A stretch of DNA of 64,000 nucleotides from contig NC_090280.1 of NCBI RefSeq assembly GCF_037392515.1, positions 20,955,118 through 21,019,117 of the forward strand, in the 5' to 3' direction. This DNA is from Haliotis asinina (Eukaryota; Mollusca; Gastropoda; Lepetellida; Haliotidae). The notes beneath the pieces were generated by a model, which did not search any database, was not told where the DNA came from, and worked only from the letters and a program-made list of their open reading frames with translations. Positions within the stretch are counted from its first letter, which is position 1. Each line of letters begins with the position of its first letter. Below are positions 1 through 64,000 of the stretch, in pieces. The position numbers were made by a program, and so were the translations under genes.

Positions 1-65
1 GCGTCAGACTCAGGTGACTCTGCCAGCTATGCACAAACTGAACTATCATGAACTAATATCTAGTG

Positions 66-190
66 GTAGCCCCGTGGTTCGAGTGGTCGCCTGTTCTATA
101 CCCCGCATGGGCACACGTCTGGTGTCCTCAGCCGTGATAATGCAGGAATATTGCTAAAACCCCATACTCACCCACTTACTCCCTCACTCA
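66..190 (+). mobile_element. SINE family 1 copy, partly degraded (tRNA-headed)
   Basis: The head reads like the A-box side of a tRNA (CCCGTGGTTCGAGTGGTCGC). It is followed by the family body (CATGGGCACA, then TGGTGTCCTC, then GGAATATTGCTAAAA) and ends in a CTCACTCA-type tail. The B-box region is mostly lost. Other copies of the same family occur at 3408, 51618, 57794 and 59164. It lies in intron 1 of gene A. Confidence 0.75.
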
Positions 191-486
191 GACGCTCACG
201 GTGTGTCTGTGACGTTTGCCTTCAGGCATTTCCAAACTCGAAATGTATATATCTTTAAGGTATTTGGTATCTTTGTATCTTGTATCTTTAACTTCATTTC
301 TTTTTTCGGGCAAACAGCAAAAATGAACATAATGATCGTCAACAGAGTTTGGGTAGCTAACTGGGGCGGATGGTTAGACTTGATCCTTTGTTGATGGATA
401 TTCACGTATTTTGTCAAGAGAGGTATTGACGTACCGTCGCATCTATTTCCAGGTAGGTGTCATCTTATGGAGATAATATTCTCATC

Positions 487-517
<31 letters not shown>

Positions 518-552
518 ATTTTTAACTTCAACATTTTTGTGTGTCTCAACAG
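191..552. other. Rest of intron 1 of gene A in this window
   Basis: AT-rich intron sequence upstream of exon 2. No exon 1 homologue (the YPEILKIG-type start seen in the other genes) is present, so exon 1 of gene A must lie left of the window. The only notable element is the GAT microsatellite. Confidence 0.6.
488..517. repeat. (GAT)10 microsatellite
   Basis: Ten uninterrupted GAT units, about 35 bp before the acceptor of exon 2 of gene A. Confidence 0.95.
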
Positions 553-2857
553 GCAACAGAAAATCCTCACAGGAAGGGCTATCCTAGCCCCGCCTACTTC
601 GATTCCATTAAAGGACCATTCACACAGAGATACATGGACAATGTGCGAGGATACAACTTCCCGGAAATGGTCGCTGCAACTTCAGGTAAACATCCCTACT
701 GCACTACCTGATGGTATTGAATTTTCATACCGTTTCATACCGAGCTAGATACAGGGCAGTATTATCTGGTAAGTTACACAAGTTGATATGGGTTTGATAT
801 GAGCTTCTACAGCATGTTCGATAGGCATCGAAACATCCGAGATGTTGCTGACGCTTTCAAATTCTGGATGAACTTTGGTAATGGGATGTTGTTTCTGCGG
901 CTGGATAGTGAGTTTCAGAACGCTGGGGGGAACATTGTACCTCACATCCTATTGGACAGATCATCAGGAACTGTATACGTCCTTCTTCACAACCATGAAC
1001 AAAAACCCAGTCATGTGAAGCTTAACTTTGACAAAGGTTGGTTCCATCCAATAAGTGGAAAGTCCACATGTGAATATCTGAACTCCCAAAAGAAACCGAT
1101 CCTCGCTCAGGATCAAGCAGTTCACGTCACTAATTCCATGGTAACCGTTCCTGCTGAACCGAGTTGTTACTTCCAGTTCCACACAAGCCACAACGTCAGG
1201 TAAACATCCCTACTGCACTACCTGATGGTATTGAATTTTCATGCCGTTTCATACCGAGCTAGATACAGGGCAGTATTATCTGGTAAGTTACACAAGTTGA
1301 TATGGGTTTGATATGAGCCTCTACAAGTGGGTCAAATGTCCAAGTGGGTATTATAGGAACTATTAACTTAACACACTGATAACTAATAATTTATGGATCC
1401 TTCCAGGGAAGATTTGGCCTGACTGGATAGAAAAATCCGACCACATGGGTCTATTTCCCAACAACATCGACGCTGCTGCAGAGTTTGAGTATCTGACGGT
1501 CAACGCTATGGACAAAGGCGCAAATGGAACCCTACCCTTATTCTTCGAGGTCATCAACGAACCAGACGGCAAGTGGCCCAGCACTAACTGGTCGACATTC
1601 ATCTCATACCACGAAATTGCAGCCAAGAAAATCAAATCGAAATACCCTCAAATAAAAGTGGGAGGACCTACCTATACGGGAGCATCTCGTAACTTTGACA
1701 GCCGTGGATTCAAGGTCTGGAAAAAGATGGCTGACTTTATGGACATGTCTTTGGACCATCTTGACTTCTTCTCCTTCCACTCTTACTTTGGCCTCGACGT
1801 CCACGGAGGTGCTCATCAGTTTCAAGGATCTGAAGCAAAACTGATTGGTCTTCTGGACCTTATTGAGAGTTATGCCCATAAGAAGAAAGGAAGGTCGATC
1901 GATGTAATCATCAGTGAGTATGGCATGGGAAGTGTATCGGGGATGGATGTACAGAAGCCGTCCAGCTTCATTGACTGGGGTTATATCCATCAACACAATG
2001 ACCAAATGTTTACCTTCCTTCAACGTCGTGATGCACTGAGAAAGGTTGTTGCTTTCTTGCTGACTTTCACAGACCTCAAGGGACAAGAAAGCATCAACTA
2101 CAGTTTGTTCGATAGGCATCGAAACATTAGGGATGTGGCTGAAGCTTTCAAATTCTGGATGAACTTTGGTAATGGGATGATGTTTCTGCGGGTGGATAGT
2201 GAGTTTCAGAACGCTGAGAGGAACATTGTACCTCACATCCTATTGGACAAATCATCAGGAACTGTTTACATCCTTCTTCACAACCATGAACAAAAACCCA
2301 GTCATGTGAAGCTTAACTTTGACAAAGGTTGGTTCCATCCAATAAGTGGAAAGTCCACATGTGAATATCTGAACTCCCAAAAGAAACCGATCCTCGCTCA
2401 GGATCAAGCAGTTCACGTCACTAATTCCATGGTAACCGTTCCTGCTGAAGCAAGTTGTTACTTCCAGTTCCACACAAGCCACAGCTTCGCCCATGCTCCC
2501 ACTGTGACCCAGAAAACATACTACTCCACCGACATGGTTGTCCCCATTCACAACACCATCGTCGACGTTAAAGTGAATGTCCCGAGCATTGGTAACATTG
2601 ACTTTGCTCGTCTGAGGATCAGTGTCAGCAGAGACATCAAGGCAACCCATGGGCATCCAAAGACGGTCATGGTGAACAATCACCCCTTGGCCTCCTTCTA
2701 CTCCCTGCAGGCTGGCAAGTCCAGTGACACGTTGTTTGAGACCTTCGAGTATAAGGTCTCTGCCAGCATCATTCGACAGCAGAACGATGTTAAGATGACC
2801 TTTGTTCAAACTGGAGGCTTTGTGTCTACGGCTTCATTGGTCGTGGGTAGACACTGA
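553..2857 (+). CDS. Gene A: secreted clan GH-A glycoside hydrolase, GH86-like agarase/porphyranase type (5' end outside window)
   Basis: Exon 2 is 553-685 (acceptor AG at 551-552, donor GT at 686, phase 1). Exon 3 is 1407-2857, starting G-K-I-W-P-D-W and ending in TGA. Exon 3 is fully open and carries FFEVINEPDGKW (putative acid/base Glu), DFFSFHSY and IISEYGMG (putative nucleophile Glu), the hallmarks of a clan GH-A barrel, then a beta-rich C-terminal part. About 120 residues separate the two glutamates, as known for GH86 beta-agarases/porphyranases; GH39-like or another clan A family cannot be excluded. Exon 1, with the signal peptide, is expected upstream of base 1. The closest paralogue is gene B. 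Oddity: intron 2 contains a second partial copy of exon 3 (806-1195). An AATAAA lies 53 bp after the stop. The family call is knowledge-based; function on red-algal galactans is inference. Confidence 0.78.
682..1324. repeat. Direct repeat of the exon 2 donor / intron start (129 bp, spacing 514 bp)
   Basis: Bases 682-810 and 1196-1324 are near-identical. Both begin TCAGGTAAACATCC, both contain GAGCTAGATACAGGGC, and both end at a CTCTAC/TTCTAC variant. The exon 3 fragment sits between them, so the last four bases of exon 2 and 125 bases of intron have been duplicated. Confidence 0.9.
806..1195 (+). pseudogene. Orphan exon 3 fragment inside intron 2 of gene A
   Basis: About 390 bp matching the C-terminal half of exon 3. 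It starts at the equivalent of MFDRHRNIRDVA and ends at YFQFHTSH. It resembles bases 2103-2483 of gene A and 7030-7410 of gene B, with private differences, so it came from neither exactly in its present state. It is open for about 128 codons but has no catalytic region. The left junction lies at a shared CTACAG and the right junction at a shared CA, followed at once by a second copy of the exon 2 donor region (TCAGGTAAAC). It is a relic of rearrangement within the cluster. It could act as a cryptic exon because both an acceptor-like CTACAG and a donor are present, but joining it to exon 2 would shift it into a frame with an early stop. Confidence 0.85.
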
Positions 2858-2909
2858 GTTATCTTTCCTAAGACATAGAAAGAAATCGCATTCAATATCT
2901 GTTTGATAA

Positions 2910-2915
2910 AATAAA
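2910..2915 (+). promoter_or_regulatory. Poly(A) signal AATAAA of gene A
   Basis: Canonical hexamer in the sequence GATAAAATAAAACAATG, 53 bp downstream of the stop codon. A cleavage site is expected 10-30 bp further on. Confidence 0.6.
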
Positions 2916-3844
2916 ACAATGTAAAATGGGATCAGTCTATTATTCAAGGTAATGGATTCCGGATACTAATGAATGAGCAACTTTATGAATAAGCATCTGA
3001 TTTGCGAAATATTCGTCCTCTTTCTTTTATGTGTTTATCAGTATAAGCGAGTACACGTGGGATTAACACAGATCGCATGTGTTCAGACACAGCCGACTCT
3101 CGGCAGTAAAGTCAGATAACAGACGTCATTCTACGATCAAGAACAAAGGTAGTTACAAGTATTCCTGGATTGAATTAGTGTTCTAATGACATCTCAAGGA
3201 GGCAATAATTGTATACTTTTTCCCTACTTCCCTCGAGGGCACAAGTAACAATCAGATAGTCGAGACACCATGGATACCGGCATGTAGTATATGAAGGAAG
3301 TCACCATTCTGTGAGTAAGAGCAGAGGTAGATACATGTATTCCCCTACTGACGATGTCGTCTCAAGGTGACAGTAGTTTTAAACTACTAAACCCATCTCC
3401 ACTCACTGGATGGCACGGGTGGTGGAGTGTCCTTATGTCCTTACTTGCTCATCACGTCGAAGCCCTGGGTTCGATTCCCTACATGGGTACAGTGTGTGAA
3501 GCCCATTTTTGGTGTCCCCAGCGTTGATATTGCTTTGAAACTTCTAAAGGCGACGAAAAACAGAACTCACTCATACACTCACAGGAGGGCATAAGTAACA
3601 ATCTGACCGTCCAAGAGGACAACTGGACACAGTTCAATCCATAATTACAGTACAACCTATCTAGCTATAGTATACTTATGTTTCCATTGGCCAATCCCTT
3701 TAGGTCAAAGCACAAAGAGATCTGGATCCGTGTAACTGTGACCAGTTTAATCTATGCACACTGAGATAAGAAAATAGAATATAGTGTCTGGCAGATTATA
3801 CAGGTTGTTCTGTGATTCTGTGAGACAAAGTTCCATACTGAAAC
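2916..3844. other. Spacer between genes A and B with a diverged ~155-bp tandem block
   Basis: No coding sequence recognised. Bases 3121-3275 and about 3298-3640 are two diverged copies of one block, sharing CATTCT, TACAAGTATTCC/TACATGTATTCC, TCTCAAGG and GGGCA.AAGTAACAATC. The second copy is split by the SINE at 3408-3582. Immediately upstream of gene B, GAGATAAGAAAATAG near 3763 contains an AGATAA GATA-type site, but there is no close match to the promoter block of genes C-F. Confidence 0.5.
3408..3582 (+). mobile_element. SINE family 1 copy, nearly complete
   Basis: Has the tRNA-like B box GGGTTCGATTCCC, then CATGGGTACAGTGTGTGAAG, then GGTGTCCCCAGCGTTGATATTGC, and ends in ACTCACTCAT-type repeats. 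It interrupts the second copy of the duplicated spacer block, so the insertion is younger than that duplication. Confidence 0.85.
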
Positions 3845-6800
3845 ATGTGTGCAGTACACAGCGTGGTATGGTTGTTATTCTGTCTGCCGTTGGTGCAATG
3901 CGACGAGACCATCACCATCTTCCCTGAGTTCCTGAAGATTGGAGACAGCATCAACTTCAACAAAGGACGCTGGAATGGCAAGAACGTCCTTGAGAACTCG
4001 ATTGAAGATGTTGCTCGTATCAAACAAATAGGGGGAACTGCGGCCAGATGGGTGAATCCTGACCGCGTCTTTCAGCAAGTAATGTCACTAGAAATTGTTT
4101 AACATTTTGAGTATTTATATTACTCTTTGAAATTCTGTGTGGGCATGAGCTTTCAAGTTAAATGTTGTTCGGTCTTGCGAATTTGTTACTGGTAGAGTTT
4201 CGCCTTTGCCGTGTTTTGGCGACTGTTTTCAGTCTATTAAAGGTTTCTAAATTTTCGGGTCAACTCCATGAATTGTATTTTGCCCGGCATTTTACCTTGT
4301 TAGGCTCTGTACCTATCTCTCTATCTGTACGTACGTGCGCACGTGCATGTGCCTGTGTGCGTGCATGCGTGCATGCGTGCATGCGTGCATGTGACTTTCT
4401 GGAGACGTCATCCAGATTAATGGAATTGATCGTGCTCGTGTCATGCACATTTTCATCTCTGACGTGTGGCGGTGGTTAAGGCATTCGCTCGTCATGCCCA
4501 CATGGGCACAATGTGTGACGCCCATTCCGGCCTGCCAGCCTTGATATTGCTTGAATAGTACTGAACTGACTTACTGACTCATTCATTCATTTCATCAGTT
4601 CTGACAGCAGTTCAGCCACCTGACCTGAACTGAAACTGTCGACGACCATATTACATCTATTGTTTACGAGTAATTGCAATTTTCCAATTCTTGGCAAACA
4701 TCTGCAGCAGTCAGCCCGATAACATCGGGTTCTGGTGTCGGCTGCTGTGACATTGCTGGAATATTGGTGACAGTGGCGTTAAACCACATTAACACACTCA
4801 CTCAGATTGGACACATTCGGCTGAAAAGGTCTTGTACATGTACTTCCTGCACCTTGTATTTGTATCTTTGCAGGTGACCTAAACCTTTGTATAACCTGTT
4901 AATAATTGGCCTTCAACAATGTGCACTATTTTTGTTGCTTTTATTAACTGTTACAAAGTACTTAACTTCATCATGTTATTTGTCCGAACAGGCAACAGAA
5001 AACCCCCACAGGAAGGGATATCCTGACCCCGCCTACTTCGATTCCATTAAAGAGACATCCACAAGAATATACATGTTAAATGTGAAAGGATTCAACTACC
5101 CGGAAATAGTCATGGAAACATCAGGTGAAAGGTCTCCAGCTGGGTTCGCAGTAGAATATTTAATGATTTCAATATGGTTCCATGGCATTTTTGCCTGCTT
5201 TGTTTATACTTTAAGAACTTGCTGTGCTATATGACACCGCATTTTCAATTGAGCCAAATGCATGGTTTTGTGGCGAGTATTTCGGGTTCGCCTTTTATCA
5301 TATAGATATAGCATTTTCAATTTAACCTGTTGGATCCTTTTTGTGCGTTCTGTTCAGCTTTGCGTATCTTCTCAAGGTACCCTATTTCATCAAGGTAATC
5401 CTAGGTTAGTTTGTTATCCCTCGTTTCGGATTCGTGGTTTGGTATGTTTACTTGCAGCAATAGCGATGCGTCCTATACAAATGGTCGCTGAAAGTTTGAT
5501 GTTTCTAAAAGAACAAACTGTATGCTACGTAGGCTGACAGCATAGGGCAGTCTGTTATGTTAGTGACACAGATTGTTCATCCGGACAGTGACATGTTTTT
5601 GTGCAGGTATTTTGGGATAGCTTGTTATCTCAACTGACACAAGGTTCTCGATTCAGCCATTGTAAATGGGTCAGACAGCTTGTGCCACGGTCCCTTGTGT
5701 TTATGTGTCCGCATAAAACGGGTGTGTGCTTGTTAGCTTGTTAAAGAACGAACAGACCTTTGTCTTTGTCTCTGTACTCTCTATACCATTATATATGATA
5801 GACTTGTTGTTAGTCTTAAGCAGAACCCCAAATTCATTCTTACGAAACTTGTGGTCAATCAATACCGAGCAATCACAAGTTGCCCCAAAGCCGTCTGTTT
5901 CACTCTCGTCCGCCAACGAAACCACAAATAGAGGACATGTCGAATCGTTGCGTTGCCGTTAACTGCTCCCAAGGTTCAGGTGATGGTGTCATAATGCACA
6001 GATTAGACGTCCGCGTTTGCACTCTAAACTTCATTACTATTTATAAGGTAGGGGTGGGTGTAGCCTATTGTATCAATGATTCCCTCACCAAATTAACTCC
6101 CCAGGTTGAATTTCCCACATTGGCACATTATTATATCCGCCTTGATAAAAGACAATTTATTATAATGACTAGGATGCACATTTTGCTGAGAATATGCATA
6201 TATATTGCAAACCCGCATCTATATGTAAAATAGCGTGTATTGCGCAACGCCCTTGACTATGACCATAACCTTCTGGCAGTTGTTTTTAGTGAGTATGAAT
6301 TTTAGAAAGAAATAATGTGTAGTTACTTGCAGGTAGGATATGGCCACAGTGGATAGACAAATCCCACCACAAGGGGGCGTTCCCGAACAACGTCGACGCT
6401 GCTGCAGAGTTTGTGTACCTTCACGTTGACGCTGTCGACAAAGGAACGAATGGAACCCTGCCTTTATTCTTCGAGGTCGTCAACGAACCAGATGCGAAGT
6501 GGGCTACCACTAACTGGTCGACATTCACCGCATACCATGAAATCACAGCCAAGAAAATCAAATCGAAATACCCTCAAATAAAAGTGGGAGGACCTACCTA
6601 TACCGGGGCATCATCGAATTTTGACGGCCATGGATACAGAGTCTGGAAAAAGATGGCTGACTTCATGGACATGGCTTTGGAGCATCTTGACTTCTTCTCC
6701 TTCCACTCGTACTTTGGCCTCGACGTCCACGGAGGTGCTCATCAGTTTCAAGGATCTGAAGCAAAACTGTTTGGTCTTCTTGATCTTATTGAGAGTTATG

Positions 6801-7783
6801 CCCATAAGAAGAAAGGAAGGTCGATCGATGTAATTATCAGTGAGTATGGCATGGGAAGTGTATCGGGTATGGATGAACAGAAGCCATCCAGTCTCATTGA
6901 CTGGGGTCATATCCACCAACACAATGACCAAATGTTTACCTTCCTTCAACGTCGTGATGCACTGAGAAAGGTTGTTGCTTTCTTGCTGACTTTCACAGAC
7001 CTCAGGGGACAGGCAAGCATCAACTACAGTATGTTCGATAGGCATCGTAACATCCGAGATGTGGCTAACGCTTTCAAATTCTGGATGAACTTTGGTAATG
7101 GGATGATGTTTCTGCGGGTGGATAGTGAGTTTCAGAACGCTGAGAGGAACATTGTACCTCACATCCTATTGGACAGATCATCAGGAACTGTTTACATCCT
7201 TCTTCACAACCATGAACAAAAACCCAGTCATGTGAAGCTTAACTTTGACAAAGGTTGGTTCCATCCAGTAAGTGGAAAGTCCACATGTGAATATCTGAAC
7301 TCCCAAAAGAAACCGATCCTCGCTCAGGATCAAGCAGTTCACGTCACTAATTCCATGGTAACCGTTCCTGCTGAAGCGAGTTGTTACTTCCAGTTCCACA
7401 CAAGCCACAGCTTCGCCCATGCTCCCACTGTGACCCAGAAAACATACTACTCCACCGACATGGTTGTCCCCATTCACAACACCATCGTCGACGTTAAAGT
7501 GAATGTCCCGAGCATTGGTAACATTGACTTTGCTCGTCTGAGGATCAGTGTCAGCAGAGACATCAAGGCAACCCATGGGCATCCAAAGACAGTCTTGATG
7601 AACAATCACCCCTTGGCCTCCTTCTACTCCCTGCAGGCTGGCAAGTCCAGTGACACGTTGTTTGAGACCTTCGAGTATAAGGTCTCTGCCAGCATCATTC
7701 GACAGCAGAACGATGTTAAGATGACCTTTGTTCAAACTGGAGGCTTTGTGTCTACGGTGGCATTGGTCGTAGGAAGACACTGA
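3845..7783 (+). CDS. Gene B: complete secreted clan GH-A glycoside hydrolase, GH86-like agarase/porphyranase type
   Basis: Exon 1 3845-4078 (78 codons, ends Q-Q, donor GT at 4079), exon 2 4992-5124 (133 nt, phase 1), exon 3 6333-7783; 605 residues in all. The ATG at 3845 opens a signal peptide (hydrophobic VVWLLFCLPLVQC, cleavage probably before DE). The mature N-terminus has FPEFLKIG and GRWNGKN. Exon 3 gives GRIWPQW, FFEVVNEPDAKW (putative acid/base E174), DFFSFHSYFG, IISEYGMG (putative nucleophile E293), then C-terminal beta domains ending VVGRH. All splice sites are canonical and no frame break is seen, so B looks functional. It sits about 1 kb downstream of A, same strand, and is the best model for A's missing exon 1. 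Intron 1 holds two SINE pieces; intron 2 holds a possible THAP fragment. Role in digesting red-algal galactans is inferred from family and host ecology. Confidence 0.82.
4325..4392. repeat. Alternating purine-pyrimidine tract
   Basis: A run of GTACGTACGTGCGCACGTGC followed by repeated GCATGCGT units, almost strictly alternating purine and pyrimidine over about 65 bp. It lies in intron 1 of gene B. Such sequence is known to favour Z-DNA and slippage. Confidence 0.8.
4464..4592 (+). mobile_element. SINE family 1 copy, degraded
   Basis: Contains GGCGGTGGTTAAGGCATTCG, CTCGTCATGCCC, CATGGGCACAATGTGTGACG, a weakened GATATTGC motif and a tail of TGACTCATTCATTC. Located in intron 1 of gene B. Confidence 0.7.
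4729..4804 (+). mobile_element. SINE family 1, 3' fragment
   Basis: Only the 3' half remains: GTTCTGGTGTCGG, GCTGGAATATTGG, AGTGGCGTTAAACC and an ACACACTCACTCA tail. Intron 1 of gene B. Confidence 0.7.
5125..6332. other. Intron 2 of gene B
   Basis: About 1.2 kb without recognised repeat families except the THAP-like stretch near 5937. Scattered short open frames on both strands look random. Confidence 0.6.
5937..6048 (+). pseudogene. Possible THAP zinc-finger start (fragment)
   Basis: From ATG at 5937 the frame reads MSNRCVAVNCSQGSGDGV then IMHRL. This matches the start of THAP domains (M-x-x-x-C-x-x-x-x-C, then G-V-S-L-H-R-F-P in typical members). After about 23 residues the similarity stops and no downstream C-x2-H or the W-P motif is visible. 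A GTAGGG donor-like site follows at about 6048. It may be the first exon of a lost or distant gene, or a relic of a P-like DNA transposon. Only the motif match supports it. Confidence 0.35.
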
Positions 7784-7815
7784 GTAATTGTTTCTAAGAC
7801 AAAAAAAGAAATCTC

Positions 7816-7821
7816 ATTAAA
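7816..7821 (+). promoter_or_regulatory. Probable poly(A) signal (ATTAAA) of gene B
   Basis: Variant hexamer 33 bp after the stop of gene B in otherwise unique AT-rich 3' sequence. Confidence 0.4.
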
Positions 7822-8433
7822 TATCTTTTTAATGGCTCACTAAAAGACACTAAAACAATGTAAAACGGTATCAACTTCTTATTCAAAGTTAAATGTTCTC
7901 AAAACTAGCGAATAACATCTGATTTACGAAATAACTGTCTTCTTATTTCTTATATGTGCATTTCGGTTGTTATGTCAAGTTTTTGCATGTACAAAGTGGA
8001 GATTACACTTGAAAATGGATTTGTCGAAGACATTGAAAAAGCTAGGACCATGTGATGACTTATACCACATGCTCCCGAATTACTTCAGATAAAACAGGTC
8101 AGCCACCTCCTCTTGATGGATGGTGGGTAATGCTAAGATCTATTCAACTCCCCATGTGGACCCGGGGGAACATTTGGTCCACCAACCCGTTTGCCGCGGG
8201 TTGCGGCCCTATGTCGATTGAAGACGGAAGTCTCGTGTTGAGGGCACTGGTGCAAGGAACAGCGTTCCTTTACCCACCAAACGACTTCGTCCCTTACTCC
8301 ACCTAGATAGGTAGTTGAATGGGCCCGGTTCAACCAACTGGCTAGTCATGCTACTGAATTTCACTGAATATGTATTGATCCAAGTCTTTGATATGGTTAT
8401 CAGAGTCCCAGTCCTAATTCATCTCACAGAACA

Positions 8434-8847
8434 TTGAACAGCAACAAAGGTATTGTCCGAGACGGCGACCATCTCCTTGCAGACATGACTGAGTTCGATA
8501 TTGTGTCTGAGATGAAACACCAAGAAGTAACATACGTCAAAAGGTTTACAACCCGAAGAAAAAATGAGTTTAAACAAGCACTTATCTCTGTTCACTTTCG
8601 GCTCAATCGAATCAATCGAGGCAGGTTACTGCAACCTGAATGTCGATATATACATTCCAAATCCTCTGCGCCAGTTCAGGTGCCAGAAATACGGGCATGG
8701 TGTTACCAATTGCATATTCTCCGCTACATGTGCTTACATGTTATAGAGGATTGTGATTGCAATGATAGAAAAATGTGCCAACTGTCATTCAAGTCATTTG
8801 TCATTTCCACCGAGTGTCTAATTTGGATAAAAAACACATGGAAATGA
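8434..8847 (+). pseudogene. LINE 1 ORF1 remnant with CCHC knuckle
   Basis: An open stretch of about 137 codons. A frame around 8660-8745 reads IPNPLRQFRCQKYGHGVTNC, the C-x2-C-x4-H-type start of a gag-like zinc knuckle, and it matches the IPNPLIYFKCQKYGH stretch of the second LINE at about 48930. The knuckle and the longer frame lie in different phases, so the ORF is no longer intact. ORF1 proteins of I-type LINEs bind the element's RNA. Confidence 0.6.
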
Positions 8848-9252
8848 ACAGAAGCAAAGTTTCTCAGAACATCAGTCTTGCTGAGGCTAAGACGATTGTA
8901 ACTGTTAACGTGGCTGGAATCAATAAATGAATTTATAAAATGGGTTTTCGCTGTCTTGGGTCATCCATGATTCTAGAGTGGAATTGCAGAAGTAGCTGTT
9001 TTTGATGAGTCGTGGCGTACAACTTGTGAAATAATGATCCAGTTGTGACCATTTACAGCTCATTTAAAATACCCAATGCTAAGGCACGTCGTACTTTCAA
9101 GAAAAACCCAAATGGCAATCTTGAAGAAACTGTATCTCCAAAATCAATTCCCACACGCCAATGCTACAATGTATGAAACATGGTTCAAAGTTTACAGGCA
9201 AAGGTTCAGAATCTGATGTTCACCATCTTATCCTCTTTTTATATCACAGTTT

Positions 9253-10036
9253 TTGACCAACAGGCGATTTGAAGTCCGTGTGGCAGTATCTTGTCTGTCA
9301 GGCTATTTAGCATTAAAATACCTTTTCGTGGATGATTTTAATGTTTCATGTCGTGGTAAAAATATGCGAACTATTGAGAGACAATTACAACTTTGTCTTA
9401 AGAAAATTCATAAATGGTATCTGGAAAACGGGTTTAAATTTTCTAAATCCAAGACCAATTGTATACATTTTTGTAGTCAATAAAATCCCATAAGGACCCC
9501 CCGAACTATCCTTCAATGGCACACCCATCAAAGTTGTGACGGAAGCTAAATTTCTTGGTCTCAACTTTGACTTACATTTAACCTTTTTACCACATATTAA
9601 GTATCTTAAAGCCAAATGCTTGGGGGCACTCGACTTGTTAAAGGGTGCTTCTAATTCAAAGTGTGCAGGGGACCAAACTACCCTCCTTCATTTGTACAGA
9701 TCACTGGTCCGATCGAAATTTGATTACGACTCCACTGTATATGGTGGGGCCTGCAAAAGCAACCTAAAACTATTAGATTCTGTTCACGACCAGGGTCTGA
9801 GACTTTGTTTTGGATCTTTCAGAACATTTCCCCTTGACAGTCTCTACGTTGAGGCCGATGAGCAATTTTTAAAACTTCGCTGTATCAATCAGTCTTCGCT
9901 GTATCAATCAGTCTTCGCTGTATCAATCAGTCTTCGCTGTATCAATCAGTCTTCGCTGTATGTCACAAAGGTTTATTCCAATGGATCCACACTTGCTCAT
10001 AACTGCGTCTCTAATCCTCTTTATGGGGGATTTGTA
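9253..10036 (+). pseudogene. LINE 1 reverse transcriptase C-terminal part
   Basis: The first stretch (9253-9483) has FVDDFNVSCRG, the F/Y-x-D-D catalytic motif of RT, followed by IHKWYLENGFKFSKSKTNC. The second stretch (9536-10036) has AKFLGLNFDLHLTFLPHI and SKFDYDSTVYGGA, the thumb region typical of non-LTR elements. A stop at 9481 and a frame change separate the two. The upstream fingers domain is not present in readable form. Inside, a 19-bp unit is repeated in tandem (9875-9960). Confidence 0.75.
9875..9960 (+). repeat. 19-bp tandem repeat, 4.5 copies, inside LINE RT
   Basis: The unit CTTCGCTGTATCAATCAGT starts at 9875, 9894, 9913, 9932 and (partial) 9951. It is an expansion within the post-RT region, encoding repeated INQSS/AVSIS in rotating frames. 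Confidence 0.95.
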
Positions 10037-10290
10037 TAGTAAAAACACTTCACTTGTTGCACCTCTTGAGTTAAGAATCTGATAATGCATTTCTGCTGCT
10101 GGCATTCAGTTGGAGAATATATCTCCATCCAGTCTTCTTTCTTCTTCTCCTTGGCAGTTTGTGACACCACAAGTTGACCTAACACTGACAGAGTTTAAAG
10201 AAATCAGAAACATGATCTTTTCGGACTCTCTTTCTCGTCTTCAGACTATTTAAAACATATCGTGTAAACGTCCACTTTTAATAGAAATCA

Positions 10291-10631
10291 TTGAGTTATA
10301 TCTTGGTCCTGGTCAGTGCGACATTGTCTTTTGTTGCTTACCCAGGCTCGCTGGCATTTCTGGGAACACAATGGCCGATCTTGCTGATAAGGCAGCACTC
10401 AACAAATCTGAGACACCACTTCTTATTACATATTCAGATTATAAAGCTAGATTTAGATCTTATCTTCGTGATCTGTTGCAGAAGATGTGGGGCACCCAAA
10501 TAGGTATCAATAAATTATATGCGATAAAACCCTATATTGGTTACCCCTACCTGGGTTGTCAGTCCAGATTTGAAGAGGTATATTTACTTAAAGGTGAGTA
10601 TCCTCCGTTTTGTATCCCTTGTGATGAATGA
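10291..10631 (+). pseudogene. LINE 1 RNase H-like segment and C-terminal zinc motif
   Basis: A frame from about 10335 reads GISGNTMADLADKAAL, the G-N-x-x-A-D-x-x-A-K/D motif of RNase H in LINEs, then a stretch ending FCIPCDE. Past a stop at 10629 the same frame continues NTAKHVLLGCIDF, giving the C-x2-C...H...C motif seen at the end of such ORF2 proteins. Confidence 0.65.
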
Positions 10632-11380
10632 AACACGGCCAAACATGTCCTGCTTGGCTGTATTGATTTTGCCATCACAGGGACAAATATTTGAATGTCA
10701 AAACAATGAAGGATCTTTTTAATGTTGATTATCATTTAGTCATGGAATTGTTAAAGAAATAGTATCATTAGATACGTTTTTGATAATGTACTAGGCAAGA
10801 ATATTTGTAAATTTTGAAATCATAAATAATGATGTACTTATTCATTGACATACTGATAAAATATCAGTCATAAAACATTTTCTGTCCAGTATATGTTTTG
10901 TAAATAGAAAGTTGGTATTAATACATGGTTGTATGAACTAGCAACTGCGATTGTTAGTAGCTGTACCCTCAAAGAAGCTAAAGTATCATAAAAGTTTTGT
11001 CCTCCTGCGAGGGTACATAAGTCCCCAACTAAAATTCGGATTAATTATTCCTACAATCTGCAGCGGTTGAGAGGATCGTGTAAATCCAACTAGGGTCCCA
11101 TACAGGTAGCCAAGGTATTGTAAGTCCCCATGGCCACTGGTATGGTGATCTATCTTCAGTTGTTAGCGATCTACAGTCCTATTTTCATGTTGTGTATGGT
11201 CCATATTGTGCTCTTAGTTTTAATTTGATGTGTTATATTCGGATTGTGATAATCTAGTTGTTTTATCGCCCTTTGACGACTGTTTTTTATGTTATATACA
11301 TATTCTTTATCATCATGTTTGCTTTCAAGATATGACTGAAATATTGGCGATGTGACGTTAAATAGTAACCCAGTCACTCA

Positions 11381-12261
11381 CCCTTACCTTGTACCGCTTA
11401 TACATCAGTTTGCAGGCTGAGTTCATTTCATTTCATTTCAGTTCAGACACTATCAATCGTAAAGGAAACATTTCAAGACATACATGTACATCTTAATTGA
11501 TAATACACACTAAAACACTTGCAGGTGTGTCTGTTGTGTTGAATATAGTATGAAGATATATACCATATCAAAGAAATATTGGCCAGAGTACCAAGGTAAT
11601 TCCTACCACGAAGGTAATTCCTACAATGGCATGTTTAGTGATATCAGCGGTTTTACAAGAATTTCAGTGCTATCTTATCATGCCTAGTGTATGGTCACTC
11701 CTTAAGTGTCGAGCTGACCAAACAGAGCAACCTTTATACTTCACGGCATATTTACTCACAAATGGATTAACAATTTTGTAAAAATCCAAAAATGGTGTGA
11801 AAACCGACACCTGTCATCGAGGGATTATCTGAGATTTAGACGATCTTTGCGTATGGTTTCTTGTTCCGTACTGTGATGCAATGGTGCACCTTCCCAGCGT
11901 AAAAGGGCACATTTGGGAATATTCTTTAACACTGTTTTTGGAGAAGGAGGACGTTGGTGAATCAAGGGCTGCGATTTTCGTTGCAGTCATTTTGGTACGA
12001 AGACTCATTTTGGTGTCATCACTGTTTTTACCAAATTCCACACAAATTACACTCGTTTGCACCAATACCGAATCTGAAATTATTAAACACTTCAAGTGCT
12101 TCGTTCGGGTTCAAAACGTAGATCTCTCCATCAACGTATTTAAACATGCAGTTTCAAGTATCTGCTGACTTCTTAATCCCTTGACATACGGTGACATTTC
12201 AAATTTCTATACGAAGTACCTTAAATCTGACTCTGACGTAGAGTAATTGAGTCTATATTTG
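11381..12261. other. Upstream region of gene C, partly conserved with genes E and F
   Basis: No gene. Bases about 12000-12160 resemble 29500-29650 and 36130-36280. All contain CCACACAAATT and a diverged AATCTGAAAT.ATAAA...TTC.TT..GGGTTC.AAA.GTAGA series. This is therefore homologous 5' flank carried along with each gene copy. An open frame here (11881-12168) is not supported as a gene. Confidence 0.55.
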
Positions 12262-12325
12262 TAATGGGGATTGTTCGGCTGATAAGATAACAACATTCTT
12301 TCCTACGAATGGATGGATATAAGAG
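12262..12325 (+). promoter_or_regulatory. Proximal promoter of gene C: GATA pair plus TATA-like box
   Basis: Block GTAATGGGGATTGTTCGGC, then TGATAAGATAACAACATTC, then GATATAAGAG. It contains overlapping TGATAA and AGATAA (GATA-factor sites, 12280-12290) and a TATA-like ATATAAG at about 12317-12323, some 60 bp before the ATG. The block is conserved upstream of genes E and F and, more loosely, D. Regulation by a gut GATA factor is inference from known GATA roles in digestive tissue. Confidence 0.6.
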
Positions 12326-12378
12326 GTCTTCTTTGCACGGATTCCGCCGCTACACTATTTAACGTGAAAGCAGTCGAG

Positions 12379-15300
12379 ATGAAAAGGTTGACACTTTTCG
12401 TGTGTCTACTGTGCAGTGCAACATGCGATTACACAGTGACCATTTATCCTGAAATTCTCAAGATTGGAGCCGTTACACATTTCAGCCACGGACGATGGAA
12501 TGGTAAGAATGGACTGGACTCACCGGCAAGTATTCCTCATGTTAAGGAGGTTGGAGCGACGGCAGCCCGGTGGTTGAACAGAGATATGGCAGGGGGACTA
12601 TTTGAGAAGGTGGGACATTGAATGTATACGGGAGCCGTACACTTTTTGTGTGTATATTTAGCTGATCAACATAGTGTTTTACATATTTGTATCTGTGTGA
12701 CTGATCCAATGATATCAAGTCTCACATTTCTCAAATATTTTTTCGTCTTCACAGATACTACTGAACAGGCAGGGGATATTCAATAAAACAGATGTCCAAA
12801 CTATTGACATTTTATATCATTAATGTCGATTAGGTGCCTGACTGAGGGTTTGGGTTCGTATCCCTGATGGAAAAAAATACCCGAATTTATATTTTACTAA
12901 AAAAATGTAATCCCAAATATAAGATAGGTTAAGTTCAAGGAAATCCTTTGAAATCTCACAATTCTCCTACGTATCAAACGTTCACACCCACTCGTGTGAA
13001 AGTAGCCACTTTCTTCAGGCAACTATTCTAAACTAGATTTTGCAAAACATTCTATTCTGTTTGAAGATACTGTCTGCACGTGACCTGATGTATTGCAAAG
13101 CGAATTCGAGGCATTGAAAAAGATTATTGTCATGAGGAAACTCATGGTTTCATGGAGTGAAAATTGGTGAATTTTTAACAAAACGTGTCAACAAAACGCA
13201 GCTAACTGATACACTTGCAGTTCATCTGCATGGATTTTGCAGATGTTTTCCCCAATTTAGTAGAGACATACATGTCCGATGTAACCACATATATAACACA
13301 CATAGTGAGTGCTTTAAGTGAGTCTAAATCTTGATGGGTAGTATATTATCTAAGTCCATATACAACCATACAGCATGTATGGTAAGTAATATCACCTCAA
13401 AATATTATCTGTTTCATGCTTTTGTTTTTGAAGTTTGAAATGTTGACGTCTTAGCGTGCGTGCACGCATGCACGGACACTCACTTGACAGTTACTCACTT
13501 GACAGTTACATTTAGTAGTTAGTGAGTAGAGTTTCATGCTGCCTGTTGACGAAAGTTGATACTGAAATGGTAAAGACACTGTACCAAAGTGAGGAATGTT
13601 AAGACACTGTGCCCAAGTGAGGAATGTTAAGTTTTCTTCAGGATGGTCTAACACACTGAACAGTGAACTATTAATTGCACAACTTGTATCGAACTTTGGA
13701 CTGAACACATGCCAACGTTTTCCTTGATACTGTCGACTTGTGAGGCTATCTATACCCTGGCTCTACTTAACACTAAACATTCAGCAAAGACGTTACGAGT
13801 CGTTTTAGATGCGATGAGGTAAATATGAAGAAATGTGTATTCCATTACGTGTCAGGCATCTGAAGACATGAACAAGAAGGGCTACCCTGACCCGAAGTAC
13901 TTTCAGACCCATCAAAAAGAAATCTGTACCAAATATTTGGACAATATGAATGGATATCAACATCCTGAAGTTGTCATGGAAATAAAAGGTAGGTCAGTTT
14001 ATCATCTTGGTTTGAATGAAATGTTTCATGTCTAAAATGTTTTCACGGGAAAGTAAGAGAGAGGAGAGGGACATTGAGAGGGAGAGGGACATTCAGAAGG
14101 TAAGGGCGAGGGAAAGAGAGAGGGTGAGGGAGGGAGATAGAGGGACAGTAAGAGTGAGAGTGAGAGGGACATCGCGATCGAGAGGGGAAGGTGAGGTAGA
14201 TGATCAATGAGAGGGTGAGGATGGGGAGAAGGACATTGAGAGGAGAGGGAGGGCTAGAAACAGTTGTACATCGTCAATATTTGCCAGCATCATCCACCAA
14301 TTGATCTGCATCCAGGTATCACTTGGCCTCACTGGATGGACACCTCTGCACACCACGGATTCTTCCCCAACAACATCGATGCTGCTGCTGAGTTCGTCTT
14401 CCTGTTGGTCGACGCAGTCAACAAAGGAACCAAAGGACAATCACCTAAGTTCTTCGAAGTCATTAATGAACCTGGAAGTCAATGGAAGAACACAAATTGG
14501 ACAACCTTTATCACATTCCATCAGCTTGTTGCTCAGAAAATCAAGGCAAAATATCCCAATATGAAGATAGGAGGTCCAACGTTAACTGGAGCTTCTGCTA
14601 ATTTTGATCGTGATGACTTCAAGATTTGGAATAAGTCGGCAGATTTTTTAGACATGGCTCTGACTCATGGCTTAGATTTTTTCTCATTTCATTCCTACAC
14701 AAATATGCATGTAAGTGGAGGGGCGCATCATTTCCATAGAAATTCTGAATCCAAGATATTTGGTCTTCTAGATCTGGTTGAGAGCTACTCCAACAAGAAG
14801 ATGGGTACTCAGTTCAATGTCATTGTGAGTGAATTTGGTCTTGGGCCATTAACAGGAATTGATGAACAAAAACCATCCACCTTCCTTGACTGGGCATATA
14901 TTTATCAACACAATGCACAGATATTCACCTTTCTACAACGTCGGGATGTCATGAGAAAAGTGGTAGCTTTCTTGCTCACATACACTGATCTCAAAGGGCA
15001 AGCAAGTATTAACTATAGCATTCTTGACAAGACCCACAAGGAGAGGGACATTGCCCAGGCTTTCAAGTTCTGGAAGAATTTCTATGACAAAATGACGTAT
15101 TTGCGAGTAGACAGTCAATTCCATAATGCTGAGAGAAAGATTGTACCTCACGTTTTAGTTGATCAACGCAACGGCAGCCTTACCATTCTCCTACATAACT
15201 ATGACCAAAGGCCAAGTCATGTGAAGCTTTCTTTTGACAAGGGTTGGTTTCATCCGACAAGTGGAAAGTCCACTTGTGAATATCTGAATGCACAGAAGAA

Positions 15301-15781
15301 GGCAACGTTAGCTACAAACCAGCCAGTTCACGTCAGTAATTCCATGGTCACCGTTCCTGCTGAGGCGAGTTGTTACTTCCAGTTCCACACAAGCCACAGC
15401 TTCGCCCATGCTCCCACTGTGACCCAGAATACATACTACTCTACCGACATGGTTGTCCCCATTCACAACACCGTCGTCGAAGTTAAAGTAAATATTCCGA
15501 GCACTGGCAACCTTGACTTTGTTCGTCTGAGGGTTAGTGTCAGTTTCAGCATAAAGTCTCCCCATCAGAAACTAAAGACGGTGGCAGTAAACAGCCACAC
15601 GTTGACGTCCTTCTATAGTCTAAATACCCACAACGGTCCGGATGAAGCAACTGTCTGGGAGGTGTTTGAGTACAACGTCCCCACCAAGGTTGTACACCAA
15701 CACAACAACGACGTCAAACTTAGCTTCTCTGAGACCGGGGGTTATGTATCAACGGTGGCAGTGATTGCTGGAAGTCACTGA
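12379..15781 (+). CDS. Gene C: complete secreted clan GH-A glycoside hydrolase, GH86-like agarase/porphyranase type
   Basis: Exon 1 12379-12609 (77 codons), exon 2 13856-13988 (133 nt), exon 3 14316-15781; 609 residues. The ATG at 12379 is chosen because it starts the signal peptide MKRLTLFVCLLCSATC at the same place as D, E and F; an upstream in-frame ATG at 12313 lies in or before the promoter. Mature start DYTVTIYPEILKIG; barrel motifs TAARWLNRD, GITWPHWMD, FFEVINEPGSQW (acid/base Glu), DFFSFHSYTN, IVSEFGLG (nucleophile Glu). All splice sites are canonical and there is no frame break. It belongs to the C-F subfamily (WPHWMDTSAHHGFFPNN) but diverges from D-F in exon 3 (DMALTHGLDFF). Intron 2 is short (327 bp) and purine-rich. 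AATAAA lies 28 bp after the stop. Probably functional. Confidence 0.82.
12828..12935 (+). mobile_element. 5'-truncated copy of the tRNA-like inverted-repeat element
   Basis: Shares CGATTAGGTGCCTGACTGAG, a B-box-like GGGTTCGTATCCC, AATACCCGAATTTATATTTT and the terminal GTAATCCCAAATATAAGATA with the fuller copy at 61482-61733. The head and left inverted arm are missing. Located in intron 1 of gene C. Confidence 0.7.
13573..13628. repeat. 28-bp tandem duplication in intron 1 of gene C
   Basis: AAGACACTGT..CCAAGTGAGGAATGTT occurs twice back to back. Nearby, CTCACTTGACAGTTAC is also duplicated at about 13479-13510. Confidence 0.8.
14045..14256 (+). repeat. Polypurine tract in intron 2 of gene C
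   Basis: About 210 bp almost entirely A and G on the plus strand, built of GAGAGGGACATT, GAGAGGGA and GGTGAGGG units. It ends about 60 bp before the acceptor of exon 3. Confidence 0.9.
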
Positions 15782-15808
15782 TGGTGATGTAAGGGATCCG
15801 AGTGATTG

Positions 15809-15814
15809 AATAAA
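15809..15814 (+). promoter_or_regulatory. Poly(A) signal AATAAA of gene C
   Basis: In GATTGAATAAATAG, 28 bp after the stop codon. Confidence 0.65.
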
Positions 15815-18800
15815 TAGTTAGTAACATACTTACTTCAATTTGTCACGCTCTGAACATATTATGTTATTTCCCCTGCTAGTGTGTGCGCGCGTATCTGTGA
15901 ATGCCACTAGTCTTGTGAAAAACAACTGAAGAGTAAATGCACGCTTTCAACTACATGATGTAGGTAGCAATACATCTACATGTACGAATGACAATTTTTA
16001 TGAACTATTAATTATCAGGAGCATCCCAACCATATTACTGACTTCAAGAATACAAAATAACGGACATTAACTTGACACAGAGACTATATGTTAGATTTCA
16101 GTATAGACAGCGAAAGTTGCACTAAATTTAAGAAAACGTTTCTACTTAAAAGGCAATTGTACCAAAATATAAGACAAAGAGTATCTGCATTTGAATAGAG
16201 GGAAAATCCCAAATCGCTCCTGTGACAGGTAACATTGATGAACACACAAAATGGATCAGTGATTCGTTTCCAAATGCTTGGAAAAGAAGTACTATTTGGT
16301 TTCTCTCTAAATCTGGGCAGGAGAATGATGCCATCGACCGATAATCTCTAAAATATTTACGTTCATACCTCAAGACTGCCAAATTGTTGTGATAATATAG
16401 TATTATTAATGACTTTAGACAAACATTTCGACTATTTAGTAAGAGATTTTACTGCCTCTTTGTGAAGTTTTCAAAAGCATGGGGCTCCATCACGCATGTC
16501 ACAGTGCAATATTTCACATATATGAACACTGGATGATTCCATGCAACGCAATGGCAAAATACCATCCAATATGGGAACAAAACAAAGCAAAAATCACAAT
16601 GGGTTTAATAGTGCAGCTGCGGTTTTTTGCTGACAAAAGACCTTGGGTAAAAACAGGTACGAAAGATGAGTTCTCACTCAGCAGAACAAATGTCTCTTTT
16701 ACAATAATATTGAGTTTTCAGCTGCATTAGTGTTACAAAACCCTGGCGCTTTATCATGGATGAAAATATGTTCTGGATTTGATGTTAGCTGCTTCGATTG
16801 GGCGAATAGCAACGATCATGGCATGGGCGAGAAACAATCAACTCCACATGCATCGTGATGCCGAAAGAATGTGCGAGTTATATTTGATAGATCTATTTTC
16901 TCGGGAATTAATTACATGGCGTGATGAGGTAAACGTTATTGTCTTTATACAGAAATAACCATATTTAGCGAGTTTATTTTGATATTGTTAGATAAACCTT
17001 CCAACATTGACAATGTTGACAGCCGTAGGTGACGCGTATGGGCGTTTTTAAGTGACAAGACACGTTTGAAAATACGCATTCATAAGCAGAATCTGAACTC
17101 ATATACACTGGAGGAAAACGACTCATGATCAATACCTAAATAATGCAGATCATGAGACAGTATCACAATATTTGTAATTGCACCCACCCTTGATGAAACC
17201 GGAAGCACGTACACGGCATGGCACACGTGGAGGTAAGGATACACGAGTTGGAAAATGACTATTGACACAATTTATAAATTGATTCCTGTAAGATCCATAC
17301 TACATACCAAAATTAACCTTTCCATCATCTTCAGTTGTTTACTGTTATTTGTGTTCAATAGCAGTTGTCATTTGTTGCTTGTGTTGTGGTATTTTTCCAC
17401 CTCAAGTTAGCCACCGGTGCGTTGATCTATATTTTAACAAGTCCGAAGTCAATGATTTTCGCGGTCGATTTTTTTTCACGCGTAGAAATTATAAAATGTC
17501 ATTGTGCCATACCAACAACATCATATTGTCCAGTGTATATCATTACAAGAAGGACACTTTTGATGACTGAAGAGGTCAGGAATGAAATATTTTTCCTTTT
17601 GCAGACACAAACGAAACCAGAGCTAGTGTAAGTATGTCACGTAAATGGATTTCATAAGGATTACTGACTGCTTAACACAAATTGTCATCGTCTGTGTGAA
17701 TGCTTCTCACTCAAAATCAGTATTTGTCTTAGACATTAAAACAGCTGAACAGCACATCTTTTGTTCATGAAGTTGGAGCAAAATTGAAATAATTCTGTTA
17801 CTTCAAAAACAGCGCTTTCGAACTGTAATTCTACCTGCTGTATTGTATTTTTTCAGATCAGATTGTTTGACATGTGTGCATATTTATGAAAAAAAACCCC
17901 GTCATGTGACTCAATGCGTGGCTCGATACAACATTTAGAAATCGGACTTGTACAGCCTATGTGCAAAATGTAACCTCACATTTACACCTACTTGCACACT
18001 GTCCATGTTCATATTTTACTGTTAAAAACAGACTTCATTTGGGAAATTGACTGATGATCCTGATCTGTCTTGGAGCATTGATTACACTGACAGTGATTGA
18101 AAGAGAGACTCATTTTTTCATGTCATTAACTTTTATGAAGTAATATAAAATTATCATGCTAGACCCACAATGAATTTGTTGTAGTGATGTGAATATGGAA
18201 TATCAAAACCTCAAGTGACAGATAATAAACTGTTGAGCAAGAACTGCAACCTGTGTTAGTCTGAGGCTTCAAGGCAATCATATAAGGTGGCACAAGGGGC
18301 AAACAGATTTCTTTTCCTAATTTTGAGCTCTGCAGAAAGTGTTTATTTGTTGTCCAGTTTTGAGCTATTTCATTAAAATTTCAATTTGGAATTTTTCATT
18401 GCCATATGTATGTGGCAAAGACATTTATCAAATGCTTCCGAAACGAAGGTCTTGGCATTTTGTTATTCAAGAAAGACTGTTCTTGACGTTTCTTGTTTTG
18501 TAACCAGCTGAAACAGACCATTGACAAAATCTATAATAAATATTCAGCAAGAACGTTATTTTATTACATAAAATTATGAATGTAGTTCAACTAGCTCTAA
18601 AGTGAGACATATAATTTTTGCATACATGTAATATGAACACAATATTTATCAAATCATTCCCAATTTCATGTGAAACTACAACTGAAAATATATTTTAGTT
18701 TATAAAAGATATATGTCGTGCAGATGCCACTGCACTATATCGTCATAAAAAGAAAAGCATGAATGTTATTTTGAAACACAAATGGCACGCCCATATCCGC

Positions 18801-19343
18801 GCACCTGTTGTCGTGGCTGATGTTTGCAAGCGTTGTTGCGTCGGACCATGTGAAAAAAACAAACTGGCACCACCATGCATCGTAATTATATATTTGCTAT
18901 CTTCATATTCAGTGTAGAATATAGTGATGGGCCTAATCCTAATATGAACAAAAATTCAATTAAATGATACTGAAAAACTTTCATTGGTAGAGTTCATCGA
19001 CTACTGTTTGCGGGTCACGGGAGCATACAATGTCAAACTGGTTCCGCTGTAATCCAATCATATCGTCAAAAATACACCAAAACCAAAAATTTCGGTGTGA
19101 GAAATAACGAACCATAGCACTTAAAACTAGGACTCGCGAATGTTTATAAGTCATGCATTTTATTCTGCTATTGTCATGACTTGACACTTTGAAATAAACG
19201 TAATAGTGCCATTTGAAGGCACTTACTCAGTTATCACAGTGGAGCTATTCTTGAATACTCGACATAGTATTAAATGTTTGGCACCAAATAATGGAATCCA
19301 CGTCGGAATTGCACAATATGGTATGGTTGTCGTTAGTGGTTTG

Positions 19344-19345
<2 letters not shown>
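15815..19345. other. Long AT-rich spacer between genes C and D
   Basis: No gene or complete repeat recognised in 3.5 kb apart from a possible LINE scrap near 16200-16450. Short open frames on both strands lack domains. Confidence 0.5.
16200..16450 (+). mobile_element. Possible LINE reverse-transcriptase scrap
   Basis: A frame reads KWISDSFPNAWKRSTIWFL then SKSGQEND, resembling the F-P-x-x-W-K-x-A-x-I-x-P-x-x-K-x-G stretch at the start of non-LTR RT domains. It is interrupted by stops and has no D-D motif. Confidence 0.35.
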
Positions 19346-19376
<31 letters not shown>

Positions 19377-19401
19377 ACTCTCTTTCTCTCCCTCCCTCTT
19401 T
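19346..19401. repeat. (TC)n microsatellite
   Basis: Imperfect CT/TC run with TTTCTC and CCTCCC interruptions. Confidence 0.9.
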
Positions 19402-19751
19402 AAATATATAACGGATTGGGTGGCGCCACATAATGGATGCTTCATCTCCACGTCCGCAGGCACATAGCGATCAGATTAGATGGAGACAATCTCACATAGA
19501 TCTGGGGAAGGAAAGGTTGTCCTTATTCCACAAGCCCTACCCGACACCAGGAGCCATCATGTCACAATGTTCACGGCGGCACCAGCATATGTACATAATC
19601 ATGGTTCCCAGACCTTTTGTCACTACTGATAGACCATCCTCAGTGGCCTACACCTCCCAGACAGTCAAAGTCAGCATTGCAATCTACAACAACTCTGCAT
19701 ATATGTGTTTAAACAATCCAATGTCATCTATTGCCAAAGAAATTTTCAAAG

Positions 19752-20407
19752 GGTGAGTGAGTTTAGTTTTACGAAGCACTCAGCAATATTCCAGCTCTAT
19801 GGCGGCGGTCTGTAAATAATCGAGGCTGGACCAGACAATCCAGTGACCAACAACATGAGTGAGTGAGTTAATATTTAACGTCACATCGGCAATATTTCAG
19901 CCATATCGTGACGGGAACATAACACTGAAATGGAATACATGTGTATTATAAAAATCTGTCCACAAAGGACAGTAATACAACTGGAATACCACAGAAAAGA
20001 ATTTAAAACCAGTAATTATACCTTAAACAGTTTATCTATAGAGGACAATACAATATAAAAATAGGCTATAGATTGCTAACAACTGAAGGTATATCACCAT
20101 ACTAGGGACCATGGGGACTTACACTACTTTTGCTACCTGCATGGACCATAGCTGGATTTACATCATCCCCTCAGTCGTCAGCAATTTGGGAAATCTAGCC
20201 ATACAGTAAAAAGACACTTATTCTACGATTAAAAACGTTACTTTGAATGTTTGTGGACTTACGCCAACAACATGAGCATCGATCTGCACAATTGGGAACC
20301 GATGACATGTGTCAACCAAGTCAGCGAGCGTGACCACCTGATCCCGTTAGTCGCCTTTTACGACAAGCATAGTCGCCTTTTATAACAAGCAAGCACCTTC
20401 ACGGGTC
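19752..20407 (-). mobile_element. SINE family 2 copy split by a younger LINE-tail insertion
   Basis: Antisense copy. Its tail (GTGAGTGAGTTTAGTTTTACG) is at 19754 and its head (CACCTTCACGGGTC) at about 20407. Sense-strand hallmarks are CATCGGTTCCCA, TCTGGTCCAGCC, ATTATTTACAGACCG and GCTGGAATATTGCTGAGTGC. Bases 19860-20263 are not part of it and are flanked by a 13-bp repeat of its own sequence. Confidence 0.85.
19860..20263 (-). mobile_element. 5'-truncated LINE 3' tail inserted in SINE family 2
   Basis: Read on the minus strand it runs from GTAAGTCCACAAACATTC through AAGTCCCCATGGTCCCTAG and TATGGTGATATACC to GAAATATTGCCGATGTGACG and an ACTCACTCA end, matching the 3' tail of the LINE at 8095-11380. 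A perfect 13-bp target duplication, CCAACAACATGAG, lies at 19847-19859 and 20264-20276. Confidence 0.9.
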
Positions 20408-20731
20408 ATTTTCAAAAGGAGTTTCCTGATCCTTTACACAATCAGCTAGACCTTTGAAATCTGCTGTATATGACTACAAGTGAGGTAGATTCAGCAGTGG
20501 AGAATCAGTTCACAGAACGTATAAAATATCTGACTGTAAAATTTCTAATACATTTAACGACAACTTACACATTCTGCATTGAGCTACTGAAAGCACTTGC
20601 ATCAGTCGTAACTATCCAAGGAAATACATATGGGAAAGGACCCTACACAGGCATGCTGCAGTCACTGCAACTTGAGGATATTCCAAAACACCGAATAGCT
20701 ATGAAATTGATTTGTTTGGTATTTTATTGGA
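20408..20731. other. Unassigned sequence between two SINE family 2 copies
   Basis: Contains an open frame of 94 codons (20470-20754) whose end runs into the next SINE. It has no recognisable domain and is treated as unproven. Confidence 0.35.
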
Positions 20732-20998
20732 GACCCGTGAAGGTCCCGGGGTAGAATAGGCCTTCAGCAACCCATGCTTGCCATAAAAGGTGACTATGCT
20801 TGTCGTAAGAGGCGACTAACGGGATCGGGTGGTCAGACTAGCTGACTTGGTTGACACATGTCATCGGTTCCCCATTGCGCAGATCGATGCTCATGTTGTT
20901 GATCACCGGACTGTCTGGTCCAGACTCGATTATTTACAGACCGTCGCCATATAGCTGGAATATTGCTAAGTTCGACGTAAAACTAAACTCACTCACTA
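20732..20998 (+). mobile_element. SINE family 2 copy, nearly full length
   Basis: Runs from GACCCGTGAAGGTCCCGGGG through CTTGTCGTAAGAGGCGACTA, TTGACACATGTCATCGGTTC and ATTATTTACAGACCGTCGCC to TATAGCTGGAATATTGC and an AAACTCACTCACT tail. Sister copies lie at 22971, 43211, 50770 and 63234. Confidence 0.9.
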
Positions 20999-21972
20999 TT
21001 TTATTGGATTTTTTCCACACTGTCCTGTCAAAGGTTTCAGAGCAATAAACAGGCGATGCCAGATGTATTACATTCCCTAAACATATTTCTCAATCAGGGC
21101 ATTATCTGAGTTCCTGGCCAAGAATCAGAAGCCTGCCTTGGACAAGGCGTGTTCTATATCCTATCCCCAGCTCCTGTGCGATATAGGGGTTTACCGGACA
21201 CTGGTTTATCCCCATTTGCTACCGAAAGGTGAGTCTAACACCTCAAAGGGTACTAATATGCGAAGACAGTCATATCCAGTCGGGGATAGATATTGTTCCT
21301 ATTTGAATGATTTGAATACGGACCGGAAGTGATATCATCGTGACGTCTTCCGAACTCGCTGTGTCATCATCTGAGCAATCATTAACCCAGAACTACGCCA
21401 TTGTCCACTACATATAGCTGCACGATACGTTCTCGAGTGTTGTGACAACAGCCAAACGCTGATCTTTTTGTAAGAGCATCTAGATTTTTTAAGTTAAATG
21501 GTTGTCTTTCCTGTCTAGTCAGGGGCGCTCTTGGCCCTCCAGGCCTATGTGGGATTCGGCTACTCAAGTGTTAGAGGGATAAGAATTTTGAAGTTTAATC
21601 AGCACTGATAATAATTCTTAGATTACTACCTCTAACACTTTCTTTCCACGGATTCCCACAATACCTTTCACTGAATGTAAACTAACAACAATATTATGAA
21701 GTTTCACACGATTATCAGGGTAGGCAGCTCCGTCGGAGAACTCATTCGAAGACAATTTGGATGTAAGACAACAAAATGAATCTAGTGTTAGAGGTGTTGT
21801 AATATTTCAAAAGTTATAATATTCAACTGGGTTCTTAAAAAACAGCTTCTGTTTTAAACAGTCTAAACACTAGCATTCCTCACAAAATATATCCTTTCAG
21901 ATTTAAATACACCCATCTTTAAGTCTCACTGTATATTTTTGAGGTTACAAAGTTTATATCTACACAGAAATT
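20999..21972. other. Spacer upstream of gene D
   Basis: No gene recognised. An inverted repeat lies at about 21540-21665 and a further GTGTTAGAGGT copy at about 21784. Confidence 0.4.
21540..21665. repeat. Imperfect inverted repeat (possible MITE)
   Basis: The left side has TGTGGGATTCGG then AAGTGTTAGAGG; the right side has the complement of AAGTGTTAGAGG then TGTGGGAATCC. This gives arms of roughly 35-40 bp around an AT-rich centre. Confidence 0.4.
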
Positions 21973-22025
21973 GGGATTGTGGAACCGAGAAGATAACAAC
22001 ATTCTTTCATATATATGTATGTAAG
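21973..22025 (+). promoter_or_regulatory. Proximal promoter remnant of gene D
   Basis: GGGATTGTGG, then AGATAACAACATTCTTTC, then ATATATATGTATG. One GATA site (AGATAA, 21991-21996) remains where genes C, E and F have an overlapping pair, followed by a TATA-like stretch. The ATG is about 80 bp further on. Confidence 0.5.
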
Positions 22026-22093
22026 ATAGAGCCTCGTCACCCTATTGTCACTGATTCTCCTGTTTTCCTGTATCTTTACTGATAGCATCAGGT

Positions 22094-25000
22094 ATGAAAT
22101 GGCTGGCAATGTTCGCGTGTATTGTATCAAGTGCAGCGTGTGACTACACCGTGTCCATTTATCCTGAAATCCTAAAGATTGGCAATGTTACTCATTTCAA
22201 CCATGGGCGATGGAATGGTAAGAATGGATTGGACAGCTCAACAACTATTCCTCTTATCAAGGGGGTTGGCGCAACAGCAGCCAGATGGTTGAACAGAGAT
22301 TTGGGAAATGGGTTATTTGAGAAGGTAAGACACGTTATATTGTTTCTGAATCTTCAGAATGAATTGGTATGTGACTTCTGTTAAGTGAGCTAGTGAGTGC
22401 GCTGTGTTTTAAGCCGCAAGGACGAATATATCACTTACGTCAAAGCGTGGTGGCTTGAGGTGGCAGAAATGTTCAAAATGAGGCACGTTTTCGACTTTAG
22501 ACTTTGATGATTCCCACGAACAGGTTTTATTGTTCACATGTCCAGGAATACGAAAAGGACGAGTAGGAATGTTTACCATAGACTTCCTGAGTGCCTGGGG
22601 CGTATTTCTCCATTGTGAATTGCTGTGTGAGACTTAGCGTAACCCATGCACCGTTTCATTTAATGTTCCTATTCCTATTCCTTTATTGTATGCACCAAAG
22701 CGATGAAAAATGTAACTCGCTCAGCTGTACTTGACAGTGTGCCGTTAGACACCTCGTCATGACCAGCATCGAGGGCTACCTGCCAGGTTCTTGAAACTGA
22801 AAACACATTGACATAGTTCATCGTAACATAACTATACAAATGTCCATAGCAGCTTCAAACCAAACTTACTCATTCACTCGAGATGTACATGCTCAAAAGC
22901 TAAACCTCGAAGGGCATTTCCATCACTCATCCCACACTCCCACCCATCCTACTACTAATACGACCCGTGAAGGTCCCGGGTAGAATAGGTCTTCAGCAAC
23001 CTATAAAAGGCGACTATGCTTGTCGTAAGAGGCAACTAATGGTACCGGGTGGTCATGCTCGCTGAGTTGGTTGACACATGTCATCGGTTCCCAGTTGTGC
23101 AGATCGATGGTTATGCTGTTGATCACCGCTGCCATACAGCTGAAATGTTGCTGAGTATGGCGTAAAACTACACTCACTCACTCACTACTGATTCAATCCC
23201 TCATCCATTCACATTCATCAACACATCCATCATCCAGTGTTGTGTGCCGCAGACCTTTGAAAGGAGGTTCGAATCCTGTTAATCCTTAAGTTCATCAGAT
23301 TACCAAACTTATTGTCTCATTTCAGACACGCCTAATGACTATCTAACCTTCCATCATGTTTCATGGCAGGCACCGGAAGACCCCCACAACAAGGGCTATC
23401 CTGACCCAAAGTACTTTGAGTCCAATCAAAATAAAATCAGCAGCAATTACTTAAACGTCATGAATGGATATGGAAATAAAAGGTATTTCAACATTTACAT
23501 CTGTATAAATAAATGGGTGGAGAAATGACTCGTGGAACATCATACCCCCGTGCCATGTCATACTATTCCTCTGTAGTCGGAAGTATGTTAATTTGTATGC
23601 TGTGTGCGTGAGAAATGCCAACACTGTTGATTTGAATTGTCCTGGTACACTGATGCTGACATAGTGACGGATCTTGCTGTCTATGCTGGACTCTTTAAAC
23701 ATACCGAGGTGTGTTCGTGTGTCGGGATAGGTCGACTGACAACAAAGTGACATTAACCAGTGACCAAGCTGACATCTATGTCCCATTGAAAGTGTTCCTT
23801 CCGTCTATAGATAAAACGGATGGCATATACACACGCATTATACAACTAAACGACAAGACAGAGATACGTCACAAAAGTCCAGAAACCCTCCACCATGGAT
23901 TTGACAAAAGTAAACGTAAAGTTGTTAAGAATAAATGCTAAGGATGAAAAATATAAACCATAATTAAACAACTATAAAATCAGAATTCATGTTTTTTGAG
24001 GTTGTAAATGAATGTATATATTATGTTATACTATGTTATGTTACACATACAAAATTCAACTCATACTGACTTAATGAGGCTACTTCAGAGTGACATTAAA
24101 AAATCTCGCCCATGGGTGAGAAACATTTGACGCATGGGCGATGATATATGCTTTTACTGAAATTACATGTTTTGGAGGTTTCATGACACAAAAGTCAACT
24201 AATTTTGTTTCTCCTATGGGTGAAAAACATTTGTCTTGTTTTTCAAGGCCTAAAATGTGTTCTACTAAACAATGGCAGGATTGACATATCACCATCATCG
24301 ACAGCTAAGTCACTATGATAAAATGCATTAGATAGCACTGTCGAAAGTTCCATGTGCATAAATTAATGGGTTACGTACTTTTCAATCTACGTATTCACAC
24401 CAGTTCTATAACCATTTCTCAAATGTTTTTTTAACGGTGGCACTGTATCAGTGTCATATATTGAATGATTGCCTGTTGAAATGAGAGAATTCAACTGTTG
24501 AAAGAGGAAAGAGAAATAGGAGAACCCTAAATCACAGCCTTGATTATTTATGTTAAGGTTTGTATTGGCCTCACTGGATGGACACCTCTGCACACCACGG
24601 ATTCTTCCCCAACAACATCGATGCTGCAGCTGAGTTCGTCTTCCTGCTGGTCGACGCAGTCAACAAAGGAACCAAAGGACAATCACCTAAGTTCTTTGAA
24701 GTCATTAATGAACCCGAAAGTCAATGGAAGAACATGAACTGGACAACCTTTATCATATTTCACCAGGCGGTTTCACAGAAAATCAAGGCAAAATATCCCA
24801 ATATGAGGGTTGGTGGTCCAACGTTAACCGGAGCTTCCATTCTGTTTGACCGTTATGACTTTAGGAATTGGAAACGGTATGCCGACTTTTTGGACATGGG
24901 TCTCGACCATTTAGATTTTTTCTCGTTTCATTCCTATGCAAGTTTGGATGTAAATGGAGACTCACACCATTTCCATGGGAGTTCCGAAGCTAAGCTTTTC

Positions 25001-26025
25001 GGACTGTTGGATCTAATTGAGAGCTACTCGCATAAGAAGAAAAATAAATTGTTGGACATCATTGTGAGTGAATTTGGCCTCGGTCCAGTATCAGGCCTTG
25101 ATGTACAGAAACCATCCACCTTCCTTGACTGGGCATATATTTATCAACACAATGCCCAAATATTCACCTTCCTACAACGTCGGGATGCCATGAGAAAAGT
25201 GGTAGCCTTTTTGCTCACATAAGCCTTTTTGCTCGACTTGGGCAAGCAAGTATTAACTATAGCATTCTTGACAAGACCCACAAGGAGAGGGACATTGCCC
25301 AAGCTTTCAAGTTCTGGAAGAATTTCTATGACACAATGACGTATTTGCGAGTAGACAGTCAATTCCATAATGCTGAGAGAAAGATTGTACCTCACGTTTT
25401 AGTTGATCAACGCAACGGCAGTCTCACCATTCTCCTACATAACTATGACCAAAGGCCAAGTCATGTGAAGCTTTCTTTTGACAAGGGTTGGTTTCATCCG
25501 ACAAGTGGAAAGTCCACTTGTGAATATCTGAATGCACAGAAGAAGGCAACGTTAGCTACAAACCAGCCAGTTCACGTCAGTAATTCCATGGTCACCGTTC
25601 CTGCTGAGGCGAGTTGTTACTTCCAGTTCCACACAAGCCACAGCTTCGCCCATGCTCCCACTGTGACCCAGAAAACATACTACTCCACCGACATGGTTGT
25701 CCCCATTCACAACACCGTCGTCGAAGTTAAAGTAAATATTCCGAGTATTGACAACCTTGACTTTGTTCGTCTGAGAGTTGGTGTCAGTTTCAGCATAAAG
25801 TCTCCCCATCAGAAAGTCAAGGCAGTGGCTGTGAACTCTCACACCTTGACGTCCTTTTACACTCTGCAGACTCATAGCGGCCCTGGTGAAGACACTGTGT
25901 GGGAGGTGTTTGAGTACAACGTCCCCAGCAACCTTCTGCACCAACACAACAACGACGTCAAACTTAGCTTCCCTGAGACCGGGGGTTATGTGTCAACTGT
26001 GGCAGTAATTGTTGGAAGTCACTGA
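22094..26025 (+). pseudogene. Gene D: disrupted copy of the GH86-like glycoside hydrolase
   Basis: Exon 1 22094-22324 is open (signal peptide MKWLAMFACIVSSAAC, then DYTVSIYPEILKIG) and spliceable. Exon 2 23370-23482 is 113 nt instead of 133. Relative to gene C, 20 bp are missing between GGATAT and GGAAATAAAAG, which shifts the frame. Exon 3 runs from about 24558 (acceptor TTAAG, G-L-Y-W-P-H-W) to 26025. It carries both catalytic motifs (FFEVINEPESQW, IVSEFGLG), but at about 25220 CACTGAT has been replaced by a second copy of the upstream AGCCTTTTTGCT, giving an in-frame TAA and a 5-bp shift; the frame resumes downstream to the stop. With two independent breaks D is a pseudogene in this assembly. 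The sequence left of 24558 is not related to that before exon 3 of E and F. Confidence 0.85.
22971..23187 (+). mobile_element. SINE family 2 copy in intron 1 of gene D
   Basis: GACCCGTGAAGGTCCCGGGT start, CATCGGTTCCCAGTTG in the middle, internally shortened before CACCGCTGCCATACAGCTG, and an ACTCACTCACTCACT tail. Confidence 0.85.
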
Positions 26026-26429
26026 GGCTATTTATGTACAAAACCCCAATAACTGAATATAATTCGGTTACAATACACAAGTTGCACTTTACGTTATCTC
26101 AGTAAGACGAAATATGATAGGGAATATTACCAAAGGATCTTACAAAACCATTAATACTTGTACTGAAATTTATTATTGCATTAGGTCTATATGACAGAAA
26201 ACAAACCAAACTGCTGTATGTTAACAGTTACAAGGAATGTTCAAATTACGTCTGTCATAAAATCCATGATAAGAAAAGGCTGTGAATACAGTTCAGTTCA
26301 GTTCAAGTCAGTACATGCGGCCCATCCTACTCCAAAGAACGAAATGTATGCGTTTTACTACTACTTCTACAAGCCGAGTATAAATGTCGTTTAAAGAAAT
26401 TCTGGAGTACAGAGCTTAATGCTCGAAAG

Positions 26430-27330
26430 CCACCAATTATTTTGCTGTGCCAGTCCTTTCCTATTGGATTGGACGGAACAAGACATCGAGAGTCTTGATT
26501 GCCTGACCAGAAGGATCATGTCTGATAACAGAGCACACCACCCTCGCTCCTCTGTTAATCGTTTATATATGCCAATCCATTCAGGAGGTCGTGGTTTGAT
26601 TAATGTGGGGGCTCTTTATGATAGAATTTTATTGAGAACTTTTGCACATATTTATTTGTCAGATGATCCCCAGGAGATGTACGTTAAGTCTCATGATGAA
26701 AACAATTCCACAGCTATTTTGAGCATGCCAAGGTTGTTGGACACTATCTGAAATTTGAAGTTGATTTTGTTGATGGTGATGAACTGCCGAACGGTACAGC
26801 GATGGGAGTAAAGCAGGTGAAGTTGTTCACTAAGTCTGCTCCGTGTCGGTCCTTTTTGGAGAAGCTTTTTGAGAAGCCATGTGTACATGCAATGTGTTGG
26901 AACAGAACAGCAACCCAACCGACTCCTTTAACTGGATGAAGTCGGCTGGTCTCAACTGTGAAACTGGGGGCTTTCTCTTTAGCTGCTCAAGATCAGTCAC
27001 TCCCAACATGTAATCGCCAGAATGCGATTCTTAATCAAAATGTTAACATGAAATGTCGATTGTGTAATGAATTTACAGAGACTGCCCTACACCTCGTCAG
27101 TGGACGCCCTTCCTTGGCACAAACAGCATATCTAAAAGACCTAATGGCATGGCTCGATGCTTGAGCCTGAGACGAATTCTAGCCATTAAACCTTTTTGAT
27201 AAAGCCAAAGAATTTATTTATATCAGCCCTGAGCTAATGATGATCCTTACCGACCTGACTGTACTAGGATCACCCTAACCCGTCTCTGCTGCATTTCTAT
27301 CTGTAAAATAATAGTATCAATAATGAATCT
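26430..27330 (+). mobile_element. Non-LTR retrotransposon 3' fragment (C-terminal RT region), copy in unit 1
   Basis: Frames read DWTEQDIESLDCLTRRIM, HHPRSSVNRLYMPIHSGGRG and, after breaks, AAQDQSLPTC, NMKCRLCNEFTETALHLVSG and SLAQTAYLKD. The C-x2-C...H motif and the GGRGL stretch are typical of the region after RT in a molluscan LINE group different from LINE 1. No RT core remains. Confidence 0.7.
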
Positions 27331-27477
27331 TCATTTTAAATTAAGTGACCATCTTCCAGTGGTTAAGGTATCGAGAAAGATTGCTTTTTGCTGAACCAAC
27401 AGACCAAACACGCACACGCATACGCAACACTTTGTTTAACAGTAATGACAAGCTATAGATGACCATCACCTCACATT

Positions 27478-27615
27478 GCGATGAACTTTACTGGACAAAA
27501 ATAGGGATATATGCAAATTTTGAAAATTTCAATAATGATATATTTACTCATTGACACGCGGATAATATATCAATCCTAACGTAATTTGTCCAGTACATTT
27601 CTGAATATACGTCTA
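27478..27615 (+). mobile_element. Internal piece of the LINE 1 3' UTR, unit 1
   Basis: Aligns with 10785-10910 of LINE 1: AATTTTGAAA, AATAATGATATATTTACTCA, TTGACA then GATAATATATCA, and TTGTCCAGTA. The terminal tail is absent. Confidence 0.6.
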
Positions 27616-28004
27616 GATGACGTACCCTACCCTAGATGACGTCAAGGGTAAGTGCTAGATGACTATTTTCTTCGCAGCATCACTATCACGTTAATGCATA
27701 TTATCAACACCTGGCGTTAGCATGACAGACCAGCATTTGACCCACTAGGAAATCCCAAAAGTTAATCAGGCTAACTTTTCTGAAGCTGGTTCTAATTGTT
27801 GTTGTGAATAATGTTTCTTTTTTTTCTACCCTTTTCATGTGCTCGATTTTCGTTCCATATCCGCATGAATACAGCTATATGGAGAAAGCTATATTTCTCC
27901 CACACGTTACACCCAGTTGTATACAAAAAGGTTCGTACACAATATTATGTCTTAATCTGTTCGTTACCTGTGTCGGCGCTAAAACAACGTCACAGACGAT
28001 CAAC

Positions 28005-28085
28005 AGCTTGAGCATCGATCTACGCAATTGGGATTCGATGATAAGAGTAAACCAAGTCAGCGAGCCTGTACCAGAAGCATAGGAT
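28005..28085 (-). mobile_element. SINE family 2 fragment, unit 1
   Basis: Antisense body fragment: GATCAACAGC, TGAGCATCGATCTACGCAAT, TGGGATTCGATGATA, AACCAAGTCAGCGAGCCTG. Confidence 0.75.
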
Positions 28086-28639
28086 GCTGACGAATTCTAT
28101 CCTGTTTAAATCCCAGTCAGGCTGGTGCCACATGCATCATTATTCGAAGCCAAACACCCTGTTTCAGTATATGTTGGATTAAATACACTGCACACCCGTG
28201 TTGATTACGTGGCTGTTCTACCAGCAAGTAGAACCTCCTAAGGCTTAGCGAAAAGTGAAAACAAAATAACGATCGTTTGTTCAACAACATTTTCATTCGA
28301 GTGTCCAAAAGTATGAGGCAAAATCAATCTTAGTAGGTCTGCCGATTTCATGTGACTGTACAAAATTTGCTTTTCTTAGAATTATTGGATTGTCTGCTAG
28401 TGAGACAAGTCATCGGTCTCACATGAAATCAAACGGACTGCTGGGATCGTGAAGATCTACGGTGCTTCCGGTTTCGGCATGATTCCAAGCAGGATTTTCG
28501 CAATCATTTTTGTGATCAGTGCATGGGGGGAAATGGTACAAATGTTCAAAGAAAACACGAAAAAATTGTGTCCAGGGACACGGACACTCCTGCTGCTGTA
28601 GGAAGCGTTCCCTACACTGAGTGTGCTCAGGTGATTAAT

Positions 28640-29400
28640 TTCTCCTAGACAATTTCAATAAATATCTATGCAACTATGAGATGCACTGTTTTACAGTGAC
28701 CTTCCGAGTCCCAAAGAAACACAAGTGTAAGCTTAATCAGTTCTGTTGGGCAGTTTTCCTGGGGAAGTGGATAGACTTAACCTCTATTTCACTATCATCA
28801 GAGAGAATTCCACAAAATTTATCTAAGTTCAAATGGTTCTAAACATGCAAAAATCCATACAGTACAAAAAAATATGAGGTGCACACCTTTAGATATGTAT
28901 GCTGAGTGACTTTTGTGCAGTATTTTTTTTTAGGAGAAGTGGATAAAGTACACCCCCGTTTGTATGGGACGAACCGGATGAATAGTTCCAAATTCAGCTA
29001 CGTTCAAACATGTATAGACGTGACACAATTAAGAAAATGGATGAACAAGGAACGAGATGCACATCTTTAGAGACCCACTGAAACACACCTATAAGCTCAA
29101 TCAATTCTGTTGAGCAGTTTTTGTCGATAAGTGGACAGACTTCACGCCCTATTACACCATCATCACAGAGAAATTCCATAAAATGCACCTAAGTGCAAAT
29201 GTCTCCAAACTTAAAAAAAAGCCCAATATAATACAAAAACGAAATATGAGATGCCAACCATTAGAGTCCCAAGCAAGGTCATATGTAAGTTCATTGAATT
29301 ACACAGAGCGTTTTTTTCTGGAGAAGTGGATACAATACATTCCCTGTTTCGCACGGACGGCTGTACGGACACGGAGGGTAACCCAATATGTATGGTTTGT
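28640..29400. repeat. Four diverged tandem copies of a ~190-bp repeat, unit 1
   Basis: The start motif GAGATGCAC (or GAGGTGCAC/GAGATGCCA) recurs at about 28678, 28873, 29053 and 29247. Each is followed by CTTTAGAG.CCCA, AAGC..AATCA.TTCTGTTG, GAGAAGTGGATA and CACAGAGAATTCCA.AAAAT. Spacing is 180-195 bp. No family recognised. Confidence 0.75.
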
Positions 29401-29768
29401 TACTACTCTCAAAACATTAAGACACAATATAAGTATCATGTCGTACTAACACAATAAAAGGTAACAAATATTGGAACATGTCCAATTTTCGTTTTAGTCT
29501 TTTGACACAAAGATTCATTTCCACACAAATTGAGCTCGAGATGATTTCATGTAGAATTTCTGATTGAATGGAGGCCAAATCTGAAATCATAAATACATCA
29601 AATGTTTCTTTTGGGTTCGAAATGTAGAGCACCTCTTTCAATCTATTTATACTTTACACTTACATTTCAATCTAAATCACATCAGGTACAGTGACTTTTC
29701 AAATTACTTCATGAATTACCTTTAAGTCTTTCTCTGACGTGTTATTAGTGTGATAGTGTCTATATTTG

Positions 29769-29820
29769 TAATGGGGATTGTGCGGCTGATAAGATAACAA
29801 CATTCTTTCCTACGGATGTA
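29769..29820 (+). promoter_or_regulatory. Proximal promoter of gene E
   Basis: GTAATGGGGATTGTGCGGC then TGATAAGATAACAACATTC (overlapping GATA sites 29788-29798) and TGTATATGAGAGG as TATA-like box. It is almost identical to the gene C block. Confidence 0.6.
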
Positions 29821-29873
29821 TATGAGAGGCCATGTCAGTTGATTAGCACGGTTTCCTCGTGAAAGAAATTGAA

Positions 29874-31024
29874 ATGAAATGGTTGACACTTTTCGCGTGT
29901 TTTCTGTCACGCGCAAGATGCGATTACACAGTGTCCATTTATCCTGAAATTCTCAAGATTGGAGCCGTCACTCATTTCAACCACGGACGATGGAATGGTA
30001 AGAATGGACTGGACACACCGGCAAGTATTCCTCATGTTAAGGAGGTTGGAACGACGGCATCCCGATGGCTGAACAGAGATATGGCAGGGGGACTATTTGA
30101 GAAGGTGGGAGAATGTTGTATTATATCAGCACGTGGTAGCCGTATTATAATTCTTGTTTATGCTAATTTAGCTCATCAACATGTTGTTTTTGTGGGTTCT
30201 CCAGTTGTGGCTCCAGTTTCGTGGGGATTGTTTGAGACAGATGTCTCATCATTTCCATTCGTATATTTCTCAAAATTTAATTTTCCCCTCTTATCAAACA
30301 AATCGGGATACTCAATAAAAGTCAGTTCCGGCCACTGACATTTTATATCATTAATGAGATAGATGGTCCCGTTACACTGTTAAACTAAAACATAAATTGC
30401 ATCCATCTGCGAACGTCAAATGACCATAGGATGTGTTCCATGATTGGCCAAAGCAGCATTTTGTCGCCCTCGGTTCCTCGTCATTAATGTTGTTCATGAT
30501 TTCTGAACAGCGACGTCATCATTGCACATTGAACTTTGAACAAATAGTATGCCACTTTCATCATTGACACTGATGACTTCCCCTCTACCTATTTAACACT
30601 GAACATTCAACAGAAACATTGTTACCAGTCACAATGTTTTTACATGTGGAGAGGTAAATATGAATAAGTAATACTATATTCCATTTAATCGCAGGCATCT
30701 GAACACCCGACCAAGAAGGGCTACCCTGACCCAAAGTACTTTCAGACCCATCAGAAGGAAATCTGCACCAAATACTTGGACAATATGAATGGTTATAACA
30801 ATCCTGAAGCTGTCATGGAGATGAAGGGTAATTCAGTTTTTGATCGTGTTGTTAATACATTATCCAACAGGTAGATTGTATAGTTGAGAGGAATGGCTAT
30901 AGAGGATTTACATAAATTCCAAAAAAGACACATAGAATATTTTGTTATCTGATGCTCACGATTAAAATGAGGAAATTACACAGAGACTGACCCTACGCAC
31001 ATGGGTTGGTTGCAGTGATAACAC

Positions 31025-31059
<35 letters not shown>

Positions 31060-32647
31060 CACAATCACACTGGTCTCTATACCTCTCTCTCAATTCATAT
31101 AAACAACTGTCAGAGAGAGGAGGGCAACAAACACTTGCATTGTGTCATTTTTTGTTGTTCTAACCCACCTGGTTTGTATGCAGGTATCACCTGGCCTCAC
31201 TGGATGGACACCTCTGCACACCACGGATTCTTCCCCAACAACATCGATGCTGCAGCTGAGTTCGTCTTCCTTCTGGTCGACGCAGTCAACAAAGGAACCA
31301 AAGGACAATCACCTAAGTTCTTTGAAGTCATCAATGAACCCGACAGTCAATGGAAGAACACGAACTGGACAACCTTTATCATATTTCACCAGGCGGTTTC
31401 ACAGAAAATTAAGGCAAAATACCCCTATATGAGGGTTGGTGGTCCAACGTTAACCGGAGCTTCCATTCTGTTTGACCGTTATGACTTTAGGAATTGGAAA
31501 CGGTATGCCGACTTTTTGGACATGGGTCTCGACCATTTAGATTTTTTCTCGTTTCATTCCTATGCAAGTTTGGATGTAAATGGAGACTCACACCATTTCC
31601 ATGGGAGTTCTGAAGCTAAGCTTTTCGGACTGTTGGATCTAATTGAGAGCTACTCGCATAAGAAGAAAAATAAATTGTTGGACATCATTGTGAGTGAATT
31701 TGGCCTCGGTCCAGTATCAGGCCTTGATGTACAGAAACCATCCACCTTCCTTGACTGGGCATATATTTATCAACACAATGCCCAAATATTCACCTTCCTA
31801 CAACGTCGGGATGCCATGAGAAAAGTGGTAGCCTTTTTGCTCACATACACTGATCGACTTGGGCAAGCAAGTATTAACTACAGCATTCTTGACAAGACCC
31901 AGAAGGAGAGGGACATTGCCCAAGCTTTCAAGTTCTGGAAGAATTTCTATGACACAATGACGTATTTGCGAGTAGACAGTCAATTCCATAATGCTGAGAG
32001 AAAGATTGTACCTCACGTTTTAGTTGATCAACGCAACGGCAGTCTCACCATTCTCCTACATAACTATGACCAAAGGCCAAGTCATGTGAAGCTTTCTTTT
32101 GACAAGGGTTGGTTTCATCCGACAAGTGGAAAGTCCACTTGTGAATATCTGAATGCACAGAAGAAGGCAACGTTAGCTACAAACCAGCCATTCAATTCCA
32201 TTTAATTCCATGGTCACCGTTCCTGCTGAGGCGAGTTGTTACTTCCAGTTCCACACAAGCCACAGCTTCGCCCATGCTCCCACTGTGACCCAGAAAACAT
32301 ACTACTCCACCGACATGGTTGTCCCCATTCACAACACCGTCGTCGAAGTTAAAGTAAATATTCCGAGTATTGACAACCTTGACTTTGTTCGTCTGAGAGT
32401 TGGTGTCAGTTTCAGCATAAAGTCTCCCCATCAGAAAGTCAAGGCAGTGGCTGTGAACTCTCACACCTTGACGTCCTTTTACACTCTGCAGACTCATAGC
32501 GGCCCTGGTGAAGACACTGTGTGGGAGGTGTTTGAGTACAACGTCCCCAGCAACCTTCTGCACCAACACAACAACGACGTCAAACTTAGCTTCCCTGAGA
32601 CCGGGGGTTATGTGTCAACTGTGGCAGTAATTGTTGGAAGTCACTGA
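29874..32647 (+). pseudogene. Gene E: GH86-like glycoside hydrolase copy with one frame break
   Basis: Exon 1 29874-30104 (signal peptide MKWLTLFACFLSRARC), exon 2 30695-30827, exon 3 31184-32647, all with canonical splice borders. The barrel part is open and has FFEVINEPDSQW and IVSEFGLG. At about 32190-32203 the sequence reads ATTCAATTCCATT where D has AGTTCACGTCAG. The new bases look copied from the adjacent TAATTCCATGG, and the net +1 shift stops the frame at 32205 (ending ATNQPFNSI). A catalytic domain could still be made without the last C-terminal domains (about 440 residues), or the gene is dead. An assembly or polishing error is a real alternative because unit 1 and unit 2 are so alike. 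Upstream ATG-less extension and GTG at 29859 were not used; the ATG at 29874 matches all paralogues. Confidence 0.75.
31021..31062. repeat. (ACAG)n microsatellite, unit 1
   Basis: Tandem ACAG units in intron 2 of gene E, one unit longer than the matching run in gene F (37651-37688). Confidence 0.95.
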
Positions 32648-33051
32648 GGCTATTTATGTACAAAACCCCAATAACTGAATATAATTCGGTTACAATACAC
32701 AAGTTGCACTTTACGTTATCTCAGTAAGACGAAATATGATAGGGAATATTACCAAAGGATCTTACAAAACCATTAATACTTGTACTGAAATTTATTATTG
32801 CATTAGGTCTATATGACAGAAAACAAACCAAACTGCTGTATGTTAACAGTTACAAGGAATGTTCAAATTACGTCTGTCATAAAATCCATGATAAGAAAAG
32901 GCTGTGAATACAGTTCAGTTCAGTTCAAGTCAGTACATGCGGCCCATCCTACTCCAAAGAACGAAATGTATGCGTTTTACTACTACTTCTACAAGCCGAG
33001 TATAAATGTCGTTTAAAGAAATTCTGGAGTACAGAGCTTAATGCTCGAAAG

Positions 33052-33953
33052 CCACCAATTATTTTGCTGTGCCAGTCCTTTCCTATTGGATTGGACGGAA
33101 CAAGACATCGAGAGTCTTGATTGCCTGACCAGAAGGATCATGTCTGATAACAGAGCACACCACCCTCGCTCCTCTGTTAATCGTTTATATATGCCAATCC
33201 ATTCAGGAGGTCGTGGTTTGATTAATGTGGGGGCTCTTTATGATAGAATTTTATTGAGAACTTTTGCACATATTTATTTGTCAGATGATCCCCAGGAGAT
33301 GTACGTTAAGTCTCATGATGAAAACAATTCCACAGCTATTTTGAGCATGCCAAGGTTGTTGGACACTATCTGAAATTTGAAGTTGATTTTGTTGATGGTG
33401 ATGAACTGCCGAACGGTACAGCGATGGGAGTAAAGCAGGTGAAGTTGTTCACTAAGTCTGCTCCGTGTCGGTACTTTTTGGAGAAGCTTTTTGAGAAGCC
33501 ATGTGTACATGCAATGTGTTGGAACAGAACAGCAACCCAACCGACTCCTTTAACTGGATGAAGTCGGCTGGTCTCAACTGTGAAACTGGGGGCTTTCTCT
33601 TTAGCTGCTCAAGATCAGTCACTCCCAACATGTAATCACCAGAATGCGATTCTTAATCAAAATGTTAACATGAAATGTCGATTGTGTAATGAATTTACAG
33701 AGACTGCCCTACACCTCGTCAGTGGACGCCCTTCCTTGGCACAAACAGCATATCTAAAAGACCTAATGGCATGGCTCGATGCTTGAGCCTGAGACGAATT
33801 CTAGCCATTAAACCTTTTTGATAAAGCCAAAGAATTTATTTATATCAGCCCTGAGCTAATGATGATCCTTACCGACCTGACTGTACTAGGATCACCCTAA
33901 CCCGTCTCTGCTGCATTTCTATCTGTAAAATAATAGTATCAATAATGAATCTT
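33052..33953 (+). mobile_element. Non-LTR retrotransposon 3' fragment, copy in unit 2
   Basis: Duplicate of 26430-27330 (same breaks, e.g. CNHQNAIL for CNRQNAIL). It was carried by the segmental duplication, not a new insertion. Confidence 0.7.
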
Positions 33954-34099
33954 CATTTTAAATTAAGTGACCATCTTCCAGTGGTTAAGGTATCGAGAAA
34001 GATTGCTTTTTGCTGAACCAACAGACCAAACACGCACACGCATACGCAACACTTTGTTTAACAGTAATGACAAGCTATAGATGACCATCACCTCACATT

Positions 34100-34237
34100 G
34101 CGATGTACTTTACTGGACAAAAATAGGGATATATGCAAATTTTGAAAATTTCAATAATGATATATTTACTCATTGACACGCGGATAATATATCAATCCTA
34201 ACGTAATTTGTCCAGTACATTTCTGAATATACGTCTA
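34100..34237 (+). mobile_element. Internal piece of LINE 1 3' UTR, unit 2
   Basis: Duplicate of 27478-27615 with one substitution (GATGTAC for GATGAAC). Confidence 0.6.
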
Positions 34238-34627
34238 GATGACGTACCCTACCCTAGATGACGTCAAGGGTAAGTGCTAGATGACTATTTTCTTCGCAGC
34301 ATCACTATCACGTTAATGCATATTATCAACACCTGGCGTTAGCATGACAGACCAGCATTTGACCCACTAGGAAATCCCAAAAGTTAATCAGGCTAACTTT
34401 TCTGAAGCTGGTTCTAATTGTTGTTGTGAATAATGTTTCTTTTTTTTTCTACCCTTTTCATGTGCTCGATTTTCGTTCCATATCCGCATGAATACAGCTA
34501 TATGGAGAAAGCTATATTTCTCCCACACGTTACACCCAGTTGTATACAAAAAGGTTCGTACACAATATTATGTCTTAATCTGTTCGTTACCTGTGTCGGC
34601 GCTAAAACAACGTCACAGACGATCAAC

Positions 34628-34708
34628 AGCTTGAGCATCGATCTACGCAATTGGGATTCGATGATAAGAGTAAACCAAGTCAGCGAGCCTGTACCAGAAG
34701 CATAGGAT
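34628..34708 (-). mobile_element. SINE family 2 fragment, unit 2
   Basis: Duplicate of 28005-28085. Confidence 0.75.
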
Positions 34709-35262
34709 GCTGACGAATTCTATCCTGTTTAAATCCCAGTCAGGCTGGTGCCACATGCATCATTATTCGAAGCCAAACACCCTGTTTCAGTATATGTTGG
34801 ATTAAATACACTGCACACCCGTGTTGATTACGCGGCTGTTCTACCAGCAAGTAGAACCTCCTAAGGCATAGCGAAAAGTGAAAACAAAATAACGATCGTT
34901 TGTTCAACAACATTTTCATTCGAGTGTCCAAAAGTATGAGGCAAAATCAATCTTAGTAGGTCTGCCGATTTCATGTGACTGTACAAAATTTGCTTTTCTT
35001 AGAATTATTGGATTGTCTGCTAGTGAGACAAGTCATCGGTCTCACATGAAATCAAACGGACTGCTGGAATCGTGAAGATCTACGGTGCTTCCGGTTTCGG
35101 CATGATTCCAAGCAGGATTTTCGCAATCATTTTTGTGATCAGTGCATGGGGGGAAATGGTACAAATGTTCAAAGAAAACACGAAAAAATTGTGTCCAGGG
35201 ACACGGACACTCCTGCTGCTGTAGGAAGCGTTCCCTACACTGAGTGTGCTCAGGTGATTAAT

Positions 35263-36010
35263 TTCTCCTAGACAATTTCAATAAATATCTATGCAACTAT
35301 GAGATGCACTGTTTTACAGTGACCTTCCGAGTCCCAAAGAAACACAAGTGTAAGCTTAATCAGTTCTGTTGGGCAGTTTTCCTGGGGAAGTGGATAGACT
35401 TAACCTCTATTTCACTATCATCAGAGAGAATTCCACAAAATTTATCTAAGTTCAAATGGTTCTAAACATGCAAAAATCCATACAGTACAAAAAAATATGA
35501 GGTGCACACCTTTAGATATGTATGCTGAGTGACTTTCGTGCAGTGTTTTTTTTTAGGAGAAGTGGATAAAGTACACCCCCGTTTGTATGGGACGAACCGG
35601 ATGAATAGTTCCAAATTCAGCTACGTTCAAACATGTATAGAAGTGACACAATTAAGAAAATGGATGAACAAGGAACGAGATGCACATCTTTAGAGACCCA
35701 CTGAAACACACCTATAAGCTCAATCAATTCTGTTGAGCAGTTTTTGTCGATAAGTGGACAGACTTCACGCCCTATTACACCATCATCACAGAGAAATTCC
35801 ATAAAATGCACCTAAGTGCAAATGTCTCCAAACTTAAAAAAACCCAATATAATACAAAAACGAAATATGAGATGCCAACCATTAGAGTCCCAAGCAAGGT
35901 CATATGTAAGTTCATTGAATTACACAGAGCGTTTTTTTCTGGAGAAGTGGATACAATACATTCCCTGTTTCGCACGGACGGCTGTACGGACACGGAGGGT
36001 AACCCAATAT
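35263..36010. repeat. Four diverged copies of the ~190-bp repeat, unit 2
   Basis: Duplicate of 28640-29400 with a few substitutions and a 2-bp shorter A run. Confidence 0.75.
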
Positions 36011-36399
36011 GTATGGTTTGTTCTCATCAACAACTACTCTCAAAACATTAAGACACAATATAAGTATCATGTCGTACTAACACAATAAAAGGTAACAAAT
36101 ATTGGAACATGTCCAATTTTCGTTTTAGTCTTTTGACACAAAGATTCATTTCCACACAAATTGAGCTCGAGATGATTTCATGTAGAATTTCTGATTGAAT
36201 GGAGGCCAAATCTGAAATCATAAATACATCAAATGTTTCTTTTGGGTTCGAAATGTAGAGCACCTCTTTCAATCTATTTATACTTTACACTTACATTTCA
36301 ATCTAAATCACATCAGGTACAGTGACTTTTCAAATTACTTCATGAATTACCTTTAAGTCTTTCTCTGACGTGTTATTAGTGTGATAGTGTCTATATTTG

Positions 36400-36451
36400 T
36401 AATGGGGATTGTGCGGCTGATAAGATAACAACATTCTTTCCTACGGATGTA
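36400..36451 (+). promoter_or_regulatory. Proximal promoter of gene F
   Basis: Identical to the gene E block: TGATAAGATAA at 36419-36429 and TATATGAG just downstream, about 60 bp before the ATG. Confidence 0.6.
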
Positions 36452-36504
36452 TATGAGAGGCCATGTCAGTTGATTAGCACGGTTTCCTCGTGAAAGAAAT
36501 TGAA

Positions 36505-37654
36505 ATGAAATGGTTGACACTTTTCGCGTGTTTTCTGTCACGCGCAAGATGCGATTACACAGTGTCCATTTATCCTGAAATTCTCAAGATTGGAGCCGTC
36601 ACTCATTTCAACCACGGACGATGGAATGGTAAGAATGGACTGGACACACCGGCAAGTATTCCTCATGTTAAGGAGGTTGGAACGACGGCATCCCGATGGC
36701 TGAACAGAGATATGGCAGGGGGACTATTTGAGAAGGTGGGAGAATGTTGTATTATATCAGCACGTGGTAGCCGTATTATAATTCTTGTTTATGCTAATTT
36801 AGCTCATCAACATGTTGTTTTTGTGGGCTCTAAGCGAAAGCTCCAGTTTCGTGGGGATTGTTTGAGACAGATGTCTCATCATTTCCATTCGTATATTTCT
36901 CAAAATTTAATTTTCCCCTCTTATCAAACAAATCGGGATACTCAATAAAAGTCAGTTCCGGCCACTGACATTTTATATCATTAATGAGATAGATGGTCCC
37001 GTTACACTGTTAAACTAAAACATAAATTGCATCCATCTGCGAACGTCAAATGACCATAGGATGTGTTCCATGATTGGCCAAAGCAGCATTTTGTCGCCCT
37101 CGGTTCCTCGTCATTAATGTTGTTCATGATTTCTGAACAGCGACGTCATCATTGCACATTGAACTTTGAACAAATAGTATGCCACTTTCATCATTGACAC
37201 TGATGACTTCCCCTCTACCTATTTAACACTGAACATTCAACAGAAACATTGTTACCAGTCACAATGTTTTTACATGTGGAGAGGTAAATATGAATAAGTA
37301 ATACTATATTCCATTTAATCGCAGGCATCTGAACACCCGACCAAGAAGGGCTACCCTGACCCAAAGTACTTTCAGACCCATCAGAAGGAAATCTGCACCA
37401 AATACTTGGACAATATGAATGGTTATAACAATCCTGAAGTTGTCATGGAGATGAAGGGTAATTCAGTTTTTGATCGTGTTGTTAATACATTATCCAACAG
37501 GTAGATTGTATAGTTGAGAGGAATGGCTATAGAGGATTTACATAAATTCCAAAAAAGACACATAGAATATTTTGTTATCTGATGCTCACGATTAAAATGA
37601 GGAAATTACACAGAGACTGACCCTACGCACATGGGTTGGTTGCAGTGATAACAC

Positions 37655-37685
<31 letters not shown>

Positions 37686-39272
37686 CACAATCACACTGGT
37701 CTCTATACCTCTCTCTCAATTCATATAAACAACTGTCAGAGAGAGGAGGGCAACAAACACTTGCATTGTGTCATTTTTTGTTGTTCTAACCCACCTGGTT
37801 TGTATGCAGGTATCACCTGGCCTCACTGGATGGACACCTCTGCACACCACGGATTCTTCCCCAACAACATCGATGCTGCAGCTGAGTTCGTCTTCCTTCT
37901 GGTCGATGCAGTCAACAAAGGAACCAAAGGACAATCACCTAAGTTCTTTGAAGTCACCAATGAACCCGACAGTCAATGGAAGAACACGAACTGGACAACC
38001 TTTATCATATTTCACCAGGCGGTTTCACAGAAAATTAAGGCAAAATACCCCTATATGAGGGTTGGTGGTCCAACGTTAACCGGAGCTTCCATTCTGTTTG
38101 ACCGTTATGACTTTAGGAATTGGAAACGGTATGCCGACTTTTTGGACATGGGTCTCGACCATTTAGATTTTTTCTCGTTTCATTCCTATGCAAGTTTGGA
38201 TGTAAATGGAGACTCACACCATTTCCATGGGAGTTCTGAAGCTAAGCTTTTCGGACTGTTGGATCTAGTTGAGAGCTACTCGCATAAGAAGAAAAATAAA
38301 TTGTTGGACATCATTGTGAGTGAATTTGGCCTCGGTCCAGTATCAGGCCTTGATGTACAGAAACCATCCACCTTCCTTGACTGGGCATATATTTATCAAC
38401 ACAATGCCCAAATATTCACCTTCCTACAACGTCGGGATGTTATGAGAAAAGTGGTAGCTTTCTTGCTTTCATACACTGATCTCAAAGGGCAAGCAAGTAT
38501 TAATTATAGCATTCTGGACAAGACCCAGAAGGAGAGGGACATTGCCCAAGCTTTCAAGTTCTGGAAGAATTTCTATGACACAATGACGTATTTGCGAGTA
38601 GACAGTCAATTCCATAATGCTGAGAGAAAGATTGTACCTCACGTTTTAGTTGATCAACGCAACGGCAGTCTCACCATTCTCCTACATAATTATGACCAAA
38701 GGCCAAGTCATGTGAAGCTTTCTTTCGACAAGGGTTGGTTTCACCCGACAAGTGGAAAGTCCACTTGTGAATATCTGAATGCACAGAAGAAGGCAACGTT
38801 AGCTACAAACCAGCCAATTCACGTCACTAATTCCATGGTGACCGTTCCTGCTGAGGCGAGTTGTTACTTCCTGTTCCACAAAAGCCACAGCTTCGCCCAT
38901 GCTCCCACTGTGACCCAGAAAACATACTACTCCACCGACATGGTTGTCCCCATTCACAACACCGTCGTCGAAGTTAAAGTAAATATTCCGAGTATTGGCA
39001 ACCTTGACTTTGTTCGTCTGAGAGTTGGTGTCAGTTTCAGCATAAAGTCTCCCCATCAGAAAGTCAAGGCAGTGGCTGTGAACTCTCACACCTTGACGTC
39101 CTTTTACACTCTGCAGACTCATAGCGGCCCTGGTGAAGACACTGTGTGGGAGGTGTTTGAGTACAACGTCCCCAGCAACCTTCTGCACCAACACAACAAC
39201 GACGTCAAACTTAGCTTCTCTGAGACCGGGGGTTATGTATCAACGGTGGCAGTGATCGTTGGAAGTCACTAA
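36505..39272 (+). CDS. Gene F: complete secreted clan GH-A glycoside hydrolase, GH86-like agarase/porphyranase type
   Basis: Exon 1 36505-36735, exon 2 37325-37457, exon 3 37810-39272 (TAA); 608 residues, no frame break. Signal peptide MKWLTLFACFLSRARC then DYTVSIYPEILKIG. Motifs: GITWPHWMD, FFEVTNEPDSQW (acid/base Glu about residue 173), DFFSFHSYASLDVNG, IVSEFGLG (nucleophile Glu about 293), C-terminal beta domains ending VVGSH-like VIVGSH. Exons 1-2 are near copies of E. Exon 3 matches E up to about 38430, then switches to a C-like version (DLKGQASINYS), and its 3' flank differs from that of D and E. It is the only intact member of the D-E-F trio. The Thr before N-E-P is Ile or Val in the others; the catalytic Glu is kept. 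Function as red-algal galactanase is inference. Confidence 0.82.
37651..37688. repeat. (ACAG)n microsatellite, unit 2
   Basis: Same locus as 31021-31062, one unit shorter; intron 2 of gene F. Confidence 0.95.
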
Positions 39273-39529
39273 TTGATGTTAATGTACAAAACCCAATCGC
39301 AATGAATGTGACAGATGCATTTACGGAATGGTTTTCTTTTTCGATAACCTCAATAATTATACTCAAATGTGTCAAACGTGAAGTACAAAAATTCATTCGA
39401 ACAACATCTGCTATTTTTTTAATCATAATACACGACCATATCTTACAAATCAGATCTAACATTTCTAAAACTCTTTCTACTAATAAGACCTTGTTGACTG
39501 CCATTTCTCGATAACTGTTTGTTTTGTTT

Positions 39530-39718
39530 GTTGTTTAACGCCACACTCTGGTCTTCTGGACCAGACAATCTAGTGAGCATCGATCAACATGGGCATCGAT
39601 CTACTCAACTGGGATACGAAGACCATGTCAGCGAGCATGACCACCCGATCCCGTTAGCCTCCTCAAACCATAAGCATGGGTTACTAAAGATTAGTTCTAA
39701 CCCGGCTCTTTACGGTCT
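39530..39718 (-). mobile_element. SINE family 2 copy, degraded
   Basis: Antisense: TTTAACGCCACACTC tail side, GGACCAGACAATCTAGTGA, CATCGATCTACTCAACTGGG, CCACCCGATCCCGTTAGCC, TAACCCGGCTCTTTACGG head side. Confidence 0.8.
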
Positions 39719-39780
39719 TTTTCAAGTCCTTGTTGACTGACATTTCTTGATATTTTGTTTTGGGTTTGGTTTTTGTTTAA

Positions 39781-39873
39781 CTACTCAGCAATATTTCATT
39801 TATACGGCGGCTGATTTTACCCAGATCTTCAGCTTGACGAGCGAATCTTTTACCACTGGGCTACTGCCCACAA
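39781..39873 (-). mobile_element. SINE family 1 fragment
   Basis: Antisense: CTCAGCAATATTTCA tail side, ACCCAGATCTTC (degraded B box), GACGAGCGAATC and TACCACTGGGCTACTG (A-box side). The middle is deleted. Confidence 0.65.
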
Positions 39874-41339
39874 GCACAATTGTTTGGGAAGCCTGTCCAT
39901 AACGTTGTGGTAAGACAGGCAAAAGCAGCCAATCAGACACACAATCAGTCACTACAAGTGCATGTCTGTTATCTGAAACAATCAATTCATTGTTCACATA
40001 TATTCTTCTCACATTGTGGCGACTGAACGCGGGACCCGTCTGTTGTAACGGCCCCAGGACCATTATCGGAGTAATTTATAGACTGACCCCCAAACCATCT
40101 CACTCCACTGCTGCCTGACCCAACCATAACCACGACCACCTCGATAGATAAGACTCTAGACATTTACCGCGACCTTGCAACATCACTTTTAAAATCGGCG
40201 ACAATAAAAGACAACAGGGAAGTACTTATGTGACGGGATGACATGTCTGTGCTCCCAGTCTGTCTCACTCACTCAAGCTATATCTAAGGAGAACAACTCA
40301 CTCTATCCTGAAAATAGCATCACTCACTTCTCGTTGTCCTCAGGTTGAGATGCTCCGATCTCCAGAGATGCACACTGCATAAAAATGTTAATACACATTA
40401 AATATTTATGACTTATATTTTATAAATATTATACACATTGTTCTTTGTGATTATGGTGTGTCTGTCTTGTAAAACGCGATACGAATGCATGACTCTTGAT
40501 GTTCAAAGAAAGAAACACTAATTTGTATCTTCACACATAAATATCAATGTCAAACATGGAGCCTCAGCTGGAAACACTATAAACGTTATCTAAACTGCTG
40601 ACATGTTCTCACGGGCCTTCAGGCCACATACGTATTAATTTTAGGAAGTGACAGAGGAAACCTTTATCTGAGTGTCCGCTCGAGGCGAAATGTATTACAA
40701 GTGTTGTCATTCATGTGTACAAGTTAAAGTAACGTTCTATGGCAATATACTTTTTAAAGAAAGAGATGTAATTGAATAACTTGTGTTTGTTAAGATTCGG
40801 CTGAGGTTATATTGAGTTGTTCCTGTCTACTGTGAAGAATAAATCAGCAACCAATGGAATTTTCCAGAAAGTTTAAGACTCAATGACAGGTCAAACACAC
40901 ATATCATAATATGACATTACATCATTTTCACCTTAAAGGCCTATTTTGGAAATTCACTGTTCTTGTGAACGTTATGTCATTGCTGACTTTCTTGCCATAC
41001 AACTATAGCTGTTTTCTTTAAGCCTCCATTTTAATAATCATGCTGTGTATTTTGTTTTGCAACAGTATTGAAGATACTGTTATTTTGCATTCATATGTAA
41101 ACCTGGTTAGGCTTAGTATATACTTGTATATGTTTGTTATTTGTTTTTGCTCTGAATTCCTCTGTATGCATTTCGTGTTAACTTAATTTGGAAGACGACA
41201 ATCGGTATAGACCATATGATATATTTTGGTATTATCTCTTTGGTGGTTGACTAGAACTAATTAGAAAACGAGACGGGTAAGATGTACTCCTGACTCCCGT
41301 TGATAAAAATACTATAAAGGATAATCATACTAAAATCTC
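39874..41339. other. Spacer downstream of the cluster
   Basis: No gene or repeat family recognised. AT-rich, with a strongly AT stretch around 40380-40440. Confidence 0.5.
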
Positions 41340-41623
41340 TGTTCTGCTTGTACTGTAAGTCCCTATAGTCCCTAGTACGGTGATCTACCATTGGTTGCTG
41401 GCGATCCATACCCCGTTTTACTAATGTATTGTTCTCATTAATAATATCGTTCTATGGTAACATGCTAGCTTCACTTTAATATATGTAATACAATAGTAAC
41501 TTTACTGTTAATGGTTTTTAGGTTCTAATTTTACTGATCCTGTATAAATAATCATTTATTTAGCCATGATGTGGCTGAAATATTGCCGATAAGACGAAAA
41601 GTATCAACTCACTCCCTCACTCA
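41340..41623 (+). mobile_element. 5'-truncated LINE 1-type 3' tail
   Basis: GTAAGTCCCTATAGTCCCTA, GTACGGTGATCTACC, then GTGGCTGAAATATTGCCGAT and ATCAACTCACTCCCTCACTC. Matches 11120-11380. Confidence 0.75.
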
Positions 41624-42307
41624 GAATATTCATGTGCTAACATCTGTCATCCTCGAGTGAAACGTACGTTGCATTAATAGATGTTTCTCGGGCAAATGTT
41701 TCTCAGACCTGAGGACTGGGGTAGGACTTTGAATTAGGGGGTAAAATATTGTGATTTTACAAAACTGATTTTACAGCATAGGGGTGCCATGAGCACACAC
41801 AAGACAAATGGGTGAACCAGTTAGATCTCGAACCACTTGGATCATATATTCATCTACATATAACGGCGACATTTCGTCATTACTCGGTGACAGTAGGAAG
41901 GATGAATGAAAAGTGTTGCTTATTGCAAATATATATCTATGTAGGATAGTTAAAGCACAGTAAACAAAACGGTTTGTAACAAGGTTGCACACAAAAAGGT
42001 TGTCGATCTTACGTTGAGATGCTAGTGAAGGTGTGTTTTTAGGTGCGTTTGGTAGATATGCTGTTTCATCAGAAAACACACTGATGGTGGTAATAACTGT
42101 CAATTTGGATCGACATTTTAATGTCATAACAAAAATATCCTTGTAAGAACAAAATTTTGCATTTAGTTTTGAAAGGCGACGTTTCTTTTACGGTTCAGTA
42201 TATAGTGTTCTTGTGTGTGCAAAACGATAGCCCTCTATTTCTCTTGGAGCACAGCCAAATGCCAGAGACTAGAAAAATCGTCATTCGGAAGTCAATTCAC
42301 CTCTAGC
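41624..42307. other. Unassigned sequence
   Basis: Holds a 118-codon open frame on the minus strand (42127 down to 41771) without recognisable domain or homologue in the window. Treated as unproven. Confidence 0.3.
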
Positions 42308-42541
42308 AAGACTGCCCCCTAGTATGGTGATCTACCCTCTGTTGTTGGGAATCTATGGCCTGTTTTCATATTGTACTGTCCAAATAGTGATGTTATTATT
42401 TTTTAGGTTTCCACGCTAGTTTTAATACTAACTGTGAACGTCTAGTGGTTTTACTGTCCTTCGTCGACAGCTTCTTCATAATATGCACATATATTTCTTT
42501 TTTATGTCACGCATGTTCTCGTCACAATATGGCTGCAAATG
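42308..42541 (+). mobile_element. 5'-truncated LINE 1-type 3' tail, end missing
   Basis: CCCCCTAGTATGGTGATCTA, CTGTTGTTGGGAATCTATGG, and GTCACAATATGGCTG. The terminal CACTCA tail is absent. Confidence 0.65.
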
Positions 42542-43050
42542 CAGATTACTGTATGTGTCGTATTTTGGTTGCCCCTGTTGTCTTTAGATATGGGTTTTCG
42601 GTAATCTTACATTAAACCATAACCATTTCTAAAGGAACTCGTCTCATTAAAAAAGGCACTCTTTCATTCAAGATTTATGGTGAGATATCATCACGAATGA
42701 AACCTATTTCGGGAATAACCTCTACATTTTCTCTTCTCATTTGCTATTGATACAATCCGTGACACGTCTTCATGGTCCCCCGCAGAGGGTACGTAAGTAA
42801 ATTAAAACTCTTCACTTTTTTTAATCATAGAATATGGACGATTTTTATACATGGCTAATTTGTCTTAATTGCTAATGGCTGAATAGATTCTGTAAAACCA
42901 ACTTATTTGAGAAAGGAATCTCCTACTGTATAAACCCGAAAATACACACAATGATACAACTCTTTCACTGTAATAAATGAACATTTAGGAAATTAACAAT
43001 AATTGCAACGCGAATTTTGACCCAAAATGACGTATTTGTGTAACATTTTC

Positions 43051-43166
43051 GCTTAGCATGTTAAATACATGTAGGCGCATAGCTTGTTAAATACATGTAG
43101 ACGCATAGCTTGTTAAATGCATGTAGGCGCATAGCTTGTTAAATGCATGTAGGCGCATAGCTTCTT
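43051..43166. repeat. 26-bp minisatellite, about 4.4 copies
   Basis: The unit AGCTTGTTAAATGCATGTAG plus GCGCAT recurs at 43081, 43107, 43133 and 43159, with A/G variation at two positions. Confidence 0.95.
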
Positions 43167-43210
43167 CTTGCCATATATATTTCTATTTTATGTATCATTC
43201 ATGTATGTGT

Positions 43211-43475
43211 GTGACTGAGTAATGTTTTACGCCACACTCAGCAGTATTCCAGCTATATGGTGGCGGTCTGTAAATAATCGAGTCTGGACCAGACAATCCA
43301 GTGATCAACAACATGAACATCGATCTGCGCAACTGGGAACCGATGACATGTGTCAACCAGGTCAGCGAGCCTGTCCACCCGATTCCATTAGTCGCTTCTT
43401 ACGACAAGCTTAGTCGTCTTTTAGGGCAAGCATGGGTTGCTGAAGGCCTGTTCTACCCCGAACCTTCACGGGTCC
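43211..43475 (-). mobile_element. SINE family 2 copy, nearly full length
   Basis: Antisense from TACGCCACACTCAGCAGTAT through GGCGGTCTGTAAATAATCGA and GAACCGATGACATGTGTCAA to GAACCTTCACGGGTCC. Confidence 0.9.
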
Positions 43476-44495
43476 ATTCATGTATATGATAAATATATGC
43501 TGTATATATTAATGATGTAAAGATGTACCTTTTGTGCAGCAGAACGCGGCCGTTGTGTACATACAGTTTAGTTTAGGTCTGTTCTCTGAACATACCATGT
43601 GAATGTTGGACCTCCGTGCCTTTGTAGGCAGTCAATACGAATTTGCAAAAGGCACGATTAAATGGTCGATCCAGAAACTCAGATCGCCAAAGCAAATACA
43701 ATGGTCTAACGACTCTTTTTCGAACTTTCGAGAGGGATTTGAATTCACATAGTACCTTACTAGTGTCATGGGTCACGTGATGAAACATACCGGATGACCG
43801 AAGCTGAGAAAGCAGAAACTGTTTTCGAGATTAAAATAAAAATGTTAAAACTTTGGCATTAGAACTTTTTTAACCCAGCCAGTTATTGCAGGTTTTCTAG
43901 GTTTTCCACTAACAGGGACCCTGTGCCTAGAGAATACACCTGATTTTCTCCGTGTAAAATATATTTGATAAACTATTTCCCATAGATAAAAACTCTTAAA
44001 GCAAATGTTTCAACAATATCTATTCGATCTTCAACTTGATTATGGATATTGGGATTTTTTCTACCACACATGATATAGATCCCTTTTAGTTTTGTTAGCT
44101 TACGAACTAATTGTCATCACTAGTATTGTCCACTCCAGACATTGACTAAACCTAGGCGTACAGTGTATTCCTTCGGGTAGCTGAAACACCCACAAACACA
44201 TGAACAGAATAATGTCTGGATTCCGAATCAGAAAGGGGTTATAACATGTTTATGCATATTTACACTGTTACATCAATTTTGAATCCGGGAATCGTTAATA
44301 CGTTGTAATTATTCTTGAATGAATTATTCCTGTGTAATGAATTTGTTTAGTTAGACAGCTCATACAACTGTGTCATAAATTTAGGGCCCTAACGGTTCAT
44401 TTCTTAGTCTGTACAAATGTGTGTTTTTTATTGTAAAATGCCGTGTTTGTGTTGTATGGCAGAGAAACAGTGTACAGAAGGTCGGTTATTGAATA
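43476..44495. other. Unassigned spacer
   Basis: Nothing recognised on either strand; only short open frames. Confidence 0.4.
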
Positions 44496-44620
44496 CTGTC
44501 TCTCTTTCTCTCTCTCTCACACACACACACTTACACGTACACACCGCACACCCAAACACACAGCCACGCTTGCGCACGCACATACGCTCATGCATTGGCG
44601 CACAGGCACGCTCTCTAACA
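44496..44620. repeat. (TC)n-(CA)n microsatellite region
   Basis: TCTCTTTCTCTCTCTCTC passes into ACACACACAC, then degenerate CAC-rich units to about 44620. Confidence 0.85.
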
Positions 44621-45729
44621 TACATATCACTATGGTTCGATCTTTGATGCAAGCAGGTACAACTGGCATCATGAAGGAATCAACGTGACAGATCTGTACC
44701 TGTTGTAATGATGCCGAACAATAGTCATGAGAAAAGTTAAAACTGTATTAGGCCTGTTTAAACAAAACACAGTATCGCCCACACTCTCGGATTCAGTAAC
44801 ATAAACCTATTAAACCTATTAAACGCGAACCTATTAAAAACATTCAAAATATCTTACAATTACATATTACTGGTTATTGTCATACTGTCTAAGTTTTTTT
44901 GGGGGGTCGAACAGGCAAAAAGAAAAAGAATTCCCAATGATCATTCATATACCCAGTTTTGTGAACTTTTCAAGTAGACGTGTATGTCAAGAAAGGAAAA
45001 TACATGATTATTGCAGCCCTTTATATTGTAGGTGTTCAGTCAAGGGTATCATTTCGTCACCTGTTTCTTATCATGTCGTAGAAACGTTGTAGCGTGGTCG
45101 GACAGGCTTATGAACTGAGACAGTATATTTTGCCGAATTATTGAAATACATGTTAAATTACATGTCTATGTTGTAAATTTACCCATTCTGAATTCTTGAC
45201 GCATGTGTAACCTAACAACCTAAAAAACCTAACCTTGGCCATACAAGATTTCAATGGCATTGAGTCCATCTTGTGAAAGATTTCCTGTGGCAGCATAACA
45301 TTCTCTTGCTAGTTATTCTTTCGAAACTGCTCCCTGGGACTGGGACAAGCTCAGAATCGGTCATTGACATCAGCTATATTGGGACAGGCGTTGGTTCAGA
45401 CAATGAACAACATTCTCCAAGCTTTCTTCAATCGCTTAACTGTCGTGAATCGTCATTGCCAAACCTATGTCAAAGTCAAAGGTGGACACATACGACGAAT
45501 TTGTAAACTAGCTTTGACACCACACCTTGTCAAGTGTGTCGGATTGTGATATTATCCTGTCAACAGTTAAACAGTATTTACGTCGTTATCTATTTGCATG
45601 AACATGTCATTACATCAGATAATGCACCGTTACTTTATTCTCGTAGTATACATGCTGTCACTTATAATACATGTACAGCACGCACACTACCACAGTACGT
45701 GGAGTACTGACTGTTCCCTTTATCACTTA
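44621..45729. other. Unassigned spacer
   Basis: No gene or repeat recognised. A 77-codon open frame at 45273 has no domain signature. Confidence 0.4.
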
Positions 45730-45938
45730 ATGCCCCAAAGTCCCCAGCATTGGGATCTACCTTCAGATGTTGGTGATTTATAGCCCGTATTTTTATATTG
45801 TATTTTTCAGTGATAAATGTTACGCCTTAATGTATGTTCTTTTACTGTCCTCTGGAACAGATAAGTTTTGATATGCACAACTCATACGATATGACTGAAA
45901 TAAAGCCGATGTGACTTTACATTTTAACTCACTCACTC
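45730..45938 (+). mobile_element. 5'-truncated LINE 1-type 3' tail
   Basis: TGCCCCAAAGTCCCCAGCAT, GGGATCTACCTTCAGATGTT, then ATATGACTGAAATAAAGCCG and TTTAACTCACTCACT. Confidence 0.75.
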
Positions 45939-46142
45939 TTCCTTAATGATTTTGAGGAATTTCTAGCTGAATATGGTGGAATTGATATTGATTATACATC
46001 TCTGAGTGTGTACAATGAGTTGTGTTCATTTCTGTTTGCTGATGACTCCGTTCTTTTCGCTTCTATCTGTGGCTTCTATCTTGAATATGCTATGACAGAC
46101 AAAACATTTCTATTTTTATTACGCAAGAAGACATTCAAGATT
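45939..46142 (+). mobile_element. LINE reverse-transcriptase core fragment
   Basis: The frame reads LNDFEEFLAEYGGIDIDYTS, then CSFLFADDSVLFAS. F-A-D-D is the RT catalytic motif and L-x-N-D-F-x-x-F the stretch before it, as in RTE/jockey-like elements. It is cut off on both sides and abuts the CACTCA tail of the preceding fragment. Confidence 0.65.
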
Positions 46143-46146
46143 TAAT

Positions 46147-46321
46147 TGAGTGAATATGGTTTTACGCTGGTATTCCAATATTCCAGCACGGCAAGAGACA
46201 ACTGACAAGAAACAAGAGACATAAGAAATGGACTACACACATGGTACTCATATTGGGAATCGAACCTGGATCTTCGACGTGAGGAGCGAACGCTTAAACC
46301 ACAAGGATACTCCACCGGCGC
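46147..46321 (-). mobile_element. SINE family 1 copy
   Basis: Antisense: TTTTACGCTGGTATTCC, CACACATGGTACTCAT, GGGAATCGAACCTGGATCTT (B box), AGCGAACGCTTAAACCACAA (A-box side). Confidence 0.8.
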
Positions 46322-46612
46322 TAACAGAAAAGAAATGATCAATTTCAGTAAATACTTCCCAGAGACCAAAGTACATACAGACTTCTATTCACCTCCGCGT
46401 CTTGTAACCTTGAGTGAAATTAAGTTCAGTTTAGTTCGGTTGAGGTAAGTACACAACGTCCTAACGAGTTTTTTTTATCTGGTTATACATGTATTTACAT
46501 TCCACAGTGTTGTTGATGGATGGTTTTGTTATACACGACCTTGCATGACAAGCCCTTTCAATGATTAGACGTTTAATCTTGCTATGTTGGTCTGTCCGTA
46601 AGTGAACGCGCT

Positions 46613-46690
46613 AGTGAGTAAGTGAGTTTAATTGTACGCCGCTTTTTAGCAATATTCAAGCAATATCACGGCGGGGAACACCAGAAAATC
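46613..46690 (-). mobile_element. SINE family 1, 3' fragment
   Basis: Antisense: AGTGAGTAAGTGAGTTTAAT, TACGCCGCTTTTTAGCAATA, TCACGGCGGGGAACACC. It stops where the Tc1-like relic begins. Confidence 0.75.
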
Positions 46691-46691
46691 A

Positions 46692-47566
46692 TTATGTGAA
46701 GTTGCCCGGCAGATGGGTAAATAAAAAAATGTAATTTCACGCCTGTGGGATAAGTACCGTCAAACGGGTGGGGTTGCAACGAGACCTGGGCGTGGTAGAC
46801 CAAAATCAACGACACCACGACAGGGTTGTCTCATTACGTTAATAGCTCTACGCGATAGGTTTAAATCGGCCCCTGCCATCAATAGAGAATTCCGCACACT
46901 CACTGGAAGACGCATTTCAACCTCAACCGTTAAAAACCGACTCTATCAAGTTCGTCTGAAAGCAAGGCGGCCTTTTAAGGGTGTCACCCTTTCAGCTCAC
47001 CATAAGCGCCAAAGACTGGCATGGGCTAGGCAGCATCAGGGACGGGCTATGCGCCACTGGCGTTACACCATGTTCTCTGATTCTTGACCATGATCGATAT
47101 GGAGGTGCTAGTGTCATGGTGTGGGGTGGGATTACACATGACAGACCAATCAGATTTGGTCATCATTAACGGAGCCATGACTGGTCAGCGATACGTTGAC
47201 CAAATATTGCGTCCTGTTGTGGCTCCATTGGCTAGAGGTATCGGCCGAAATTTTGTATTCTAAGATGATAATGCCAAACCACATCGGGCCCGAATTGTCT
47301 CCTCTTATCTCCGACAAGATGGTATCCAGACATTGGACTGGCCCTCTAAGTCCCCAGACCTGTCCCCAATTGAACATCTCTGGGACGTTCTTGGTCGAAG
47401 GGTGTACGCCAGGGACCCAGGACCCGCCAACCTGGCCAAGCTTGGTGCAGCTCTCCAAGAGGAATGGCGGGCAATACCACGGGCAACCATCCGGAAATTG
47501 ATTAACAGCATGCCATCAAGGTGCCGTGAATGTGTTGCCCAACATGGTGGACACACCAGCTATTGA
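46692..47566 (+). pseudogene. Tc1/mariner-superfamily transposase relic
   Basis: The N-terminal part (46715-47085, HTH region) reads WDKYRQTGGVATRPGRGRPK, STTPRQ, then TGRRISTSTVKNRLYQVRLK and ARRPFKG. The catalytic part has YGGASVMVWGGI and DNAKPHRARI, then LDWPSKSPDLSPIEHLWDVL (47330-47390) and ends at 47566. Between MFSDS at about 47080 and DHDRYGGAS about 30 residues normally holding the first catalytic Asp context (D-E-S-R-F...) are missing. There is a stop after the FSDS and others at about 47166 and 47262. Terminal inverted repeats were not found. A dead cut-and-paste element. Confidence 0.85.
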
Positions 47567-47807
47567 ACTTGACGCCTAAAATTGATTTAGTGGATATTTA
47601 AAGCAGTTTCAAATTCGCTATTATTTCATTAGTTCCCTTATTTCTTGTCGGTAGTATATGTTTATATGTTATAAATAGAAAAATTAAAACGGTATTACAC
47701 TATTTGTATTATTTACGTTAAACTTATTTTATGAAAAGTGTGAATAACGGTACCTTGGTAATAGTCTTTATATCAATTTATGAATAATATCGAGCTCCTT
47801 TTATTAT

Positions 47808-47940
47808 GAGTAAGTGAGTTGCTTTAAGCAATATTCTAGCAATATCGCGGCGGGGGACACCAGAAATGGGCATCAGATATTTTACCCATGAGCCCGGATC
47901 TTCGGTGTGACAAGCGAACACTTCAACCACCGGCCTAACC
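47808..47940 (-). mobile_element. SINE family 1 copy
   Basis: Antisense: GAGTAAGTGAGTTGC, AGCAATATCGCGGCGGGGGA, CACCAGAAATGGGCATC, GAGCCCGGATCTTCGGTGTG, CAAGCGAACACTTCAACCAC. Confidence 0.8.
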
Positions 47941-48003
47941 CACCGTTCCTTTCTCATGAGGCACGTATCCTGTCATCGTATGCCAACATGTCATGGTATT
48001 TTA

Positions 48004-48107
48004 ACAGCGTACATGCTGATGCTATTGATCACTGAATTGCCTGTACGATTATTTACGGACCGTCACCATACAGTTGAACTATTTTTGAGAGAAGGCTAAA
48101 CTCACTT
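48004..48107 (+). mobile_element. SINE family 2, 3' fragment
   Basis: ATGCTGATGCTATTGATCAC, ATTATTTACGGACCGTCACC, ATACAGTTGAACTA and an AAACTCACTTA end. Confidence 0.7.
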
Positions 48108-48460
48108 ATGAAACAATATTATCAAATAATATAACATAAATAATTTGTATAGCGCACTGATTTAGGAACTGAGAGCCGCTAGGGACTATTTTTACAGAAA
48201 GCGTCACTAATGCTACGGAGTGTAGGTTGATTCAAAGAGATAGGATTAACGCCCTACTTCAAAATATCGAGTTTCTCACGGTAGACGGTAGTTCGTTCTG
48301 CAGTGTTGCTGCAATTTTTTGAAGCACCTGTCACCATATATTACAGTTCCATACATTATTAATAAACGTAAGTGAACAAGATAAAGAGGACCCTTTGTGT
48401 GAGTGTGCAATGGTAGGCGTATATTATCGTACATATTTCTTAAACAATATGAACCTACAT

Positions 48461-48537
48461 TATTGTAGGCGCCTAAACTCAAAGTACGTTTGTCTTAAAC
48501 TTTATGCATCTACATTATTCTAGGCGACTAAACTCAA
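48461..48537. repeat. Left part of the 55-bp minisatellite
   Basis: About 1.5 diverged units (TAGGCGCCTAAACTCAAAGT, GCATCTACATTATTC, TAGGCGACTAAACTCAAA) directly before the LINE 5' end. The main array resumes at 49933. Confidence 0.85.
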
Positions 48538-48545
48538 ATTCCATA

Positions 48546-49925
48546 GGCACCCGTGGCGAGCCACCTCCTCGTGGTGGGTGCTGGGTAGTATTAAAAGCTG
48601 GCCAAACCCCCGTTGTGGACCCGGGGGATATTTGGTCCACCAATGCTGTGGGTTTGCTGTGGGTTGCGACCCTATGTCGGCGGAGGAAAGGATTCTGGCG
48701 GTTGAAGGCAGTATGAACTTGCATCTGTGTTCCTGTTGCTCAACACATCGCTTTGGCCCTGACTTCACCTTGACATCGCGTCAGAAATGAAAGAGCACGG
48801 AGCGGCATTTGTCAACAGATTCACAACACGAATCAGCCCTGAAACAAAACCAACGAATATGTATCTCTTCCTTCATTCCAAAATCAGTTAGAGCAGGACA
48901 TGCAGTCTCAGTGTTGATACTTATATTCCCAACCCACTGATATATTTCAAATGCCAAAAGTACGGACACGTAGTCACTTCCTGTACTAACTCGGTAACAC
49001 GCGCTCATTGCAGTGAGGAAACTCATGTCACTGAGGATTGCAATTATAACATTAAAAATGCGCCAACTGCTCTGGAACACATCCATCTTTCTCTAAACAA
49101 TGTCTCATCTGGACCCACCAAATGGATGATAATGAAATTAAATTCAAGCGGAATATTAGTTTTTTCTGATGCCCAGAAACTTGTTTTTCCCCCAACACAA
49201 TAGACTACTTCTTATTCCACAGGTACGAGAATACCCTCTGCCGTCAGGTACGAGAATACCCTCTGCCGTCAGGTACGAGAATACCCTCTGCCGTCAGGTA
49301 CGAGAATACCCTCTGCCGTCAGTCACAAAGCAAAGCAACTGTATGTGCCAAACTGACCTGACATGGGTGGATACAGAAAGGCTGAAATATGCACACCCAG
49401 CCAGTCCATCCAGACTGCTGAATTACCTGTCTAGGTTCAGTCACGGTCATCTTCTCAAGAACAATCATCGTCCTCATCATCACAGCCCATGCTAATCATC
49501 AGTCACATAATAATGAGGATAATGCTGAAACAAAATCAAATCCAGAAATGACTTACAAAAATGTCAACTAGCAGAACCTGCACAGGTTCAAATGACATTA
49601 TCCAACGTTTTAATAAGTTCGGATCCTCATGGATGTGTAGGGCACATACCTTGTCGCCTTCAAGGAAATCAAGGGGTGGATCCCCATAACATCCTCCGAA
49701 GAAACAGATTCTTCATATTTCATTCAGTGGAATTGCTCGAGCCTAGCGACTAATCTTTATGAGCTTCATTCTCGAAATTTAAATTCTCGAACGCCCATGG
49801 AACATGGTCCAGAACGTTAAAGGTAAAGGTACTAAATCTAGCATCCATCACCTCAAACGTGGAAATCAGTTACTAACTGATAAATCAGATATTGCGAATG
49901 AATTGGTTGAAACTCTTGCTAAACA
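48546..49925 (+). mobile_element. LINE 1-family 5' half (second copy)
   Basis: The 5' region matches LINE 1 (GAGCCACCTCCTCGTGG, GTGGACCCGGGGGATATTTG, GGTTGCGACCCTATGTCGGC). An ORF1 knuckle reads IPNPLIYFKCQKYGHVVTSC at about 48930. ORF1 remnant continues to about 49490, interrupted by a 25-bp repeat array. An ORF2 start resembling an APE endonuclease (IQWNCSSLATNLYELHS) is at about 49727. The RT, RNase H and 3' tail are absent, so it is 3'-deleted, which is unusual for LINE copies that are normally 5'-truncated. Confidence 0.75.
49221..49322. repeat. 25-bp tandem repeat, 4 copies, in LINE ORF1
   Basis: AGGTACGAGAATACCCTCTG plus CCGTC repeated four times with no visible variation. Confidence 0.95.
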
Positions 49926-49932
49926 TTCCTCC

Positions 49933-50150
49933 TAGGCGCCTAAACTCAAGGTACATATGTCTTAAATTTTAAGCATCTACATTATTGTAGGCGCCTAAAC
50001 TCAAGGTACATGTCTTAAATTTTAAGCATCTACATTATTGTAGGCGCCTAAACTCAAGGTACATATGTCTTAAATTTTAAGCATCTACATTATTGTAGGC
50101 GCCTAAACTCAAGGTACATATGTCTTAAATTTTAAGTATCTTCATTATTG
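49933..50150. repeat. 55-bp minisatellite, 4 copies
   Basis: Units start TAGGCGCCTAAACTCAAGGT at 49933, 49988, 50041 and 50096 and end CTACATTATTG. The second unit lacks one AT pair. A decayed fifth unit follows. Confidence 0.95.
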
Positions 50151-50730
50151 CAGACGCCTTACGCATGGCAGATATGTCTTCAACGTCATGAATCAAGGTC
50201 GTAGAAGATTACTGTAGAAACACATGTGGACAACGCCGCAGTCTGTTTCCAATTCGTCATCCAGGTTCATATGTACATCTCAAGGTCGGGGAGTAACGCC
50301 TCCTGTCTTAACTCGGATGTTCCTTTGTTGTATATTCATAATATGAATCTCTTTGAAATGCCAACGGAACAGTTTCCCTGACGTGCACCACGGGCGGTCT
50401 GCTCATACAGACATCTCAGGTTTTTAAAATCTTTATTTAATTTTAATTATTTGATCGGTGATGTAGAAGCTGTGAGTAAAAAATGAAACATACAAGTTGA
50501 TGGATCACTTGTCATTTGATACCTGTGTAAGAATCTATATACATCGAAACGTCGCTCTGTATAACAGACAATGAGTTGTCATCCTAAAAGTTATATGGTT
50601 TATATTTCCTTAGCATTATGTTAAATATAAGATGTTTTATTGCATTCAGCCTAATTACAAAGAGTTACATAATGTAAATGTTATATTGTCAAGCACTGAT
50701 GAGCGAACGTGTTTCGAAGTAAATCTGCCT
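50151..50730. other. Unassigned spacer
   Basis: No gene or repeat recognised beyond the decayed minisatellite edge. Confidence 0.4.
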
Positions 50731-51105
50731 CGTATGTTATATTTGGGATTACACTTTCTTAGTAAAGTACACCTGTGAAAGTCCGGGTTAGAACAGGTCT
50801 TCGGCAACCCATGCTTGCTATAGAAGGCGACTATTCTTGTCGTAAGAGGCGATTAATGGGACCCGGTGGTCAGACCCTTTGACTTAGTTGACTCATGTCA
50901 GTTGCGCAGATCGATGCTCATCTTGTTGATGACTGGAATATTTACAGCCTGTCGCCATATAGCCGGAATATTGTTGACTGTGGCGTGAATCTAAACTCAC
51001 TCATTCACTCACTTTTTGGTTGAATCCCATCCGGGTTTCGAACCCGCACCCTCAGAGTTAGGCACCTAATCGCTTGCACACAAAGACAACCGCATAGCCA
51101 GCTCA
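50731..51105 (-). mobile_element. tRNA-like inverted-repeat element, second copy, split by a SINE
   Basis: Antisense. The 3' arm (TATATTTGGGATTACACTTT, CTTAGTAAAGTA) is at 50733-50769. After the SINE family 2 insertion (50770-51012) the body resumes: GGTTGAATCCCATCCGGGTT, TCGAACCCGCACCCTCAGAG, TTAGGCACCTAATCGC. The matching 5' inverted arm was not found. Confidence 0.75.
50770..51012 (+). mobile_element. SINE family 2 copy inside the tRNA-like element
   Basis: CCTGTGAAAGTCCGGGTTAG, CTTGTCGTAAGAGGCGATTA, TTGCGCAGATCGATGCTCAT, GCCGGAATATTGTTGACTGT and a CTCACTCATTCACTCAC tail. Confidence 0.85.
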
Positions 51106-51112
51106 GCCCCAT

Positions 51113-51617
51113 ATACCCCTTTGGTCATCCTTTTGCTCTCGCGTCGAATAGCGGACGACGTCCAAATTTCACCCATATCAAACCCACATCGAATAACAAT
51201 TCTTGTTCGTTTTATTATAGCCACCATCAAACCCGTGTCGATAACTGGAGCGAATGGAGCAACACACCACTCTAGGCCAAACCAAATAATGGTAGCCAAA
51301 TCAATTTTCTTGTCTCCTGTGCTTGATTTTAGCCTCAGTCAACCATATGTACATGCTACATTTACTCAAGTTCAGTAATCCTCCAACCCATTTTACTATT
51401 AGCAGTCGAATTATGCTTGTTTTAAATATACAAACGCACATAAAATCATGTGTCGTTTCCGATACTGAAGGAACTGAAATTAACCCCATGTCTGAGTGTA
51501 AGCATCACATTACTGATACATTTGATATAAGTAACGATAGATGACGCAGAGTGCTTGCTTGTATGTACAAAAAGCTTCCTCTCGGTGTATTTAAATAATC
51601 TCCACCACCGAAGCTTT
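51113..51617. other. Unassigned spacer
   Basis: Open frames of 60-85 codons on both strands without domains. Confidence 0.35.
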
Positions 51618-51733
51618 CATTCGTCACGCTCATGCCCCACATGAACACACAATGGCTGAAGCCCATTTCTGGTTTCTCCCTCCGTGATATTACTGGAATA
51701 TTGCTAAAAGCGTAAAACCAAACTAACTAACCC
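51618..51733 (+). mobile_element. SINE family 1, 3' two thirds
   Basis: CATTCGTCACGCTCATGCCC, AATGGCTGAAGCCCATTTCT, GATATTACTGGAATATTGC, AAAACCAAACTAACTAAC tail. Confidence 0.75.
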
Positions 51734-52495
51734 TCCGCAACTTTTGTACCCCTCTGTAAATGTATTCAGCGAATGCAGAATAGCGTATTCATAACTATCG
51801 CCACTGGTCAATCCAGAAGGACAAGTAACCCATTTGTAGAATAAAACACTCGTGACAGAGAAGCAGGGACCCTTTTGACAGCTGATGTTTTATTTTAGAT
51901 GAGGATACTTGGCTGATATTGCTGTGACCATTCTTCGTTGTTGCTTTTCGAAAATAACACGGAAACATAACATGTCAGTCTGTCACATATTTTGTGGCGA
52001 CCTTATGTGTGTTTTTTTTCGTTTCCACACTGTTCCCGTTCGCTCGTCAAGCAAGAGGACCAAGGTCCCCTTTATGGCACAACGCTGGTGTTCCACGCTG
52101 ATACTGCGACAGGCGACGTAAAGCCATGCTTATCTCAAAACGTACGTAAAAGTGATGCTTACCCATTCCTTCATGCCAAAACACCTATATAGCTATTATC
52201 TTTTTATCAACACATGCAATACATTTCTCAGTTAGAGTCAGTCTAGATTCGTATATATCTCATATTGGAGTTAAAGTTATGTCGATACCTGAGCGAATGG
52301 AACAACGACTGGAAAGGAAATTTCGTTTACATATCGTCCCACACATGTACTAACAGCAAAAGAAACACAAATGTTTTGTGAAGTTTGTAAACAGAAGGCT
52401 TAAACACGAACGCTTACTTTCATGAGATTTCATTTGTTCAATATTATAACCAAATCAATTTTCTTATCGTCTGTGTTGACTATGGTTGACTTGGC
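51734..52495. other. Unassigned spacer
   Basis: No supported gene. A short frame at 51909-52192 on the plus strand has no domain signature. Confidence 0.35.
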
Positions 52496-52660
52496 AAATG
52501 GGATACGGGACCCCATTGGTCGCCTCTTACGACAAGTATGGGTTACTGGAGACCAATTCTAACCCGGCTCTTCACGGGTACCACGCGTTTGGGTTACAAT
52601 GACAAGTGCCAACCAAGTCAGCGAGCCCGGCCACCCAATCACGTTGGTCGCCTCGCGCTC
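52496..52660 (-). mobile_element. SINE family 2 fragments, rearranged
   Basis: Two antisense pieces: CCATTGGTCGCCTCTTACGA, CAAGTATGGGTTACTGGAG and CTCTTCACGGGTACC (52510-52585), then AACCAAGTCAGCGAGCCCGG and CCACCCAATCACG (52610-52650). Confidence 0.65.
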
Positions 52661-53003
52661 ACTTTTCCGCTTGCTGTAGCTGTAACAATGTGACCTTGAA
52701 CAACACATTTTCACACCTGAATACTTTACGTTCTTGAAATTCTAAGACTTCAACATCCTCATACACAAGCTAACCGTCATGGCAGCGGTCACCTTCAACC
52801 TGTGATAGGAAGGTGGGATAAAGAAGGGAAAGAAATGAGAAGTTGAGAGACATAAATAATTACCGCTATGGGGTATAGACTGAATTATGAAAGTCAGGGG
52901 ATATGGTCTTCCAAAAAGAAAGCAAAACTGACATTCAAAGCATAAAAAGCGGAAGACATGATCCACGCTACATGTGAATCATGACATTCAGTATATTCCG
53001 CGT

Positions 53004-53535
53004 GGCTCAACAGCTGACTGATGAATCGCAATCTAACTCGAAAACTAATAGGCGTGAAATACTCAATGAAACGCTGATCATAATCAAAATATAATACCAA
53101 TCCTGTCAGGTTTTTGCAGAATTTTTGTCTGAAAAATAGAAAAAAAAGTTGTTTAACAAACTGTCATAAAATATTGACACAGTACACTATTTGTTACGAG
53201 GGAGGATTGCTGAGAAAGGGACAGCCAGGTGTTCGGGAAGCACGTGCACAAGTGCCAGCAAAGCCTTTTATTCATTAACCTTTGCTTGTGTCGTCTCAAA
53301 CCTTTCTCGCATACCTGGCTGTCCCTTTCTTTAAACTCCTCCCTCGTAACAAATAATGAACTGTGACAATATTTTGATGATAGTTTGTTTAAATAACTGT
53401 TTATTTTAGGGGCAAAAATCCTGCAAAGATACTCAGAGTTGGTGTGATGTTTTGAGTATGATCAGTGATTCACTGAGTATTTTGTGGATAGTAGTTTTCG
53501 AGTTAGACCGCAATTCATCGGTCCGCTTTTGAACC
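53004..53535. mobile_element. Foldback / MITE-like element with ~200-bp inverted arms
   Basis: The left arm (53004-53215) and the reverse complement of the right arm (53318-53535) share, in order: GATGAAT.GC, CTAACTCGAAAACTA, AAATACTCA, TGATCATA.TCAAAA, AAAATATTG.CACAGT, TTTGTTACGAGGGAGGA and AAAGGGACAGCCAGGT. The innermost 70 bp are the best preserved. No coding capacity. Likely a non-autonomous DNA transposon. Confidence 0.75.
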
Positions 53536-54189
53536 AGACTGATCATAGGGGATACAAACAGATTGTCCCGTGTGTATTACTTATACTCCACCTGTAACAT
53601 GCACACAGACATGTCTGTGATCCAGGGGCTTAAATGTCAGTGTCAGTTATGACCACATCCAGCCAGGATGACAGTTTGACAGCGGGACCTTCAGCGTGAT
53701 ACACATTTATATGTGTACTGCTATACGACGTTGAATTATAACATTGCAGTTTTTTGGTGGTTCTTCTGTGCATCAACCAACCCTTGACATGAAGACATCT
53801 TCTACTTCAATGCTTCTATTGGTATGTGTTGTAAAGCGAATGATTTCAGAGTGAAAACAACTCAAACATACCACAGAGATGTGCTATAAAGTGAAAACAA
53901 CCCAAACATACCACAGAGATGTGCTATAAAGTTAGTCTAGCAAAATTGTGTCCAGACAGTCATTACACTATTGGTACAACACGACGTCATCTTGCATGGA
54001 TGCAATGTCTGACCACAGAGACTTGTGCTTGTCCACATCTTTAGAAAGTTAAATCGTGTACTGGATTAGTTTGGATTTTTTTCAAGATGGCTTCAGATAA
54101 TACTTGACATTACTGGGGACTGTCGGTATTGGTGAGGCACTCAATTTCGTGAGACATACTTGAATGGACATAAACATACTCCCATTAAT
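53536..54189. other. Spacer before the minisatellite
   Basis: Contains a 34-bp direct duplication (GTGAAAACAACTCAAACATA / CCACAGAGATGTGCTATAAA) at about 53852-53930. Nothing else recognised. Confidence 0.5.
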
Positions 54190-54560
54190 CGTTAGTGGAC
54201 TTTAGTGGACATGCACTTCATACGTCAGTGGACATGTTGGTCATACATTAGTGGGCATGCACTTCATTCTAAGTGGACACGCACTTCACTCTAAGTGGAC
54301 ATGCCCTTGATACGTCAGTGGACATGTTGGTCATACATTAGTGGGCATGCACTTCATTCTAAGTGGACACGCACTTCATACGTCAGTGGACATGTTGGTC
54401 ATACATTAGTGGGCATGCACTTCATTCTAAGTGGACACGCACTTCATACGTCAGTGGACATGTTGGTCATACATTAGTGGGCATGCACTTCATTCTAAGT
54501 GGACACGCACTTCATACGTCAGTGGACATGTTGGTCATACATTACTGAACATGCACTTTA
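54190..54560. repeat. Higher-order minisatellite: 68-bp unit of three ~23-bp monomers
   Basis: The 68-bp unit starts at about 54295, 54363, 54431 and 54499. Each holds three related monomers: AGTGGACACGCACTTCATAC, AGTGGACATGTTGGTCATAC and AGTGGGCATGCACTTCATTC. Flanking units are less regular. Open frames across it are a by-product of the repeat. Confidence 0.9.
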
Positions 54561-54689
54561 TACATCAGTGGACACGTACTTTACTGGGTACTGGACTTTC
54601 ACTTCATACGTAAGTTTACATGAAAGCCAAGTGAGAAGAAAACAGTTGCAATATCATCTTCGTTGTTGCTGTCATCACCATCACCATCA

Positions 54690-55129
54690 CCAAAAAAATA
54701 ATAAAACTACACACTTCAGTTACAGCTGAAATATTACCGTCAATGCGTAAAGTGAGCTACAGCTGTACTGAAATACTATCCTCTCTGAATTTTACCGTGC
54801 CTCTTGAATACAGAAGAGTGACAGCCATGCATCTGTGTTGCTCCTTTGAAACGCCTCGGTTAATCAGGACACGCATTTGTTGCCTGGAGACATAAAGGGT
54901 CCCACCTTTATGTGTAGTTACATCTAACAAGATGTAGTTTTTACAGTTCCAGGGCAACGTACGAAAAAAATGCCGCCTGGAAACTGATAAGGACAAGAAC
55001 ACTTGGAAAAGTTGAATGTCTGATTTCTTGGAGCTAGGCCCCTTCATTTCGAGAAATATATCTATACAATTCAACATGTTTACATATCTGTTCATTGCAC
55101 TGTTGCTTTGAACTTGCACACAAAGAGCG
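54690..55129. other. Unassigned spacer
   Basis: Minus-strand open frame of 120 codons (55119 down to 54757) without recognisable domain; not accepted as a gene. Confidence 0.35.
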
Positions 55130-55850
55130 ATTATGCGCTTGTGAGTTTGTGTGTGAAGGGAGTGTCCATTTGCTTTTATATTTGTTTGTACTCTATAGTG
55201 TGTGCGTTTGTGCGATTTTGTCGTCTATGCGTGTGTGTGTGTGTGTGTGTGTTTTTTTTTGTAGTGTATACGTTTGTGTGTGGAGGGAGTGTGTGTGTTT
55301 GTGTTTTAAGAGAGTGTGTGTGTTTGTGTGTGAGGGAGTGTGTGTATTTGTACGTCTGCCTCTCTGTGCTTGTGTGTGGAGGGAGTGTGTGTTTGTGTGT
55401 GAAAAGAGTATGTGTTTGCACGTGGGTCTGTGTCTGCCTGTGTGTAAACGGAGTGTGAGTGTTGTGGGGAGGTGGGAGCGTGTGTGTTTGTGTGTGGAGG
55501 GAGAGAGAGTGTTTGGGCAGTTTGTGCGTGTGTGGAAGGAGTGTGTTTGCGTGTGAAAAGTGTGTGTTTGTGTGTAGACCAAGTGTGTTTGTGCGTGTGT
55601 CTGTGTGTGGAGCGAGTGTGTGTGTATTTGTGTGTGGACCGAGTGTGTTTGTGCGTGTGTCTGTGTGTGAGTGCATGAAGTGTGTTTCTTCTTGTGTCTG
55701 TGTGTTCAGGGAGAGTGTATTTGTGTGTTTGTATGTGAAGAGAGAGCGTCTTTGTGTGTGAAGAAGTGTGTGTTTGTTTGTGAAGAGAGCGTGTGTTTGA
55801 GCAGTTTGTGCCTGTGTGAAGGCAGTATTTGTTTGTGCGTGCGTGTTGGT
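55130..55850. repeat. GT-rich degenerate minisatellite
   Basis: About 720 bp made of GTGTGTGTTTGTGTGTG alternating with GGAGGGAGTGT, GTGAAGAGAG and GTGCGTGTGTCTGTGTG. A plain (GT)n core with a T8 run lies at 55233-55260. Long open frames on both strands come from composition only. Confidence 0.9.
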
Positions 55851-56704
55851 TCACTTTTCAAGGGTTGTAGTTGCTATTGTCCCATTATATGGTTTACTTT
55901 GCATAAAAAATACAAAGTCATTTCTGTGTGAGGTAGTATACATGTGACATTCAGTAAAACTCGTATGATGTTATTCCTAATGCAACTCTACTGTTGCTGG
56001 TTTGGCTTAGCGCTGAGGAAAAAGAGCATGGTGTTATATGAAATAGTACCTAATTGTCATTGGCACTGGTTAATATATGCTTCATCCAGTCAGGCATGAT
56101 GCTATAAATAACACAACTTAACTGTTGACACCAGCTATGCCGGCCATCCAGCCCAGTATGTTATCACATACAATGTTTATCGGCGGTCCCACCAGCAGTT
56201 GGTGTACTTTGTGGTGCTTTATTTTCGCAAACGGGGCATTGCACGACACGCCACCATGCATCTGCCAGAAATTGTGCAAACTGTTTGACATTACAGTCAC
56301 CTCTGCTGTGAAATACTTCATAACACTTACACACATATGGAACATTTTAGAAATAGCTGTCAGTTTTAGACAAGGCTTCCGAGTTCACACGTGGTCAATA
56401 GGCAAGGCCATTCGACGAGTTCGCCAGTATAATGCTCGGTGCAGCAAAACTCTCTGTTATAGCAGGGATGTTTTAAGACAAAGTTAGTCCGTTTGGAACG
56501 AGTCCTGGTGAGACTACACCTTTACCATACTTAGGGACATAGTTTTGTTTAATCTGGGATGAAATCCCCAAATGTAGATCCTTGAACAGCAAAGGGATGC
56601 AACTCAGTGATTAGTACTGAGACCCCATCAGCATACAAAGACACCCAATCAACCAAATCACTTAGTCCAAGAACCTTATCCATTTAGATATAACACTGGA
56701 CCAA
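55851..56704. other. Unassigned spacer
   Basis: Holds a 120-codon plus-strand frame (56125-56487) and an opposite minus-strand frame. Neither shows a family I recognise. Confidence 0.3.
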
Positions 56705-56862
56705 AGAATGAAGATTTTTACAGATATCAACTTCTTTATTATGAGAACACAACGTTTCGGAGTTAATGCTTACTCCTTTCACCCGATGAAGGAGTGAGCA
56801 TTAACTCCCAAACGTTGTGTTCTCATAATAACGAAGTTGATATCCTTAAAAATCTTCATTCT
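56705..56862. repeat. Near-perfect hairpin with ~75-bp arms
   Basis: The left arm AGAATGAAGATTTTTACAGA, TATCAACTTCTTTATTATGA, GAACACAACGTTTCGGAGTT, AATGCTTACTCC pairs with the right arm with only a few mismatches (AAGG for ACAG, TTCG for TTCT, GGG for CGG, CTC for CTT). The loop is about CTTTCACCCGATGAAG. Confidence 0.9.
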
Positions 56863-56930
56863 TATGTACTTCGCTTCTAAATGCCCTTCAAAGACTTGAT
56901 AGTTTGGTTTGTTTGCGAGAAACGGGATTC

Positions 56931-57045
56931 GGGTGGTTAAAAGTGGTTTTCGAGTGGTTTTCAACAACCCGTGCTTGTTATAAGAGGAGACGAACAGGAA
57001 CGGGTGGTTAGGCTCGCTTACTTGGTTGACGTGTGTCAAAAGACC
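56931..57045 (+). mobile_element. SINE family 2, 5' fragment
   Basis: TTTTCAACAACCCGTGCTTG, TTATAAGAGGAGACGAACAG, GGAACGGGTGGTTAGGCTCG, CTTACTTGGTTGACGTGTGT. The rest is absent. Confidence 0.65.
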
Positions 57046-57218
57046 CGCGTTTGATCTTTCCCCCTTCCCCTTCCCCCTCCCCAACTATGGCTACAATGTA
57101 TTCACCCCAGCGGTATTGCTGGAATATTGCTAATAGAGGCACTAACTGAGCGGCATTTCACCCCGGCTTTTCAAACTGAAGTAATCGACTATCAGAAATC
57201 ACCATTGGAAGCATGTGC

Positions 57219-57359
57219 TTGAGTATTGTTTTGCTCAATATTCCAGTACATATCGGCGGGGGGCGCCAAAACTGGGCATCAAAACTGTGCCCATGTGGGG
57301 AATCGAACCTGGGTCTTCGACATGACGAGCGAACACTTTAACCACTGGGCTACACAGAT
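57219..57359 (-). mobile_element. SINE family 1 copy
   Basis: Antisense: TTTGCTCAATATTCCAGTAC, ATCGGCGGGGGGCGCC, CCATGTGGGGAATCGAACCT, GGGTCTTCGACATGACGAGC, CACTTTAACCACTGGGCTAC. Confidence 0.85.
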
Positions 57360-57793
57360 CTGTTGTGTACAGAGGTAGTCGCCATTATAAGCAAACCTCA
57401 ACCCCGGTAACCCAGGGACCCAAGATAAGACTCGATCTCACCAGTCAATGTTTGAATTGAGCCAGCATCTCCCCAGAAAGTAAACAGGCTCCAGTCTAAA
57501 CAGTCTCGCAAGTTCACATTTTTACGAACCTGCCTTTCATCTCCGATTTCTTTTTTAGTCTTATAAATAGATTTCTTAGGGCCAAGGTTTGCAATGTACC
57601 TGTAAACGATGTGTTGAAAATGAAGTACAACATAGTAATTGCACCCTCCATTTCCTGCACCACAAACGAAAGGTTTTGGACATAGACGGTTCCCTTTCAC
57701 AACAGTATATCCATGGAACGAACTTCGCCTTGTACGCCGTATTGTTGCAGCCTATTGCCCTTCCCGCCTTTGGAACGTCACTGAAAACCTTTA
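57360..57793. other. Unassigned spacer
   Basis: Overlapping open frames of 80-105 codons on both strands but no domain or repeat recognised. Confidence 0.3.
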
Positions 57794-57956
57794 GGGGCGG
57801 TGGAAACCTATTGGTCAAATCTTTGGCTCGTCACGCCGAAGAACCGGAACCGATTCCCCACATGGGCACGATGTGTGGAGCCCACTTCTGGTGTTCCCCG
57901 ATGTGATAATGCTGGAATATTGCTAAAAGTGGCTTAAAACAATACTCACTCACTCA
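57794..57956 (+). mobile_element. SINE family 1 copy
   Basis: GGCTCGTCACGCCGAAGAAC, CCGATTCCCCACATGGGCAC, GATGTGTGGAGCCCACTTCT, GCTGGAATATTGCTAAAAGT and an ACTCACTCACTCA tail. Confidence 0.85.
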
Positions 57957-59163
57957 AGAAAAGACTTTTGGCTTCCATCAGTGTATGGGTTGACCTCTTC
58001 GCTCCTGGCTGTGTTTTCAGTATTTCATATCATTAACTAAAGTAGGGGATACCCGCTCGGATTTAGTCGTGGCTATCATGTACAAACATGAATTTTCGTC
58101 CCAGCTCTGTTGTAGTGACCTAACACCATTCATAATCATAAACTACTTCCACATTACCAGTTTTGCACTGTCTCGAGCCCGCCCGTCCGCATCAAGCCAG
58201 GTTGTTCACATTGAGTGATCATCAAGTGTTAGACATGTGAGTGGGCTAGCACAATGGCTAAAGACTACACAAAGCCAAATATTTTACACTGGCTTCTATA
58301 GCAACGTTATTTTTTTTAATTACCAAAAGCCAACGTTAGTCGCCTTTTACGACAAGCATGAATTACGGAAGATACATTGTAACCCCTCTTGAAAACACGT
58401 GTGGTCAGCTGTGAAGGACATACAGATGGACCACAGAGCGTTATGCTGAAAAGTTAGCACTAAATATTAAAAAAAAATATGGTCAGTCGTAATTACTGGA
58501 TCACAGCCCCGATCGAATTTTTTAGTAGTACTTGAATGTGAAAGTATGAAATGAGTATCACTTAGGAACAGTATTATAGATACAGCATTTCTACGAACCA
58601 ACCCAAACAACTGGTGTGTGTTTTCCTTCGTAAGTCAGTACAGAAATATAACATAAAATATCAAGACAAATTGTTTTTTATCGGCTGTGAAAGCAGATAG
58701 CCCAAACATCGCAGATATTGACTGCCTGTACAGGTTCCACAGAGAGAAAAGACAATATAGCGATGAAATATATACAGATGCATCATTGAAAATCAATGAC
58801 GCAGTAGGCGTTCTCGAAAAGGGCATGCATGTCTTGCTCGACAGGTAGTGAACCAAGTGTAAGTGTGAGTGTAAGTGCTTGTTTGTGACCTCATGCCTCA
58901 TTGAGTGATACACTAGTCACATGACAGTGACCGGTGCACAATTAAGATCGGTTGTTTATTTTGTTACGTTCTTGTGCAATATGACAAACTTTATGCGGAA
59001 CGAAATCGTATCTTTCTAGAACGCAAGGTTTCAATTACGATTCTTATACAGGTACCGTTGTCAAGCAGGGATGTTGCATTGTTGAGCCTGTACAGCTTTG
59101 TACAATTCTCTATGAATCTCGTTGATGACGTCATCTTGGCGAACAAGCAATCTTTAGGGTTGG
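57957..59163. other. Spacer with a SINE family 2 scrap
   Basis: No gene. Bases 58333-58392 match the head side of SINE family 2 in antisense (TTAGTCGCCTTTTACGACAA, GCATGAATTACGGAAG). Confidence 0.45.
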
Positions 59164-59319
59164 TGGGGTGGCCCAGTGGTGAAAACACTGGCTCGTAGCA
59201 CCGAACACTCGCATTCGATCTCCCACATGGGTACAATGTGTGAAGACCATTTTTGGTGTCCCCGGCGCTGGTATTGATTGCATATTGCTAAAATCAACTT
59301 AACACCCAACCCACTCACC
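59164..59319 (+). mobile_element. SINE family 1 copy with readable head
   Basis: GGGGTGGCCCAGTGGTGAAA (A-box side), ACTCGCATTCGATCTCCCAC (B box), ATGGGTACAATGTGTGAAGA, GGTGTCCCCGGCGCTGGTAT, ACCCACTCACC tail. Confidence 0.85.
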
Positions 59320-59418
59320 GATACATCTGATTTTCTTTTAAATTCTTAGTTTTGCTTTCACGTAAAGTGGAGCCTATCGTAGTAGATCTCAGAGACTGCC
59401 TAATATCTCATTATTCAA

Positions 59419-59492
59419 TGTGTGCAGCCCAATTCTGGTGTCTACCGCTCTGGTATTCCTGTAATATTGCGTAAGAACCAGCTCAGTCACTT
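59419..59492 (+). mobile_element. SINE family 1, 3' fragment
   Basis: TGTGTGCAGCCCAATTCTGG, TGTCTACCGCTCTGGTATTC, CTGTAATATTGCGTAAG, CAGCTCAGTCAC. Confidence 0.65.
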
Positions 59493-60423
59493 CCTTTTGG
59501 CGAACACCTGGTGTCATAGCATAACACCTCTGGGCCTACATTTACGTAGTTCTGTTACCGCTAAGATTGTCGTAAGTGCCATACATTAACACAGACTCAC
59601 GACTATCTTCGAAAATCTAGGCCCTGTTATCCGCTTTCAACCCAACAGAAGCTGCGCATATTCTGGTCTTGACAGTCCATGCTCTACAAGAACTAGGATC
59701 TTTGAACATGGCTAAAATTATCTATGTTGGCAAGGCAGCAGTAATCAATATGCCATCGCCATCAAGATCACCACCTTCCTACTAAATGATCACTTACACT
59801 ACGTGGTTGATGTGGACTTTAACGATTGACTACCTTCACAAGCATTGACATTAGACAAGTATTGTCTGTGACACTTCATCTCTGTACATTGGCATCGACA
59901 CATCGCTTGAACTGGTTCCGGCTGTTAGCCCAACAAGAGACGTGTTGATCGTGTTTGCAAAGTGGGAGTGTGGATCCATATGCATCATCTAACGCGTCTG
60001 AGTATGACTCGCTGGGATCAGGCATCGCATCACCTGGCTCTATCGTATGCGAACAGACAAACAGCCTTAACACATCTACAAATATATCTTGGGATGGTTT
60101 TAGCACAGATAATAAAATGATTTATTTTGAGACCGATGAATTGCCTAACACCAAATCGACAGACCGACTCCTGCCTCATAATTATGGACACCCGAATACA
60201 ACGGTGATCATTACTTTGGTGTTACGTTTCGCCTTTCTTCGAGGGGAGACCGCTTGCTGATAGTAGCAGCCGGTAGTGAAAGTTATCTACGCTACAAATA
60301 CAATGTACAGAATCTTGTACACAAAATGTGCATACAATCATATCTGGATATAAAAGACCTTCTTTCCAAAGATCAGACTTCAGGTAGTTAGCTTCTGTAC
60401 TATGGCTACAAGCTACAGCTTAC

Positions 60424-60426
<3 letters not shown>
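59493..60426. other. Spacer with one Ser/Asn-rich open frame
   Basis: The plus-strand frame 59955-60260 (101 codons) has a more protein-like composition than its neighbours, e.g. SGSVDPYASSNASEYDSLGS, but there is no recognisable domain, splice model or homologue. It could be an exon of an unseen gene or chance. Confidence 0.3.
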
Positions 60427-60482
<56 letters not shown>

Positions 60483-60510
60483 CACACACACAGACAGACA
60501 CACACACATA
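60427..60510. repeat. (TC)n-(AC)n microsatellite
   Basis: About 40 bp of pure CT units passing into CACACACA and CAGACAGACAC. Confidence 0.95.
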
Positions 60511-60835
60511 TGTTGCATGTTTACAAGAGAGTATAGTTTTATGCCGCTTTTCCTCATGAATGTTTCTCGTGTGTATCTTCATTAGTTGGGGGATTTGCTG
60601 GCTGGTCCGCCGGTTGGCTAGTTTTTTTATTGGATGCCCAGTGTTTTGATTGGTTGTTTTGTTGGTCGCTCTTCTTTCAGTCTCTCGGTTGTTTAGCTGG
60701 TCGGCTGTTTGTTTGTAAAGAAAGTAAGGGCCCCTACTTGGTTCCGTATAAAGTATCTCGTCTAAAACATATTTTATTTGCAAATAGAAACGGAATACTG
60801 GTGCAAGTGGCGTTTACCTCAAACTGCTCGTGGGC

Positions 60836-60980
60836 CTTCGAAACTGTTGTACAATCAAGCCTTCACAACTGTTGTACAATCAATCCTTCACAACTGTTGT
60901 ACAGTCAAGCCTTCACAACTGTTGTACAGTCAAGCCTTCACAACTGTTGCACAATCAAGCCTTCACAACTGTTGTTCCAT
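60836..60980. repeat. 25-bp minisatellite, about 5.7 copies
   Basis: The unit CCTTCACAACTGTTGTACAA plus TCAAG recurs every 25 bp (ACTGTTGT at 60843, 60868, 60893 and so on), with A/G and GTAC/GCAC variants. Confidence 0.95.
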
Positions 60981-61481
60981 CTCTTAAATACTTGAAGTTC
61001 GATGTGTTTCAGATCTTCAAAGAAAATGATGCTCTGATTCACAGATGACTTGGATCAATGAATAACTATAGCATGTTTTACCTGGAGTTCCAGACATGAC
61101 CAGACATGAGCGAAAACTAAGCACCTCCTGAATCCAAGGGCGATATTTCAAATTTTGATCTGAACAGGCGATCATCCCCTTGCATATCGTAATACACATG
61201 TAAAGCTTCTGTTCCTTGCAAAATATCAAAAGCTATAGGTCCCCATTCAGGTGCCGAAAGACTGATTTAAAAGACAAGAGTAAAAATGAACGTTTCTCCA
61301 CCTGGCAAGAGGAAGACGAACCCAGTTGGCTTGATGCAGAATGTCTGTCACAACATCACTGCTAACCAGGACATAAACAGTTATTAGCGAATTTGTGAGG
61401 CTAGCGGTGAAATAAAGGCTCGTCTCAGAGTTGTGTGTTGCTGTAGGAAACAACTTTAGCCGTAAGGCTACCTTATAGTCT
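60981..61481. other. Unassigned spacer
   Basis: No gene or repeat recognised. Confidence 0.4.
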
Positions 61482-61733
61482 GTGATTACACGATGCCATT
61501 TAGAAAGTGGTCAAATGCAACATATGTCATATTTGGGATTTCACTTTCTTGGTCGCGGTGGAAGTCGCGGTGGCTGAGCGGGCTAGGCGGCTGACTTTGT
61601 GTGCTGGCGATTAGGTGCCTGACTCTGAGGGTGCGGGTTCGAATCCCGGATGGGACTCAACCGGAAAAAGTACTAGAATTTGTACTTTACTAAGACTTTA
61701 CTAAGAAAGTGAAATCCCAAATATGACATATGT
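61482..61733 (+). mobile_element. tRNA-like element with 32-bp terminal inverted repeats and 13-bp target duplication
   Basis: The left arm AACATATGTCATATTTGGGA, TTTCACTTTCTT (61519-61550) is the exact complement of 61703-61734. Between them lies a tRNA-Leu-like body: GGTGGCTGAGCGGGCTAGGC (A box), GATTAGGTGCCTGACTCTGA, GGTGCGGGTTCGAATCCCGG (B box). The anticodon arm does not fold well, so it is not a functional tRNA gene. The 13-mer TACCTTATAGTCT lies at 61469-61481 and again at 61734-61746, bounding the insertion. Confidence 0.8.
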
Positions 61734-61746
61734 TACCTTATAGTCT

Positions 61747-63233
61747 CATTGTCACACCGTAAATGTCACACCGTGTCTCTGAAAATCAGTCATCTGTGTC
61801 ATCAGTAATACCAACTATCAGTCCTCGGGGAAGCTACCATTTAATTTATCCACGGATTTAAATTAAGATTAAATTAAAAAGTTCGAATGAATTAATATAG
61901 CGTTGCATTAAATCAACTCTCCCTCGCTCTACTGGCCGAACATTATTTTAAGCGAACGCTATGGAGTTACGTCCCTTGGAGAAGTCTTTACGTACATCCT
62001 ACGTACAATTGGTGATTGAAACCAGGGCCCACTTGCACAAAGTAATCTTAGTGCTACTACTGTCTTAAGCCTATGTTCTAGAATGGGGGTTACAATCATT
62101 GTAGCGCCAAGATCGCTTTGTGAAAGTGAGCCCTTTTTGGCAAACATCGGTTTTTGATGAACGAAGATATCGTTTACATTCCAGCCCAGCCAAACGCGAG
62201 AAGCCCCAACTGATTTAACCAATCAGACAACGGCTACTGTTTAGGTTAAAAAAAAAAAAATCAAAAAAAAAAAATCGCTAGTCACTGACACTGATCCCTC
62301 AGTAAACGAAAATCCGCATAACACACACTGTCAGGTATTTCACCTGCAGTATATGCTTAGGTCTTTCTGATGACATGGTTACCATTAGCTAATATTTCCG
62401 CAAGCTGACAACCTTGATTATGGACAAAAACGCTCTTTTCTGCGACTGTCAATCGCTGTTGACAGTATTGTAGTGTGCTCAATGTGCATCACCCCATAGC
62501 GATCGTATGGAAAGTAGCATTCGGAATCGTTCGGTTACAAAACCTTTCAGGTGTAAAAGTTCAAAATGTATGTGCAGATGTCTACTGTCGCGATTTGGTA
62601 AGTTGTGTTCTCATTTTGTCAGTCTCAAAGGTTACCTGACGTGACTTCCTGCTAGGTTTTGTTAGACCAGAGACCATATTATGTGGTCTCTGGTTAGACT
62701 CAGCAGTGGAGTGTAACGAAAAGTATTCAGCCGAAATTAACGTATGGGTCACTTCAATGATAAGATGGTATAGCGGCACTCATGGAAGGGCTCTGACTTG
62801 ATACTTCAAGTTACAACAGCACGACGTGATTCCATGAAATATGCCCACCATGATAATCATTGAGAATTATGTGGCGATCAGATCATCGACGTAGTCATGG
62901 TAACCATTCTTTCCGGTATTGTTTATATTCACGTTAAACAGGGTGAACGATGTCACAGTGATCTTTTTAATGCGTGAAATTTGTTTATTAAAGCGTATAC
63001 AGCTTCATTGTTTTCTTCGGTATTAATTATTTGAAAGTAGTACTACATGATTGATTAATGACTTATGCTCGTTTGTATTTTACTCAAAAACAGATATGTA
63101 GCTGAACACAAACTAGTAATCTAAGATATTTAATAAAACAGTAAAAAATTACGTTGGAATTCCCTTACAGGTTTAATACGAGAATGTGTTTAGTTTTAGC
63201 AATAATCTAGCAACATCATCTTTGAGGAAACCG
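61747..63233. other. Spacer with poly(A) runs and a short hairpin
   Basis: No gene. Two A-rich runs (about 62250-62275). A short perfect hairpin (ACCAGAGACCA, 7-base loop, complement) lies at 62666-62694. Confidence 0.45.
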
Positions 63234-63498
63234 GCACGTGAAAATCCGGGGTAGAATAGGCCTTCAGCAACCCATGTATGCCACAACAGGCGACTATACT
63301 TGTCGGAAGAGGCGACTAACGGGAACGGGTGGTCAGGCTCACTGACTTGGTTGACACATGTCATCGGTTCCCAGTTGCGCAGATCGATGCTCATGTTGTT
63401 TATCACTAGATTGTCTGGTCCAGACACGATTATTTACAGACCGCCGCCATATAGCTGGAATATTGCTGAGTGCGGCGTAAAACTAAACTCACTCACTA
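63234..63498 (+). mobile_element. SINE family 2 copy, nearly full length
   Basis: GCACGTGAAAATCCGGGGTA, CTTGTCGGAAGAGGCGACTA, TCATCGGTTCCCAGTTGCGC, ATTATTTACAGACCGCCGCC, TAGCTGGAATATTGCTGAGT and an AAACTCACTCACT tail. A stray tail piece (TTGGAATATTGCTGAGTGCG) recurs at 63541. Confidence 0.9.
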
Positions 63499-64000
63499 AC
63501 AGGACCCGCATTAATTGACGGGATTATAGGCCACCTCAGTTGGAATATTGCTGAGTGCGGCGAACGCATTAAATGCTATGATCTACACCACTGCCCCGTA
63601 CGGGTATATGTACATCACCTAATGTTGAATTCCTCGAATGCTTCTCGCATTAATCACTGCTTAATCCTCATGTCGCTGCTATTATATTTCCAAGTGTAGC
63701 GAAATATGTGACCCATAGAACATTGGAGGGGAACCGTCTGCCCAAACTGAATATTAATGGCTTAAACACCTAACAAGGAAGGTATTCATACGGCATGTTT
63801 GCTCCCTTCGCGTAAAGCAATTTTGCATGTATGCATGATGAAGCGTTTAGTGTTTGGTTATGTAAGTAACCAGCTCTTTGATGAACTTATTGAAACTGTT
63901 CACACAGGATAAATAATAACAATATGCATTATATAACATAGAAGAAAAACACGGGCCTGGCACAACGCAGACATACAAACGCATTAAAGTCTGATTGTAT
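63499..64000. other. Right edge of window
   Basis: Only the stray SINE tail at about 63541. Otherwise no gene or repeat recognised. Confidence 0.4.

Follow-up and report, generated by a model that had tools for sequence, protein, structure and literature searches.

GH86 is a family of agar- and porphyran-degrading enzymes known chiefly from seaweed-digesting bacteria; its fold is an (α/β)8 barrel followed by two Ig-like domains. Among its described members are BuGH86, the β-agarase of Bacteroides uniformis NP1 (PDB 5ta0 and 5ta1), in which E322 is the nucleophile and the E322Q mutant is inactive, and BpGH86A, the β-porphyranase of Bacteroides plebeius (PDB 4aw7), both as presented in PMC5849685. 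Digestion of polysaccharides by animal-encoded enzymes is represented in abalone by a GH45 cellulase (PMC11025796); this cellulase is of another family and has another substrate than the GH86-like proteins described here, which are encoded at no fewer than 95 loci. GH86 itself appears in the accessible part of an abalone microbiota paper only as a diet-linked bacterial enzyme (PMC5870069). The animal proteins resemble BuGH86 in a near-full-length alignment, in both E200 and E322, in a C-terminal BPA_C domain and in an N-terminal signal, and differ from it in their low identity (~23%), at T82 and its neighbouring columns, in a shortened loop around residues 372-412 and in the two introns of their genes.

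In the window, the whole 64,000-nucleotide stretch of DNA that was analysed, six plus-strand GH86-like loci lie between positions 553 and 39272 (Table 1). The first-pass annotation had described six tandem genes of the same three-exon structure with intron phases 0 and then 1; the six loci are there, but whole genes with this structure and GT/AG ends are found only at B, C and F, whereas A, D and E are broken or truncated. The continuous products of the three whole genes are 605 aa (B, 3845-7783), 609 aa (C, 12379-15781) and 608 aa (F, 36505-39272) long, and their N-termini are hydrophobic and signal-peptide-like as had been claimed, with a highest 8-residue mean of 3.02, 3.00 and 2.57, respectively, on the Kyte-Doolittle scale, which is not a dedicated signal-peptide predictor. 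The N-E-P and S-E-[FY]-G motifs, said to lie about 120 residues apart, place their glutamates at a spacing of 119 residues (E174 and E293 in gene B). With gene B as tblastn query and E values up to 10 allowed, no exon 1 of gene A was detected within 10,000 bases upstream, and such an exon may lie further off; the second intron of this gene contains a partial copy of its exon 3, matching positions 2098-2483. At gene D exon 2 is shortened and frame-shifted, and the frame of exon 3 is broken in both D and E; in an alignment judged by eye, these exon-3 breaks are replaced tracts and not simple homopolymer length changes. Positions 24566-32672 and 31192-39297 are 98.76% identical over 8122 columns.

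Table 1. Features of the six GH86-like loci in the window
Feature	Positions	Strand	Evidence or remark
Gene A exon 2 (no exon 1 found upstream)	553..685	+	tblastn; AG/GT ends read in sequence
Partial copy, middle of exon 3, in gene A intron	807..1192	+	95.9% identity to 2098-2483
Gene A exon 3, open frame	1407..2857	+	Pfam BPA_C 29.4 bits, cut-off 26.2
Gene B exon 1, signal-peptide-like start	3845..4078	+	
Gene B exon 2	4992..5124	+	phase 0 in, phase 1 out
Gene B exon 3: most of catalytic barrel, beta-sandwich, BPA_C; E174, E293	6333..7783	+	
Gene C exon 1	12379..12609	+	
Gene C exon 2	13856..13988	+	
Gene C exon 3	14316..15781	+	
Gene D exon 1 (locus broken downstream)	22094..22324	+	
Gene D exon 2 remnant, shortened, out of frame	23370..23480, end approximate	+	
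Gene D exon 3, frame broken near 25222-25240	24558..26025	+	
Gene E exon 1	29874..30104	+	
Gene E exon 2	30695..30827	+	
Gene E exon 3, frame broken near 32187-32204	31184..32647	+	
Gene F exon 1	36505..36735	+	
Gene F exon 2	37325..37457	+	
Gene F exon 3	37810..39272	+	
Tandem repeat, 6.6 kb unit with D (exon 3)/E/F	24566..39297	+	98.76% identity over 8122 columns

A profile of six animal sequences strongly matched GH86 structures and no others (5ta1, 5.4e-32; the β-agarase 8h97, 3.3e-31, at low identity; 4aw7, 6.5e-25, over chain residues 137-586), the next-ranked match being GH51 at 0.005. In a further search against structure chains the similarity was far beyond chance (5ta1, E 7.7e-24), and hhalign of the animal with the bacterial profile gave 99.9% and E 1.1e-36 over 438 columns. 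Both glutamates are kept in all 25 animal and all 114 bacterial sequences, these 139 unique sequences being retained from 177 matching frames once those below 420 profile positions or 140 bits and exact duplicates were dropped, window loci D and E among the frames so lost. With the plasmid copy of BuGH86 (L012) in the alignment, its E200 and E322 are matched in all 13 animal models and all 40 bacterial rows. The C-terminal beta-sandwich BPA_C (PF18040) scores above its cut-off of 26.2 in A, B and the sampled paralogues L033 and L028 and below it in exon 3 of C (22.3 bits) and F (23.4 bits), and it exceeds the cut-off at 62 places in the genome search. The first beta-sandwich, PF18206 (cut-off 27), reaches 22.7 bits in exon 3 of A, 23.2 in exon 3 of B, 16.3 in C and 17 in L033, with none in L028, and two bacterial GH86 reach 104.9 and 89.7; a genome search with PF18206 gave no matches, the controls being equally without signal, and NCBIfam provided no useful match. 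Of the two outcomes that the first-pass annotation had named as grounds for giving up its proposal, neither appears at sequence level: no other family fits better over the whole length, the best match being GH86 from the barrel through the C-terminal domain, and the two glutamates are conserved and align with E200 and the nucleophile. The six loci are, as judged from sequence, rightly placed in GH86.

The family had been called expanded, which is correct and understates it: the window cluster is one of 11, which are spread over five contigs and together comprise at least 95 loci in the genome. This number is a lower bound from a search that scored 88 of 156 candidates, and for the 27 loci of C6, as for most of the rest, the only record is a search match. 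Some clusters contain near-identical copies (dS is 0 for L034/L035) that may reflect recent duplication or assembly duplication, and the 95 therefore counts assembly places. Exons 1 and 2 have identical splice sites and phases in 12 of the 14 distant loci examined, and ten of those 12, when joined to exon 3, are all open frames of 610-614 aa, the model of L023 being without a start ATG; full models were thus built for 10 of the 14, leaving out L017 and L024, which have a stop in exon 1, as well as L029 and L034, in which the junction with exon 3 could not be placed. Scanning 22 paralogue loci for exon 1 gave a strong match in 14, some of the others being cut by the locus edge, and at L016 and L027 no convincing exon 1 or 2 was seen within 7 kb. 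The host genome has egg-lysin exons that are found in none of 14 control genomes, suggesting an abalone-like animal and supporting the earlier mention of a grazing gastropod.

Several other explanations were weighed. It is highly improbable that the proteins belong to another clan GH-A family, GH5 or GH39, and resemble GH86 through the shared barrel alone: the Pfam Cellulase profile (GH5, PF00150) does score 30.1 bits in gene B against a cut-off of 23.5, and GH39 scores 25.6 bits in gene B against a cut-off of 26 and 26.1, just over it, in gene B exon 3 alone, yet GH39 chains align over only ~50-90 residues, against an alignment to GH86 structures that runs on into the C-terminal domain, and once the profile is built from six diverse animal rows the GH39 matches disappear and GH86 chains alone stay strong. 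A GH5 identity was accordingly rejected, its 25.2-32.5 bits covering part of the 272-position profile and of the barrel and no GH5 structure chain being matched, as was a GH39 identity, which involves only profile positions ~150-238 of 472 at 21.9-26.1 bits. A recent acquisition of the genes from a bacterium of the gut or of algae, or an assembly contaminated with bacterial DNA, would agree with the finding that GH86 relatives beyond the host genome are all bacterial among the bacterial and plasmid collections searched (one set of relatives being the best 80 of 136, and the phylum searches covering sampled phyla with at most three candidates scored per genome, the weakest of which may be of other GH-A families). 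Genome-contig and viral-contig collections scanned with the animal alignment yielded nothing, the peptide patterns being perhaps unsuited to bacterial sequences. However, in a tree of 82 of the 139 sequences, drawn from the host's own genome and bacteria after removal of bacterial rows above 60% and animal rows above 97% identity, the animal rows form one clade with support 100/100, whose stem measures 1.51 changes per column and beside which four divergent, long-branched bacterial rows are placed. In the aligned region no retained bacterial row is more than 27% identical to an animal row; locally, bacterial proteins reach 36% over 88 residues. Identity inside the animal family falls as low as 35%. 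Given the single deep animal clade, its very long stem and the low identity to bacterial rows, we regard both contamination and a recent transfer as very improbable, and reject them also on the introns in identical phases across divergent paralogues and the chromosome-sized contigs (C1 is 106 Mb). The suggestion of possible horizontal acquisition is not established by a clade this deep and long-stemmed with no near donor among the bacterial rows, though an old transfer may have occurred.

That the expansion is mostly non-functional, an array in decay that retains few active genes, we consider improbable. Three of the six window loci are broken or truncated, L017 and L024 carry an in-frame stop in exon 1, and a stop interrupts five of 88 matched stretches, one of them gene D; but 52 of the 62 BPA_C matches lie in exon-3 frames that are free of stops and 484 aa or longer, and dN/dS, at 0.13-0.58 in the 14 scorable of 16 sampled paralogue pairs, is well under 1 and shows that these pairs are under purifying selection. 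A larger, though still minor, chance goes to a family of GH86 fold that has moved away from algal galactans to an animal galactan, a mucus or egg-coat glycan or some other substrate. The low identity to retained bacterial rows, the remodelled -2 region, the shortened loop and the unusual copy number are in its favour. Where BuGH86 has T82, the alignment, which is loose there, shows N in five of the 13 animal models, A in three, K in two, R in two and a gap in one, so that neither the T of the agarase nor the F of the porphyranase -2 subsite is present in any of the 13; F77 of BpGH86A, aligned through T82, has no phenylalanine as its counterpart. Nine otherwise conserved columns are switched in the animals and one loop is ~17 residues shorter. 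The specificity residues of BuGH86-type agarases and BpGH86A-type porphyranases thus appear not to be retained, and because of the -2 position, the switched columns and the shortened loop the substrate of the animal enzymes could differ from that of bacterial GH86. Against a departure from galactans, the catalytic pair and 37 columns are conserved at 90% or more in both groups, and large duplicating families, as a matter of general knowledge, better suit a role in diet.

We propose that the loci probably represent an old animal-encoded branch of GH86. The sequences themselves show the near-full-length homology, the two glutamates, BPA_C, the introns shared by distant paralogues, the purifying selection in the sampled pairs, the large tandem expansion and the hydrophobic, secretion-like leader. 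The window enzymes would most likely be secreted endo-β-galactanases acting on red-algal walls; as the specificity residues differ, the "galactanase battery" of the first-pass annotation is still something that we infer. Under this proposal, the enzymes would be released into the gut from the salivary or digestive gland and would cut internal β-1,4 bonds of red-algal galactans by a retaining two-glutamate mechanism, paralogues may be tuned to different galactans through changes in the -2/-3 subsites, and local copies would be born and lost through unequal crossing-over, of which the 6.6 kb repeat of D, E and F would be a recent example. For the step that follows in agar use, a GH117-like plasmid query gave no match; this search had no positive control, and introns could hide its target.

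More tentatively, abalone-like gastropods may possess an ancient separate GH86 lineage of ~100 genes whose reshaped clefts cover many red-algal galactans, some paralogues having specificities new relative to bacteria, such that the animal itself and not its gut bacteria opens the walls. In our judgement it would be unusual for an enzyme family known chiefly from bacteria to have expanded so strongly in an animal. The family may offer many new candidate galactanases, and with a host-encoded family this large it could be tested directly who digests the red seaweed that grazing snails eat.

The assignment to GH86, which the first-pass annotation had based on motif spacing, is borne out: in a search with a profile of six diverse animal sequences the strong structure matches were GH86 chains only (the agarases 5ta1, 5.4e-32, and 8h97, 3.3e-31, and the porphyranase 4aw7, 6.5e-25), and the best match outside the family was GH51 at 0.0049. 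Exon 3 of gene B alone matches 8h97 (3.2e-18) and 5ta1 (8.1e-18), and a profile of genes B, C and F gave long matches to 5ta1 (7.7e-24), 4aw7 (4.8e-20) and 8h97 (1.4e-19); the matches to GH39 xylosidases were at 2.6e-5 and spanned about 60 residues. Aligned to each other, the animal profile and the bacterial one match over 438 columns (E 1.1e-36). The C-terminal beta-sandwich domain of GH86, BPA_C in Pfam, exceeded its threshold in A, in B and in the two paralogues sampled, and fell below it in C and F; PF18206, the other porphyranase domain, was below its cut-off in the animal sequences scored. PF00150 (GH5) scored above threshold along part of the barrel only, which we read as the common GH-A fold.

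Six loci of one family lie in the window, yet the six three-exon genes originally described come down, on the evidence of reading frames, splice ends and homology, to three complete ones. B, C and F alone are whole, their introns having GT/AG ends and phases 0, then 1. The first exon present in locus A is exon 2, exon 1 not being found by tblastn in the 10,000 bases upstream, and its intron holds a further, partial copy of exon 3. Exon 2 of locus D is partly lost and its exon 3 broken, as is exon 3 of locus E. D to F lie within a 6.6 kb tandem repeat, two stretches of which are 98.76% identical over 8122 columns. Both units carry an identical 118-residue open frame, perhaps a retroelement piece, that had no Pfam match at 0.01; the same search found none for the two open frames resembling by eye a reverse-transcriptase/RNase H remnant.

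Features of the window
Feature	Position	Strand	Description
Six GH86-like loci (A-F)	553-39272	+	one family
Partial exon 3 copy	807-1192		inside intron of locus A
Gene B	3845-4078, 4992-5124, 6333-7783	+	complete, 605 aa
Open frames	9494-10631		two, reverse-transcriptase/RNase H remnant-like
Gene C	12379-12609, 13856-13988, 14316-15781	+	complete, 609 aa
Aligned repeat stretches	24566-32672, 31192-39297		6.6 kb tandem repeat
118-residue open frame	26395-26751, 33017-33373		one in each 6.6 kb unit
Gene F	36505-36735, 37325-37457, 37810-39272	+	complete, 608 aa
Transposase remnant	46725-47566		Tc1/mariner-like; HTH_Tnp_Tc3_2 at 46725-47084 (55.1 bits, cut-off 31.5), then a second open frame in a different frame
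Tandem array	54202-54581		68-base unit, 5.6 copies, 88% matches
tRNA-Thr call	61564-61658		anticodon tgt; possibly a tRNA-derived repeat

The expansion postulated by the first-pass annotation is real and larger than was thought. Searching the 1.14 Gb genome with BPA_C gave 62 matches, all above the cut-off and 52 of them within stop-free exon-3 frames 484 aa or longer, and none in 14 control genomes. United with the matches to gene C exon 3 (a stop lies inside 5 of 88), these make at least 95 loci in 11 clusters, a lower bound as 88 of 156 gene C candidates were scored; 57 loci are on contig C1, 27 on C6, nine on C15 and one each on C3 and C5. Where exon 3 is unbroken, the paralogues retrieved share about 34-40% identity with gene C, and exon 1 was strongly matched in 14 of the 22 scanned for it. 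Read base by base, 12 of 14 loci keep the phase-0 and phase-1 splice sites of exons 1-2, whereas exon 1 of the other two (L017, L024) contains a stop; joining exon 3 to ten of the 12 gave open frames in every case (610-614 aa). Selection is evident in the tested pairs, dN/dS being 0.13-0.58 in the 14 scorable of 16 (A-B 0.26, C-F 0.21, B-C 0.13). Two loci about 93 kb apart on C1 (L034 and L035, at ~29.38 and 29.47 Mb) show a dS of zero, and a neighbouring pair has a similar offset; either recent segmental duplication or assembly duplication would account for them. The same genome holds, on contig C14, six matches to exons of egg lysin, a protein of abalone and related vetigastropods; two contain stops, the 14 control genomes gave none, and one has matches among solved sperm lysin structures (3lyn the best). 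The animal is therefore probably an abalone-like gastropod.

Bacterial relatives were found on plasmids (seven records, ~22-24% identity) and in bacterial genomes (79 loci among the best 80 of 136 relatives). Gene C matched all seven chosen bacterial genomes and 19 of 387, 3 of 395 and 5 of 398 genomes in samples of three phyla, each including its own centre genome picked for holding GH86. A maximum-likelihood tree of 82 rows places all 20 animal rows in a single group (support 100/100), whose stem measures 1.51 changes per column; the group persists after removal of seven long-branched bacterial rows, and the window's four rows are a separate deep subgroup. Since the animals are a single group on so long a stem, with at most 27% identity to bacterial rows over the aligned region, contamination or recent transfer is very unlikely, and the family is older than the first-pass annotation had supposed. 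The tree, which comprises bacteria and one animal genome and sets neither root nor date, fits one old entry or old inheritance.

No animal GH86 was found in titles and abstract openings of open-access literature on GH86 with gastropods, molluscs or invertebrates, nor among the matches listed for wider agarase, porphyranase, abalone and animal literature; subscription papers or CAZy may hold earlier knowledge of mollusc GH86. The accessible text of PMC5870069 names GH86 in bacteria only.

Both catalytic glutamates (E200 and E322 in BuGH86, the Bacteroides uniformis agarase) are kept in all 139 sequences retained (25 animal, 114 bacterial); PMC5849685 describes mutation of E322, the nucleophile. 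A comparison of 13 animal with 40 bacterial full-length rows shows 37 columns conserved to at least 90% on both sides and nine switched between the groups, three of which (BuGH86 76, 77 and 79) adjoin T82. That residue, linked in the same paper to the choice of agarose versus porphyran, is N, A, K, R or a gap in animals, and the animal loop at 372-412 is about 17 residues shorter. The second specificity residue named there, M396, has no placeable position, the plasmid BuGH86 copy that served as reference carrying E at 396. In the data-availability section of that paper 5TA1 bears the label GH16B and 5TA7 the label GH86; 5ta1 in PDB sequences is a 649-residue GH86 chain, so a label looks wrong.

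Because the glutamates are kept but the T82 region and the loop differ and M396 is unplaced, the sequences support the GH86 reaction type well and stop short of the exact substrate. The main rival reading is a changed substrate, e.g. an animal glycan. What the sequences show is homology, the catalytic residues, a secretion-like leader, selection in the tested pairs and the expansion; site of action, endo mode and substrate are inferred. We consider it most likely that the products would be secreted and act in the gut, where they would hydrolyse internal beta-1,4 linkages in red-algal galactans through the GH86 retaining mechanism.
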